DNA of 64,000 bases from Ligula intestinalis (taxonomy: Eukaryota > Platyhelminthes > Cestoda > Diphyllobothriidea > Diphyllobothriidae): NCBI GenBank assembly GCA_036362985.1, contig JAYGXS010000008.1:19596997-19660996 (forward strand), written 5' to 3'. This document shows positions 1 to 64,000 of the stretch, one piece after another (position 1 is the first letter of the stretch; every line of letters starts with the position of its first letter). The notes below the pieces were generated by a model. It saw only the letters and a list, made by a program, of their open reading frames with translations, had not been told where the DNA came from and did not search any database. A program made the translations under genes and the position numbers.

Positions 1-60
1 AAGTGCTGTTCTTTCACTCTATGATGTCTTCTCGGAGGGTGAGTTTGAGATGATCACGTT

Positions 61-400
61 TTACCGTGTCGGAGGTGGACAAGGCAGCCAGCTAACACAT
101 TTACGAGACGTACTATCAGCCCCGTAGTGGTTGTGTGTGTAGGAGCGGCCTGGCTCCTTCTGATTCCCTGGTTGCGTAAATCCTGGGATTTGTGTGTCCA
201 GGAGGCCAGGTTTTGCTGTGGCGCACACAGACCGGTTCACCGGCCCTTTCACGCCTCCGGTCTTCTTCACTCTGTCTTGAGACCAGGCTGAGGTGGTTGA
301 GGAAGAGGGAGGGAGAGAACGGTAGATTCTGAAAAAGTCAAGTATCACTTTATACTAATTCACGTGCAAGTCACTATCCCTGCATAACTCTAGTGTGGAG
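61..400. repeat. Dispersed repeat family Y, partial copy
   Basis: ACAAGGCAGCCAGCT, the CACAGACCGGTTCACCGGC segment and CCTCCGGTCTTCTTCACTC align with 32600-32890. No coding region recognised. 400-1290 holds nothing I recognise. Confidence 0.6.
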
Positions 401-1290
401 TATACGGCAGGAATTGTCGAAAACGACAGTCGGCTGATCAATTTGTCTTCGACAGAACGTCTTGTAGAATAAGCAACGCGGTAGCAGAGGTTTTGTATCT
501 AACACCCAAAACTTAAAAGTTCTAGCTAGGTGCAACTTTGGGAAGATTACTAAGCCGGCCGGTTGATGCAAACACGCCAGAGGACAAGACGTAGAGGCAG
601 AATATGGGGAGGGGACACAAGCATCCCTTCCACCCTCCGAATATTTACAACAATCCGCTATCTGCTTTACTAAGATAAGGTTTTTTCTCGTTTTAACCAA
701 TCAAACATCACAAAAGCTGACGCTTACCGTTTGCCTGCAGCAGTGGGTTGGGTGCAGGGAGGGTAACGTACGCGTTAAATAGTTTACAGTGATGGTAGGC
801 TTGCATTGAATATACCACACTCGCACTTCAATCTCACTCAACATAGTCCTTTGTCAATGAGATCGGAGGTCAGGTGGTGCCCAGTTACCGATAATGCTAA
901 ACAATCCATCTGCGAATGTTTGGTTCGCCCTTGATGAAACAAGTTTTCACGGGAAAAAAGACGAGTTTTCGATTCGTATCTCTTTGCTGTGATAATGATT
1001 AATTAATTCCACATTGGATAAGGTTTGAACTGCCCCCTTTTCACCCTTTCGCTGTCAGCGCCTCTTCGTAATCACTCGCGTAAAGTTGTTCGCGTTTTGA
1101 TCTAACCCACATTGGTTTCATTCAAATACAATATTAACAGTTCACCTTACACTCGTATACTTCAAGGTGTACTGTAGTTTTCTTATGCATTCTTTCCAGG
1201 ATGCTGTTTTTCTCAATCAATATTTCCGACATACTTTAAGATATACTCTTCTTCGTCCGTCTATTCCAACACTACTCCGTCAATCACAAG

Positions 1291-1501
1291 CTCGGGCCCA
1301 AGATTCAAATGATTGTTCAAATGTTCAAGGAACTACTCATCTTTATGGTCATCTTAGCCGTCTTCCTCGTATCCTCGGGTGTTGCAATGCAGAGTCTCCT
1401 ATACCCTTACCGGACAGAATTTAATGCCTCAGTTCTGCTGGACGTTGTCTACATACCCTACTACCGCATCTACGGCGAACTGAACCTCGACGAGGCGAAC
1501 G
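1291..1501 (+). CDS. TRPM gene A exon: S5 and pore helix
   Basis: A 211-nt exon reading from LGPKIQMIVQMFKELL into a hydrophobic S5 helix (VILAVFLVSSGVAM) and then a pore-helix segment with VVYIPYYRIYGELN. The YGELN stretch sits where TRPM proteins carry their selectivity filter, here with Glu and Asp residues nearby. The acceptor is the AG of a CACAAG ending at 1290 and the donor is G|GTATGT at 1502. The exon leaves one base (G) that joins CT of the next exon to make an Ala codon. A 96%-identical copy of this exon lies at 22060-22270. Confidence 0.87.
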
Positions 1502-4500
1502 GTATGTTTACTGTTACCTCCTATCCTTTGTGGAAATAGCGAAACCTTATTGCGAATGAATGAAAAACGTTTGCGTGAATCAGGAAGACGAGTTGTCGTG
1601 CACCAGATCAATTTGTTTATTGAAAACAAGCAACAGTAATAGGGACAGGAACACATAAAGAGGGCGGAAAGATCGAGGAAACCCATTAAGCACAAATGTC
1701 GGCCGTGCGAGTATACCTGCAGAAAGTAATTTATGCTGGCGTCAGATCGATAGATCGATTGACGGAATTCTCAATCGAGGTCCAGGATTCAAGCAATGCC
1801 CGGCCTGTCTTGCTGCCGGCATGGGCGATTATTTTCACAGCTGCAAAGTTAAAGTCGTGACCCGTCTCGTACGTGCGGACAAGAACTTGCGACAATGCGC
1901 CACCCCGTCTGACAGCTAGCTTATGTTCGAGTATGCGTTCAGTTTGCCCTCTATAGTAAAAAGAACAGCTTAAGCATGGAATGTGATACACTTTACCTCA
2001 TTGCTGACTGTGTAGAAAGAAATAGTATTTTCCTGCAGTGCCAGCTGCTGAGTAACCATAGTCAGAAATTACACGTAAATGTGTTTAAATATCTGAAACT
2101 GAATACGATTATTTAATATGTGCAATTCTAAGGTTTTAAACTTGCCGTTGTCCGCGATGAGAAGACTGATCATTAATGAATCTGCTGACAAATTCCTTTG
2201 AATAGTAAGCAGCAAAATTCCGCGAAAAGTCCGCATTGACAGATCATCGCGATGCTTCCATAATGTTTCAGGAAGTATTTTTTTGTAAATCAGAAAATGA
2301 AGCGTGTAATACTGAATTATCATTGAGTAATCCGACAGAGACATAGGACTCTAGGATGGCCACTTATGGCTCACAAGCCGTCGTCAGCTGGAGACACCGA
2401 ACTCCAGTGTTACGGCTAAAATTTCTGGCACACTCGAGTCTCGAACCCGCGATCTCTCCGGTCAGGGCAAACGTCCTAACCATTGAGTTACTGTCCGCCG
2501 TCTTGTCAGTTTTAGATCAGGAGTATATAGTAGCATGCAATCGCAAACCGATTTGCTCTGGACGTACTGAATTATACTCATGGATGAGCGCACAGTAAAC
2601 CCTGGTTACTGATATAATAAGCAGAAAGTGGACTGTTAAAACAGTGAACTCGATATCCCACATATAGATGGGCTTGCCAATTATATTATTTGTTGAGCAA
2701 GAAACTGGCTAACGAAAGCTGGATTATTCTGCACAATAAACATCGGCAGTTGGTGAATTGTGCCAGATCTTCTTTTTATTGTAAGAAGTTGGAAACCCGG
2801 GAGCTAATGAAAACCGATAACTGTGCCCTTGGTATCTTCGTAGAAGTATACTCTGCAAACTATTCTGTCACTACTGATCTATATAAAAGTTTTCAACGGG
2901 TCAGTTTGTCCCCCGGATACAAAGTCATTCCCGAAAGAAGGCTTTTTATGAATATTCGTTTTATAGGTGGAGTTAAGAATCATTATAGGTTGCCCTTGGT
3001 TTTTCTCCCTACCAATGGACACATATCCATCGGCTATTGTCGAAAACGTGGCATCAGTTTGGCAAAATTGTACCAATTCTCAAGTTGCAGCTCATTTGAG
3101 GAGACCCGGCCACACATTCGCCTTTAATGAAGCCGAGCATCTCACAAGAGATGATAATCGTGCTGATCGAGTATTACTTGAGTCATGGTTCACGGCTACT
3201 AGTAAAAAAACAAGTTCAACGACTGACCTAATTCATATCCAGTGCTGAGACTCAATTTGGCCAAATCAAGTGGCCACTTGGGGAAAGCATGGACCACCGC
3301 CTCATCTAACGCCAACAACGGGAACCAGATAACCGAGCAATCATCACGCCCGAGTCCATTACGCGTGATGAAAGTGAGAGCTCGCATACCGGTCAACAGA
3401 CTACCAAGAAGGCAGTTACTGTTAATTGTCATTGTGTGTTTGCAGGAGTGACTATTTCCTACAAATACTACAAATTCTTGAGCATATGTTACCCGTATCT
3501 GCTACTGCTTTCTGCGTATGTCTCTGATGATGAATACGCCACGGATCTCGAAGCTTTTGGCGAATAAAAGTATTGTCCCAGCGATCGAGTCGTCTTCTTC
3601 TCAATGATAATTTTCTGCTGGATTCGAAAGGGATGCGGCATTTGTTGCCCCAATCGAGGTTCATAGGGGAATCGGCTGCCCCGTTTTGTCTGGACTTCCA
3701 ACTTCGAGTTATGAAAAGACACTGGCGATCCCTAACTAAGCAGTATTACTGAAAAGCAAATACGAATCAAGTTGGGGCTATTGTTTCCAACCGGTTTGCC
3801 ATTTTCAGATGCCGGACCTCAGATTCAGATAGAACAACTGTCGTATGTGAGTTCGTCACTTACAATCACTGTTGTCTATCTGCATACTTCAGACTGTAGG
3901 GCATCCAGGCCGCATGCTAAATTTGTTGAGTTGCATGCTCGACTATGCTGGGGGCAACTTAGCTTAGAATAGTTATCTTAGTTTCGTTTCTTTGGTGGAT
4001 GGACGTTCAACAGTCATCTTAATTGTCCAGTTTGTCCTTGAGGTTTACTCTTAAGCCCCGCAAGCGGCCACACAGCGACTTGTATTATGGGCAGATCAAC
4101 ATTACGGAAGGGACTCAGGCAGCCTGGAATGGCTTTAGCTAGAGCCGTCACAAATTAACCATACCCGGCCCCAAACGGTGCACCACCGGGGGCTCGAACT
4201 CGCAACCTGCTGATTATAAGTCAGTTACCCTAATTCATTGAGTCACCTATTCGTCCTTTGTTACCGGTTTCCATCAAAACATATTAACCTTGGTGAATGG
4301 ACGCTCACCGATCGTTTACGGGCCTCCGTTCTGCCTCGGGGTTCAACCTCGTGTCCTGCCAGCAGCCACACAGCTGTTAGGCATGAGACGTTTACCAACA
4401 GAGGTTGGCAGTCTTCGCAAGACGCAAAGTACCGAACATGCGAAAGCAGTGTGGCGAAATGATGTTAATTCTCAAGTTGCAGCTCATTCAGCGAGACTTA

Positions 4501-7500
4501 GCAACACATTCACATTTAAAGAGGCCAAACTTCTCGCAACAGGTGACAATCGGGTTAGTTGAGAATTACTTGAGTCATGGTTCACGGGTCCAAATCCATC
4601 AACAGGTGCAACTATTTGCCCAATCAATATTCGGTACCGAGACTCAATTCGGCCAAAGCAAGTCGCCACTTTGGGAACGGACAGGCCACCGCCTCATCCC
4701 ATACCAGTACCAGAGGGCAAAATAACCGGGCAATCATCACACCTTAGTCCCCCACGCATGACGAAGAGTCACCATATCAGAGCCCGCATGCCGTTCAATA
4801 GACTAACAACGCTTACGAAGGCAATTACGGTTGTCTTCGTATGTTTGCAGATATTATTGTAGCCTATAAATACTGCAGATTCCTATGCATGTGCTACTCT
4901 ATCTGCTGTTGCTCTCTGAATATGTCTCTGATGACGAATCAGTGACGGATATAGAAACGTCAGTCGAGCAAAAGTATTGTTTCACCGATCGAGTCGTCCT
5001 CTTGTCCATTCCTTCCTGGGACTCGTATATTCGCTTGTTGAAGCTATTTTGTTTTTGATTGTCAAAGACCCACCAAGATGGTCCAACTCACAAAGGGATT
5101 GCCGCCATTCGGCCGCACGGAAAGAGCCCCAACATCTCAGAACTGCAAGGCTGTGTATTTTAAGAATACTCACTAAAATATCTCAGCGTTGGCATAAACC
5201 TATTTGAAATTGTGCCTGTCAGAAGAGTAGTCAGCTAATATTACTACTACTAGATTCTTCGTGCATAAGGCACATCAACGATTTAACAGTATTTGTTGCC
5301 TCAAGCTGATTATAAAGCAAAGTATCCAAAGACACTGACAGTCCGAATCTTAGTATTTCTACTAAAAAACTGCGAATCCAATTGGGCTAGTAGTTTCCAA
5401 CATGTTTGCCATCATCAGATAGCCAGACCGTAAATGCAGGTCAGAGAGCTCTGATACGTGAGTTCGTTCTGTAAATCAGAAGGTATCGCTCAAGACCGCT
5501 GTCTCTTAGCTGCAAAGTCCCAAGTGTATTCAACAAAATATGCGCCTGCAGATCATGCTAGAGCATGCTAGGCTTTTTTCTTGATGTATTTCTATATTGG
5601 CGGTGACTGAGTTTGTAACCGTTTTCCCAATTTCGTTTCTTTGGTGGGGTGAGGGGGTGTTTATTGATCATTTATGAACTTAACTTGCCCCGTACTGCCT
5701 TGGGGCTCAGCCTCCAGCCACTTCAGCAGCCGTACAGTGGCGACAGATCAATATCACCGACAGAGACCAGGAAGACTTGAATGGCAATTTATGGTTTGTG
5801 AGCCATCACCAGACAGCCATATGCGACCCCCGCTTGTACACCACCCGAGGCTCGAACTCGAGACCTTCTAAGTCAAGGTCAAAAGCTCTAATTTATTGAG
5901 TCACAGGTTCCTTTACTTGTAGGTTCCGATCAAGAAGGATAAAAGTTTGTAGATATACACTCCACGACCAGTTTTTGGCCGCAATCGTTTGGTTCTGCCT
6001 CAGGGTTTATCCTCAAGTCATGCCAGTAGCTATATAGCAGCTAATTTGGTCAGGGGAATTATCAGTCCTTATCTGCTTCTCAAAACGCCACCGTGATCGT
6101 CCAACGTATAGACAGGTCAACCTATTGGTCGGCATGAGAAACAGAAACATGAAGGCCTATACTTTAACAAAACTCACCAGAACGCCTCTGCATTGGCAAA
6201 AACCTTTTTTTATATTGTGTCCGGTAAAAGTTTAATTAATTACAACTGCGTGGCCGACCACTTCCTTGACAATGTAGTCATGGACACTTAAGCGCCCTAT
6301 ATCTCATGCTTTCAGCTATCAAATCCGATTGTACAGTCGCAGACGGGAACATGTGTCCAATGTACAATTTCCTCGTGCCTCTGCTAATGGCGATTTACAT
6401 GATTGCTGTTGCCGTTCTCCTCATCAATCTCCTCATCGCCATCTTCAGGTGAGTTGGGTCTACTTTCAGAGATTTTTTAGCGCATAAACACTTCATCGGG
6501 TAGGTTGTCAGGAAAAAGCGAAATTGCAGCAACAGTACAGCCTGTTGTTTTGTGTTTATGCCTTGCTAATTAAGCCGTCATTATTTAGTTTATTTGAGGT
6601 CGGTTCAGTTTTATTAGGGAAGAGATGGGCGAGTGCCATTGAATTCTTTATTGGTTACAAAATGCCTAAGAAAAGCATGAATACAGAAGAAGAATTTTTA
6701 AAAGCGATTATTTATTAATTTAGTTATAAGTGAGAAACTGTTGGCTAGCCGAAAACAGCCAACAAAAATGACTGCTAACCTACAATGAGTAGTATAATTA
6801 CATGCAAATGGTTTGCAATTCGCGTATAGTCGGCATGTAAATAGCTTGAAGTCTATCCAGCTTGCTTTTACGTGAAGTTGCAAAGGCGGTCACACTGCGT
6901 CATACACTGCAATCACTCTGTTACTTAAGGCAACAATTTGCGTGCATTGATCCCTGCTTTGCCTGGGGATAAGCGTGCAAAGTAGGCGTTTAAATCCGAG
7001 GGAAAAATCATTGGGAACAGAACAATAGTCCAGGCCATTCACAATGCGGAACGTTTATATGCGATCCCCTCCTAATTCCTTGTAGAAAAGGGGAACTAGG
7101 CTGAGGCAGTGTTTTCGGACCTTTGCCAATTTTTTTCGCTCGTCTCTGGACCCTTCCTAAGACGGTACAGCATTTGACAGTCCAAGTTTTCCATGCATGT
7201 ATGGCGAATTCCAGCTGCGGTCGAAAGAAACTTCCAAATATTTTGGAAAAGTTGTCTTTTTCAACTCCCATAAATGCTCGTCTAATCAAGTGTAATGTAG
7301 ATTTGGCCGACTTCACCGACAACGAGGTTACCCACAAAACCATGTCCTTCTGATTCTCAACTAGTTGTAGCGGTGTCCCATTTAAGGAATAAACCAGCTG
7401 GCTGGATGCTCCACAACTGCCAATTTGAAGAAATTTGTTTTTACCATTATTGAAAGGCGTTAGCCAACGCTTTGACCAGTACTCCAATCTGTTCAATTAG

Positions 7501-10500
7501 CTTGCAGACGGTCTCCATCTGCCGTATTTTATAAAACGCTCCATGATTTTATGTTGTCGGTGAACAAAGGGACATCACAGCCTTTGTCCCTGACGCATTC
7601 GTTGATGAAAACGAGGAATATTGTGAGACCTAAAACTGAGCACTGTGGGACGCCACTCACCACAGGTACCCCCGAGGACTGCTGGAGACGGACTTGTACT
7701 GTTTGGGATCGTCTTGTCAAGAAGGGTTGGATACATAGGAATAGGGTCCCGCAAACGCGTGCGCTGCGCAGTTTATGCAGGAGACCTCGATGAGGGACGG
7801 TGTCGAGCGCGTTTTTGAAGTCAATCTAGATGGTATGCGTCATTTTGCCTTCATCAGTGTTTTAGTTCAGCGATCAAGTGAGAAGAGCAGATTTGTAAGA
7901 CAGGAATTACCACAATGAAAGCCGTTTTGGGCATGTAAAAGGAGGCGGTTTTGCTCGAGGAACTGCATCAACGCACCCTTAATGATTTGTTTAATGGTTT
8001 TACAACAAATGGAGGTGAGACTCGCCGGCCGGTTTATTATTTTTGGACGCTCGGCTTCCACTCTTGAAAAGGGAAGTGATCGTCGCTGTCTTCTATGCAG
8101 AGGATAGGCACCCAGTAACAAATGAAGCCTGGAAGATTAAGGCTAGGGGCCACATCCATGTAACCCACTTCTATATAGTACCGATCAAAAACCGACAATA
8201 CGGCAGACTCGTGGCTCAATGATTAGAAAGTTCACCCTGGCTGGATAAACACGAGTTTAAAACTCGGTTTTGGCGTAAATTTCCGCCACTACACTGGAGT
8301 TGGGGTATCGCCACCTGACGACGGTAAATAAGCCAGAAGACGCCTTCGTGGATGTCCGCTGCCTTTGTCGGTAATAAATTGTCACTAAAACTTTGCGAGT
8401 AACATTACTATTTCGCCTTGCAACAAATATGCTAGGGGTACCAATATCCCACAAAAAGGCATCAACCAGGATGGGTGCATCGTGAAACAGATCGGTCTAC
8501 AGTTACCCATTTATATATAGCTTGCTTTACCGGTAGGCTTGAACAAAGTCCAGCATTGGTTTCTTTCAAACGTTTTTTTTTCTGGTTTCAGCAATGTTTT
8601 CTCTTCCGTCGAACTCAATTCTCGTGAGGTTTGGAAATTCACACGGTACTCACTGATGATCGAGTACAGATCAAAGACAATCCTCCCACCACCATTCCTA
8701 CTGTTCGAGGTGCTTGTAGAGCTGGTCATTGCACTCATTTGTGCTTGCAAGAGACCGAAAAGGAGAGAAATTGGCAAGTCCTTTACAACGAACATGCACT
8801 TCTCATGCTATACTTTTCGTTGTGTTCACGTCAGACTGAAAAAAAAATAATGTTTCATATTTGCCTCTGCTATAGAGACAATACCAGAAATTGATCAGGA
8901 GGTGGAGTACATGCAACGCTGGGCAGTCATGAAAATAGCCGAGGAGGAAGAAAATTCAACACACGAATCTGTAGAAGGACGTCTGAAAAGCATCCAAACT
9001 ACGTGAGTTTCAATATTGACCTAATATATAGTTACTACTTAATTAAATTAAGTAACATTGTCTGTTAGTAACTCCTCATGCATGCCGTTTACTGTCAAAA
9101 TGTGGCTAACAGTCATTTCTTGTTTATTAGTGTTCTTTTTGCAAATGCTTATCTTTGTATCGTTTCCTGGTTCAAATTTAAAGTATGCAAGTACTGTAGA
9201 ATGTAATGGAACCAATAAATTTAACGATTGTTTGTCACCTGTTGCGTCTTACTGCATAAAAGGAGAAACGGGTTGGGAATAAACGATTGATTCTAAACAG
9301 AAAATAATCGATGGAAAACAACGATCTCATACTAAAATGCCATGTAGGCTAATCAATTATGGTTGTAGTTTAAAACACACCGTCGGAAGCAAAACTGGGG
9401 AAAATCTTTTGAAGCAAAAATTTGAGAGGAAAATGTGTAAATCAGGAAGCTAGATGTTTCCTACACAAAATTGGGTAATACGCGCACTTCAACTGTTTGC
9501 ATAGGCCTAATTTTAACCTTCATACAATCTGGCTCCCAGATTTACATATTTCCATCCTCTCTTTTTGCCTTAAACGTTTCTTCCCCGTCTTTTGCTTCCT
9601 ATGGGGTGTCCTTGGTTGCTATCATTATTGATTAGCCTTCGTGTTAATTTACAATGACCTTGTTTGGTTTTTTTCCGATTATGTTCTGTTAAAATTCATC
9701 TTATTGTATATTCACCCACGTTCCTCGTATTATGCATCGAGAGGCAACAGCTGACTTGCGCTCGCTAATTTTCGTGATTCCATCAAATTGCACGATACTT
9801 CTGTATCTGTTTGTTGAGGGGAAGATAGGTAAACGTCTTTGAACTTCCTTTTGGTAGCAGGATGATATGAAATATCTGAATGCAAAGAAAGATATAACAG
9901 GTACGTCAATTACACGTTGCGGGTAGAGATATCACATTGCTACTCGCTTATCACGAGTAGCATAATGTAATGTAATGTTTTGTTGCGTGGATGAATGATT
10001 TAAAACTGCTGATCTGTCTGCATGATTGCCAAGCCAGTTAACTTGTAGTGAATGTTGTACAGTTAGGAAAGCACACAAACATTTCTGTGCTGGTCAGTTC
10101 TTTGCTTGCCGTGAACATGCTTTTCTCAAGTCACATTTTATGACGAATTGGCCTTCAATTTTTTGGGCAACACACGCTTTAGGGTAGAGGAACTGTCGGA
10201 ATGTGTTGGCCTTACACAGAAAGCAACTGAAGTTAATGGCGTTCCAGTAGGTAGGTCCCGGCTTTTTTAGTACCTGGTTTAATTTTCCACCTGTTTTAGT
10301 CTCAAATTGTCTATAGTACTTATTTTACTCCACCATCTTTTTCAATCCAGTAGTTTTCTTGAAATGTTTAGATATTGGAAGGTCTTTGGCGGCAGATTAT
10401 GTGCATAGGGAAATAGTTGACAAGTTATTTAATTGTTTTCTTACAGAAGAAGATAAAACTTTCTCTGGGACCAGGAGTTTATTTGTCCGACGTTTCTTAT

Positions 10501-13500
10501 AACTTGGAGAGCAGGCATTTTAAGTAATGTAATTTCGAGAAAATGCGTTCCTTGGGACAATAAGAAATGTTATTGAGTAAACTTTCGACATTGGACCTCC
10601 AGGTCATCTTCAGGCATAAGAACCTGCGCAACTAAAATCAACATCTCAGAAGTGCTGTTACAGTTATATAGTCGTGAAGTGGGGGTGCTAAATGGCAGTG
10701 GAAAATTGCGTCACTACGTGGCAGGCACTAGTAGTAATATTAACCGAAATAACAAAGTGACTAATTGGCAAATTTAATTTGCGTCGGTCCGGTGTCAGTC
10801 CTTGTCATCCGATGTGGACGCTAATTGAGGTTCACGTTGGTTCGCGGGGGTCAGCTGTAGTCCATTTCATTTTTCTGTGAGATGCTTGTTCTCTTCATCC
10901 AACTCGGTACGTCGGTTGAGGCATGAATCATCGGAATGCATAGCCTCAAGACATTCTCGGCCTTTTTTTTGTGGAGCAAACTCTGACGATGCGTGTTTTT
11001 TCTCATGCAAAGGTGTGTCCTGTGTCAAGGCAATGAATAGCCACTTCGGACTAATGGTTACGTCTCATTCCAAGCAATTGGACTAAACACGCATCCAGAA
11101 GAAGACGACGGACTGATTTATATTCGTCCGTGTCTTTTTCTGCTTTCTGCTAATGTCTCTGATGATGAATCCGCGATCGATCTCGAAGCATCAGGCTTTG
11201 TCAGTTAATTTAAAAAGTTCAATAAACAGCAAGAATAACGGGTTTTCTTGCTAAACCACAGCCTGCCATGAAGAAATCGGAAAACAAGTAATAACAGATT
11301 ATGGGAATGACTGCAGGACCAGTACCGTTTTTGGGGCAAGGACACTTGTAATATTCGGGTGATGTTAAAGGGTTTTTATGAGTGACGTAAAAACAGCGAA
11401 AGAGAAATGCGAAAAAATAAAATTTACACTATTACGCGGCTTATGTATATAAACGGGTAGTGAAAATTCAAGTGTGCAATTCGAAATACGCAAAAGTGGG
11501 AATGGCTGATGAACCTTGACTCATGTATGTGGCAAAAAAACTACAAGTCAACACACCCAAAAGGTATAGAAAGATTTTCTTGTAAAAACAGAACCGAAAG
11601 AAACAATAAATCAAATTAAAATGAAAAAAATACGAACTGAGCAAAGAGAGAAGGGACAAACTGTAATTGCGAGGTAGTAAGCAGTTGATAGGCGGGCCTT
11701 CGAGAGCTTTTCAAGGTCAAACCCGATAAACATGGCATTACTGCAGTCTGTGAATTAATAATCAATACATGGTATAGTTAATAGTGTTTTCATAAGCTGG
11801 ACTCAATCATTAAACCTCAACTTCAACTTCAATCTCACCCTAACCTCAAACTTACCCTTAAAGCTGAACGTAAAAACTAACCACAAACCCAACGTTGACA
11901 CTAACCCCCACCTAAAAACATGAACCACGATATTTACACGCACAGTTTGCAATAATTGTTGCCTGCTTTAAGCGTTTGGCTATAAGTTGCGGTAGCTATC
12001 TAAGAAGACTAACGTTTGGGGTTTGGGGATGAGTACACTTCAGCAGTATTATTGATTCAAAACAGACGTAGATAGCAGGATTTATTGACCTCAACACATT
12101 GCGTGGCAGCTTCTCAACTGCATTTTGTTGTTGATAACGAAAAGAACATACAGCATTAGCAGATAAGCGTATACCAATCAGTTACAGGACACACCCATCC
12201 TGCTTGATGCCTTACGAAACTAACGGTGTGGTAGCCAGAGGGTTTATCGCAGGGATTAAGTAAGTTAAAACCTACCAACTGCGATCTTCAGTCCATGGTT
12301 CCTAGCGGAGAAGAAGTCTTGGGAAGGCCAGAATAGTAAGAAAAGTATATTGTGTACGCGGAGGAACGAAGACTAGAAGAAACAAGATTGACAACTAAGA
12401 GCACGATCTTCCGCTAGAGCGGCGTGATCCAAAGTGATGTCTGGTGGCCGAGGGTGGGTAAAAGGGGACATGTTTAAGGGGCGCTTGGGCAGTCGCGAGA
12501 ACTTGTCCCCGAGTGGAAGTAGGTCAAGTCTCTGAAGGTCAAACCGTCTGTAAGCGCTGACTGAGATATTGGATGACCTTGAGGTAGCTGGCCTTGAAAA
12601 ATGACGCCGGACAAATTAGTAAATGGCATCGGCTGGCAGTGGCCACTACAGGTTTAGGTGACATAAAGTCACATTTGATGCGGACATTTCTCGTCTAACA
12701 GAGAAGCGGTTTTTTTAAATTACCAGCATGTCGTAGCACGTTAAGGTTGTGGGTTATTGGTTCTGAGTGAATAAATCCTGGAATTATCTTTCGGTATAAA
12801 TTAAAATCTTTGGCAGTTCAAAATATTCCGTTATGGGAGATTGTCTTTGAGGCTACAAACCCGACTGAGGTCAAACATCAGACATTCATCTTCTAACTGC
12901 TGAAAAATTGTTTTAAATTGTCAATTTAAATTGTAGGCAGGCATATCGAGGATAATTGTATTTGCTAGCAGTGTGTCATGCTAAAATAAGCCTATAAATT
13001 TATCAAGGCCAGAAATACGTTTTTCTAAAAATATTTATCATCGTTGTTATCAGCAGGGTGTTGATAGTAGACCGCTAAAGCGAGAAACTGATATTTATGT
13101 AAAGCACACTTCTTGGATTTGTAAAAAGAATGCAATCAAATTTCCTTCCAAGAAACTGTTCCTGTACAACCACGTATTTGGTTTTGATATTCCCTCCACG
13201 AACTTCGTATTTCGTAGCTCAAATTCCATAGAAGTTTTTGATTCATCCCCGCCAGGAACGTGTCTTTACATTTTTTAATTTTTAGTAAAAGACTACTCTT
13301 ATTATTGAGACTTTATTTCAATCCCTCATTTTATTGAACAAGTATTATGTCAAAATGTTGTGTTAATGCTTTGAGATTAAAAAAGTATTTAGTTGATTGT
13401 ATAAACCGAACCTAGAGAGATGCCAGTGAATATTTATTTCTCGACAGAGAACAGATAGACGATTTTACATGCGTTTAAAATTAACTTTCACTGTACCCTC

Positions 13501-14600
13501 CCTTTTGATTCAGGTAAAGGCGTGGATCAAAAATGTGGGGTGAGTATTTATGGGCTCTTTTTCCCTTTCTATTACGTCGCTAGAAGACAATAATAAATCG
13601 TTAAATTGTCGAGTTTGGGACCTCGCTTGAGGCGCGACTTTTGTCAACATTGGCACGCTGTTAAATGTGAGTGGAATTGCTTTAAGCAAAAATTATAGGC
13701 AAATATCTCCCAGTCTCCACTATTGATATGCATTCCCATGTTTCAATCCATAGAGAATATTCCCGATGAAATTTTTCCTTGAAAATATGGAAAGGAGTAT
13801 AAAATAAATGAGCAAGTTTATCTTTCGGAAACATATAGAAGGCCAAATTATCTTTGCTTCCATCGCAGGTTGGACGAACACCTGTATAATGAGAATGGAG
13901 GTGTTACAGGAGTAGGTACAGAATTTCCTCGACTTACGAATGTATATCTTAAACCAGAAAAAAAATGTTCCACACCGCAGTGGCAGAGTGTGCAATCAAG
14001 GGGGTTCGCGTTTGAGTCCAAATTTTTTCAAAATCCATTTATGAAGTACGCTAACGGACGTCTCGTACGTGCACTTTTGTACCAGTTGATTGACTAAACT
14101 CCCCCTATGCGGGTCAGCTAAATGCCAGTCTAGGTGTTTGTCTTGAAATGACGCAATAGCGATACCAAGAGGTGTACAGCGCTGACTGTCGCCTAAGTGA
14201 AAGCGAAAAATGCATGGTTATTCGGGGAAAAGTGATGCATTTCAGCTCAAGTAGTATCGTCCACAGACGTTTACCGAGCCTGAGTTAATCTGTATCACAA
14301 GTGAAAAGCTCGGCTGCAATTCCAGTTTGACTTTGTGAAAGAATCTCCTATTTCAACAGAGAACGGTCACAAGAATTGCATCCTTAAAGACTAGCCAAAT
14401 TTGTTTTCGTAAAAGTCTACTGTGTTGGGGATTGCTTACGTGACTATTTATTGAGCCAATTTTAGGCGTTGCGCTGGAAAGTTTTTCGCTCTTTTTTCTT
14501 CTTTCAGCCACTTCACCTGGTGCAGGAAATAGAATGCCTTAATGATCGCGTCGAAAATCTGAAACGGATGATTGCTGATCACGTGCAGAACGTTGAATAG
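1291..14600 (+). CDS. TRPM-type cation channel, C-terminal part (7 exons, 5' end outside window)
   Basis: Seven exons, join(1291..1501, 6316..6448, 8592..8773, 8876..9002, 10183..10250, 13514..13539, 14508..14600), total 840 nt and 279 codons plus a TAG stop. Every junction keeps frame. The predicted protein runs S5, pore helix, S6, TRP box and C-terminal coiled coil in the order known for TRPM channels (non-selective, often Ca2+-permeable cation channels of the plasma membrane that work as tetramers). No Nudix or kinase domain follows the coiled coil, so it is not a full channel-enzyme. The start codon, the N-terminal SLOG region and S1-S4 must lie upstream of the window. Family assignment rests on recognised motifs (LGPK before S5, INLLIA in S6, WKF-R TRP box, LPPPF after it). 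The closest TRPM subfamily is unclear; the S5 start resembles the TRPM2/TRPM8 group. Splice sites are inferred from sequence. Confidence 0.85.
1690..2000 (-). pseudogene. Penelope-like element, GIY-YIG endonuclease fragment
   Basis: Minus-strand frame 1991-1731 reads IPCLSCSFYYRGQTER, then LAVRRGGALSQ, an ETGHDFNF segment, a LLESW motif carrying the expected catalytic Glu, and SVNRSIDLTPA. This order (Cys pair, Y-x-G-Q-T, R, H, E) is that of the GIY-YIG nuclease at the C terminus of Penelope-like retroelements. The usual YVGQT is YRGQT here. It lies inside intron 1 of the TRPM gene in antisense orientation and was carried along in the duplication (copy near 22540-22830). No reverse transcriptase is attached, so this is a 5'-truncated remnant. 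Confidence 0.7.
2345..2510 (-). repeat. tRNA-headed SINE copy in TRPM intron 1
   Basis: On the minus strand the sequence begins TAACTCAATGGTTAGGACG (A-box-like) and has a B-box-like GGGTTCGAGACTC about 35 bases later, then a short body ending in the shared domain seen on + as GGATGGCCACTTATGGCTC at 2354. The duplicated partner is at about 23210-23375. The body matches the + strand SINE at 8205-8345. Confidence 0.68.
2960..3575 (+). pseudogene. Penelope-like element 3' end: endonuclease tail plus terminal repeat
   Basis: From about 3078 a frame reads NSQVAAHLRRPGHTFAFNEA, then RVLLESWF, the C-terminal half of a PLE GIY-YIG nuclease (His in RPGHTF, catalytic Glu in LLESW). It is followed by about 270 bases of untranslated 3' sequence, then the module TACAAATACTACAAATTC and CTGATGA at 3524-3530 (see hammerhead-like entry). 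A second element with the same layout is at 4400-4985. The expected order nuclease then terminal repeat is kept, so this is the 3' portion of a PLE in the same sense as the channel gene. A 145-codon open frame at 2690-3127 overlaps it but has no domain I recognise. Confidence 0.65.
3524..3552 (+). ncRNA. Hammerhead-like ribozyme motif in PLE terminal repeat (degenerate)
   Basis: CTGATGA at 3524-3530 matches the CUGANGA box of hammerhead ribozymes and GAA at 3550-3552 matches the second box. The 19 bases between should form stem II; the sister copies suggest an ancestral GAATCC/GGATTC arm, which is damaged here. PLE terminal repeats are known to carry hammerheads. Cleavage activity is doubtful for this copy. 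Confidence 0.45.
3985..4260 (-). repeat. tRNA-headed SINE, second family, copy 1
   Basis: On the minus strand a tRNA-like head lies at 4255-4180: ACTCAATGAATTAGGG followed by a B-box-like GGTTGCGAGTTCGAGCC. The body runs to about 3985 and contains TGGAATGGCTTTAGC near 4125, a divergent form of the shared central domain. The same unit occurs at 5630-5912, with partial units at 4262-4395 and 5930-6055. Confidence 0.6.
4400..4985 (+). pseudogene. Penelope-like element 3' end, second copy with terminal repeat
   Basis: The frame around 4440-4590 reads NSQVAAHSARLSNTFTFKEA and then, after a stop, ELLESWF: the same nuclease tail as at 3078-3200 with an extra stop. Its 3' untranslated part (4590-4860) aligns throughout with 3200-3455, and both end in CCTATAAATACTGCAG-type sequence followed by a CTGATGA box. 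The two PLE tails lie head to tail about 1.4 kb apart with SINE copies between, both inside intron 1 of the TRPM gene. Confidence 0.65.
4928..4957 (+). ncRNA. Hammerhead-like ribozyme motif, best preserved + strand copy
   Basis: CTGATGA at 4928-4934 and GAAACGTCAG from 4954 match both conserved boxes. The bases between start CGAATC and end GGATATA, a partly decayed GAATCC/GGATTC arm. One pyrimidine sits between the first box and the arm in every copy in the window, which differs from the usual G-C closing pair, so I call it hammerhead-like. Confidence 0.5.
5630..6055 (-). repeat. tRNA-headed SINE, second family, copy 2 plus partial unit
   Basis: Collinear with 3985-4260: TTTCGTTTCTTTGGTGG, a CCTTGGGGCTCAGCCTC segment, GAATGGCAATTTATGG near 5778, and a minus-strand head with a B-box-like GGTCTCGAGTTCGAGCC near 5850-5870. 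The partial unit 5930-6055 repeats the distal part (CTGCCTCAGGGTTTATCCTC). Confidence 0.55.
6316..6448 (+). CDS. TRPM gene A exon: pore loop and S6
   Basis: A 133-nt exon. After the shared Ala codon it reads IKSDCTVADGNMCPMYNF, an extracellular loop with two Cys that in TRPM channels can form a disulphide, then the S6 helix LLMAIYMIAVAVLLINLLIA. The INLLIA run near the gate is a TRPM hallmark. Acceptor TTTCAG ends at 6315, donor AG|GTGAGT at 6449. It leaves AG, which joins C of the next exon to give Ser. Confidence 0.88.
7000..8130 (-). pseudogene. CR1/Jockey-like LINE reverse transcriptase fragment in TRPM intron 2
   Basis: Minus-strand pieces in order: 8121-7867 with PASLTSICCKTIKQIIKGAL and LLLHAQNGFHCGNSCLTNLL (RT finger and palm); 7720-7529 with SGVPQCSVLGLTIFLVFINE and then LFTDN, where an active enzyme has FADD; and 7496-7008 with the thumb-type region YWSKRWLTPFNNGKNKFLQI. 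Frameshifts separate the pieces and the catalytic Asp pair is lost, so the copy is dead. It is antisense to the channel gene. Confidence 0.75.
8205..8350 (+). repeat. tRNA-headed SINE copy in TRPM intron 2
   Basis: Plus orientation: ACTCGTGGCTCAATGATTAG (A-box-like TGGCTCAATGA), then AGTTTAAAACTCGG as a decayed B box, then a body ACACTGGAGTTGGGG and ACGGTAAATAAGCCAGAAG, the shared central domain. The body is the reverse complement of the 2345-2510 copy, so both belong to one family. Confidence 0.65.
8592..8773 (+). CDS. TRPM gene A exon: TRP box region
   Basis: A 182-nt exon completing S6 (IF-SNVFSSVELNS) and then EVWKFTRYSLMIEY, the TRP helix with the conserved W-K-F-x-R, followed by ILPPPFLLFEVLVEL and a basic ACKRPKRREI tail. 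The acceptor is TTTCAG ending at 8591. The best phase-compatible donor is ATTG|GCAAGT at 8774, a GC donor with an otherwise ideal consensus. The frame stays open to a TAA at 8848, so usage of another donor cannot be excluded from sequence alone. Confidence 0.85.
8876..9002 (+). CDS. TRPM gene A exon: post-TRP linker
   Basis: A 127-nt exon reading TIPEIDQEVEYMQRWAVMKI, then an acidic AEEEEN run and VEGRLKSIQTT. The charged helix-prone make-up fits the linker after the TRP box in TRPM proteins. Acceptor CTATAG ends at 8875, which restores frame only with the GC donor at 8774. Donor AC|GTGAGT at 9003. Confidence 0.78.
9003..10182 (+). other. TRPM intron 4, no recognised feature
   Basis: Intron sequence between the exons ending at 9002 and starting at 10183. 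A 74-codon open frame at 9058-9282 has no motif I recognise. No repeat family was matched here. Confidence 0.6.
10183..10250 (+). CDS. TRPM gene A candidate short exon
   Basis: A 68-nt candidate exon: VEELSECVGLTQKATE and NGVPV. Acceptor GCTTTAG ends at 10182 and donor G|GTAGGT starts at 10251. It accepts the 2-base leftover of the previous exon and passes one G to the microexon at 13514. Support is splice signals and phase; the residues themselves are not diagnostic. Confidence 0.55.
10475..10640 (-). repeat. Possible PLE terminal-repeat debris
   Basis: Minus strand shows GAAACGTCGGACAAATAAAC near 10485-10505, the tail of the hammerhead-like module, and separately CTGAAGATGACCTGGAGGTC near 10600-10618, a first-box-like CTGAAGA with a GACCT/AGGTC arm. 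The two are too far apart to be one motif, so this may be two fragments. Confidence 0.35.
11095..11240 (+). repeat. PLE terminal-repeat fragment with hammerhead-like motif
   Basis: CTGATGA at 11159-11165, an arm beginning GAATCCGCGATC, and GAAGC at 11185. The upstream TTCTGCTAATGTCT matches the bases before the box at 3524 and 4928. No nuclease fragment is attached, so it may be a solo terminal repeat within TRPM intron 5. Confidence 0.45.
11241..13513 (+). other. Remainder of TRPM intron 5; one dispersed repeat, otherwise nothing recognised
   Basis: A pyrimidine-poor, CCTAAC-rich low-complexity stretch lies near 11815-11935. A copy of dispersed repeat family X lies at about 12230-12640. The rest is AT-rich without recognised features. 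Confidence 0.5.
12230..12640 (+). repeat. Dispersed repeat family X, copy
   Basis: Shares AAGTCTTGGGAAGGCCAGA and the ATTGTGTACGCGGAGG-type segment with copies near 16540 (+), 24340 (+), 34065 (+), 26160-26650 (-), 36900-37350 (-) and 41505-41970 (-). No coding frame recognised. Confidence 0.6.
13514..13539 (+). CDS. TRPM gene A candidate 26-nt microexon
   Basis: Candidate exon KGVDQKCG: acceptor TTGATTCAG ends at 13513, donor GGG|GTGAGT starts at 13540. It takes the single leftover base from 10250 and ends on a codon boundary, which is exactly what the terminal exon needs; joining 10250 straight to 14508 would hit a stop. Microexons are common in flatworm genes. Confidence 0.55.
14508..14600 (+). 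CDS. TRPM gene A terminal coding exon: coiled coil and stop
   Basis: Reads HLVQEIECLNDRVENLKRMI then ADHVQNVE and TAG at 14598-14600. Heptad spacing of Leu, Val and Ile fits the short C-terminal coiled coil that helps tetramerise TRPM channels. Acceptor CTTTCAG with a strong pyrimidine tract ends at 14507. The protein ends directly after the coil, without Nudix or kinase domain. Confidence 0.82.
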   Translation, partial: PLHLVQEIECLNDRVENLKRMIADHVQNVE

Positions 14601-14755
14601 AGACTGGGAAGCAGGAAAGCTAGGCACAACACGAAATTGGACCTTTCGCTTTGGTTGATTTTTTTTCTAAAGCCTTCTTAAGAACGATTTCATTCTACAT
14701 CTTTATAATTTTCAAGAGCATTCTTTATAATATTTTTGCTTTGTCTTAATAAGCT

Positions 14756-14761
14756 AATAAA
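14756..14761 (+). terminator. Polyadenylation signal of TRPM gene A
   Basis: AATAAA 155 bases after the TAG, followed by a T-rich stretch (ATATTTGATTTG). It is the first canonical signal after the stop codon. Confidence 0.7.
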
Positions 14762-16535
14762 TATTTGATTTGAAATCTTTTTGCCCGAGTTCCTGCCGTT
14801 TACTGATTGGTTGTTTAATTTTGGCACAATTTATAGCATATTCGGGCTCAAAGGCATGGTTCAAAATATTAAAAAATAACCTTATGATAGTAAAATACTT
14901 TTACTCTGCTGAAAGGATTGACACCAGCGTAAATAATAAAACGCATAGGGACGCAGTTGATCAAATAAAACCGGTTGAAGGAGGTTGAAATATAATACAT
15001 GATGCGGAAAATAATTTGGAAGTTATTTTCTACGGTGTAGGTCTTTGCAGCTGAGTGCACATCTGGGTTTTTTATTGGACAGAAAAAAAATTAGTGGCTT
15101 GCTGTTCTGCAATATCCGTATGCCCATGAAGGTTGTAGGACACCAAATTTGATACTGAATTAGTCCCTTCACGTTAACCAAAACAATGAAAGATTTTTGT
15201 AGGGTATTTTACTGGTTGATAGGAACTTCCACTAAGGCCTTTTCTGCCTCCTATGACGTAACCCTAAAAAAGAACAAAAATGTTACAGAAAGATGCTAAG
15301 TAACATTGCAATTAACCATGTGGCAAGGTTCGAGGGGTTCCTGAACACACAAGACATCAAAAAACAGTGCGGATGTGCCTGCATCTGATCGATGTACGCC
15401 TTTGTACTAAAGTGTGAAATACACACGGTTTCTTTTTACTAGCATTAAGTAATTAATGCAGTTGTTATATTGATGGACGAAAAGGCTTATTAAGAGATAT
15501 ATGGGTTACACCGGGGTGCAAGCTTTTGCATACACTGTTTTTCGACCACATTTAATAAGTCGCAGTCGGAACCGAATGACCACTTTATGCCATAAGATTT
15601 TCCTAGCATTTTAATTTCCTTATATTATCAAAGACACTGCCTTCAAATACCACGCCTTATATGCTGTCACTGGCACTATGATCAAGTTCCACACGCGCAT
15701 GTTTCTTCTCGTGAACGATATTCGTCTCGCTTAACACCGGCAAGTCTCATCCATCTTTGTCTGCTTAACTAATTTTGAAAGAAGTTATTTTCAGTGATCA
15801 TTCGCTTATTCACATCCAACTGTCTATTACATGCACAAGCGAAAAACTTTACAGGTTGGTATACTCCTTCCAGGGTTCATTGGTGAGTGTCGTTTCTAAA
15901 TGTATTTCATTTTATGAAGACGGTCACCACATGTACGCTCAGTGTGAATAAACAGTAAAAAAAAACAATTAATGTAGTCTACAAGCCAGAGACGAAGCAT
16001 ACACCAACACATTTATCAACTGCAATTTAAAAAGAAGTGCTGCCGGAGTGGATTATTGGAATGGAAAACGCAGGCATTTCAAACGACTCACTTGGACACA
16101 CTTTAATGGGCAGTTCGAATAAAACCGTTCCTAGTCGTTCAAAATATTAGGTAAGATCAGGCGTTGAACGAATAATTGACAACATATGTTCCATTCATAA
16201 CCATCGAAGGTCCCTAGTTCCTCAAAAAACGTTTTTCTCTAAAAGAAAACTTTGTCAGAGCAGATACATACTCACAATGAAATCCTGATTTGAATGCTAG
16301 AGAATGATGGTAACTCGCAGATTGTTGTCCGGAGCTCTGTACGTATTTTGTCACTATAATTCGTGGATTGAAAATGGAAAAATGATAGTTGTCGTTTATT
16401 GAAAACGCGCAAGTCACTGGATGTGAAATTCTCCAGCACAGAGGATTCTGCGTTTAGGTGCTAGAAATCGCATCTCGAAAGGTATACAAGCGCACAGGAG
16501 TGCTTAAAGGCCTATTGTTTTTCTCATTTGCGTAA
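14762..16535. other. Intergenic, nothing recognised
   Basis: AT-rich sequence downstream of the channel gene. Open frames are short and without motifs. Confidence 0.5.
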
Positions 16536-16539
16536 ATGT

Positions 16540-16975
16540 ATAGGAGCTAAGGCTAAGACGGTTAACCCTAACACCTACAATCTTTGAGGCCCGGTTCCTT
16601 AGGAGAAGTCTTGGGAAGGCCAGAGTAGAAGGAAGAGTTTATTGTGTACACAGGAAGGAGAATAGGATGGAAATAGTGTTGACTCACGCAGTTGTGCGTC
16701 CGTTCCCTATTCGGGTGGGCTCCGGAGTGAATAAAGCTTCATTAATTGCTGGCGAATGCTTTGTCCCGGGAGCCAATGGGGCTGCTGATGTCTAGATAAG
16801 CGTGGGCCAATGAAAGCCTGGGCCGATGACAGCGTGGGCCAATGACAGCGTGGGCCAATGACTGTTAGCAGCTAGCCCCAAGAGGCGGTGGGCACACAGG
16901 CAGGCTGGATAAGTCATGCGTCAGCGGCTAGTCTTGGGTTCCAAGTGGCTGCTAGGGCCACTAAAAATGTTCTGC
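16540..16975 (+). repeat. Dispersed repeat family X, near-complete copy
   Basis: Starts AGCTAAGGCTAAGACGGTTA and ends AAGTGGCTGCTAGGGCCACT. The reverse-complement copy at 41505-41970 has both ends. It contains a 17-bp tandem repeat (GCGTGGGCCAATGACA, about four units) at 16794-16862, absent from the 41.5 kb copy. No clear terminal inverted repeats or target duplication seen by eye. Confidence 0.6.
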
Positions 16976-19619
16976 AAGAGACAGCAGCACAATATGTTCT
17001 GTAATTCAGTAAGAACATTACAGTTTTATACCAGCTATCAAGTTATGATTCTAAAAATTGGAATTTGATTTGAGGTCAGCGGATGGCACACGATTCCTCT
17101 AAGTGTTGTGTATTGCAGAGGACTGATTATTTTTAAAAGACAATACTTTTTGGTCTGCATTATCGTCCTTAAGTACTTACTTTGCGCATTCTACAAGGCT
17201 ACCGAACACCGACCACGAGGATCTTCCAGTCAGCAACATCAAGTATCAAACTTGTGGACATTGTGGGTCATTACCCTTGTGAGAATAGCTGATAAACTCT
17301 TGCATAACCAGGTTTGTATGTTATTAAAAATAAAAGCGCTCACAACTAAGGTGGAATTAGAATAGAGCTGGACGCCAACTGAGTGAAACTTAGTAAAAGA
17401 TCTCAGATTTGATTACGAACATTGGAACGCTCTAACATGTCTCCTTAGGTATGGTGGTTTCGTGAGAATATTGAGCTGCTAACATGAAAGCTCATCGAAA
17501 ACAGCATGTTAAAGACAGAGGCGGGCACGCAAAGAATAAAAACAATTTATCATGTTATATTTGCCGGGATGTATAGAGCATGCCCATAATAATAACGCGC
17601 GTTCCAAGTCGGAGGATAAGGGTAGAAATCATTCATGGGGCCCTCTACGTGCGCGCGAAGCCCCCACCTACTCCAAGACATGCACGTGGTTAAAGAGGAT
17701 AGTAAAGTTGGGGCATACCAGGGAACAAAGAAAATTCGTAGTGCCACTTAAATTTGTTTTATTGAACTTATAATTGGTTAAAATGTTCGTTAAATGAGTA
17801 AACAAAATGGGAAAAGAAGCGTAAATACCGAGTCAATGTAGTGGAAAGCGCTTATTGGTCACAAATGTGCAGGAAAGTGAATGCTAAAGCTCAAGGTCGC
17901 ATGAGAACGACTCGCCTGACCTTGCACCCAATGGCGAATGGGGAAGGATTCTGGTAGCCGACACAAGTCGTTTATAATAGCCCAAATACTGCCCTCTATC
18001 GGAAGCCAGGCAAACATTTTTGGAATACCATGGTAAGAGCCCAAAGATCATGTGCTAAAATGCTGTAAAGTGAGAAATAAACCTTATTGCGAAAGAGCGA
18101 AATAGTACATTTAATTTGATGAAAAGAAGAATAGCATGGGGACTGTCACATTGCACGTACTGGTGCGCTTCCATATTTAAATTACGTGAATTTTCTTCTG
18201 ATTTCAGCGTCACTGTTACGGACGCTGGCAGTAACACAATACCCAACCAGACCGCGGAAGCTAGCGTAGGGGCGGATACGCCCACAAATCCACAAAGCAC
18301 TGTCCGCACGCCGCCGCAACATTGTATGCCCTATATCTTTAACGAAGGTAGGCTGATTGCCGTCTACGCGAGGCTTGCGCGACGTGGCATCAAGCGTCAA
18401 ACGTTTACATACGGTCATCCTTTTGTGCTTCAGACGGATCACAGATCGCCAAGGTCCCTACAATTGGAGTTACCTAGGCCGTACGTTAGGCTAGTGTTCC
18501 CGCTCTATTAGTTGGGACTGTTGGCCTACCTCCAAAGTAAAGCCCTTCTGCCTACGGACCTACTGAGCACGCGTTGCCGAAGGGTTTCCCTGCAAATATT
18601 CACCCAAAACGGTGATAGGTACATCTTCCGATGCGCTAAATGCCATCGGAATAAGTCAGTGCGTACATAGTCCATTTTTTTTGACAGCCGCTTAACATTG
18701 CGGAAGCTGATGAATATGTGCGTGGCTTTTGTTGCAGGAAAAACAGTATAAGAAGCTGCAGCCGTATGCGGACTAGCCAACGAAGTGGCTGTGAGCTGGT
18801 TAACTATTTTGCGAAATGTCTGCTCGAACTCCCTAAGCAGGGTAGCATTCACTGTTGGTGGACCGGGTTTTAAAGTTGAGATAGAGTAGTCCATTATAGC
18901 TCGTCCGAAGTATAACCGGGGCCGGAGAACAAGGCAACTTTGGGTGAAGAAGAAGGCCGTATGTGAGCAGCTAAGTAACCGCTCGGAGAAATAGATTTGT
19001 TCCATAATAAAACGACGGGTTAAACCAGGAAGCGCAATTGCAGCAGATCGCCGGAGTGGTTACCAGAACCTCAGAGACATGGGGTTTACCCACAGGTCGG
19101 GGAATCATACGAAAGAATTTGTTAACCGGTACACAGGGATCCACACTCAAGCTGTGGAGGCATTTTGGATTCGCTTCAAATGGGGACTGCGTCAATGCGA
19201 GCCAACTGTAAGGCGTTCAGTGTAGGCCCACGTCGAAGAAATACAGTACCACGTGTGGTTAACGTTCAGGAAGAAGGTCATACCAGAAGCCTGGATTATC
19301 ATCTGCGGGCACATCGCAAACTATATCCCGTGAACATGTCGCCAGGTAAAACACTCTTCTCACCCGAACATGTTGAAGCTAGCCAGCACACCTTGAGGCA
19401 TTTGGTAGACAATACCCTCAGTCAAATTGCCTGCAGTCTTCTGCGGCCGTACGTACGCCAGCAAATGAAAGATAAAACAGTGTACAAGAACAATATACCA
19501 CACGCGCAAGTTATTTATTATTACCGGTTACTTACAAATTTTCAGTAGCCTGTTTGAGCTGCTTTACTGCACATATTCGGGACCCCACGACGAACGCTTA
19601 CGGAAGATTCAATCGCTGG
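16976..19619. other. Intergenic, nothing firmly recognised
   Basis: Contains modest open frames (18116-18511 +, 19165-19548 +, 19005-18526 -) without domains I can name. The first ends with GHPFVLQTDHRSP, weakly like an LTR-element RNase H, which is not enough for a call. Confidence 0.4.
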
Positions 19620-19800
19620 GTCAACAGTTTTATTTGCCTGACTTTTTGACATCCGTCGCCGAATCTTCATCAGAGACATGAGCAGAAAACTGTTGCAGAA
19701 GCAGGTACCTCAAACACGGGAGGCTGCAGTATTTATAGGACAGAGTCATTGATGCCTCCTTCGGCATAGGTAGCAAGCCTCTGAACTTCATATCTTCCTG
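19620..19800 (-). repeat. PLE terminal-repeat fragment with decayed hammerhead-like motif
   Basis: Minus strand: CTATAAATACTGCAG near 19740, then CTGATGA at 19673-19667, an arm GATTCGGCGACGGAT, and GTCAGGCAAATAAAACTG. The second box is mutated (AAA for GAA). The same module occurs at 3.5, 4.9, 11.2 and 33.2 kb. Confidence 0.5.
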
Positions 19801-19801
19801 T

Positions 19802-20810
19802 TTGGATGCTCGCACACAACGAGTAAAAATTTCGAATGTTATCTCCAACCCCACGCATGTGAGGAGTGGAGTTATACAGGGTTGTGTACTGGGTCCGCTC
19901 CTATTTTGCCTGTTTGTCAACGACGTTTCAGATTGTTTTCAGTATGGCAGACCCTTCATGTACGCTGATGATTTAAAAGTCGCTTATCGATATAAACCGG
20001 CAGATCGCAACATCGTGCTCGAGCTGATAAAAAGGGATCTTCAGGCCTTCGCCCAGTGCTGTTGCACATGGCGCCTCACTCTTTCATGGCACAAATGTTC
20101 CGTTATGGTTGTTGGCGACGATCATCAACCGGAATTAAGCATTGACGGCCACGAACTAAATGTCCCAGGAGTTATCAAGGATTTGGGCATATCCTACTCT
20201 ACTGATAGTCTCGAAAGCACGCCGAACCACCGGATTTATCCTTAGAAATTTTAAGACTATCAAGGTTAGAACTAGCCTTTATAATATGTACGTGAGACCT
20301 AGTCTTGAATACTGCTCACCCTTATTCAGTCTTCTGCGCACTAGTGAACGGAAGAAAATAGAATCGGTGCAGCACTTCTTCACAAGAAGAGTTTTCACTA
20401 CAGAACACCGTAACTTAACCTACCAACAAAGGTGCGAACTTATAAAGCTGGATCCCCTATGGCTTCATCGATTGCAGAAGGGTCTATTTTTACTGTTTAA
20501 ACTTTTGAATGGTCAAACCTTTAATCCTCTTAGTACAATAAGGCAGCTTGAGCACTCTCGACGCGCCAGTCATCGAGACGTATTTTTATTTCTTCCTATG
20601 GCACGCACAGTTAAGTACCGGCAATTCTTTTCAGTAAATGCCATATCAATCTGGAATAAGCTGCCCAAAAGTATTAAAACCCAGCAAAACTACCCTATGT
20701 TTAAGAGAGCTATAACTAGTTTTCTACATTCAGGACAACTTTCACGAATTTTGGGTGCTGACTCGGTGGAATCTCTCTTTCACTCTGATGGCGTTCGTGG
20801 ACTTTGAACC
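19802..20810 (+). pseudogene. CR1/Jockey-like LINE, 5'-truncated reverse transcriptase
   Basis: The first frame (19802-20245) reads SGVIQGCVLGPLLFCLFVND and FMYADDLKVAY, with the catalytic YADD intact at 19961-19972. The frame then shifts near 20210 into 20160-20807, which carries LYNMYVRPSLEYCSPLF and SIWNKLPKSIKT, the typical C-terminal end of CR1/Jockey-group polymerases. The endonuclease and N-terminal RT fingers are missing, as expected from 5' truncation during target-primed reverse transcription. Confidence 0.82.
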
Positions 20811-21070
20811 CCGCCAGGCTTCATGCTGAAGATAATGCTGCTGAAGCAGCAGCCCGCAGTCTGCTAACCCTTCAGCCGATAGCGCGCAACTTTTGCCGAC
20901 AACCATTGAATGAAGACTGAGAACACTGTGTTCTTGTGCCAACCTTCTCCGTTTGGAACTAATGTTTTTAAACGATATGAAGCAGTTCTCCTGCTGATGA
21001 GTCAACTCAGCTTACAACTGTACATTTATTCCGTTTGTATCATACCTTTGAAGGCAGGTTTTTTTCACTT

Positions 21071-21162
21071 GAAACAAACTCCCTATCTCGCCCAGTATTG
21101 ACAAAACAAAAAACCTGAAACAAAACCAATACTGGCTGCAACATAGGGAGTTTGTTTTAGGT
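21071..21162. repeat. Short inverted repeat
   Basis: GAAACAAACTCCCTAT near 21071 and its reverse complement ATAGGGAGTTTGTTTT near 21145 flank about 55 bases that also hold an internal CCAGTATTG/CAATACTGG pair. It could fold into a long hairpin, possibly a tiny foldback element. Confidence 0.5.
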
Positions 21163-21239
21163 TTTTTCCGGTCTTCGAGGTGTTGGAAGGCGCCCAAGAG
21201 GTGCATTACCAACTCTTTACAATTGCCTGTAAACTGGCA

Positions 21240-21272
21240 TAATAAACATATTATTATTATTATTATTATAAA
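21240..21272. repeat. (TTA)n microsatellite
   Basis: A run of about seven ATT units followed by ATAAATAAAG. Confidence 0.85.
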
Positions 21273-21274
21273 TA

Positions 21275-21710
21275 AAGGCAATTAGCCGTGATCGCCTTCT
21301 TTTGTGTTGATTGCGTGAGTACCGGCACGCGGGCCCTGAGTTGCTGAACTTTCATCACTCGTGGTTGAATTCGACACTTTGATTGCCCGGCCATCTGGTT
21401 TCCCGGAGTTGGCGTAAGATGACTTGTTGGCCTGTGCGTTCTCCGAGTGGCGACGTGCATTTGCGAACTTGAGTCACAGCACTGCATAGGGACTGGGCAG
21501 ATCATTGCACTTGTTTATGGATTGGAGGCCTGTGAACCACGAATCAGGTTAATCTTGGCTCACATCTTGCTAGCATTTCGGTCTCATCAAATTTGAAAGT
21601 GTGACTGGGACCCATCGAATGAGCCACCTCTTGAGAATTGGCATCATTTCGGAAGTTGGCGTCCTCTGAAGTCTGCCAGTTTCTCCAACTTAATGGTTTT
21701 GTCCGCAACT
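21275..21710 (-). pseudogene. Penelope-like element 3' part, minus strand
   Basis: Minus-strand translation from about 21655 reads NSQEVAHSMGPSHTFKFDET, the counterpart of NSQVAAHLRRPGHTFAFNEA at 3.1 kb, then a stop and the same 3' untranslated sequence (including CCGGGCAATCA) down to 21280. This is the same PLE family as at 2960-3575 and 4400-4985. Confidence 0.6.
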
Positions 21711-21789
21711 GCACTAGATCCAATAGATGACTCCAGATATTTCTTGCCGTGACAGTGGGTCTTTCGCTTTATTATCTGATGCCTTATGG

Positions 21790-21986
21790 TTGCTTCCGGC
21801 CTTCTTCCCATTTACGTCCTGGGACTCGTAAATTCGCTTGCATTGGAAATAAATGCAACGACCTGGCAATCCATATCCAGTGCTGAGACTCAGGTTTGCC
21901 AAAGCAACTGGCCAATCGATGAATGCACAGGCGAACGCGTCTTCGTATGCCTGCGCCAGGGAGCAAAATGGCCGAGCAATCATCCA
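21790..21986 (+). repeat. PLE 3' untranslated fragment abutting the duplicated TRPM exon
   Basis: CCAGTGCTGAGACTCAG through CCGAGCAATCATC aligns with 3239-3345. It stops at about 21986, exactly where homology with the TRPM duplication begins. Confidence 0.6.
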
Positions 21987-23385
21987 GGATTATTTTTTTC
22001 TCAATCACTATTTCCAAAATACTTTAAGACATACCCTACTTCATCATTTCAATCACCGGGCTGGGCCCAAGATTCAAATGATTGTTCAAATGTTCAAGGA
22101 ACTACTCATCTTTATGGTCATCCTAGCCGTCTTCCTCGTATCCTCGGGTGTTGCAATGCAGAGTCTCCTATACCCTTACCGGACAGAATTTAATGTCTCA
22201 GTTCTGCTGGACGTTGTCTACATACCCTACTACCGCATGTACGGTGAACTGAACCTCGACGAGTCAAACGGTATGTTGACTGTTAACTCTTATCCTTTGC
22301 GGAAATATCGAAAACTTTTTGCGAATGAATGAAAACGTTCGCGTTGCAGGTATTTGCATGAAGGAGGATGAAGGGTTGTCGTGCACCGGATCAATTTGTT
22401 TATTGTTGTGAGCGTTTGGGGCCCTTGCGGGAATCCCTTACCGGAGATAAAAACGTCTACGAAGAATGAGCAACAGTAATATGGGCAGGAACACATAGAG
22501 AAAGGGGAAAGATGGAGGGAACCCATTACTCACCAGTGTCGGTTGTGCGAGTATGCCTGCGGAAAGTGATATATGCCGGCGTCAGATCAATATATTGATT
22601 GACGGAATTCTCAATCGAGGTTCAGGTTTCAATCAATGCTCGGCCTGTCTTGCTGCCGGCATGGACGACTATTTTCGCAGCTGCGAAGTTAATGTCGTGA
22701 CGCGCTTCATAGGGGTGGGGCTGCCACTTGCGACAATGCGACACCCCGTCTGACAACCAGCTTATGTTTGCGTATGCGCGTACCGAGCATGCGTTCAGTT
22801 GGCCCTGTATAGTGGAAAGGACAGCTTAAGCATGGAATGCGATACACCACCCTTTATTGCTGTCTCTGTAGAAGGAAATAGTATTTACCTGCAGTGTCAG
22901 CTGCTGAGTAACCATAGCCATTAATTACGCGTAAGTGTGTTTAAATATCTGAAAACCAATACAATTACTTGATCTGCGCAATTCTAAGGTTTGAATCTTG
23001 AAGTAATCCCTGAAGATAAGATTGATCATTGATGCATCCACATACCAATTCCCTTATAAAATTATAAGGAAAATTCTGCAAAAAGTCCGCATTGACAGAT
23101 CACGGTGGTGCTTCTATAATCTTTCAGGAAGTAATTTTGTGATTCAGAAAAATGCAGCGTGCGATATTGAATTATTATTTAGGTATTCCGACAAAGATAT
23201 GGGATGCTAGGATGGCCATTTCTGGCTCCTTAGCCGTCGTCAGCTAGAGATACACATCTCCAGCCTTACCGCTGAAATTGCTGCTACACTCGAGTATCAA
23301 AGCGCGATCTTACCGGTCCGGGCAAACGTCCTTAGCATTGAACTATTGGTCTGCTGCCTTGTTGGTTTTAGATCCGGAGTAGAGA
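21985..23385. repeat. Segmental duplication, copy 2 (from TRPM gene A)
   Basis: Partner of 1190-2535. It carries the S5/pore exon copy, the intron start, the antisense PLE nuclease fragment (about 22540-22830) and the SINE (about 23210-23375). Confidence 0.8.
22060..22270 (+). pseudogene. Duplicated TRPM S5/pore exon, acceptor lost
   Basis: Same 211-nt length as the exon at 1291-1501, with nine base differences. The frame is intact: GPKIQMIVQMFKELL, the S5 helix, and YYRMYGELNLDESN. Changes are A to V, I to M and A to S, plus the first codon. The donor G|GTATGT at 22271 is intact, but the acceptor CACAAG of the source is CACCGG here, so the AG is gone. No other TRPM exon is recognised between 14.6 and 39.9 kb, so this is an orphan exon and probably non-functional. 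Confidence 0.75.
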
Positions 23386-24335
23386 ATAAAATGGTCAGGC
23401 GCCTGTAATTGTTTTATGGTCCTCTGAGCAGTGGAGGGGTGTAATTGGTCACCTCGGCGTTCAGTAGTCTCATGCATGCTGGCGAGAGCCTCTTGATTTC
23501 GTACGGCAGGGATGAGAGGGAAATGTTCTCACGGTGGACGTGCGCTTGGCTACGCTCTGTAGCTTCGTGGGACGGGGTTTCGAGCGGCAACGGATTCACT
23601 CTTGTAATCGGCCAAGGGAGACTAACAATGTGTACTAGTGCCTTTTGAGAGCAGAGAGTGGGTTTTGTTAAACGGATCGCGACTGCTTCGGCTGTGGCAA
23701 ACACCCCTTGCGCAGGCCTCTAAAGTAGCGTGTCGATGTCTTGTTTGTGACTTGAAGGAAATCTCTCGCGTCCACTTGATCGTTCGTATCGATCAAGTGT
23801 GCGATGATTATTCTCAAACGTAATCTTACGTGTTCTATTTCATTTATTCGGTTATTTGCATGGACAAGCTTTCTCTACATTTCAAACTGAAATTTACTGA
23901 GCAACCCCGATTTTTCACTTTCTCGAGATTACAATTTTTTCTAAAAAGAGCAATGTTTATAAATAACTTAATATTACTTGATGATCCGCAATGTGTATTC
24001 CTTTTGAAAATGATGATTACGCTGCTCTTCGGTGGACGCAACGTGAGCTCTTTCTGTGTAACAGGTTTTTTCTTTTGAAAGTCCTATGATTTCATAGATA
24101 AGGACATTTAGTGTACGAAGGGCTTCATAAGCCACAGGAAGTGTCAAATGTCAGTGGATGAGGTTGAAATTTAAACACCACGCCCAAAATGTGAATTTTG
24201 TTGTCCAGCTCTTCCGTGCAGCGCAAGGATAGATAATTTTGAACTTTTATCCGGCGAGGGACGCAACACTGCAGGTTTCTGATCGCAGTCGATGGAGTCA
24301 TCGCAGCGCGTTAAGCTAATCAGCAAAATTCTTGC
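23386..24335. other. Intergenic, nothing recognised
   Basis: Short overlapping open frames on both strands, none with motifs. AT-rich from 23820 to 24080. Confidence 0.45.
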
Positions 24336-24339
24336 AGTT

Positions 24340-24440
24340 GCGATCCTCAGGTCAGGTTCTGTAGGAGAAGAGAGGAAGTGACACACCAGGTGTAAGGAAT
24401 AGGTTATTTTTGTATACAAGAAGGTAGAGAAGAGGTAGGA
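24340..24440 (+). repeat. Family X fragment
   Basis: CAGGTTCTGTAGGAGAAG and the AGGTTATTTTTGTATACAAG segment align loosely with the start of family X at 12270 and 16580. Confidence 0.4.
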
Positions 24441-24654
24441 GGAAATGGACTGCCGATCGAGTGCACGGCCACTCACAAGAGGTCCAGTGTCCCAAGTGTG
24501 TGCTGGTGGTAGTCATCATGGCATTCAGGAGAGCGCCGTTTGTAAGTCTTGCTCGAAGGTGATTGACCAGATGGATTGGGGTCGGCCTACAATTGCTCAC
24601 ATGATAGCAGCCGTAAAAGACAATCATTGCGCGCAATTTGAGGATGTGTCTGAT

Positions 24655-24830
24655 GTAGACTGAGAACTGCAATCACGTGATCCTATGTATGGTCTGGCGC
24701 GGGAGGTGAAAGGCGCAGCAGGGTGACTATAGAACCACAACTCTGCGGCTCCACCAAGAAGAGCATCCTGCGTGAGGGTCCAGCTATCAGCTCACCCTAA
24801 ATAAGTGATTTCGGGTGCGCCAGGTTGGCA
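24655..24830 (+). repeat. LTR-like dispersed repeat, copy 1
   Basis: Shares GCAATCACGTGA, AACTCTGCGGCTC and the downstream TCCAGCTATCAGCTCAC with 25848-26010. The second copy has CCGATAAAAGCCTC and AATAAACACATATAA, which look like promoter and poly(A) signals of a retroelement LTR. No coding region attached. Confidence 0.45.
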
Positions 24831-25039
24831 AATCACTAGGTAAAGACGATGGAGAGACAAAAACCCTCATTTCAGTGCTCACCTTCGATAACACTTATTG
24901 GTAGGGCTGTACCCACTCTCACGATGAGTCAATCTCACAGAAAAGCGCATGCATGAGTCTCCACACCGTATATCATGAAAGCGCCCTTAACAGCCACCCG
25001 CCTTGTCTGTGGCCACAGCTCTCGTCAGACATAATAAGT

Positions 25040-25845
25040 CCTTATCTGCGAAAGGCAGTCGGCTCTTCTAGCAGATTGAACAGCACATAGCCAATCGGAA
25101 CGGAATGCTACAAGTACACGCATCCTTTCAGCGAGAATGGGTTTCTGAACTTGAATAAATTTTCCCTCTTGGCTGATCATGTTCCCCATCTCTTCCGTGT
25201 TGGTATTTCGGAGCACAGTTGGACAAGCATAAATGCATAGCACTTATTGACACGAACAAACTGTACCATAGGAGCTCCGTATTAGTTCAAGCTTTAGTTG
25301 GTCGCCCATTGAGGGGAGCTGCGACCGACCTGAACAATATCGCGGACTTACGGAACCGCCGGCTCGCATGTCCATACTAAACTGCCACACCACTGCAGTC
25401 AGCAATTGCGTTTTACGAAAAATATGACATGCGCTTTCGATTAGGGAAGTGGGACTGCTATCTTTATTAGATTGAAGCAGACTGCTAATATACATCACCG
25501 ACGGCAGAATGCCCGCTTTTAATGCACGTCATTAAACAGATAGCATAATATACCTATCAAATTTTGCTAGTACTGTGGACAATGGTGTATATACTATGAG
25601 GGGCGTTATTAAAAAAAACTGACCCAATAAGTTGCGACTTGGATGAACAGTGCAAGATTTTCAAAAATCTCATAATTGGGAACCACTTTAAAACCCAATG
25701 ATAGCCCTTAAAAATGGAAGACCAAGTAATTCGTTACCAAATGGGTACAAAGCAGAATATATACGAACGCGTTTTCCATTGAATACATTTCAATTTATGG
25801 GCATGGACTGTGCCCACGTTGTGGCTGTCCTGTAGGCCGATCGGG
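25040..25845. other. Intergenic, nothing recognised
   Basis: Short frames only (for example 25243-25025 and 25498-25244 on minus), without motifs. Confidence 0.4.
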
Positions 25846-25847
25846 AA

Positions 25848-26010
25848 TTGCAATCACGTGACCCCATGAGTGGCGAGGTTCGAGAGATGGAAGGCGCTAC
25901 AGGAGCACTACAGAGCCACAACTCCGTGGCTCAGCCGATAAAAGCCTCTAGTTTGAAGATCCAACTATCCACTGACTCTGAGTCTAATAAACACATATAA
26001 ATTTCTGGAG
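25848..26010 (+). repeat. LTR-like dispersed repeat, copy 2
   Basis: See copy at 24655-24830. Contains CCGATAAAAGCC and TCTAATAAACAC. Confidence 0.45.
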
Positions 26011-26159
26011 GGCATCGAACATCAATGCGGTAACAATCTCATTCAAAAATCGACATCCTGAGGTGATGCCGAACGATGATCAGTATCACAACCACAATTT
26101 AGTAATCTTTCCCAAACAAAAACTGTTGGCGATGGCCACGATGATTCATAGCTCAGAAA

Positions 26160-26650
26160 GTCGCCTGCATGAGCTGCCACGCAGCCATGAGAGTGTGCAG
26201 TGGACTTACCGCCCCTGCTGCCAGACGCGCAATTGAGGCGCACCCAAACGTACGCACAATGTCCCCCCATTCTGGCCTCAACCCACGGTGGTTTGACCTC
26301 AATCGGTCTGGACAAAGCTCTAGGCCGATGCTACCGCCAGACGCACTGACGCACTTACTAAGGCATCCATGCCGGTTGGCCCACACGTGATCCAATCAAT
26401 GACCTTCACGGTTGCAGCTAAGCTGGCGGCTCGAATGTCTACTCCCTAGACAGAACTTCGGAACTGGCCCGCCTCGCGGCTGGACGTGTGCTCCGATAGT
26501 CAACTCTCGCACAATCTATTATTCTGTCCTTCTGCAGAATAAACTATTACTAACAATCTGGCCTCCCCAAGACTTTTCCTATCTCCTAAGGAACCAGGGC
26601 CTGGAAGATTGTAGGTGTTAGGGTTAACCGTCTTTGCCTTAACCACCATA
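26160..26650 (-). repeat. Dispersed repeat family X, reverse copy
   Basis: The right end CCAAGACTTTTCCTATCTCC, then GATTGTAGGTGTTAGGGTTA and CCGTCTTTGCCTTAACC, is the reverse complement of the start of the 16540 copy. The interior is GC-rich and diverged. Confidence 0.5.
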
Positions 26651-26879
26651 AGTGTGCGCCCAGGCCGTTTCTACCGAACTCTTACGATATGGGATTAGTC
26701 CATGCCTCCGAAACTTTCTCATAAAGCGCGGATCAATGAACATAGACAGCCTTTTTTTCCGAATGGCTCGCTCCTTGTAGAGACATTTTTGTTCGTGACC
26801 ACTTGCCTTCTCTTCCCCTTCCATGCTTGCTTGCGGAACAACCGTCGACCAATCCCACAGTTCTTGTTAGTTACAAGTG

Positions 26880-27300
26880 CCACCCTCGAAACCATAATGT
26901 TTACCCTTTGGGACGTGACTGTGTTCACTCCCCGTTTTCGTCAATCTCACAGTCCAGGATCAGATGGAATCCTAGTCAGCCTTCTGAAGGCTGAAGCGAA
27001 TGGTATTTTTGCGTCTCTCCTGTGTAAGATAGTCAAGCTTACTCTTGAAAGCAGGACTTTTCCTATGTTATGGGAGGAATCGCACATATTGCCTACCCCC
27101 AAGCATGGTCAATCGACGTCTTTTGACAACTTTCGGCCGCTGCGTCAAAGATCTTGGAGATATTGATCAACGAAAACATGATGCGTCCTTTGACATTGAA
27201 CAACCTACTTAATGCAAACTCAGCATGGTTTCCTCGAACAACAGCCCAACACCAAAAAGGGACATATATCGAGCCTTCCCGTTTCTAAATCAAGCTCACG
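26880..27300 (+). pseudogene. Non-LTR retrotransposon RT fragment (N-terminal fingers)
   Basis: The frame reads SPGSDGILVSLLKAEA and, further on, SFDNFRPL, the N-terminal RT segment of CR1/Jockey-type LINEs. After a frameshift near 27140 it continues ASKILEILINENMMRPLTLN and LLNANSAWF, the next conserved block. The copy breaks off before the YADD block, so it is a dead fragment. Confidence 0.72.
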
Positions 27301-27449
27301 CTGATAATTATCACTGCGGTAAAACAACTTGGTCATACCAATTTATTACTGCATTTTGTGGCACAAAACTTCACAGAATAGCAGAAAAAATATTTAAAAT
27401 TGGAATTCTTTCTTGTTTCCGAAAATAAATGCGATTCCTTCAACCTGAA

Positions 27450-28150
27450 ATCACCTCCATCTGAACAATTTCGGACAGCATTTTCCGGTTCTGGCAGAGA
27501 TATGTTCCATACCTTTTACACTTATTTTGGAGTTCCTCCATAGTACAATGCACATCAATAAAAAGTTTGGTTCTGTCATACGTAATAGCATAGGAAATTC
27601 CTTCGGTATGAGACTACCCTCGTTTCCGCGAAAATTAATGTCCATTTCTCTTCATAAACCTAACTAAAACGGTGATTTTCCTAACGAAAAATCTTTTGCA
27701 GAATTAAATGAACTCAGTTACTCACAATAATGTTTTCAAATATACGCTAAGGTGCCAGCCAAATTTAATCATAAACGCTGTATGGCCTTTAGCGACTACT
27801 GTATTATCCTTCGTCGTGTTCCGTTACTTAATAGCATATAAACGAAGCCTGCCAGGGAATATTACTCCACTTTTTTTGCTTGTTCTGGAATTCTTACACA
27901 GCACAATGCACATCAGTAAAACTTTGGTTCTGTTTTGCCTTATAGCATAGGAAATTTGTTCGATCAAAAATTGCTCATGATTTATTCAAAATAAGTGCCA
28001 TTTTCGCTTCAAAACTTTGACTTAAATGGCTGTTTTCCAAAACAAAACCCTTCTTCTTATGCAGTCCACTTAGATGACCAAAATAACCTGACCAGGCATA
28101 TGCTAAACTGTGCTGTTAAATTTCGTCATGAAAGTTGTTTTTAGGACTTG
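27450..28150. repeat. Tandem repeat, about 350-bp unit, two to three units
   Basis: ACAATGCACATCAATAAAAA with AATAGCATAGGAAATT (27545-27600) recurs as ACAATGCACATCAGTAAAAC with TATAGCATAGGAAATT (27902-27957). Flanking segments also align (27704 onward with 28061 onward), giving a spacing near 350 bp. Confidence 0.65.
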
Positions 28151-28169
28151 ACATACTTTATATGCATGG

Positions 28170-28900
28170 AGAGAAGTAGGAAATATAAATGAACAGAAAA
28201 AAAATTCGGAAAATCAAGCAGTAGTCATGAGTTTTCGAGAAGGTAGCACTTGCTCGTCGTCAGACTGAATGAATAAAAGTGAGAGCTGCGAGTGTCGCAC
28301 AAGAGGGTTTGGGGGCACAGGTTTCATCAAACGGGTTGGGGGCTAGGAGATGCATTATTGTGACTTGTATCCTGCAGCGATAGGTTCTGCAAGTGAGAAG
28401 GGGTTTGAACGTTTAGATTATAGGCCACGTGTCTGGGAGCATGCAGAATCAGTGACGTTCTACTAGACCGAGCACGGATAAACTGTTGTTGTTTCACGCA
28501 TGGCGCAATTTAGTGGATCATGCGCGCAAATTGGCGTAATTTGAACAGAGATCCACGTGCCTGCTAAAGCTGTTTGGGCTTCAGTGCCAAGCTTCGAGGA
28601 ATTCTCTCGCTTGTCTCGTGTTAGCCACGGCAATCACCTCGGCGCCACCTATATTGAAATGGTAATCAAACTCAAGATGGTTCGCAAATACAAGTGATTA
28701 AGGTGCCCGTTGGCGAACGGCTAGCTGAATTTTCGTTGATGCAAGTCCCAAGACGTCGGCCTGCGTGGCCAACATAAACGCATGGACAGCTGGCGCATGG
28801 TATGCAGTAAACGTTACTATATTGTTCTACGGTTGCGCTCAATGAGAATGCAGCTTGTGGGTGACGGATATGCCAAAGCGACTTATACGTCGAGGCCAAC
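28170..28900 (-). pseudogene. Penelope-like element, nuclease plus 3' end, copy 1
   Basis: Minus-strand 28899-28672 contains YCIPCASCPCVYVGHAGRRL, the Cys and Y-V-G part of a GIY-YIG nuclease. Downstream (28600-28560) the expected Glu-containing segment is out of frame, and the remaining 3' part aligns over about 600 bp with 52085-52705. The 3' end carries a CTGACGA box at 28263-28257 and GAAAAC near 28236-28232. Confidence 0.7.
28232..28263 (-). ncRNA. Hammerhead-like motif in PLE 3' end
   Basis: Minus strand: CTGACGA, an arm that can pair GAG(C)AAG with CTTCTC (six pairs, one bulge), then GAAAAC. Counterpart at 52132-52161. Confidence 0.45.
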
Positions 28901-29604
28901 TTGCGTGCTTAGGTATAAACTTCAAAATTTGGCAACGAAAAATCACCTCTGGCGCTCAGGTAGTAACGATGAGCCTAATCCGGGTACATAAACTAACTAA
29001 ACAACCCACAGCCTCCTCACGACTTTGCGATCATGCGAACAGCGAGTCATCCAGTAAGAAAAATACCCACACAAACAGTATCAGCGATAGGGGTGACGCA
29101 AGTGTAACAAGGTTGTGAATACGGTCGGGCAGTGTATGATGCAAATTTTGTTTTTGGCGCATAAGGTAGCCATACGAGATCCATAACGTGTCATCGCGGC
29201 AACCGCATCTTGCAAGTGGGTGTTTTGTACGAAATGTGTATTGTTCAGTAATTAAATCGAACATATGAACGTAAAATACTATATGAGAGTGAGAGAGAAA
29301 GCATTTAGTATCGACGAGGCACAGAGAATCATAATTAACACTGGGGACTCATCAATTCATGAGTCACCAGGACGGAGCACGCACGTTATGGGGGAGATAG
29401 ATGCTGCCTCGGTCATGTGATGATGGAACTGAATCTGAAAACCTCACAGATACAACTCTGACGACAGTTTCCATGCAAACACATGACGTATATCATGGGT
29501 CACCATTTGCGTCGATTGTTGTGCACACACAAAAATTATAACAGGTAAAATTACTATGCTTGCGTTGCTTGGCCGATTACGAGCAATCTACTGCACGTAG
29601 AACT

Positions 29605-29925
29605 AGTTGGTCAATAAGTGCCACTGTGGTTTTTTGTTTTTGCTATTTCCGAAGGCTCGGTACGTCGGCGCCAAATCAATACATTAACTGAGTTCCCGTT
29701 TGCGGACCAGACTTCAATCAATTCTCGGTTCGTCTTGCTCCTGGTGTGGCTGATTAGCTGGACGACTGTGAAGTTGGACTCATTGCCTGTTTGGTCGGTG
29801 CGGGCAGCAGCTTGCAATAATTCACCACGTCGACACTCAATCAATTGATGTATCGATTCAGCGCCGGCGTACATAGCCCTGCGCAGTCACCTTCAGATTT
29901 GCGTCATGGATAATTGATTGACCTT
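29605..29925 (-). pseudogene. Penelope-like element nuclease fragment, related to the TRPM-intron copy
   Basis: Minus frame 29874-29611 reads ECRRGELLQAAARTDQTGNE, then SKTNRELIEVW with the catalytic Glu and GNSVNVLIW. It aligns with the 1731-1991 family (RRGGALSQ, TGRALLESW, ENSVNRSIDL). The N-terminal Y-x-G part is absent. Confidence 0.6.
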
Positions 29926-29950
29926 CACCACCTATAATTGTTGCCTGTTT

Positions 29951-30002
29951 GCTGCTGCTGCTGCTGCTGCTGCTGCAACTACTACTACCACTACTACTAT
30001 TA
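29951..30002. repeat. (CTG)n then (ACT)n compound microsatellite
   Basis: About eight GCT units followed by about seven ACT/ACC units. Confidence 0.9.
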
Positions 30003-30499
30003 GTCTGTGACTCGCTGACCAGCAGAATCCAAACTCAAACATCAGGTTTTGCAAGTAAAGCCTTGGGAAGGATCAGTTGACGAAAGCTATAAAGTCAGAA
30101 AAGATCAGTTCAGTCTCCTCGGCTCTTTCCGTAATAACTTTGAGTCAATGCATTTTACTGCTGCAGCCATGGTCGCGGAGAACAGACAATCGTTTGGCCA
30201 CCGAGGCGACATAGTCTTTGAGCTTTTAAATAGAGCTAATACGGGTGGCGAGAATATTTTTCCGAAGACATGGACTGGCAGCTCAGGGTGTCGATAAGAT
30301 TAGGAAAGGTTTTAGCTGGCTGCAAACCGTAGCTGGTGCTTATAGTTAGTCCATCGGAAAATTACAAGCGAACAGCAAGTAACCCTCTTCGAGGAAAGAG
30401 AAAAAGAGAGCTGGGCACCATCGAACCGATTTTTCCCGTACTCAGGATATTTTATATCAGTACAAATATCGGCGATGTACGCGCAGACAGTGGCCGACA

Positions 30500-30920
30500 G
30501 AGGTGAATCCTAGTTTACACGTGTGCTGATTATGCGACGATTCAATGTGTGCTTGTACTTGATACTGCTGTGATCATGCCTGATATAGCTGACCGCGATG
30601 GTGTCATGGAGATACCTCCTCACGCGTGACGATTGCCGGCAGCCGAACACGAAATCTCCACCCATCCTCTTCTCTAGCGACGGAGGCGGAAAACTGAAGG
30701 TCCAATAACCGCCCTTCTATCCTGCGAACAATTTAGAGCGCAGTCTTGAATTGCTGTCCTCTTCCACACCTCTAGCTGGACAACATCTGCTCGTGAGGTG
30801 GACGACGAAGAACGTTTTCAAGCCACATCAGTCGCTTTTCTTGCAAGTTTACACGTATGGTTGCTTGTTGCCACACTTCTATCCATGTAACAGTAGCGTA
30901 GCTTTTTGCCACCTTACAAT
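30500..30920 (-). pseudogene. RTE-like LINE 3' end fragment, copy 1
   Basis: Aligns with 42745-43060 and 48400-48700: CTGTGATCATGCCTGA and GGTGGACGACGAAGAACG correspond to CTGTGATCATGCCTGACC and GTGGAGCGACGATGGAGC. Only the last few hundred bases of the element remain. Confidence 0.55.
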
Positions 30921-31504
30921 ACTAAACGCGATACCTTACCGTCGATATGTTTGACATTAACGTTTTTATATTCGTCAATAATGTACTATTTTTTCAAAAG
31001 TTGTTGTCCCCTTCTCGGTTACAATACCCTTTTGTTTTCCCTAACTCCCTTATTAGTTGTTTCCGCGTAAACGGACTTTATCTTGCTGTTCTTAAGCTTG
31101 GACACTTTGGTCAACCACAGAGTGCAGGTACTCATTCTATCTAACTGCCTGTCTCGATCAGCTCGGAAGTCAGATACAAGAAACAAAAAGTATATGAATT
31201 CAAGCAAGGTGACTTAGGCAGGCTTAGAGGCAGCTAGATCTAAAGAGTACCCGAACTCTACTGAAGGAGCCATTTTTTACCGGATGGGGTCTTTGCCGAT
31301 TGTTGAAATGATTTGCATTCAAAAGTCTACAGCATGGCTTGTCTGAAAGACCCGGGGATTGTACCGTACGATGACAAAAATTACAATCTCACTTAAGCAA
31401 TCTTTCTCAATGGAAAACTAACTTCCAAATTTTCGCTATTTTTCCGGGATTGGTTACTGGATATACACGGAGATGTGTTTCTACTTCGCAAAATTAACAA
31501 TTGC

Positions 31505-31592
31505 TGAAATAGAGCGAGGGAGAGTGAGAGAGAGAGAGATGACAAAGGAAGAAGGAGGAGGAGGAGGAGGAGGAGGAGGAGGAGGAGGAGAA
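31505..31592. repeat. (GA)n and (GGA)n microsatellite
   Basis: A GAGAGAGAGAGAGA run near 31525 and at least twelve GGA units at 31551-31590. A Leu/Ser-rich minus frame here is a by-product of the repeat. Confidence 0.9.
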
Positions 31593-31599
31593 AAAGCTT

Positions 31600-32580
31600 T
31601 GGTCGTCGCAATATCGGATTTTTGCCTGCACGTAATGCACTAACAGGCAGCCAACCACACGCGGCACTTAAGCAATCCCTAGATTATGTAGCCACGTGGC
31701 TGTTCGTGATGATCCCTTGCCAACTATGAGTTCGACAGTACGCCCACGCAGTGTGCATCATCCCAAATGGCATCAGCCCACTTCAGCCAGCCAACCAAAA
31801 ACAGTCAGTTATCTCGGTGGCGGTGGTGAATGTAGTACAAACAGTCGCACATCTTCCTATGTTGGATGTCTAAGAGGGAGGGGCCTTCGCGCAGAGCCTC
31901 AGGAGCCACGAGCTGCTGCTACCACCTGACCTCCCCGTCCCATCCAAAATGAAATCCACCAAACCTACAGCTAATATTTTTACGTGCATATACGTTACTC
32001 ACTATTTTATAGTAACATGTTTTGTATTGGATATTTTATGTATGCTGTTTTCAATAGGGTCTTCAAAGGCATTGCCTACCACCCTAAATATACGGAACTA
32101 TACTGAACTGATGTAACAATCCCATTCAAGCCGAAAGATGCGACTACCCAACCAGATGACCCAGATGAGATCTCCAACAGGCCTGCAGTCACGTGCTGTA
32201 ACCGTATACCACAGACAGTACAGATTTTTCCGGACGTTTGTGTAGGCACCATTACGCTTGTACTTAATTTTGATTAAGTAAGCGCTAAAGTTTGTACCTA
32301 GTCTTCCAGGATATCGGCTCCTCCTACATGCCTAGGACTGTCCTAATTCGATGTTCCTTCCAGCATGAGATAAGCTGGTTGTTACAGATAGAGAAGGTGT
32401 CAATACCACGAAGGATCAGACTTCAGCCTTAGCGCTGACTTAAGCCAGCACTGTAATTGCATATGACACTACAGGTTACTTTAATTGTTACAGTTGGCTT
32501 TAGACATGCATGTAATTTCAGTAGGTAAGGCTGCCCTTCAGCTCATTCTGCATGCATTTCCTATGCAACATGTATGATGC
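31600..32580. other. Intergenic, nothing recognised
   Basis: The TAGGGTCTTCAAAGGCATTGCCTAC-like stretch at 32055 recurs at 50985, a small unassigned dispersed repeat. Otherwise nothing. Confidence 0.4.
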
Positions 32581-32584
32581 GAAT

Positions 32585-33560
32585 CTGAGAATACAGCGAC
32601 AAGGCAGCCAGCTGGTGCAATTACCGGACACGTAAATAGTCCGGTGTGTGTGAAGTGACTGATGAGTAGACTGCGAGTCAGCCGGCGACGGCCCCTTCTA
32701 ATCCCTTGATTTTGTAGTTCTTGGTATGTGTGTGTGTTGTGGCGCGCGCAGACGGATTCACCGGCACTGTCCGCCAATGCACCTGATCCCGCCTCCGGTC
32801 TTGTTGACTCTGTCTTGACACGAAGCTCAGGGGGGTGAGGGAAGAGAGAGTGCAGCACATGTCAACTACCATTAAAAAACTAATTTACGCGCAGTATATT
32901 GTCAAGATCATCGAAATCGATGGTCAAATTGTCACCCTAGCATGCTTTAAACTCAGGCCATATTCCTCAGATAGTTCAGATGCATAAACTCTTGTGCACG
33001 ATGCAATACGAAGCATGCTCCACTAACCAGAAGCCACCTTCAGGGGAAGATCAAAAAGCATGAGATACCAGCCAAGTTGGCAGCTGCATCTGCTTAACCA
33101 GTACACAAAACTGATGTGGTAGACAACAGTAGAGAATATGTGAGTACTAGGAAGAAGAAAAAGATGCGATCACTGGACCACCAGTTTTATTTGCCTGACA
33201 GTTCGGATTCCCTCGGGTATCCTTAATCATAGGTGATGATGACTTAATCATGGTCATGCGCAAATAGGGTTATAACATGCACAGGTTGCACTGTATTTAT
33301 AGTTCATAGTGCCTATCTGCATGCGTGTGTTTGATAGGTATTCACTTCTTTAGTCAACGCTTGGGTCTTAGTTGATGCGATATTGTCTCGAAACTTCGCG
33401 TTAGACTCACTAATAGCCACAATTGCCTTGGCAGCGTTGGCTGCGGGCTTGGTAATTGCGTGACAATTGAGTCAGTTTTTGTCAGCAAATGTATGCAGTG
33501 ACAACTTTCGTGGAGAAAAATAGCCTGTCAGGCAGCCTACACAGCATTAACGAGAACAGA
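32585..33560. repeat. Dispersed repeat family Y, longer copy
   Basis: The first 300 bases match 61-400. The part from 32880 matches 44530-44880 (TTTACGCGCAGTATATTG, ATAAACTCTTGTGCACGA, GAAGATCAAAAAGCATGAGA). A PLE terminal-repeat fragment interrupts it at 33175-33310. It probably continues at 35240-36190 after later insertions. Confidence 0.6.
33175..33310 (-). repeat. PLE terminal-repeat fragment
   Basis: Minus strand: ACTATAAATACAGTGCAACC, then a decayed first box (CTATGATTA), a GGATACCCGAGGGAATCC hairpin and GTCAGGCAAATAAAACTGG. The ends match 19620-19745. Confidence 0.5.
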
Positions 33561-34059
33561 GACAACAGGGTCCAGGCGTTGATGTTTGTGGGCGTAAAGC
33601 AACAGACTGATCATGCGTCCCGACTTCTTGTTGATTTGACACTGTGTAGGGCTGAAGTGGACTGCACAGTGTTCGGCGTCCAGACAGCCGGTCAGTACGG
33701 CGGCTAAGTAAGTTGACAGTCAAGTTCCAAGCTGCACTCGGTTTTTGGAAAGATGATAACCTACCCGACACGTGCAGAACCGCGTCATGCAGCCAGCGGT
33801 CAGATGACGAAAAATTTCGGTTAACGCAAATAGACACGACAGTTTGACCGTCGATACGGACAACGCCCACCATGTGCTCCTTAGCGTGGTTATGGTGCGG
33901 GGACAGTGACTTACGTGTGGATAGGATTAAAGGGATATTAGACTTGCTTTGCATCTGCCTCACTCGCTCCCCTCTTCTATCATACGACTCTGTCTGGTGT
34001 CAGTAAAGACCCAAGAAGGCCAGGGACGGGAACGCATGCAGGTGAGAGGCGCGGCCGGA

Positions 34060-34620
34060 GCCACTATAGGTGCTAAGGCTAAGACGGTGATTCCTAACAG
34101 CTACAAGCTTTCAGGTGGAAGAAGTCTTTGGAAACCCAGAAGAGAAGAAAGAATATATCGTGTGCACAACAGTTAGGAGAAAGTTTTCAATAAGCCTTGC
34201 AGTGCGTCCGACCTTGAGGCAAGTGGGAGCGGGCGGCGTTGCCGACCGCGCCGCGCGGAAGCGTAATCCCCAGTGTTCGTTGGTGCATGAACTGAATAGA
34301 GGACTGAAGAACGCTTGGTCAGAACTGACTGGCCATCAGCTCTTCTGGACGCTGATAGGTCGACGAACTTGGGGCGCCTCTATGCACCCGGTCGTGCGAG
34401 AGCAGAGGTTGCGCGTCGTTGCGGCGTTGTTCCATCGTGCTGGGAAAGGCGCCACTAGGCGACATAGATTTACCCTGGGAGAACACGTCGGTGGCCTCTC
34501 GAGCTCGAAGGAGGTGGGCTATGGAACTACTACACCGCTACTAGGTTTGATTCTGATCCCACGGAGGGGGAGTGCCAGTAGGGTCAGCGTTGGTTGGTGT
34601 CTGATCCTTCACCTGTACAT
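34060..34620 (+). repeat. Family X copy nested in family Y
   Basis: GGTGCTAAGGCTAAGACGG at 34070 is the family X start, then GAAGAAGTCTTTGGAAACCC. A 212-codon GC-rich frame (34115-34753) runs through it without recognised motifs. The insertion separates the two halves of family Y that are adjacent in the 44.5 kb copy. Confidence 0.5.
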
Positions 34621-35234
34621 GTTGGTCCGGCGCGTCTACCACGCGGCCCGTTTAGGGAAAACACAGCACCTCATCACACTACAGACGAACCAAATTCATG
34701 ACTTCGGAAGCAATAATCGCGATCTCATTCTGTTCTTCAGTCGAAAGGTCTGAATATGGTGCCGGCACGTGCATTCGCGTGCATTGACGTTCGCATGCTA
34801 ATCTTTTGCGTCGAACGTGCGTTTTACGAAATGAAGAACAATGACGACTTCATGGTTCTTCGTGACGACTGATGCGACTTTTAGAGCCGGAATATCGGAA
34901 GCTGGCTCATGCGTGGTCCGCGTAGACCAGTTCAGCCAAACTGTGCGCGTCCGGCTCTAAGTGCCCTATTCTTTGCCTGTAATACAGTTCAAACGTTGAT
35001 TCGGACGAGGCCCTCCGTCGGCTCTTCAGCCTTGTGTAAGAGGGACAGTGGCTTACGAGTTGGTAAGTTTTAAGTGATGGTATACTTGCGTGGTATCTAC
35101 AGCATTATCTCTCTTCCCTTACCCGCCCGAGCCCGGCCGGATCAGACAGCGCAGACGTAGCCAGAGCCGACATTGATCTCACGGAGTGGGAGCATCATAA
35201 AGGCTGTTGCCTGAGCCCGCCCCACCCCCCACCA

Positions 35235-36190
35235 TGTTTGGCATTTGCTAGGGAAGTGCAACCCGAATCACGCCTATCGTGCGCCGATCTGTCCCCCCAT
35301 CCTCATTGGTCCGGCTCACCTAACATGCGGCCGGTTTATGAAGCAACGGGACCACTAAATATAGAGAACGCACTTACCGAGATCCGCCGGGGTGTTTTGC
35401 CTGATCTGAATTCTCTCTCCCCAAGGCGTCTGAGGGGGTACCGCTGGGAGTGGCGGTAGCGACAGCGGCGTTATCGACTGACAACACCAAGGAAGATGAC
35501 GTGCTGGCGGGCGAGGACGAGCATGGTGTGGGTATAAGAAGCGTGTCAGTCACCAGGACGTCGTTGCCCTACGTGCGATTAACACGTTTCAGCAGGCGCA
35601 CACAGGAATAGAGGAAAGGGGTTCACCAAGCTGGACAGTGTAACAAATACAGTTTTGTGCGCTTTGTGTGGCCATTGCAGACGACGAGCTCCTCAGGGTA
35701 TCACAGTACTTTGAACGGGTCTCCTGCAAGATGTGGGCGTCCGCGGTTATGGCAGCAGCAGCAGCGGTGATAGTAGTTGGGATCTAAAGAAAGGATACTT
35801 GTGTCCAAAAAAGGCAGGGAACAGCAACTGTATGCAGCGCTTGTGAATGTACCTATTTGGGTGAAATTCAGGTGACATAAATGAAGCAGTTTTTGGTTCA
35901 TGTGATGTTAGGGACGCTGAGTTGACGCTACCGTCTTGAAACGTAGTCACAAGGAATGGTAAATTACTAGGATCGGCCTCACATGCAGCAGCAAAAATAA
36001 GCATGAGCTCCGTAGTTGTTATACCACCCAGTAGGCGTAAATTTCCGAGACATCTTGGGCGGTCAACAAAAATGGTAAGACCTGATTTGTGACACCTACC
36101 CGAGAGCCTATTTAGCGCTGACCTGACTGCAGTCCAGACGCTCACCCTAGCTTTAATCCTAATCATAAAGTTGACCCGGAATCCAGTCTT
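35235..36190. repeat. Dispersed repeat family Y, distal part
   Basis: Long alignment with 44985-45640: TGTGGGTATAAGAAGCGTGT, CGTGCGATTAACACGTTTCA, and a shared TTCAGCAGGCGCACACAGGA. Its end (CGGAATCCAGTCTTATTG) matches 46530. Confidence 0.65.
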
Positions 36191-36899
36191 ATTGTAACTA
36201 TAAATCTAAGCCCAACCGTAACAAATGAAAGCAAAGTCTAAGTATGATTTAAGTGAGTATGTGATTGTTAGTCATTTGTGCTTCAAACCTCCTTGTTTCA
36301 AAAAAGATCAATGCGCGATCACTAGGACAGAAGTTGTACATGTTTGACGCTTCGGTCCCGTACCAAAGGCCATCTTCATGTACATTAACAGTACAACAAG
36401 ATATTGCTCGTTCTCTATTCCATCTACATGAGAACGAAGGTGTGGTAACGGAAAGAGGAGTAGCCGTTTCTCATGGCTCACATCTTTTCTTCTTTTCATG
36501 AGAACCTCCTAGTTTGTTATTTAGTAAGCCATATAAACTGAGAACATTCAACACAGCCCGTTGTGAGTCAAACAAAAGTCAGGATCGGTGAAAGCATTTT
36601 CCGGACGGCTTAAGGGCAGCCAGGTTTATGTCGTTGAGGGGTTGCGTTGACGGTTGTATTGATCTACAGACTGCGCAGCAAATGCGCCAACCAAATTAGG
36701 AAGCCCGATACGGGCACAGAAGTCTTAATTTTGACTGCACAATCTCCTGACTGTCGGTTCATGCCGCAATAACCCTTTTCGCCTTATAGCCCCACCAAAG
36801 AGCTGCCCGGCTTTGAACACGGACAGATGTCTGGAAAATACAGGAGTATGACGCCGACTCAGCGTATCGCACTCATCATAAAATCCTGATCTACTTAAA

Positions 36900-37370
36900 T
36901 CTGTTACAGTGCGCGTGGTGACTCACTCCACATAGGCCAGTTTGTCCAAAGGCCCACCGCTGCTAACGCGTACGACCGCACTGAAGGCGGCCTCTGCAAC
37001 AGCCAATCAAAGATCCACAAAGGCTGGTCTCTGCCGCCGGCGAATAGGATGCAGGCATTCCTAGGTCGATGCAGTTTGTCCGGCCAATATCCTTCAAAGC
37101 AACCAGAAAATGCCCGTTCTCGCTGCCACTTACATGCCTGCTGCTAAAACCGCACTTGGGACCCGGTCAATCACCTGAGCAAACCTGTTCTCCTAAGTCA
37201 GACTTCCTCCATCTATTCTCTTTTCCCTTGTGCACACAATGAACTCTTCCCACTACTCCGGCCTTAACCGATTTATCCTCCACTAAGTAACCATGGCCTG
37301 AAGATCGCAGTTGCTGGGTTTAACTCATTTAACCCCCTGCGATATGTGCTAAAAGCCGTGGCTAATTGAC
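36900..37370 (-). repeat. Family X reverse copy
   Basis: TGAAGATCGCAGTTGCTGGG with CTAAGTAACCATGG is the reverse complement of the 12270 copy. The inner part is diverged. Confidence 0.5.
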
Positions 37371-37626
37371 GCTGTGACTCCATCCGGCTGCTTCTAGGAT
37401 AAAGAATCCAACAGCAGTGAATCCTGCCCAAATAAAGCCTCGATGACACGCCCACGCAATTAGCATCTGAGCCGATGAAGCGTGTGTGAAACGAATGGGG
37501 ATTGGTTTGCATTGCCAGCCAATGAACCCGAGCTTGGATTGTTGAAAGAAAATTGGGTGCGGTAGATGCAGCGCAAGCATACTATCTTCAGGCAGTGACT
37601 GACACAACCGGATTACACCATAAAAT

Positions 37627-38590
37627 GAAACTAAAGTGCGTGTACACCAATGCACAAAGCCTGCTCTCAAAATAAGGTAAGCTTAAGATTATTATGTGCC
37701 AACTGGAAGCAGACATCGTCCGCATAACAGAAGCATAGTTGTCCACGAAAGTAGGCGACCAGGAACTTTCTCTCCCCGGGTTTCAAGCTTTTCGAAAAGA
37801 TGGAGTCGGGCGTCAAGGAGAGGGTGTGCTAATCTATGTCAGACACGGCCTGCTCGTGTCCGAAAAATCCGAAAACCTTGCGAGCGATATAGAGGCAATA
37901 TGGCTCACCGTTAGAACGCCAGGGTCACAAACACCTGACATCCTGACGGTCTACCGTCCACCGTCGTGCAACCAACAGTAAGACACTAGTCTGATAGAAG
38001 GAGTCTAAGAATTTGCTAAGAGATCGGATTTCATGATCATGGGAGACTTTAAAGCTCCCCATATCGACTGGAACGTGAGTCCTGCGCCTGACTAAGAAGT
38101 AAATTTCGATTGACGACTCCTGCGCACAGTACAGGAATCTTTCCTAACGCTAAAAGTCCTATATCCGACCAGAATACGCAAAGGGCAACGAGCCAATTGC
38201 TTAGACCTTGTATTTACCAAAGCGCCTGATAGCGTGGACGTCGTAATTTGTTTATCTTCTCTCGGAGAAAGCGATGACGTAGTGCTACAGTGGGAGTTTT
38301 CATTCTCTCTGTGCCCGATCGTAGTGCGGCAACCAGACGCAACATCTGGAGAGGGGAATTTACACAAATGAAATCCACAGTGAACGGGATAGACTGGAAT
38401 CAATATTCACCGGGTGCATTCTCGATGATTGGTCGGCATTCAAAGCCATATTAAATAGACTTATTACCGATTTCTGTCCTATCGCGGTAAAGAAAGTAAC
38501 AAATAGGCCACTAAAGAGAGAAATGAACCACAAAGGAAGTATGTGGAGAGAGGACCCCAGAATCGCACAATAAGTATAAGGTGCAGAGAA
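37627..38590 (+). pseudogene. CR1/Jockey-like LINE endonuclease (EEP family), decayed
   Basis: The frame reads LKCVYTNAQSLLSK (catalytic Asn block), then GRQGEGVLIYVRHGLLV, AIWLTVRTPG, ILTVYRPPSCN, a FMIMGDFKAPHIDW block with the metal-binding Asp, and RANCLDLVFTKAPDSVDVV followed by SLGESDDVVLQWEF, where the usual final His is Asp. Stops interrupt the frame several times. This is an exonuclease/endonuclease/phosphatase domain of a non-LTR element; the RT part that should follow is only traceable as debris. Confidence 0.8.
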
Positions 38591-38599
38591 ACAAAGTTA

Positions 38600-39135
38600 A
38601 GAGCCTGATACGAAATAGCTACCCAAACAATGAGAGTAATCTAATAAACCGTGCCGTAGGAAACCCAAAGCCTTTACAGCTCATAAAATACTTGTATGCC
38701 TCTCAGTTATCTAAGGTGATGGATGTTTTAAACTTGAAGGCAGAAAAACAGACCGATTTACTAAAGTAAGTTTTAAAAATCCAATTTTCGGTGCACCACT
38801 TTTTCTTAAGTACAAAACACACCTCTTTCAACTAGCTAAATCTTTTTCGAAGACGTTCTTTTTGATTTCAGTCACCAGTCCTTAGTGTAGCTCAAAAATT
38901 TTCTTTTGCTTTCTTTAAAATATTGTAGGGTCTGACCAAAGTTGCCCAGGCTACCAATTCGTGGATTCTAACGTCTGGCCTGAATGTAGGATTCGTGTCT
39001 GTTGTGGGATATACAGTTAAAAAGGCTAATTGAAACAGTTTTTATACAAAAGCAGCCGCTACACGTCTACATTGCATTAGAGTCCCCCTTGGGATACACG
39101 AAGAATCGTGAAGAAATGATAAACAGAGTAAGTGT
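38600..39135. other. Intergenic, nothing firmly recognised
   Basis: AATCCAATTTTCGGTGC at 38780 recurs at 51940, part of a roughly 290-bp dispersed unit. Confidence 0.4.
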
Positions 39136-39138
39136 TCA

Positions 39139-39360
39139 AAGAAAGGGGAGCGTTCACCGGGAGAGGTTGATTACAAGTCTGACGATTTGGGTAGTGGTCT
39201 CGTCTACCCATCTTCAGAGAATGGATACTCTGGCTCAAAATTCTCGTCTTTATGCGGTCCTTTCTTGCGTGTATCCATTATCTGAAGATGGGTAGACGAG
39301 ACCACTTACCGAAACGTCAGACTTGTTATAAACCTCTCCCGGTAAACGCTCCCCTTTCTT
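39139..39360. mobile_element. Foldback (inverted) pair of PLE terminal-repeat sequences
   Basis: Arms 39139-39229 and 39271-39360 are near-perfect reverse complements around a 41-base spacer. Each arm holds AAGTCTGACG-type sequence, TAGTGGTCTCGTCTACCCAT and a TCTTCAG/CTGAAGA box, so the hammerhead-like motif is present once on each strand. The 41-base spacer and the length suggest a foldback derivative of a PLE terminal repeat. Confidence 0.75.
39282..39317 (+). ncRNA. Hammerhead-like motif, right arm
   Basis: CTGAAGA at 39282-39288, a GGGTAG arm, and GAAACGTCAG from 39311. In the left arm (minus strand, box at 39217-39211) the stem is a perfect TGGGTAG/CTACCCA, while the second box reads AAATCGTC. 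Together they imply an intact ancestor. Confidence 0.5.
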
Positions 39361-39906
39361 CTGATCTACGACCCGGGAATCGAATTTTCAACAACAAGGT
39401 GTCCACTGCACTGAACCTTTAAAAGAAACAGCAAGCATCAAGCAGTCATCGTACAGTTTCTAGGGAAATAACGTGCCTTTAATGTCCCTGTGACAATTGG
39501 CCCTGAAATAGCAGCGTAATTGATGCGCATAAGGTGTTTTATGCACAAACCTGAAAACGAAAATTTTTTTATTGAAAAGCAACTTTTTTCCTGCGATTGC
39601 TCATTATGTCGGTGTTAAAGAAATAACAGCAGCGTGAGCTGTTTGAGAAAAATTCTACATGCATAAATATTTATGTACTACAAACGCTTTGACATGTATA
39701 CGCACTTCTATATATGCCTCTACAAATGCTTTCAATATCTATAGAAACTATTGATTACTAACCTTTCCAGACTAGACAACCTGCCACTTCTCAATTGCGT
39801 AATTTTGGTACCTATTAAAAAGTATCCAATCACTCATTTGGATAACCATTTAATTGTTTTACCTTTCTGTAAGTCATCTTTTGTGAGGCCACACATTTCA
39901 CCCTAG

Positions 39907-40096
39907 GCTGCAAATAATGAAATTAAGGACTACTCCGTTAGTGAGGACGAACTCAAGGCTGGTCAATCCATCCCGCTGAATGAAAACCACACGCATTTAG
40001 TCCTGGTTGATGAAGGCCTCCGCAACACGTTCATCCGCAGTCAAGCAATAGATGTTCATGCCAAACTGGAGAAAGTAATTTCACGACCAAAGGAAG
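39907..40096 (+). CDS. TRPM gene B exon: N-terminal SLOG/LSDAT-type region
   Basis: A 190-nt exon: KDYSVSEDELKAGQSIPL, then NENHTHLVLVDEG, then a divergent stretch and AKLEKVISRP. The N-H-T-H-x-x-L-V-D-x-G block followed by a helix with LEK matches the ligand-sensing N-terminal homology region of TRPM channels. Acceptor CCCTAG ends at 39906. The best donor is GGAAG|GCAAGT at 40097, another GC donor. The following exons of the domain were not found, so this is either an isolated remnant or a gene with very long introns. Confidence 0.7.
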
Positions 40097-40735
40097 GCAA
40101 GTCATCTTAGATTTCTATATGCATAGGTAGTTTCCTCCAAGGTAACTGTGCACGATGATGCCCATAGTAATGTCTATGTAAATTTCTTCACACGACCATC
40201 CTACTTTGAGGCGATAAATTAATTGGCTTGCTGAACAGATAACACAAACAGCGCACATTAAGTCTACTCTTTCATCTATGCGACCATATTTTACCCTACT
40301 GCCTTTATATTTGTTTGCATTTATAAATGTTTCGTCTACTACCAAAGAAACTCAACCGACCTCAACATGAATGTTAGACTCTTTTTCAAAAAGAAAAAGT
40401 AACGAATAAGTGCACCCAAAGCCAGACAGAAGTCAGGCATCGTCGTTTTGTCATTTACTTTGAGTTGTTGCCCAACTTGTTGTTTTGTCTGAGTAAAAAA
40501 AAATTGTTCAGAACAGATTTATTGTTGACACCCGTATTTGAGCAACTGAGCCTTCTTGAGAGAAACCAGTACCAATTTTTGCATGAAACTACACTGAGAA
40601 TGTGCTGCCATACATATGTAGTCATAAGTTGTAATTTATTTTTCTTTATTCAACCGGGAAGAGTTTGGCCAGAAGAAATTAAGTTTGTTTCGATTCTACT
40701 AAAAGCATTTTTAGTTCAGCTGTTAGGTACAAATC
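40097..40735. other. Nothing recognised
   Basis: AT-rich sequence downstream of the gene B exon. A 98-codon frame at 40465-40761 has no motif. Confidence 0.4.
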
Positions 40736-40739
40736 TGAT

Positions 40740-41165
40740 GGAATCTACACTAATTCTTTAGGAAACCTTGCTTGCGCAGCCAGTTTAAGGTGTCAGTTTT
40801 GATGGATGTCATTCGATGCAGTAGACTGGGATTGTAAAATGACCGAAGTTCAATGAAACTAACGACCTTCCGTGGGGTCACCTATCTCAAGCGGTGAGAG
40901 CATTGACTGAACCGAATCCTACCAAGGCCGTCGTGGTTTTCATAATTGGGTCAACTGAACCACCCAAACCTTTCAACCACCCCCCATATAACTCAAGTGT
41001 GTCTGGTAATCATTTAGTGGAATCTCGATTGACATCTTAGAAGATCTAGCTTTGGCAGTCAGTTTCTTATATCAGCTTTCTGTATCATAAGTCGCAATAG
41101 GCTGCGTGAGTAGCCTGGTCCACGTATGATTAAACTCACGGTTCCAATTGGTCCATCGAAGCTCA
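40740..41165. repeat. Dispersed repeat with roughly 290-bp unit, copy 1
   Basis: CTTTAGGAAACCTTGCTTGC, the GATGCAGTAGACTGGG segment and GTGGGGTCACCTATCTCAAG correspond to 51718-51960 (CTTAGGAAATCCTGTTTGG, GTTGCAGTAAGCTGGG, GTGGGGCCTCGATAAC). The GGGGCC-TTGGTAGCTCAGTT segment at 51553 is itself tRNA-like. Confidence 0.5.
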
Positions 41166-41504
41166 GATGGTTTTAACCTTGACTGGGTTCAAAATCTGCC
41201 CTTGCTGTCGTAGCCAGCAATACTTTTAGAATTCAGCAAAGTGAATTGTTTCGTTTGACGCTTGCATGCTTATTGTGCGATCACTCTCAATGATAGTCAT
41301 CTTGCATTAGTCACCTATCGTAATAAGTGCTTCCTTAACGATTTTTTGCATTTAATTCTCAAAAATGTCATTGTGAATCAACCTCTACCCCTTCTAGTGC
41401 ATTATTGAATGTAGTTATATTCGGAAAATATGCTATGCGGTTATCGACCGCATGCACTGTTATGGCCAGACGCCAAACTGTACGAAAAAAGTAAGTAAAT
41501 TTGT

Positions 41505-41970
41505 AGTGGCCCTAGCAGCCACTTGGAACCCAAGATCTGACGGATGGCACCTTTGCCCTGCGCGCCTAATGCCGCCTGCGGTTAGGTGCTAAGTCCCGGC
41601 ACCCCCTGTCCGTCCTTGCTCAATGGTCTGAGCCACTTACGAACACAACCAGTCTCCCCTAGTGCTAACCTGGCGCTGTGCAACCAATCACCACCAGTCT
41701 ACCGAGACAAAGTGAGTATTCGGCGACCACCTGAGATGACTGCGGTCAGAGGAAACTTGGAATTCCGCCTGGAAGCGGCGCGGTCGCGGCGACGCCACCC
41801 TCTCTGACTGGCCGCATGGTCGAACGCCTTGCAAGACCAATTTGCAACTTTACCCTAACCCTGTAAACAATATAATTTTCCGTCTGCTCTGCCTTCGCAA
41901 GACTTCTCCAATCTCCTTAGGAACCGGCCCTCGAAGATTGTAGCTGTTAGGTTTAACCATATTACCCTTA
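41505..41970 (-). repeat. Dispersed repeat family X, near-complete reverse copy
   Basis: Ends AGTGGCCCTAGCAGCCACTT and CGAAGATTGTAGCTGTTAGG mirror the 16540-16975 copy. Confidence 0.6.
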
Positions 41971-41999
41971 AAACCTATAAATTATTCATAAAAATTCAA

Positions 42000-42690
42000 A
42001 AAAATATGTCGTTTTGTCATTTACAGACTATAATATGCAGCTGTTGTGTATATTCCCGGCTTATTTTACTCAGCTTAAGCGAAACCTTTCACCTGGTGCT
42101 TTTAAATGGATACAACATTATACCCTGCTTCTACCGCAGTTTACCCGCACCCCCCCCCACTATGAAAATCTCATATCTCATCTAAACGCACCTATTCAGA
42201 CTTTTGCCGTATTTCGCGCCGAATCTGGATAGGAAAAACGCATCATGAATACTGCTCAGTCATCTTTATTGCATTTTTAGAAGGAGGTCTCAGTATCCCA
42301 GTCGTGCAACTGATTGTTAAGGGAGGCTACGGTGTTTTACTGCAGGCGAAGCAAAGTGTGGTGGAGCACAACATTCCCATTGTCGTCTGCTCGGGCACCG
42401 GAAGGGCAGCACACCTCTTCGATGCAGCTTTTCGATTCCGTGCACGAGAACCGGGGTATTTTTTTTTCACTTGCTGAAACCTGCACCCTGCCATTATGCG
42501 CGAAAGAAATGCTGATTACCCAGCCGTGTACCCGGCCGCGTGGTATATGCAGTGGACCAACACAGGGGCTAAAGCAGGTTACGGCCCAAACTACTTGAGT
42601 TGCGCTCTCATTAACAAACGCCGACAGTGGAGGGGGGGGTGGAGACACAGGTAGGGACAGTGCTGGCCCTGCCAATCACTTGCGCCAGAT
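42000..42690. other. Nothing recognised
   Basis: Short open frames on both strands. A G-run near 42632 and a C-run near 42160. Confidence 0.4.
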
Positions 42691-42699
42691 CTAGACCCT

Positions 42700-43990
42700 A
42701 GTCCGGCGGGCAGAGGTAAGAGAGAGTGCGGTGGATGTGGCGCTTACTTACTTGCACTTGTTACGGCTGTGATCATGCCTGACCTCACCAGCCTCAATGA
42801 TGTCAGGAACGGTACCTCTCCATGCGTGGCTATTGGCGGCTGCGGACCTGGAAAGCTCCACCCAGTCTGTACTCCAGCGAGGGAGACAGAAGATAGAAGG
42901 TCCAAGAACTGCTTCCATGTCTTGACAGACGGTGTGGAAGCAAGTCTTCGGTTGCCCTCCTCTTCGACGTTTTCAGGTGAGCTGCGGCGCCGGGTCGAGG
43001 GCAGCATGGCTAAACTCGTGGAGCGGACGATGGAGCACGTGTCCAAACCACCTCAGTCGCCTCTGCTGAATGGCCTGAGATATCCTCGTGATACGATCGC
43101 AGCGGTTGTGGACTGTCTCATTTGAGATGAAGTCACTAAACTTAACTCACAGGATCGTCCTCGGGCGCCGGCGGTCAAAGACCTCCAGTCTTCGCTCATC
43201 TTCAGCGCGCACAGCCCAGCATTCACAGCCATAGAGGAGGACTGACCGGATGGATGCACGATATGCACGAATCTTCGTGGCGATAAAGGTGTCACGTCGG
43301 ATCCATAGGCACTTTCGAGGGATTTAGAAAACCCAGCGAACAGCATTGGTACGGGAGGCAATGTCGTCCTTGCTCTGCTCATTCGGTAGCAGTCTCACAC
43401 CGAGGTATTTAAGGTTGTATATTTCTTCAAGTTGATGGCCGTTAATCCCCAGGGGTGCGTTCTCCTGGTCATGGATGCAGCTCGAGAACAACTTTTTCAT
43501 TCCGAAATTTATGGACATGCCAACCGACATAGTGATCTCATTTAACCACGACCACCAAAGCTTGAGGTAAAAAGCGCAATTTTATCGGCGTACTCAAGAT
43601 CAGTTAGCCGGCATCCGGGTGCAAGCTCAACACCGTCCTATTCATGTAGGGCCTTGCCGAGAATCCAGTGAATGACGAAGGTTAACAGAATGGGCGAAAG
43701 GACGCAGCCCTGATGGGTACCAGACCCGATATCGAACGACTGAGAGAGATTGCTGTGGACTAGGACTCGTGCGGTGGTAGACCGAGAGTAGGCCTTAATC
43801 ATGGCAATGAGTTTGGTCGGCATTCCATCCAGTTCCATTATTTGCCACAGGGACGCACGATGGATGAAATCGATTGCGGCGGCGAAGTCGACAAAGCAAA
43901 CGGCCGTCTATATCAGGTAGCTATGACGGAATTCTAGAATGAGCCTCAGGGTGAATATCTGATTCGCACCTCCACGCCCAGTTTGGAGGT
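42700..43990 (-). pseudogene. RTE-like LINE, RT to 3' end, catalytically dead
   Basis: Minus strand: 43838-43638 contains STTARVLVHSNLSQSFDI and THQGCVLSPILLTFVIHWIL, the RT palm block. Next LTDLEYADKIALF at about 43600-43575, where the catalytic YADD has become YADK. Then INGHQLEEIYNLKYLGVRLL (43530-43324), a degraded CLWIRRDTFIATK and LLYGCECWAVRAED-type block, and the 3' block RSTSLAMLPSTRRR (43046-42744). The order is that of RTE-clade LINEs common in flatworms. Confidence 0.78.
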
Positions 43991-44490
43991 GTGGCGCTGG
44001 CCTACGATCATTAAAAAACGGCATTTGAACAGCATGTTTTCCTACGGAAACGGTTGCTATAGGGGTTTTATAGGCGAAGATTTAGGATAGGAAGTGATAT
44101 TTACGTTAATAACTGCTTAACGCATTCTTACTTTATTGTACTTAGAAGTGTTGTTGATTTGTAAATTTTCCTAATCTGTATAAGCATTTAAGATATTGCG
44201 GAAAAAACCCAACCAGCAAGAAGCAGGTTTCTTTAAATTCCTCAATAGAATAGAAATGGTGGTTAGAAGGTCATCCATTTCAACTAACCTGAGGTCCAAT
44301 TTGCGGTTCTGGAGTATGAGTAGTATAGTCCGCGGCACCGAGCGCTGCCCCTAACTTACATGTGGCACAACTTAATCCCAGCGGCCGTGAGAAACAATTC
44401 ATTTGCAGTTTTCTACTTTCCTTTAATGCCTACCCTATTTATCCACTCCCAAAACCCCATGTAAACACTATTCTTATAGGATAAAATGCT
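43991..44490. other. Nothing recognised
   Basis: AT-rich with only short frames. Confidence 0.4.
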
Positions 44491-44499
44491 GAGACTGGA

Positions 44500-46570
44500 G
44501 GTTTGTGAGGTGCACGACTCAAGCTTCTTTTACCGAAACTAATTCACGCGCAGCATATTGTGGTGGTCATCGAATTATTTTGTTGAATTTTCGTCCTATT
44601 TTGTTGAAAAGTGAGATCACAGGCTATATTCGTGATGTCCATTTAGTTAAGCTGCATAAATTTTTGCGCACGACGCAATACGAAAGCTTGCTCCATTAAT
44701 CAGAAACCGTCTGTAAGGTTGGATCAAAAAGCAGGAGATACTAGCCAAGTCCGCCATTGTATCCGGTTAACCAGTACCCACGACAGTGATGGAGTAGTTT
44801 TTGTCTAAACAATATGCAGAGACAACCTTTGTGTGGAAAAAATGTCAGTCTAGACGGCAATAACGCGAACAGAGAGCAGTGGAGAGCTCCGCCCTGTCGC
44901 TTAAACATACTCAAGACACCTCACGCAGTGGAATTACTCCATAAAGGCCATGGTAGGCTGATGCGGTGTGAGCCTACAGCAATGCGTGCCACCAAAGCCC
45001 CCCTCCCTCATCATATTTGGCAAACTGATCTGTCCGGCGCGCGTAACATGCGTTCTTTTAGCGGTCAACGCAGTTTACACAGGGCCAGCAAAATACAGAG
45101 AATGCACTGACCGAGATTCGGCAGTGTTCCGCTTGACGGGAATTTCCCCTCTACGAGGAGTCTGAAGGGCAACCATTGGTGGTGGCTACAACCACGTTAT
45201 CGACAGACGACGGCGAGAAATACGACGTGATGGCAGGCGAAGATGAGCGTGGTGTGGGTAGGTGAAGCGTGTCAGTCACCAGGTCGTCGTTGCCCCACGT
45301 GCGATTGACACGTTTCAGCAGGCGCACACAGGAATGGAAGAAAGGGGTTCACCGAGCTGGACAGTATAACATATACAGTTTTGTGCGCTAGGTGTTGCCA
45401 TTGCGGACGAAAATGAGCCCCTAAGGGTATCACAGTACCTGGAACGGATTTCTTGCAGGATTCAGTCATCCCCGGCAATGGCAACAGTAGTGGTGGCAAT
45501 AGTTGGAGGATTTTTTTGCCCAAGAACGATGTACGAATCAGCAACTGTACGTGGCGCTTGTGAACGTACCTATGTGAACGAAATGCAGGTGTAATGCGTC
45601 GCGGGTAAAGATTTGACGTTACCTGCCTGATATATAGCCACCTGGACTGAGACATAACAAGGAACGGCCCTACAAAGAACTACAAAAATCGGTGAGGTTG
45701 TCTCTAGTGGTCTTTTTTGGGTCCTTATGCATTATAGCTACCTACTTAAATTTTTAAGTAGGTTGAATTACCTGTACAATTCTAGTTTTCTACGCGTTAT
45801 CTATCGATCTAGCAGGGATTTTTTGATGGCATTGGAATGCGGAACGGTTTTCCAAAGGCAAACACATTCCATAACTGCTAAAATTGGCAAACTAAGAAAA
45901 ATTAGACCTATTAACTACCCACGAGAACTACCGCTTGCTTACAAATTTTAAGTAGGGTGATTTGTCTAATCTCCCTGCCTTATGTACATTGCTAAGCTTC
46001 TTTCAAGTTGGTTTTGGTGATACCGTTGGAAAATGTCTCTCAATGACCTCGGCCGAGGTTTGGGCACACACCTCTACATGCACGCGTTCGCCGTTGGTCG
46101 AGCGGGGTGTTAGCGATGATATTAAAGCTATCTTCAGCCTCTTCTCCCAAGGTTTGAGTACACGACCTAACTTACCATCGTAACTTTCTTATTGGGCATT
46201 CAAATCGGGTTCTAATTTCTTCCCTGGTATGCCCCTCCCGTCCTCTCCCCGAAAATCACTCGTTCGTATGCCTGCGGGGCGCGCTTCACAATTTTCCCCA
46301 GACGACCCCACGACACCATCCTACCAACAAATCAACTAACGCTGTCAACTAAAAATACTACACAGTGAGTACAAATGTCCAAGGCTTCTCAGATGGTAAA
46401 CAGAATTATCGAAAAGGTTACACCCACCTTGTGTCACCTACCCTGGAGCTTATTGAGCACTTATCGTAAACCTGACCACAGTTGCAGTCGTGGCCCTGGC
46501 TCTATTTTTTATCTGAAACTCTTCTCGAAACCCAGTCTTATCGTTATTCGTTGGATTTTCCCTAAGCTTG
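44500..46570. repeat. Dispersed repeat family Y, most continuous copy
   Basis: 44530-44880 aligns with 32880-33560 and 44985-45640 with 35240-35890, with only about 100 bases between them here against 1.7 kb in the other copy. The tail near 46420-46550 aligns with 36080-36190. The MITE at 45739-45957 sits between. No protein domain was recognised in any frame. Confidence 0.6.
45739..45957. mobile_element. Putative MITE with short terminal inverted repeats
   Basis: Left end CCTACTTAAATTTTTAAG, right end CAAATTTTAAGTAGG. The roughly 219-bp interior has no coding content. No target duplication is clear. It lies within family Y and is not seen at the matching place of the other copy. Confidence 0.5.
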
Positions 46571-46599
46571 CTTAAACATGCGTAGAAATCGAAGGTCAA

Positions 46600-47500
46600 A
46601 GTGTCAAATTAACGGGCCGAAGTTGAGTTCTGATTAAATGGATTATCAAGATTATTTTGGCTAAAGAAGAAGGCCTCGTCGGAATACTGGGATATGCTTG
46701 TGAAGTTTCAAGCAGCGGCCCGTCTGCACACTAAATGCACAGTGCAGAAGGTGAAATGACTGGTTAAGGTCAGTTCGTGCAAAAGGACAGACAAATAAAA
46801 ACAGGCAGCCAATGTACGAAAAGGAGGAAGGGTGGTAGACCGACGGTTACGGCAGAATTAGGTTTGAAGGGAGGAGGGTGAAGAGTTCCACGGCTGTCTT
46901 TGTAGCAAGGGAAGGCGAGGGCACTTCAGTGCGGCGGCGGCGGTCCGTACATGTTTTCGCGGAGGATGTGGTTGACTAAGATGACCAATCACCCGTGTTC
47001 AGATATGTTCCGGAATTTTCAGTTGTGGTTCGTTGTGCTCGCGTTAGACAGCCGTATCACTCCTCACCCTCCTCCCCCCACCTCAAGTTTGACCCTAACC
47101 ATTTTCCCACCACCCACCCCTCTTCATATATCGGCTGCCTATTTTTCTCAGTCTGTCGTCTTGCACAAACTGGCCTTAACCGGCCATCTCACGTCCTGCA
47201 CTGTTCATTGAGTCTGCAGGCCCCCCCCCCTGCTAACTGCTCGAAAATTCACAAGTATATCTTATTTTTCCAACGGACCTTTCTTACCTATCATATAATC
47301 TTGGAATGCAGCCTACTTCATCCATCCATTATTTAAGCTGTTGCAAACCACTTACTTGGTAATGGAACAGTTGATTGAAACGATTTAGGGGATATTGCTT
47401 TTAGTATCTTTGCCTCTTCCTTTACCAGTTATTTCCTCATAATCCTCCTCCCACGCTCAGCAGAGCAGGCCTAGCCAAAGGGGAAAAGAGAGCGAGATGC
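46600..47500. other. Nothing recognised
   Basis: Purine-rich near 46820-46910, C-rich near 47070-47230. Open frames short. Confidence 0.4.
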
Positions 47501-47703
47501 CTCATGGTTTGCAACTTGCCTTTACATGACGCAAGCCTGCGCACACAGTACAACGTGGCCTACGATCCATGGGGACAGAAAAAGCAGCCTATGGCTGAGA
47601 TCACCATGGATCTGAGGAGCAGCTCCACGCCTACAAAAAGATATAGCACCGAATGCTCCCACTGCGATTAGATCAGCTTGCGGACGGTGGGACATCTGTT
47701 GAA

Positions 47704-47981
47704 GTTGATGACCGGTTGTGCCTATCCGGAAGTCTACTCGGACGACAGCTTGGACGACAGCTTGGACAACCCATTGCATGACCCTTCAGACGAGGTGGAG
47801 GTGAGTTAAAGTTCGCTCACGGCAAATCATCTTCGAGGAGGTTGCCTTTATGAATGCGAAGAGGAATAGCGGAGCCAGGAAACAGTATCTATGATATTTA
47901 AAATGGTCCTCAATCCTAAACTCATATCTCTATTTTTGTTTCATAGGATAATATCAAGCGGTTGGTCCGTCCATATCAGGT
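47704..47981 (+). other. Two weak exon candidates
   Basis: 47708-47801 reads PEVYSDDSLDDSLDNPLHDP and ends GAG|GTGAGT at 47802; the SLDD unit is a 12-base tandem duplication. 47949-47981 reads DNIKRLVRPYQ between TTTCATAG and GTTTGT. They lie between the two TRPM gene B exons, but I do not recognise either as TRPM. Confidence 0.25.
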
Positions 47982-48344
47982 TTGTAACAATTTAAGTTTA
48001 TCCAGATTATTTTCTGGCTGCATGCCGAAAAGGGGAATAGAGGCAATATCAATTGGGCCTCTATTGCACTTTCACGAATATGCAAACTGCTGATTCCATT
48101 AAGGCCTCCCAGTTAGTCCACTTTTCATTTGTGTGGCGTGACATGCCATGACTGACTGGTGGCATCAGACTTAGACATAGTAGTTGCATCATAATTTGGA
48201 CTCTATGGACACTTGCGCATGTAAGGTTCGAGCGGCTTCCTCCTTTCATGTGAGTGTCCTCTAAACAGGCCAGATTAGTGTACGACAGGCGTTATTCGTG
48301 TTGATCGCTGATTAAAAATGCCAAACTTGGGGGTCGGGCGTGGC

Positions 48345-49035
48345 ACAAGTGAACTATAGAAGGGAGTGCAGTAAATGCAGCGCAAGCCTACTATATACTT
48401 ACTTATTTGTACTTGTTATGGCTGCGATCGTGCCTGCTCTAGCCAGCCTAGATGACAGTTTCTCTCCGTGCGTGACGATTGGTGGCGGCCGATATGGAAA
48501 GCTGTACATAGTCTCTTCTCCAGCGCCGGAAGCCGAATACCGAAGGACCAGGAACCACTTACATGTCCTGGCGGAGTGAGTTGAGCCAGGTTTTGAGTTG
48601 ACTGCCTCTTTGACGTTTCCAAATAAGTAATAGTTTCAAGCCGAGGGTAGTAGCTCTGATCTCCTGAGCTTGATGAGTAAGAATGTATCCGAATCACCTC
48701 AGTCATCTTTCCTGAATGGCCTGAGATATCATTATGATTGAGTCGCAGCGAGTGCGGACTGTCTCATTTGAGACGAAGTCGGTGCACCTCACGCGAAGGA
48801 TTCTCTTCAAACAGAAGTGGTCAAAGGCTTCCAACTTCCGTACATCTTCCACGCGCATAGCCAAACATTCGCATTCCTACAGAAGAACGGACTGCACAAG
48901 TGTATGGTACACGCAGATCTTTGTGGCGATAGAAATATCGCCTCGGGTCCATGGGAACTTCCAAAGGTTGGAAAATACTCGTCGCGTTGCGACATTGCAC
49001 TTCAAAGCAGCACGGGACGTGTAAGTGCTGTAAGT
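48345..49035 (-). pseudogene. RTE-like LINE 3' end fragment, copy 3
   Basis: Collinear with 42690-43300: CTTGTTATGGCTGCGATCGT, TGCGTGACGATTGGTGGC, and TCTCATTTGAGACGAAGTC correspond to the same blocks there. A third copy is at 30500-30920. The RT palm is missing. A further small tail match lies at 49305-49365. Confidence 0.6.
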
Positions 49036-49084
49036 AATTGGTGAGCGTTCACTAACGCGTGTACATATCTCCTGATCTAAACCG

Positions 49085-49230
49085 GCAGGACTATGAGCTC
49101 ACAGCGTAGTCGATTAGACCATTAAACTTCGAACCGTCAAGTCGCGGTTTCGAGCCTTGTGTAAGGCACTTCTTGGGGTTGGGTGCAACTGGCTCAGGCC
49201 GGCTGATAAGCCAGAAACGGTCTCTCCTGT
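49085..49230 (+). repeat. tRNA-headed SINE copy
   Basis: GAGCTCACAGCGTAGTCGAT (A-box region), GGTTTCGAGCC (B box) at 49145, then GGCCGGCTGATAAGCCAGAA, the shared central domain. Confidence 0.6.
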
Positions 49231-50091
49231 CTTTACTGGCAAAGTCTAGCAGACTATTTATTTTGGAAATATCTAACCCTGGTTCCGCCCCCAATATCCT
49301 CAGAGAATGAGTGAGGAGAGAGTGCGGTAGATATTGCGCAATTTACTGTCATTGTACTTGAAGTCCGGCGTGGTTCAACGACCTTGTGACTACTTAACTT
49401 TAGGACAGCCTGTGGAAATAGTCGGAAACTGGAATCATCTGGTTGGGTTTTGCTTGAACATGTGTGATACCGGTGAAATTATTGAATGATTTTGATAAGT
49501 CCAAATATATAGATGATACCAATAATTGTGAAGCTGATCGGAGTGGCAACTTAGTCAAAGGAAAGGTATTCATAAAAGGAAGTTTAAATGCTGGAATGCG
49601 ATTCATTACAAAGCAGTGTTTTGTTTCAAAGACTGATTTAATATTTTAAGCAAAACTAACGATCGTATGACTTTAGCTTTTAGGCATAAGGCGCACTACT
49701 AAACACCTGGACCTTTCATTTTTTGATGAGTGTAATTGGATTGAAGTTGTAAAGAAGGACCATTAAGCAGAAAAATTAGACGAAACCCCAAAAGTTCAAA
49801 TGTTGTACAACCTACTGTAAAGCACTAACCAGAGGGTCTATACCCCTTATACGTAGTTGAGAGGAGAACGCTTTTCGTGATTTATTTCATATATTTTTAG
49901 ATAATCTTGGAGGTCGCATTTAACCAGCATAATCTAGCCATACGTCGTACTGTCCCTACAGAGTTTTAAGTATAAGCGAGTATGACCAGTGAACGTAGGA
50001 AATGTCATGAACTAGCCGATCTACTCGAAATATCTTTTTGCAGAACGTTCAGGCAGCTGTGCAAGCAAAGTCAGCTGTAAAAGTGGATCCG

Positions 50092-50160
50092 ATGAAGACA
50101 AGGGAGACCGGAATGGCTATTTCTGGCTTGTTAGCCGTCAGTTTTAGTGCAGTGTCGGCG
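50092..50160 (-). repeat. Partial SINE related to the 57.5 kb satellite
   Basis: GATGAAGACAAGGGAGACCG, then GAATGGCTATTTCTGGCTTG and TTAGCCGTCA match the satellite unit body. The tRNA head is missing. Confidence 0.65.
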
Positions 50161-50499
50161 GTCGAGCGTGGGACAGTATGTATTTAGACAAAGCACTTTA
50201 TCGCACACGGTTCACACATAAAGGCTGAAAGCATTTAAGGGGAACGCGAGACACATAACCCGTGGCAATAAGCTGATTCGCGCGGGGTCCTTTGGTGCGT
50301 GATTCATCAGGATTCTCAAAATCTCCCCTTCATGTATGCGTATGGCGAGCACGGTTTGTCTGGTGGTTGAGGGCGGTTTCCGGTCTACTGGTGCGCGGCC
50401 AGGAACTACTTCTGAAAGCGGTACATCAGATGGGGCTGTGGCATTCAGTGCGGGGATCGACGGCTCTGCTGGAATGGCAATGGTGTCCAGCAGGATGGC

Positions 50500-50835
50500 A
50501 AGAAGGAATGAAGTGCCTGATTCATTCAAAAGAGATCATCCCACTTGAAATCTATTCCGGTTCCCATTAGTAACTGAAAGGTTGCTATAAGGTCGCCTTT
50601 GTCTCGTCTATAATGGAGGGAAAAGATATTTAAAGCAATCAGACGCTGTTCGTATGTGGACTGCTTATGTTTAGGGGCCGCTTTGGTAGAACGTCGTTGA
50701 ACACCATCGAGGACCCCCATGTCTTTTTAAAGCCAGGGCTGCCAAGCCTGTATCACTTATTCCAGATGGGGCCGTACGAATGTTTCATATAATTTTTCGA
50801 AGATATCAGTATTAAGGTTAACGAACTTCCTTCGT
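50500..50835 (-). pseudogene. CR1/Jockey-like LINE RT fragment
   Basis: Minus strand: LYETFVRPHLE, a stop, VIQAW, then GVQRRSTKAAPKHKQSTYEQ and LNIFSLHYRRDKGDLIATFQ. This is the conserved C-terminal stretch of CR1-group polymerases (Q-R-R-x-T-K, Y-R-R-x-R-G-D). The minus frame 50529-50212 downstream is not recognised. Confidence 0.72.
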
Positions 50836-51127
50836 ATATGTGTCTGTTGTCATCTCGTGAGTTCATACTACACAAAATCCACACAGGAGTTACTTGTAAA
50901 TACAATGCTACTCACATTTTGTGAATAGTAATTTTTAAATGTCAATTTTTAAACATGCATACACAAGTTATACGACAAAGCAGCATAGGGTTTTCAAGGG
51001 CATTGCCTACGACCCTCACTAAACCGAAAGAGATCTCACATGGCTTGAGTAACTTGCAAATATTTGCATTCTACAGAAGATGACAACCCATCTCATTAAT
51101 CGCCGGTCCGAGGATACCGACGACTGA

Positions 51128-51496
51128 ACCTGCACTGAACTAGCTGCTCAAGCGCACAGTTACAAATTCATGAGCTTCGTATCCGGTCCCTACGCCGTCG
51201 ATTTTGTTTGGTGTGCGGGCGTCAAGGCCAACGGGTTTATGATATTCTTGGCCTACTTCTGTCCCCTTCTCTTGTTCTCCGACTAACTATACCTCTTTGG
51301 TATGGAGTCTGTCAATTTTGAGGATGCGGCCAGCAGGTCGTACATGATACCTCTGGTGAGTACCGGCACCCAGGGTAACGAAGCGCCCGGTGAACATTCA
51401 GATGATAAATACGATGTATACAATAACGTCGAACGCTTGAAGTGCCGGGTAAAACAATTCTACACCTCGCCGCGGACTAAGTACTTCGTTAACTTG
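51128..51496 (+). pseudogene. TRPM gene B exon: pre-S1/S1 region, with in-frame stop
   Basis: The frame from 51128 reads VWCAGVKANGFMIFLAYFCP and LLLFSD, then TAA at 51284-51286, then MESVNFEDAASRSYMIPL, an acidic linker, and CRVKQFYTSPRTKYFVNL up to a donor TTG|GTAAGA at 51497. In TRPM proteins a hydrophobic pre-S1 helix, a variable linker and an R/K-x-F-Y-x-x-P-x-x-K-F-W motif before S1 occur in this order, so both halves look like one exon broken by a stop. Alternatively the real exon starts after ATGGAG at 51307, and the first half is an older remnant. S2 to S6 of this gene are not found downstream. Confidence 0.65.
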
Positions 51497-51544
51497 GTAA
51501 GACTTTGGTTTTGCACTAATATCAGTCGACCAAGATCATAGCGA

Positions 51545-51965
51545 TGGTGGGGCCTTGGTAGCTCAGTTAACTAGAGGTTTTCCATTGCTAGAGGGTGGTC
51601 ATAGTCTACCGCAGCCGCCGAGGTTTTCACAACTAAGTTAAATATACTATCTAAATCTTTCAAATCCCATAATTCTGAAAATCGCCTTGTAGCCCTCCAG
51701 CGGATTCTTGATCAATTGCTTAGGAAATCCTGTTTGGACAATCAGTTTACTTTGTGCTTACTGTGGTGGAGTGCTCACGTTGCAGTAAGCTGGGCAGGTC
51801 GATAAACCCAAGTGTGCTTAAACTGAAGGCTCACAGTGGGGCCTCGATAACTTAGTTGGCTACAGAATTGGATGTAATGAAGCCTTCTCCTTGCTAGCGT
51901 AATGGAAGTTAAATTATTTCCGCGAACTTATTTAAATAATCCAATGTTCGGTGCCCCATAAATAA
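51545..51965. repeat. Dispersed repeat with roughly 290-bp unit, copy 2 (two units)
   Basis: GGTGGGGCCTTGGTAGCTCA at 51547 and GTGGGGCCTCGATAACTTAG at 51838 start two units. The unit end CAATGTTCGGTGCCCCA is at 51942. Matches 40740-41165. Confidence 0.5.
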
Positions 51966-52084
51966 AATAGAAAAATTCAACCAATTGATTTATAATTGAT
52001 TTATTTACTTTCTGTTTAGTTTTTGTTGTGTTTTAAGTTTATTTTTATGGATAAGTGAAGTAAGTTGCACTCCGCGATGGTATG

Positions 52085-52710
52085 ATGAAAAGAAAGAAGA
52101 TCTTTGGAAAATCGAGTTGTACTCGTGAATTTTCGCACAAGTATCACGTGTTCGTCGTCAGACTAAATTAAAAGTGCGGGCTGCGAATGTCGTACTAAAG
52201 GTTTTGGAGGCAGAGGTTACAACGGACGGGGGAGGGAAAGGGGGGGATTGGGTGGAGGGGTTATGGTGACGTGACACCCGCGGCGATAGGTTGTGCTGGT
52301 GAGGGAAGGGAGGTGTTAACGTTTGGACTGTGGGCCACGTGTTCGGGGAAGGAGGGCTGGGTCAGATTCAGCACGGACAGCTTGCTGTTTTTTCAGGCTG
52401 GGTTCAGATTCGTCGATGATGCACGAAAACTGGTATAGTCTGAGTCAAGCTCTACGTGTCTGTTTATAATAGCCGGCCTGGAGTGCCAAGCTTCGAGGTA
52501 TTTTCTCGCTTATCGCGTATTAGCCATTGCGATCACCTCGGTCCCATCCCACTTGAAGCGGTGATCACACTCAAGGGAGTGCGTAAATACGAGTGATAAA
52601 CGGTCCCGTAGGCGAACGGCCGACTTATGTTCGTAGATGCGAGTCTGAAGGCGTTGGCCTGTTTGGCCAATATAAACACTAGGGAAACCAGCGCACGGTA
52701 TTTTATTATT
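52085..52710 (-). pseudogene. Penelope-like element, nuclease plus 3' end, copy 2
   Basis: Minus-strand translation from about 52680 reads VYIGQTGQRLQTRIYEHKSA (Y-I-G block, Arg, Tyr, His), then LECDHRFKWDGTEVIAM, one stop, then YLEAWHSRPAIINRHVELD with the catalytic Glu and the Asn-Arg-His block. This is the best preserved GIY-YIG nuclease in the window; only the first Cys/GIY part and one codon are lost. The 3' end carries CTGACGA at 52161-52155 and GAAAATTC near 52134. Confidence 0.82.
52132..52161 (-). ncRNA. Hammerhead-like motif in PLE 3' end
   Basis: Minus strand CTGACGA, an arm that can pair ACAC with TTGTG, then GAAAATTCAC. Equivalent of 28232-28263. Confidence 0.45.
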
Positions 52711-54360
52711 ATGTTTATGTTATTATTGAGTTTATTGATTAAATTAACGTAAATTATTTTAGTTTGCGATTATTTTCTCAGTTTACCTACTTTAGTTTAT
52801 TGAAGTGTAGCATAGTTTAGCTCATTCAATTTTTAGTTTATTTTAAGATGCATTAACCACATGCAGCTGCTTTCCTAGTCATAATATATGCCAGTGTAAT
52901 TTACTTTAGTTAAATAAGTTTGGTTTATTAACCTATATTTTAGTCATTTTTTGTTAATTGTTATGTTTTTTCAAGTTTATATTGATGTAAGATCAATTTT
53001 TAGTTAGGCTATTGAAAGCTGGTTTAGTTAAACTTCCTTTATTTACTTGAATTTGGTATAAGTTAGTTAGAGTTTAATTTAATTAGCTTCGATTATTCGG
53101 TTGATATCCTTTTTGGTAGTTTTCTGTAGTTTTAATTTAGGTTGTATTGTACTTTTGGATTTATTAGTGACATGTTGTTCCTTATTTTATTCTTCTACTT
53201 CACTTTACGTCAAGCTTGAAAAGCCGTAGTTCTTTGCGTTATTCCGCAAATGTGAGTAGTTTCGATCTTTGCGTAGTTGCACGCATTTTGCTGACAAACA
53301 TACATTCTTATGTTTTATTTTTTATGCGCTCTACTTTTTTTTAGTGATTTAGCGTATATTTAGTAAGACTGTTTTGATTCATTCAGTCTATTGAATTCCG
53401 CTAAAGCTTTTTGGTTAGTAAAGTCGTCATTTTTTAGGTTAATTAAGAGAAATGGCTATGGATTTTGGGAAAATCGGGAGTAGTCTCATATCAAAGTAAG
53501 TTTCTATGCTATTACGAAAGAGAGAACCAAACTGCACGGTAATGTCGATTATACTATGAAGGATCACCAAAATAAGCAAAATAGGTATGATGGATAGCTT
53601 TTCCAGAACTGGAAAAGTTTTTCAAAAACAATTCAGCTTCAAGTGAAGCCCACTTCAATGAATCACATTTTTTGCATTAACATTGGAGATTTGTATTTAA
53701 ACAATTATCTATCCTGTGAAGGTCTTTTGCACAATATGCAGTAACAGAAGTGTTCGTTTGAATGCATAAATAATCCGCCTTTTTACCTTGCAACAAAAAA
53801 ATATCGAACATGCTTCTGTGTATTTCAGGCAATGAAGGCCTTATTGCTTGAAAGTCGTAAAGCAATATAGTTTTTTTGTACTTTAAGTTCACCTTTTGCG
53901 TTATTCAGAAACGGAACAGACAGAAGAATAAGAAGTATTTCAAAAAATGGCAATGCATGTTGCCAGTTTTTTTGAGTTCACATAATTACATCAGAAAGTT
54001 GAATTAATCCATTATAGAGAGAAAAGAATGTTCATTCATCTCGTCAAATTGAATTGTTTATCTTTAGGAAACTTAAATAAATTCGCAAAATTCGCAAAAT
54101 TCATTGGGATATTACGTTGAAAAAAGTTGAAAAACGCAGAAGTTAGTTAGCCAAATATCTAATAAAAACACTTTCTAAGAGGTAACCTTTTCTGGGAATT
54201 TTTATTTATTAATATTAGGACTAGTAATTTAACAACTCCATTGCGGACAAGATTTACCCTTGATTATGTGTTTTGCTGTTCTGAGGCATTTCTGTGTGTC
54301 AAAAAGTTTGCGTATTCATTCAAACTTATATCGAAAAACACATTATATCGGTAAATGCTC
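52710..54360. other. AT-rich tract, no genes
   Basis: Strongly T-rich with repeated TTTAGTTTA-like words from 52700 to 53450, then AT-rich sequence. No frame with motifs. Confidence 0.6.
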
Positions 54361-54365
54361 TTTAT

Positions 54366-55350
54366 ACAATAGACGCCGTTGATCATGCAATATTTCGACG
54401 TACGCGAAAGACTTATACTCTTTCGCTTATCGGAATTGACTCCAGTTTTGATACTGCTTATTGTGTAGTCTACTCTGAAATCATTATAGTAAGAATAAGA
54501 TGCCGGCTTTTTAACGTGCTTCGTTCCGACCACTAGCAAAACGTGTCTATTTTAAAAACTGACTACTTAAGTAGTATGTCCTTTTATCATTGATTTGACC
54601 GCCGTCATAGATTCAAATATATTTTATGGGAAACATAGACCAAACATATTTCTTGTACAAGTTTGATAGAAAATGACGCCTTCTTTAAATTTTACATTCA
54701 AAGGAAGGGTAGCTTTCGGTTTTTAAAGAAGAGCTTTTATACAATTGTGAGGCGTTTATTCATAAAACATCGCACCTGTCAATTTATTAACGCTGCCTTA
54801 ACTGCATAAAGTATTTTCCACATGTATTTCAGTATGTTTATGAGAACTATGTGACTTTTTTCTCAAACTGTTGGTAAAAAAACGTACTTTTTCTTATGCA
54901 AGATATACACAGTGCGCAGTTTCTGAACCTTGAATTCGAGTATAGCAGTCACTAGATTAGAAAATTATTCGGCAATCAAGCAAGTTTTTTAAAACCGAAA
55001 GCTTACCCTCCTTTGAGTACAAAATTAAAACAAGGCGTGATTTTCTATCAAACATGTACGAAAATTATTTTTTTGTCGATGTCTTACATAAAATATATTT
55101 GAATTTATAACGGCAGTCAAAATCAATGAAAAAAGGCATGCTACTTATGTAGTCGATTTTTATAATAGATCCGTTTTGCTTGTAGTCGGAACGAAGCTCG
55201 TTAAAAAGCCGGCATCCTATCCTGACAGAAATGGCTTCAGAATAGACTATACAATAATCAGTATCACAACTGGAGTCAATTCCGATTAACGTCAGAGTAT
55301 TAGTATTTCGCATACGTCAAAATATTGCATGATCAACGGCGTCTACTGTG
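54366..55350. mobile_element. Foldback element with long inverted arms
   Basis: The left arm (54366-54735) begins AATAGACGCCGTTGATCATG and the right arm (54985-55350) ends with the reverse complement CATGATCAACGGCGTCTACT. Inner ends share GCTTTCGGTTTTTAAA/TTTAAAACCGAAAGC. Arms of about 370 bp, imperfect, with a spacer of about 250 bp. Open frames of 80-90 codons occur in mirror image and are not recognised. Confidence 0.75.
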
Positions 55351-55354
55351 TCTA

Positions 55355-55860
55355 TCTTATTTAAAAGGTTTTGTTGTCCATGTCGAACAGATGCAGAATT
55401 TATAAATTTGTAAATAAAGGCACTGAAAACCAAGGAAAATAATGCCACACTTTTTGATGACATTTGATAAATACTTATCCAGTAAGAGTAAAGTTTACAG
55501 AATCTCTTGACTAAAGAAAATTTCTTTCGATATATGGAAAGCGGTTGCTCTAAGTTTTCAATCAAAGAAAATATCTAAATTTATTGTTCTAATTAATAAC
55601 TCTTTTTTACGTCTCCAAAATCACAGGATTATTGATAAATTTTTATTTTTCTTTAAAAACACGTAGTAATTCCTATAGTTCATTTAAGTACTTAACATGC
55701 CGGATGCAGTTCATTATTATTTATAAGTCTTCCTGAATGCATTCACACTGGAATTCGGGTAATGATCAAACTTATACAAAGTTATGAAAATTGCATGGTC
55801 TTTGGCGACTGCTGCATACATATATTGATGACTGAAGCGAAAATGCGTGTCCCCGGACAT
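55355..55860. other. AT-rich, nothing recognised
   Basis: Spacer between the foldback element and the GC-richer block. Confidence 0.5.
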
Positions 55861-55869
55861 TTATGAGAA

Positions 55870-56560
55870 GAAGAGGTGATCTCGGGAATGATGGGTATAA
55901 TATCCTGACGTTCCGAAAGCGTACAGGCTTGCATCGTCGGAGGTTGGTGTTTTTGAACGCATCACTGCCTTTTATAGGTGTTACAAATGACTTCTCGTTC
56001 GCTCTCCGTCTATTGGAGCTAGATCCCCGTCATCGTCCTGCTGATCAGGGTTTCTCGCCGACACCTTGTCGGAGAGGGATGGCAGTGTTCGCCTGCCAGC
56101 GGTCATTGCTCGCGTCTGCATCGATCGCGTCCGTGCCGCATGTCCTGCTGGCTTTCCCCGTTGGCACTTTCCCGTGTTCGTCCCGCCGGCGGAATATCGA
56201 ACTCCGCCATCAGTGTTTATGCAGAGACCGTTGTCATGTGCAACTGCGTTCAAGCCCGACAGGAGATCCCGTTGGTTCACGTTGCCCGCGGCGTCGCTGA
56301 CGGCTGCATTGGTGTCTGGGGTAGGCTTCCGGACGCCTGTATTCTGGCCCGGTGTGGGGTTGCTAGTCGTCGCAACCCATCTGACTTCCTGCCGGCGATA
56401 TCGTTGATTGAGCCGCACACGTAACCCCTGGTAAGCCGGCGGGAGAATCGCACAGCGGTCGATGGAATTTGGGGCAGTATATATATATTCACTCAAAAAT
56501 GTGCGAACACCGATCGAATAGGCTTCCGAACTAAACAAAGTTCATGTGGTGGTCAGATGT
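55870..56560 (-). other. GC-richer block with long minus-strand frame, unknown
   Basis: A minus frame 56538-55981 encodes 185 codons (MFSSEAYSIGVRTFLSEY at its start, an Asn/Thr/Gly-rich middle, GERTRSH near the end). Composition changes sharply from the AT-rich sequence on its left. Overlapping plus frames of 94-145 codons weaken the case for coding. No domain recognised. Confidence 0.3.
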
Positions 56561-56870
56561 CGCCAACGGGTGACCGCCTGCCAGGTCGATTCCGGCTAAG
56601 TCAGAATAGCAGTAAGAGGGGTATGCCAGCGTCTGGGGGTAATTTGATACAGAACTTGTTTGGACTTATTAGCCTTCATCAACCAAGCATAACCTGAACA
56701 CCAGCTAGTCGGACAACACACACAAACGCACTCACAGACGGCGCAGTTGGTCCACCACTGGTTTCTATCAGATGGGTCATAAGCACTTAATTGAACCGCA
56801 GTTCATCTGTGCCTCGCCACCTGCCATTTGCTGCCACTGCTGATCGGGTATGTATTTACTCAGAAATGTG

Positions 56871-57386
56871 TCAGATACAATCACCTTGTATAACTGGCTG
56901 TCGTTCAGAAGCTCCTTGGCTTTTTTCCTCGTACGCTGATTCGTCAAAAACGACACTTTCTCGTCCTTTTACGTCTGAAACAATTACAATTTCGCCGTCT
57001 ATCTCTAGGTCTTTGGTGGACATTACCTCGTGCGGGAGGATCGTTCGGTGGGGCTTGTAGGCTATGATGAGGGGTGTGGCTTGCAGGCGGATGGAGGTCT
57101 TTGTTTCTTCTGTGATTTGTATCGCTGCGAGCGTCGCTTCTAATGGGGCAATGAAATCCAATGGATGCAAATCTTCGGTGTTGTAGCCGGACTCGTACTG
57201 CAGCACTTAAATCCGGTTCTCTGTGAGTTGCTTGGAGGACGGATTGTAGACGGCTGATGATTCAGCTGCATTCGCCTTCATGTTTTTAAAACCCCGCATT
57301 TTGCTAAGCATTTGGGTCTTCTTCTTGTCTCGGGCCTCATTCACCTTGGTAGAGATCCAACGCTCTAGGTTAAGCAGGGTTGTCAT
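56871..57386 (-). pseudogene. Unknown intronless coding-like frame broken by one stop
   Basis: The minus frame starts ATG at 57386 (MTTLLNLERWISTKVNEARD, a Lys-rich helix, then SSKQLTENRI), meets TAA at 57209-57207, and continues 111 codons (LQYESGYNTEDLHPLDFIAP, ATPLIIAYKPHRTILPHEVM, EIDGEIVIVSDVKGRESV) to TGA at 56873-56871. The balanced amino-acid use, alternating polar and hydrophobic positions, and continuity across the stop suggest a once-functional protein of about 171 residues. I do not recognise the family. It could be a retrocopy of a host gene or an inserted foreign gene; nothing in the sequence decides. Confidence 0.5.
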
Positions 57387-57530
57387 CTATAGCTGTGACG
57401 TACACGCCACTTAATCTCGTTCAATTTCAGCGGCCGAACTCAATGACAGGTGGTGGTCTCATCACAACGCTCTTCTCCTTCCATTCCAATAACTGGGGTC
57501 AGCATCTTCGCATTTATAACCATATATAAA

Positions 57531-60500
57531 TATATATGAAGGAATGCAAGTGTTTCACCGATCTAGTCAAGGATCAATCAACTTCCGCTTTGCCAAGGAG
57601 CTCACAACGCAAACCCTCAATGACCGCCGTATAGTTGCAAGAGTGATGTGATGAAGAATTGAATCCGAAAAAGCAAAGGGAGACCGGAATGGCCATTTAA
57701 GGCTAATAAGCCGTCATCAGCCAGTCATACCCGACCTCGAGCGTTGGCAACCCCGAGATTTGAACCCGGGACATTCGGTCATTGCGAAAGAGACGCTGAC
57801 TATAATTCACGGGTCCCCTGCTTTGTCAGTTGTGATCGGAAATATGATGAATGAATGCAGGTGTTTCACCGAACTAGTAAAGGAACAATTCATTTCGGCT
57901 TTGCGAAGGAACTCGCAATGAAACCCCTCAATGGTCATCACATAGTGGCGAAAGTGATATGATAAAGAAGTGGATGCGACAAAGCAAAGGGAGACCGGAA
58001 TAGCCATTTCTGGCTTATGAGACGTCATCAGCCAGTCATGCCTAACCTCGAGGGTTGAAACCCCGAGATTTGAACCAAAGACCTTCGCTCATTGCGTAAA
58101 AGACGCTGCCTCTACTCCACGGGTCCCTGGCTTTTTCGGTTGTGATCGGGAATATGATGATTGGATGCAGGTGTGTCACCAATCTAGTCAAGAAACAATT
58201 CATTTCTGCTTTGCGAGGGAGCTCACAATGAAACCCCTCAATGATCATCATATAGTGGCAAAAGTGATATGATGAAGAAGTGGATTCGAAAAAGCAAAAG
58301 GAGACCGGAATGGCCATTTCTGGCTTATTAGCCGCCATCAGCCAGTCATACCCAACATCGAGGGTTGGCAACCCCGAAAAGTGAACATGGGGCATTCGGT
58401 CAATGCGTTAGAGACGCCGCCTCCAGTGCACGTGTACTCTGCGTTGTCGGTTGTGATCGGGGATATGATGAATGAACGCAGGTGTTTCACCGATCTAGTC
58501 AATGAACAATTAACTTCCGCTTGTCCAAGGAGCTCGCAACGCAAAACTTTAATGACCGTCACACAGTGACAAATGTGACATGATGCAGAAGTGGATCCGA
58601 CAAAGCAAAGGGAGACCGGAATGGCCCTTTTTGGCTTATGAGCCTTTATCAGCCGGTCATACCAACCTCGAGGTTTCGCACCCCCAGGATTTGAACGCGC
58701 GACCTTCGGCCATTGCGCATAAGACGCTGCCTCTAGTACACGGGTCCCCAGCTATTTCGGTTGTGATCGGGAATCTGATAAATGGACGCAGGTGTTTCAC
58801 CGAACAAGTCAGGGAACAATTCTTCCCTTCGGCTTTGAGAAAGACCTCGCAATAAAAGACCTCAATTATCGTCACATAGTGGCAAAAGTGATGTGATGAA
58901 GAAGTGGATGCGACAAAGCAAAAAGAGACCGGAATGGCCATTTCTGGCTTATAAGCGCTCATCAGCGAGTCATACCCAATCTCGAGGGTTAGAACCCCCG
59001 AGATTTGAACCCGGGACCTTCGGTCAATGTGCAAGAGACGCTGCCTCTAGTTCACGGGTCTCCGGCTCTTTCGGTTTTGATCGGGAATATGATGATTGGA
59101 TGAAGGTGTTTCACCGATCTAGTCAATGATCAATTCATTTCTGCTTCGCGAAGGAGCTCGCAATGAAACCGCTCAATGATCATCACATAGTGGCAAAAGT
59201 GATATGATGAGGAAGTGGATGCGACACAGCAAAAGGAGACCGGAATGGCCATTTCTGACTAATTAATCGCCATCAGCCAGTCATATCCAAACTCGATGGT
59301 TAGCACCCCCGAGATTTGAACGCGCGACCTTCGGTCATTGCTCTAGAGACGCTGCCTCTAGTCCGCATGTCCCCGGCTCTTTCGGTTGTGATCGGGAAAA
59401 TGATGAATGTACGCAGGTGTTTCACCGACCTAGTCAATGAGAAATCAAGTTTGGCTTTTCCAAGGAGCTCGTAACGCACACTCTTAATGACCGTCACATT
59501 GCGACAAATGTGATATGATGAAGAAAAGGATGCGACAAAGCAAAGGTAGACCGAAATGGCCATTTCTGGCTTATAAGCCGTCATCAGCCAGTCATACACA
59601 ACCTCGAGTTTTGGCACCCCGATATTTGAATCAAAGACCTTCGCTCATTGCGTAAGAGACGCTGCCTCTAGTCCACGGGTCCCCGGCTCTTTCGATTGTG
59701 ATCGGGAATATGATGAGTGGACGCAGGTGTTTCACCGATCTAGTCAATGAACAATTAAGTTTGGCTTTTCCAAAAAGCTCGCAACGCACGCCCTTAATGA
59801 CCGTCACATAGTGACAAATGTGATCCAACAAAGCAAAAGTAGACCGGAATGGCCATTTCTGGCTTATTAGCGGTCATCAGACAGTCGTACCCAACATCAG
59901 GGTCTGGCAACCCCGACAAGTGAAAACGGGATCTACGGTTATTGTGCTAGAGAGTCTGCCTCTAGACCACGGGTCCCCTGCTTTGTCGGTTGTACTCGGG
60001 AATATGATAAATGAACGCAGTTGTTTCACCGATCATTTCAAGGAACAATTTATTTCTTCTTTTGCCATTCAGCTCGCAACGCAAAACCTCAATGACCGTC
60101 AAATGTGACAGGAAGAAGTGGATCCGACAAAGCAAAGAGAGACCGGAATGGCCATTTCTGGCCTATTAGCACTCACCAGGACCATCAGTCCTTGCGTCAG
60201 AGATGCAGCCTCTAGTCCACAGTTCCCCTCATTTGTCGGTGGTGATCGGAAAAATGATGAATGAACGCAGGTTTTTTACCGATCTAGTCAAGGAAAAATT
60301 CATTTCTGCTTTGCGAAGGAGCTCGCAATGAAACCCCTCAATGATCATCACATAGTGGCAAAAGTGATATGATCAAGAAGTCGATCCGGCAAAGCAAAAA
60401 AAGTCCAAAATGGCCATTTCTGGCTTATGAGCAGACATCAGCCAGTCGTACACAACCTGGAGGGTTGACATCCCCGAGTTTTGAACCCGCGAACTTTGGT

Positions 60501-63500
60501 CATTGCTTGATAGACGCTGCCTTTAGTGAACGGGATCCCTACTTTGGCGGTTGTGATCGGAAATATGATGAATGAACGCAGGTGTTTCACCGATCTAATC
60601 AATGAACAAATAATGTTCGCTTCTTGAAGGAGCTCGCAAGGAAATGCCTCAATGACCGTCACATAATGACAAAAGTAATATGATGAAGAAATGGATGCAA
60701 CAAAGCAAACGGACATCGCAATGGCAATTTTTGGCTTATCAGCCGTCATCAGCCAGTCATACCTGGCCTCGAGCGTTGGCAACCTAGAGATTTGAACACG
60801 GGACCTTCGGTCATTGCGTAAGAGAAGCTGACTCTAATTCACGGGTCCCCTGCTTTGTCGGTTGTCATCGGAGGTATGATGAATGAATTCAGGTGTTTCA
60901 CCGATCAAGTCAGATAACAATAAAGTTCCGCTTTGCGAAGGAGCTCGCAACGCAAACCCTCAATGACCGTCACATACTGGCACAAGTAGTAGGATGAAGA
61001 AATGGATGCAACAAAGCAAACGGACACCTGAATGGAAATTTTCGGCTTATCAGCCGTCATCAGCCAGTCATACCCAACCTCGAGGGTTTTCACCCCTGAG
61101 ATTTTACCCCCCGGGAACTTCGGTCATTTCGTAAGAGAAGCTGACTATAATTCACGGGTCCCCTGCTTTGTCAGTTTTTATCGGAAATAAGATGAATGAA
61201 TGCAGGTGTTGCACCGAACTAGTCAAGTAACAATTAAGTTCCGCTTCGCCTGGAGCTCGCAAGGCAAAAAACAATGACCGTCACATAGTGGCAAAAGTCA
61301 TATGATGAAGAAGTGGATGCGACAAAGCAAAGGGAGACCGGAATGGCCATTTCTGGCTTATTAACACTCAGCAGCCAGTCATTCCTAATCTCGAGGGTAA
61401 GCAACCTGCCGATCTTAAACCGGGACCTTCGATCATTGCGTTAGAGACACTGCCTCTAGTCAACGGTCCCCTGCTTTGTCGGATATGATAGGGAACATGA
61501 TAAATGAACGCAAGTATTTCACTGGTATAGTCTAGGAACAATTCATTTATCGCTTTGCCAAGGAGATCACAACGCAAACCCTCAATGACAATCACATAGT
61601 GGCAAAAGGAAATATGATGAAGAAATGGATGCAAAAAAAAACGAACACCGGAATGGCAATTTTTGGGTTGGCAACCTCCAGATTTCCACACGGGACCTTC
61701 GGTAATTTCGTAAGAGGCGCTGCCTCTAATCCATGGGTCCCCTGCTTTGTCGGTTGTGATCGGAAATAAGATGAATGAATGCAGGTGATTCACCGAACTA
61801 GTCAAGGAACAATTAATTTCCGCTATTTGCAGGAGCTCGCAATGCAAACCCTCAATGACCGTCACATAGTGGCAAAATTAATATGATGAAGAAATGGATG
61901 CAACAAAGCAAACGGACACCGGAATGGCAATTTTTGGCTTTTCAGCCGTCATCATCTAGTCATACCTGACCTCGAGCATTGGCAACGTCGAGATTTGAAC
62001 GCGTGACCTTCGGTCATTTCGAAAGAGAAGCTGACTCTAATTCACGGGTCCCACTGCTTTGTCGGTTGTGATCGGAAATAAGATGAATAAATGCAGTTGA
62101 TTCACCGAACTAGTCAAGGAACAATTCATTTCCGCTATTTGCAGGAGCTCGCAACGTAAACCCTCAATGACCGTCACATAGTGGCAAAAGTAATATGATG
62201 AAGAAATGGATGCAACAAAGCAAACGGACACCGGAATGGCAATTTTTGGCTTATCAGCCGTTATCAGCTAGTCATACCTGACCTCGAGCGTGGGCAACCT
62301 CGAGATTTGAACACGGGAACGTCGTTCATTTCGTAAGAGAAGCTGACTCTAATTCACGGGTCCCCCTGCTTTGTCGGTTGTGATCGGAAATAAGATGAAT
62401 GAATGCAGGCGTTTCACCAAACTAGTCAAGTAACAATTAAGTTCCGCTTCGCCAAGGAGCTCGCACGACAAAAACTCAGTGACCGTCACACAGTGGCAAA
62501 AGTGATATGATGAAGAAGAGGATGCGACAAAGCAAAGGGAGACCGGAACGGACATTTCTAGCTAACTAGCACTCATCAGCCAGTCATACACGACCTCGAC
62601 CGTTCGCAAACCAGAGATTGGAACCAAAAACCTTCGGTAATTTCGCAAGAGACACTGCCTCTTATCATCGGGTCCCCTGATTTGTCGGTTGGGATCGGAA
62701 ATATGATGAATGAATGCAAGTGCCTCACCGAACTATTCAAGAAACAATTCATTTCCGCTTCTTGAAGGAGCTCGCAACGCAAACCCTAAATAACCGTCAC
62801 ATATTAGCAACAGTCATATGATGAAGAAGTGGATGCAACAAAGCAAATGGACACCAGAATGACAATTTTTGGCTTATTAGCCGTTATCAGCCAGTCATAC
62901 ATGACCTCGAGCGTTGGCAACCTCCAGATTTAAACACGGGACCTTCGGTCATTTCGCAAGAGAAGCTGACTCTATTTAACGGGTACCACTGCTTTGTCGG
63001 TTGTGATCGGAAATACGATAAATGAATGCAGGTGTTTCACCGAACTAGTCAAGGAACAATTCATTTCCGCTATTTGCAGGAGCTCGCAACGTGAACCCTC
63101 AATGACCGTCACATAGTGGCAAAAGTAATATGATGAAGAAATGGATGCAACAAAGCAAACGCACACCGGAATGGCAATTTTTGGCTTATCAGCCATCATC
63201 AGCTAGTCATACCTGACCTCGAGCGTGGGCAACCTCGAGATTTGAACATGGGACCTTCGGTCATTTCGTAAGAGAAGCTGACTCTAATTCACGGGTCCCC
63301 CTGCTTTGTCGGTTGTGATCGGAAATAAGATGAATGAATGCAGGCGTTTCACCGAACTAGTCAAGTAACAATTAAGTTCCGCTTCGCCAAGGAGCTGGCA
63401 GTCAAAAAATCAGTGACCGTCACATAGTGGCAAAAGTGATATGATGAAGAAGTGGATGCGAAAAAGCAAAGGGACTCCGGAATGGCCATTTCTGGCTTAT

Positions 63501-64000
63501 TAGCACTCAGCAGTCAGTTATTCCCAATCTCGAGGGTAAGCACCCTCGGGATCTGAACCCGCGACCCTCGGTCATTGCTTTAGAGACGCTGCCTCTAGTC
63601 CACGGGTTCCCTGATTTGTCGGTTGTGATCGGAAATAAGATGAATGAATGCAGGTGTTTCACCGTAATAGTCAAGGAACAATTCATTTCCGCTATTTGCA
63701 GGAGCTCGCAACGTCAACCTTCAATGACCGTCACATAGTTGCAAAAGTAATACGATGACGTAGAGGACGCGACAAAGCAAAGGGACACCGGAATGGCCAT
63801 TTTTGGCGGATTAGCACAGACCAGTCAGTTATTCCCTATCTCGAGGGTAAGCGCCCTCGGGATCTGAATCCGCAACCCTCGGTCATTGCGTTAGGTACAT
63901 TGCCTGTTGTCCACGGTTCTCTGATTTGTCGGTTGTGATCGGAAATAAGATGAATGAATGCAGGTGTTTCACCGAACTAGTCAAGGAACAATTCATTTCC
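57531..64000 (-). repeat. Tandem satellite, about 311-bp unit, at least 22 units, SINE-derived
   Basis: The anchor GTGTTTCACC recurs at about 57549, 57861, 58171, 58482, 58792, 59105, 59416, 59727, 60020, 60271, 60580, 60892, 61207, 61518, 61785, 62095, 62408, 62719, 63031, 63343, 63654 and 63964. Most spacings are 309-315; shorter ones (293, 251, 267) mark deletions. The array runs off the right window edge. Read on minus, each unit holds GGGACCCGTGGACTAGAGG (A-box-like), CAGCGTCTCTTACGCAATG, and CCCGGGTTCAAATCTCGGGG (B box), spaced as in a tRNA, then a body with GGCTGATGACGGCTAATAAG. Minus frames of 60-165 codons in the array come from this repeat and are not genes. Confidence 0.9.

What the first reader, a model, noticed from the sequence alone, without database searches (positions are those of the whole stretch)
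3455..52161. Recurrent hammerhead-like ribozyme motif in several PLE terminal repeats
Seen: CTGANGA followed by a self-complementary arm and GAAA at 3524 (+), 4928 (+), 11159 (+), 28263 (-), 39217 (-), 39282 (+) and 52161 (-), with decayed versions at 19673 and 33250 (-). Arm sequences differ between families (GAATCC/GGATTC, GAG-AAG/CTTCTC, GGGTAG/CTACCC) while both boxes stay, as expected for structured RNA. Several lie directly after GIY-YIG nuclease debris. Known: Penelope-like elements carry hammerheads in their terminal repeats. Oddity: every copy has a pyrimidine between the first box and stem II, where classical hammerheads have a closing G-C pair.
Basis: partly seen in the sequence, partly recalled or inferred. 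Interest (0 to 1): 0.75.

Follow-up and report, generated by a model that had tools for sequence, protein, structure and literature searches.

The report
Start-codon hammerhead ribozymes in Penelope retrotransposons
The repeated motif is the small RNA-cutting hammerhead that Penelope-like retrotransposons are known to carry; here decayed copies overlap the apparent start of the element's own gene, and one copy belongs to an abundant family whose catalytic core has a re-paired variant.

Summary
The motif is real and is the known minimal hammerhead of Penelope-like elements (PLEs). Rfam finds nothing, but a covariance model built only from other PLE loci recovers seven of the nine reported sites clearly, the other two weakly, and three missed copies. 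The exact motif occurs 8,576 times genome-wide (reversed-pattern control: 3). Stems I and II covary; stem III is a four-base palindrome (ACGU, AGCU or AAUU), which fits action as a dimer.

The reported oddity is an extra base before an intact stem II. Most often it is the U of an AUG formed with core base A9, so the ribozyme overlaps the apparent start of the PLE reading frame, as published for an Anolis PLE.

New here: the copy reported at 33250 belongs to a family (3,524 exact genomic copies) whose core pair C3-G8 is A3-U8, so that the core itself reads AUG; the mismatched A3-G8 form has 254 copies. The natural covariation I could find in print is U3-A8.

Cleavage is untested. Energy-based folding does not favour the hammerhead, a codon-position test was negative, and A3-U8 may be a single evolutionary event.

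The parts
3516..3566 (+). decayed hammerhead copy, family A (core CTGATGA, extra T, GAAG)
   Evidence: 9.6 bits with R1, filters off; sequence
4920..4970 (+). hammerhead copy, family A (core CTGATGA, extra C, GAAACGTCA)
   Evidence: 25.0 bits, E 3e-5
11151..11201 (+). decayed hammerhead copy, family A
   Evidence: 36.7 bits, E 5.8e-9
19631..19681 (-). decayed hammerhead copy, family A, extra base A
   Evidence: 38.6 bits, E 1.4e-9
28220..28271 (-). hammerhead copy, family B (CTGACGA, extra C)
   Evidence: 32.8 bits, E 1e-7
33188..33238 (-). decayed copy of family H: core ATGATTA (A3-U8), extra base A
   Evidence: 13.3 bits, E 0.17; same form 3,524 times genome-wide with intact GAAACGTCA
39172..39225 (-). 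hammerhead copy with 21-nt stem-loop II, left arm of a divergent pair
   Evidence: 25.7 bits, E 1.8e-5; inverted arms 39139-39228 / 39271-39360
39274..39327 (+). hammerhead copy, right arm of the same divergent pair
   Evidence: 23.3 bits, E 1.1e-4
52118..52169 (-). hammerhead copy, family B
   Evidence: 40.1 bits, E 4.8e-10
   Evidence: 34.5 bits, E 2.9e-8
   Evidence: 23.5 bits, E 9.5e-5
   Evidence: 17.8 bits, E 0.0059
3024..3179 (+). PLE endonuclease (GIY-YIG) remnant before the 3524 copy
   Evidence: tblastn E 2.9e-13
4401..4571 (+). PLE endonuclease remnant before the 4928 copy
   Evidence: tblastn E 2.1e-14
10879..10974 (-). PLE endonuclease C-terminal remnant before the 10613 copy
   Evidence: tblastn E 4.2e-7
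28521..28892 (-). PLE endonuclease remnant before the 28263 copy
   Evidence: tblastn E 1.9e-8
52420..52704 (-). PLE endonuclease remnant before the 52161 copy
   Evidence: tblastn E 1.1e-20

Best explanation
These are decayed copies of the minimal type I hammerhead ribozyme carried in the terminal repeats (pLTRs) of Penelope-like retroelements. Shown: the conserved core (CUGANGA ... GAAA ... UC), covarying stems I and II, a four-base self-complementary stem III contact, a place some 250-520 nt after the GIY-YIG endonuclease, and element ends at two preferred distances after the core. Shown more weakly: core and stem II overlap the apparent start of the PLE reading frame, most often with A9 as the A of an AUG, which explains the odd pyrimidine. 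Inferred: two ribozymes (the 5' and 3' repeats of one transcript, or two transcripts) pair through the palindrome into a double hammerhead, perhaps helped by the PLE protein, and cut after C17 about nine codons into the frame. That would trim tandem or read-through transcripts to unit length and part the start codon from the gene, so that an RNA is either translated or processed.
For: 23 strict copies in 20 loci fetched by protein, not by motif, against a mean of 0.16 (maximum 2) in 100 simulations; 8,576 exact genome copies against 3 for the reversed pattern. Hammerhead pairing: 9 of 11 pairs with two-sided change, covariation 0.438 against 0.165 shuffled and at most 0.124 slid; on 42 copies 12 of 14 and 0.432 against 0.170. 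Inner stem III pair C-G 16, A-U 9, G-C 6, wobble 4, broken 5 of 40 distinct rows. Same-strand motif 399-516 nt after GIY-YIG in 9 of 20 loci. Ends of shared sequence: 24 of 45 copies at 66-82 nt and 14 at 100-117 nt past A9, matching the tail described for PLEs (PMC11167929). AUG at core bases 6-8 or 9-11 in 93 of the first 100 listed genome copies. In L037 the ribozyme-proximal frame runs on within a 131-aa open segment ahead of the RT region.
Against: No Rfam hammerhead match in the window, even at E up to 10, nor in 14 loci. RNAalifold predicts no pairs on A1. In 12 of 12 copies nearest-neighbour folding prefers another structure to the hammerhead, as monomer and as dimer. Codon-position differences downstream are flat (0.444, 0.476, 0.465). 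Families C1 and B have neither AUG, and other in-frame AUGs lie upstream in family H. In the Anolis PLE, ribozyme mutants still insert RNA in vitro, the ribozyme does not cut without protein, and no RNA-seq reads start or end at the cut site (PMC11167929), which speaks against an essential role. Related sequences inflate the covariation scores.
Confidence: 0.75

Rival explanations
1. The sequences descend from PLE hammerheads but the ribozyme no longer cuts in this genome; the stretch is kept because it holds the start of the gene and the tail at which reverse transcription begins.
For: Folding energies do not favour the hammerhead; published Anolis data show insertion without ribozyme activity (PMC11167929); the window copies carry core or stem changes.
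Against: Two-sided changes keep stems I, II and the stem III palindrome across families, and family H keeps a standard 3-8 pair.
Confidence: 0.15
2. The motif is a plain hairpin (CUGANG pairing with CGUCAG outside stem II), for example a protein-binding or template stem-loop, not a hammerhead.
For: Box 1 and GAAACGTCAG are partly complementary and the energy model prefers other folds to the hammerhead. The hairpin also exceeds its shuffles (0 of 500), largely through the shared stem II.
Against: Covariation 0.219 against 0.438 on A1 and 0.266 against 0.432 on A2; in the outer helix one of six pairs has a two-sided change; C3 with 1.2 is broken in 20 of 40 and G8 with 15.2 in 27 of 40 distinct rows.
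Confidence: 0.06
3. The likeness reflects only protein coding: CTGATGAYGA reads S-D-D-E in another frame, or the N-terminal peptide M..K-R-Q is what is conserved.
For: Several window copies have an S-D-D-E reading in one frame; the A9 frame gives similar peptides in several families.
Against: Codon-position differences are flat; stem II and stem III change on both sides together; stem-loop II lengths of 18, 19 and 21 nt do not keep one frame.
Confidence: 0.04

Closest known systems
Minimal type I hammerheads of Penelope-like elements (Cervera and De la Pena 2014; Lunse, Weinberg and Breaker 2017: papers not held, seen as citations and as described in passages of PMC6155905, PMC7229834 and PMC7761336)
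   Same: Place in PLE repeats, no stem III nucleotides beyond the contact, proposed action as dimers, thousands of copies
   Different: Whether those papers already report the extra base, the three palindromes or A3-U8 could not be checked
Anolis Poseidon PLE (PAc) hammerhead (PMC11167929: passages and main text part 2 read)
   Same: [quoted passage not shown] C3 and G8 before the start codon; tail-like ends about 111-118 bp into the ORF
   Different: Here many families in one probable flatworm genome, some with ACG after A9 and a second AUG at A6-U7-G8, and one family with the AUG at A3-U4-G5
Natural U3-A8 hammerheads (Perreault et al. 2011, PMC3088659, section 8 read)
   Same: Compensated replacement of the C3-G8 core pair
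   Different: A3-U8 instead of U3-A8, in a PLE, and coinciding with an AUG in the core
Newt and axolotl type I hammerheads (PMC7229834, PMC6155905: passages)
   Same: Weak helix III with a palindrome; better cleavage as dimers
   Different: Those sit in non-autonomous tandem repeats and keep loop contacts; here the PLE itself carries the motif

Membership tests
PLE minimal type I hammerhead | Conserved core CUGANGA / GAAA / UC | tested here: met
   14 invariant positions in 23 copies chosen by these boxes (partly by construction); exact motif 8,576 times against 3. Window copies: GAAA intact in four of seven main sites
PLE minimal type I hammerhead | Stems I and II with compensatory changes | tested here: met
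   RNAalifold on A1 predicted nothing
PLE minimal type I hammerhead | Stem III reduced to a contact that works between two copies | tested here: met
   Inner pair C-G 16, A-U 9, G-C 6, wobble 4, broken 5 of 40 distinct rows; dimer formation itself not tested
PLE minimal type I hammerhead | Self-cleavage after C17 | not testable with these tools
   needs RNA
Penelope-like element | RT and GIY-YIG endonuclease in the element | tested here: met
   GIY-YIG by Pfam in 2 of 6 pieces given; RT-bearing homologues; RT and endonuclease upstream of the motif in L032 and L035; window holds endonuclease remnants
Penelope-like element | Terminal repeats with an optional tail | tested here: met
   two preferred end distances
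Rfam hammerhead families | Score above the curated cut-off | tested here: not met
A3-U8 hammerhead variant (family H) | Compensated 3-8 pair rather than chance | tested here: inconclusive
   A3-U8 3,524, A3-G8 254, C3-G8 8,576 copies; C3-U8 asked 19 times, never answered; could be one event. Of the four readable H copies not chosen by U8 (L015, L024, L013, window 33188) three are A-U and one A-A

The most novel reading that the evidence does not exclude
In one very abundant PLE family the ribozyme core and the start codon share bases: C3 became A so that A3-U4-G5 is an AUG, and G8 became U to restore the core pair, giving a working natural A3-U8 hammerhead, after which the base following A9 was free to stop being a pyrimidine. 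The ribozyme would be a switch that cuts the AUG off its own gene when two RNAs pair through the palindrome.
Probability: 0.35. Interest if true: 0.7.

Novelty: new variant of a known kind. Interest (0 to 1): 0.5.

Why it matters
A review calls the activity and role of PLE hammerheads in vivo still a mystery (PMC7761336, passages). Their overlap with the start codon, three alternative palindromes, and a family in which start codon and core pair seem to have changed together would make that role testable: translation and cleavage would be alternative fates of one RNA, and dimer pairing can be varied by palindrome. The A3-U8 family would be a natural test of the core pair. It also shows that the standard Rfam models miss thousands of such motifs in one genome.

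Tried and rejected
Rfam on the window (gathering, and E up to 10) and on 14 loci (gathering): no hammerhead. RNAalifold on A1: no pairs. Energy folding of 12 copies: hammerhead not favoured in any. Codon-position test on 27 of 34 in-frame copies (7 near-duplicates dropped): flat. Idea that stem-loop II lengths are multiples of three for coding: dropped, since a copy with ATG and a 19-nt stem-loop exists (window 10570-10621). Idea that the pyrimidine is always the U of AUG: only partly true; bases 9-11 in the first 100 listed copies read ATG 59, ACG 27, ATA 4, ACA 4, AAG 4, AGT 1, ATC 1. The link between base 7 and the A9 AUG (Fisher p 0.0004 for 100 rows, 0.016 for 75 distinct) rests on related copies from the start of one contig. 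Database homologues lack the N-terminus. Planned genome-wide counts of C3-U8, of the AGCU and AAUU palindromes and of GAAANNTC in total did not complete. Rows dropped: the three weakest of 44 model hits and the three weakest of 14 (E 0.31-0.98), with 3516-3566 added; eight of 53 rows (four in duplicated segments, four without a partner). A2 includes four H copies (L030, L033, L034, L036) fetched by a pattern that requires U8, so its 3-8 counts lean towards A-U. Print: A3-U8 with hammerhead gave no paper; hammerhead, AUG, pLTR, Penelope and related terms gave five papers, of which by title only PMC11167929 is on the point; the main PLE hammerhead papers and the core-pair exchange paper are not held.

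Full report
What is there. The window lies in a 644-Mb genome. PLE protein from the same genome is closest to proteins of the tapeworms Sparganum proliferum and Spirometra erinaceieuropaei (58% identity over 98% of the query), so the host is probably a flatworm; that is inference. The nine reported sites are real but less clean than stated: all seven main sites have CTGANGA, four of the seven have GAAA, 3524 and 11159 have GAAG, 39217 has CAAA, and the extra base is A at 19673 and at the copy reported at 33250. Rfam release 15 gives no hammerhead in the window, even at E up to 10, nor in 14 related loci at gathering level.

More than chance. I fetched 20 loci by GIY-YIG matches, not by the motif. 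They hold 23 strict copies in 184,946 bases, against a mean of 0.16 and a maximum of 2 in 100 first-order Markov sets. In 9 of the 20 the motif follows the endonuclease on the same strand by 399-516 nt. The model table adds five loci (L011, L015, L018, L019, L023; E 3.3e-5 or better) at about 350-500 nt, distances worked out by hand; since the model was trained on copies from these loci, that is weaker evidence. Model R1, built from the 23 copies without window sequence, finds seven reported sites at E 1.1e-4 or better, 33188-33238 at E 0.17 and three unreported copies; 3524 scores 9.6 bits, only without filters. Genome-wide, CTGANGAN{18,19}GAAACGTCA occurs 8,576 times against 3 for the pattern read backwards.

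Structure. With the hammerhead pairing named beforehand, 75.6% of cells pair on A1, 9 of 11 pairs have a two-sided change, and the covariation score is 0.438 against 0.165 in shuffles and at most 0.124 when slid. On A2 (the 23 copies, all twelve window copies and seven more family H copies; 40 distinct rows) the values are 75.0%, 12 of 14 and 0.432 against 0.170, at most 0.177 when slid. The tool warns that relatedness alone can exceed such shuffles. The first stem II pair is G-C in 36, A-U in 2, G-U in 1 and other in 1 of 40 rows, so the closing pair is kept and the odd base is inserted before it. Stem III is only A15.1-N-N-U16.1; its inner pair is C-G in 16, A-U in 9, G-C in 6, wobble in 4 and broken in 5 rows, so that the four bases are mostly the palindromes ACGU, AAUU or AGCU, which can pair only between copies. 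A rival hairpin (CUGANG with CGUCAG) scores 0.219 on A1 and 0.266 on A2, also above its shuffles because it shares stem II; in its own outer helix one of six pairs has a two-sided change. Against the hammerhead: RNAalifold predicts no pairs on A1, and nearest-neighbour energies prefer other folds in 12 of 12 copies, monomer and dimer.

Context. Five of the twelve window copies follow a PLE endonuclease remnant by 258-357 nt. Copies stop resembling each other at two preferred distances past A9: of 45 copies with a partner (eight of 53 dropped), 24 end at 66-82 nt, 14 at 100-117 nt, 4 between and 3 earlier. For an Anolis PLE, reverse transcription is reported to begin 111-118 bp into the ORF, and an optional 30-40 bp tail is described for Penelope (PMC11167929, passages and main text part 2). 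[quoted passage not shown] The last two speak against an essential role.

The odd pyrimidine. In the first 100 genome copies listed (from the start of contig C1, not a random sample) the base after A9 is T in 64, C in 31, A in 4 and G in 1; bases 9-11 read ATG in 59 and ACG in 27. With U at base 7, A6-U7-G8 is a second AUG in the same frame. 93 of 100 copies have at least one of the two; copies without U at base 7 have the A9 AUG in 31 of 38, those with it in 28 of 62 (Fisher p 0.0004; 0.016 on 75 distinct sequences). So the pyrimidine is best read as mostly the U of a start codon. Families C1 and B have neither AUG and are unexplained. Which AUG is used is open: in-frame AUGs also lie upstream in family H (L035), and codon-position differences downstream are flat (0.444, 0.476, 0.465). 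One copy shows that this frame leads into the PLE gene: in L037 the peptide TLVPVIASSSSELLPGTRIFATIG, which in other H copies is in frame with the AUG, runs on within a 131-aa open segment, followed by the RT region in another frame.

Family H. The copy reported at 33250 has core ATGATTA. ATGANTA with the same spacing and GAAACGTCA occurs 3,524 times (control 4); ATGANGA 254 times (control 8). C3 is A and G8 is U, so the core pair is A3-U8 and A3-U4-G5 reads AUG, in the frame of the other families. The base after A9 is A in 93, G in 5 and C in 2 of the 100 listed copies, as expected if it is no longer in the start codon. Stem II pairs 1-7 form in 52-57 of 61 distinct copies, with a two-sided change at pair 7 (C-G 41, U-A 10, other 10 including three U-G). 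Of eight H loci fetched, two (L032, L035) carry PLE RT and endonuclease on the same strand within about 500 nt upstream; in L031 PLE protein lies on the other strand. In A2 the 3-8 pair is C-G in 32, A-U in 6 and other in 2 of 40 distinct rows, but four H rows came from a pattern that requires U8. Of the four readable H copies found without that requirement, three are A-U and one is A-A. Perreault et al. 2011 report natural U3-A8 and cite in vitro activity of covarying nucleotides at these positions (PMC3088659, section 8). A3-U8 may be a single event; the C3-U8 count did not complete.

How it most likely works. Shown: sequence, pairing pattern, place in the element, ends. Inferred: two ribozymes pair through the palindrome, perhaps with PLE protein, and cut after C17 about nine codons into the gene. 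Uncut RNA is translated; cut RNA has lost its start and is trimmed to unit length. The window's own copies are decayed and I claim no activity for them.

Known or new. The ribozyme class, its PLE home, its proposed dimer action and the start-codon overlap are known. What my searches did not show in print (two key papers not held) is the A3-U8 family and the link between base 7, the extra base and the place of the AUG. I rate it a new variant of a known kind.

Noticed in passing
window 39139-39360; lists: Hammerheads occur in divergent (head-to-head) pairs: of adjacent listed copies within 1 kb, 8 of 10 in the C3-G8 list and 11 of 12 in the A3-U8 list are minus-then-plus, several about 60-140 bp apart. 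The 39217/39282 pair is one (inverted arms). Likely inverted PLE terminal repeats.
   Followed up: partly
L037:1650-1690 (G000:C1:8117600-8120400): The 5' part of one PLE copy begins at GAAACGTCAG, inside its own ribozyme, joined to an inverted piece of its endonuclease region (by eye against L035).
   Followed up: no
L021:4231-4281 (-) and 6185-6235 (+): A family whose stem II is AAAAAC/GUUUUU, with an A-U first pair and ATA in place of ATG after A9.
   Followed up: no
L009:8380-8431 and relatives; window 28220-28271, 52118-52169: Families C1 and B have the pyrimidine as C, no AUG at bases 6-8 or 9-11, a 19-nt stem-loop II and mostly the AAUU palindrome; where their gene starts is unexplained.
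   Followed up: partly
window 57532-64000: Diverged tandem array with a 311-312 bp unit.
   Followed up: no
window 1734-1991 (-), 21550-21865 (-), 22719-22850 (-): PLE endonuclease remnants with no model match within about 500 nt downstream.
   Followed up: no
window 7008-7496 (-), 19739-20807 (+): Open frames that look by eye like pieces of LINE-type reverse transcriptase; not tested.
   Followed up: no
window 54366-55349: Large inverted repeat, arms 54366-54644 and 55071-55349, 83% complementary.
   Followed up: no
L027:1450-1530 (+): tRNA-like Rfam match, 34.4 bits against a cut-off of 29.
   Followed up: no
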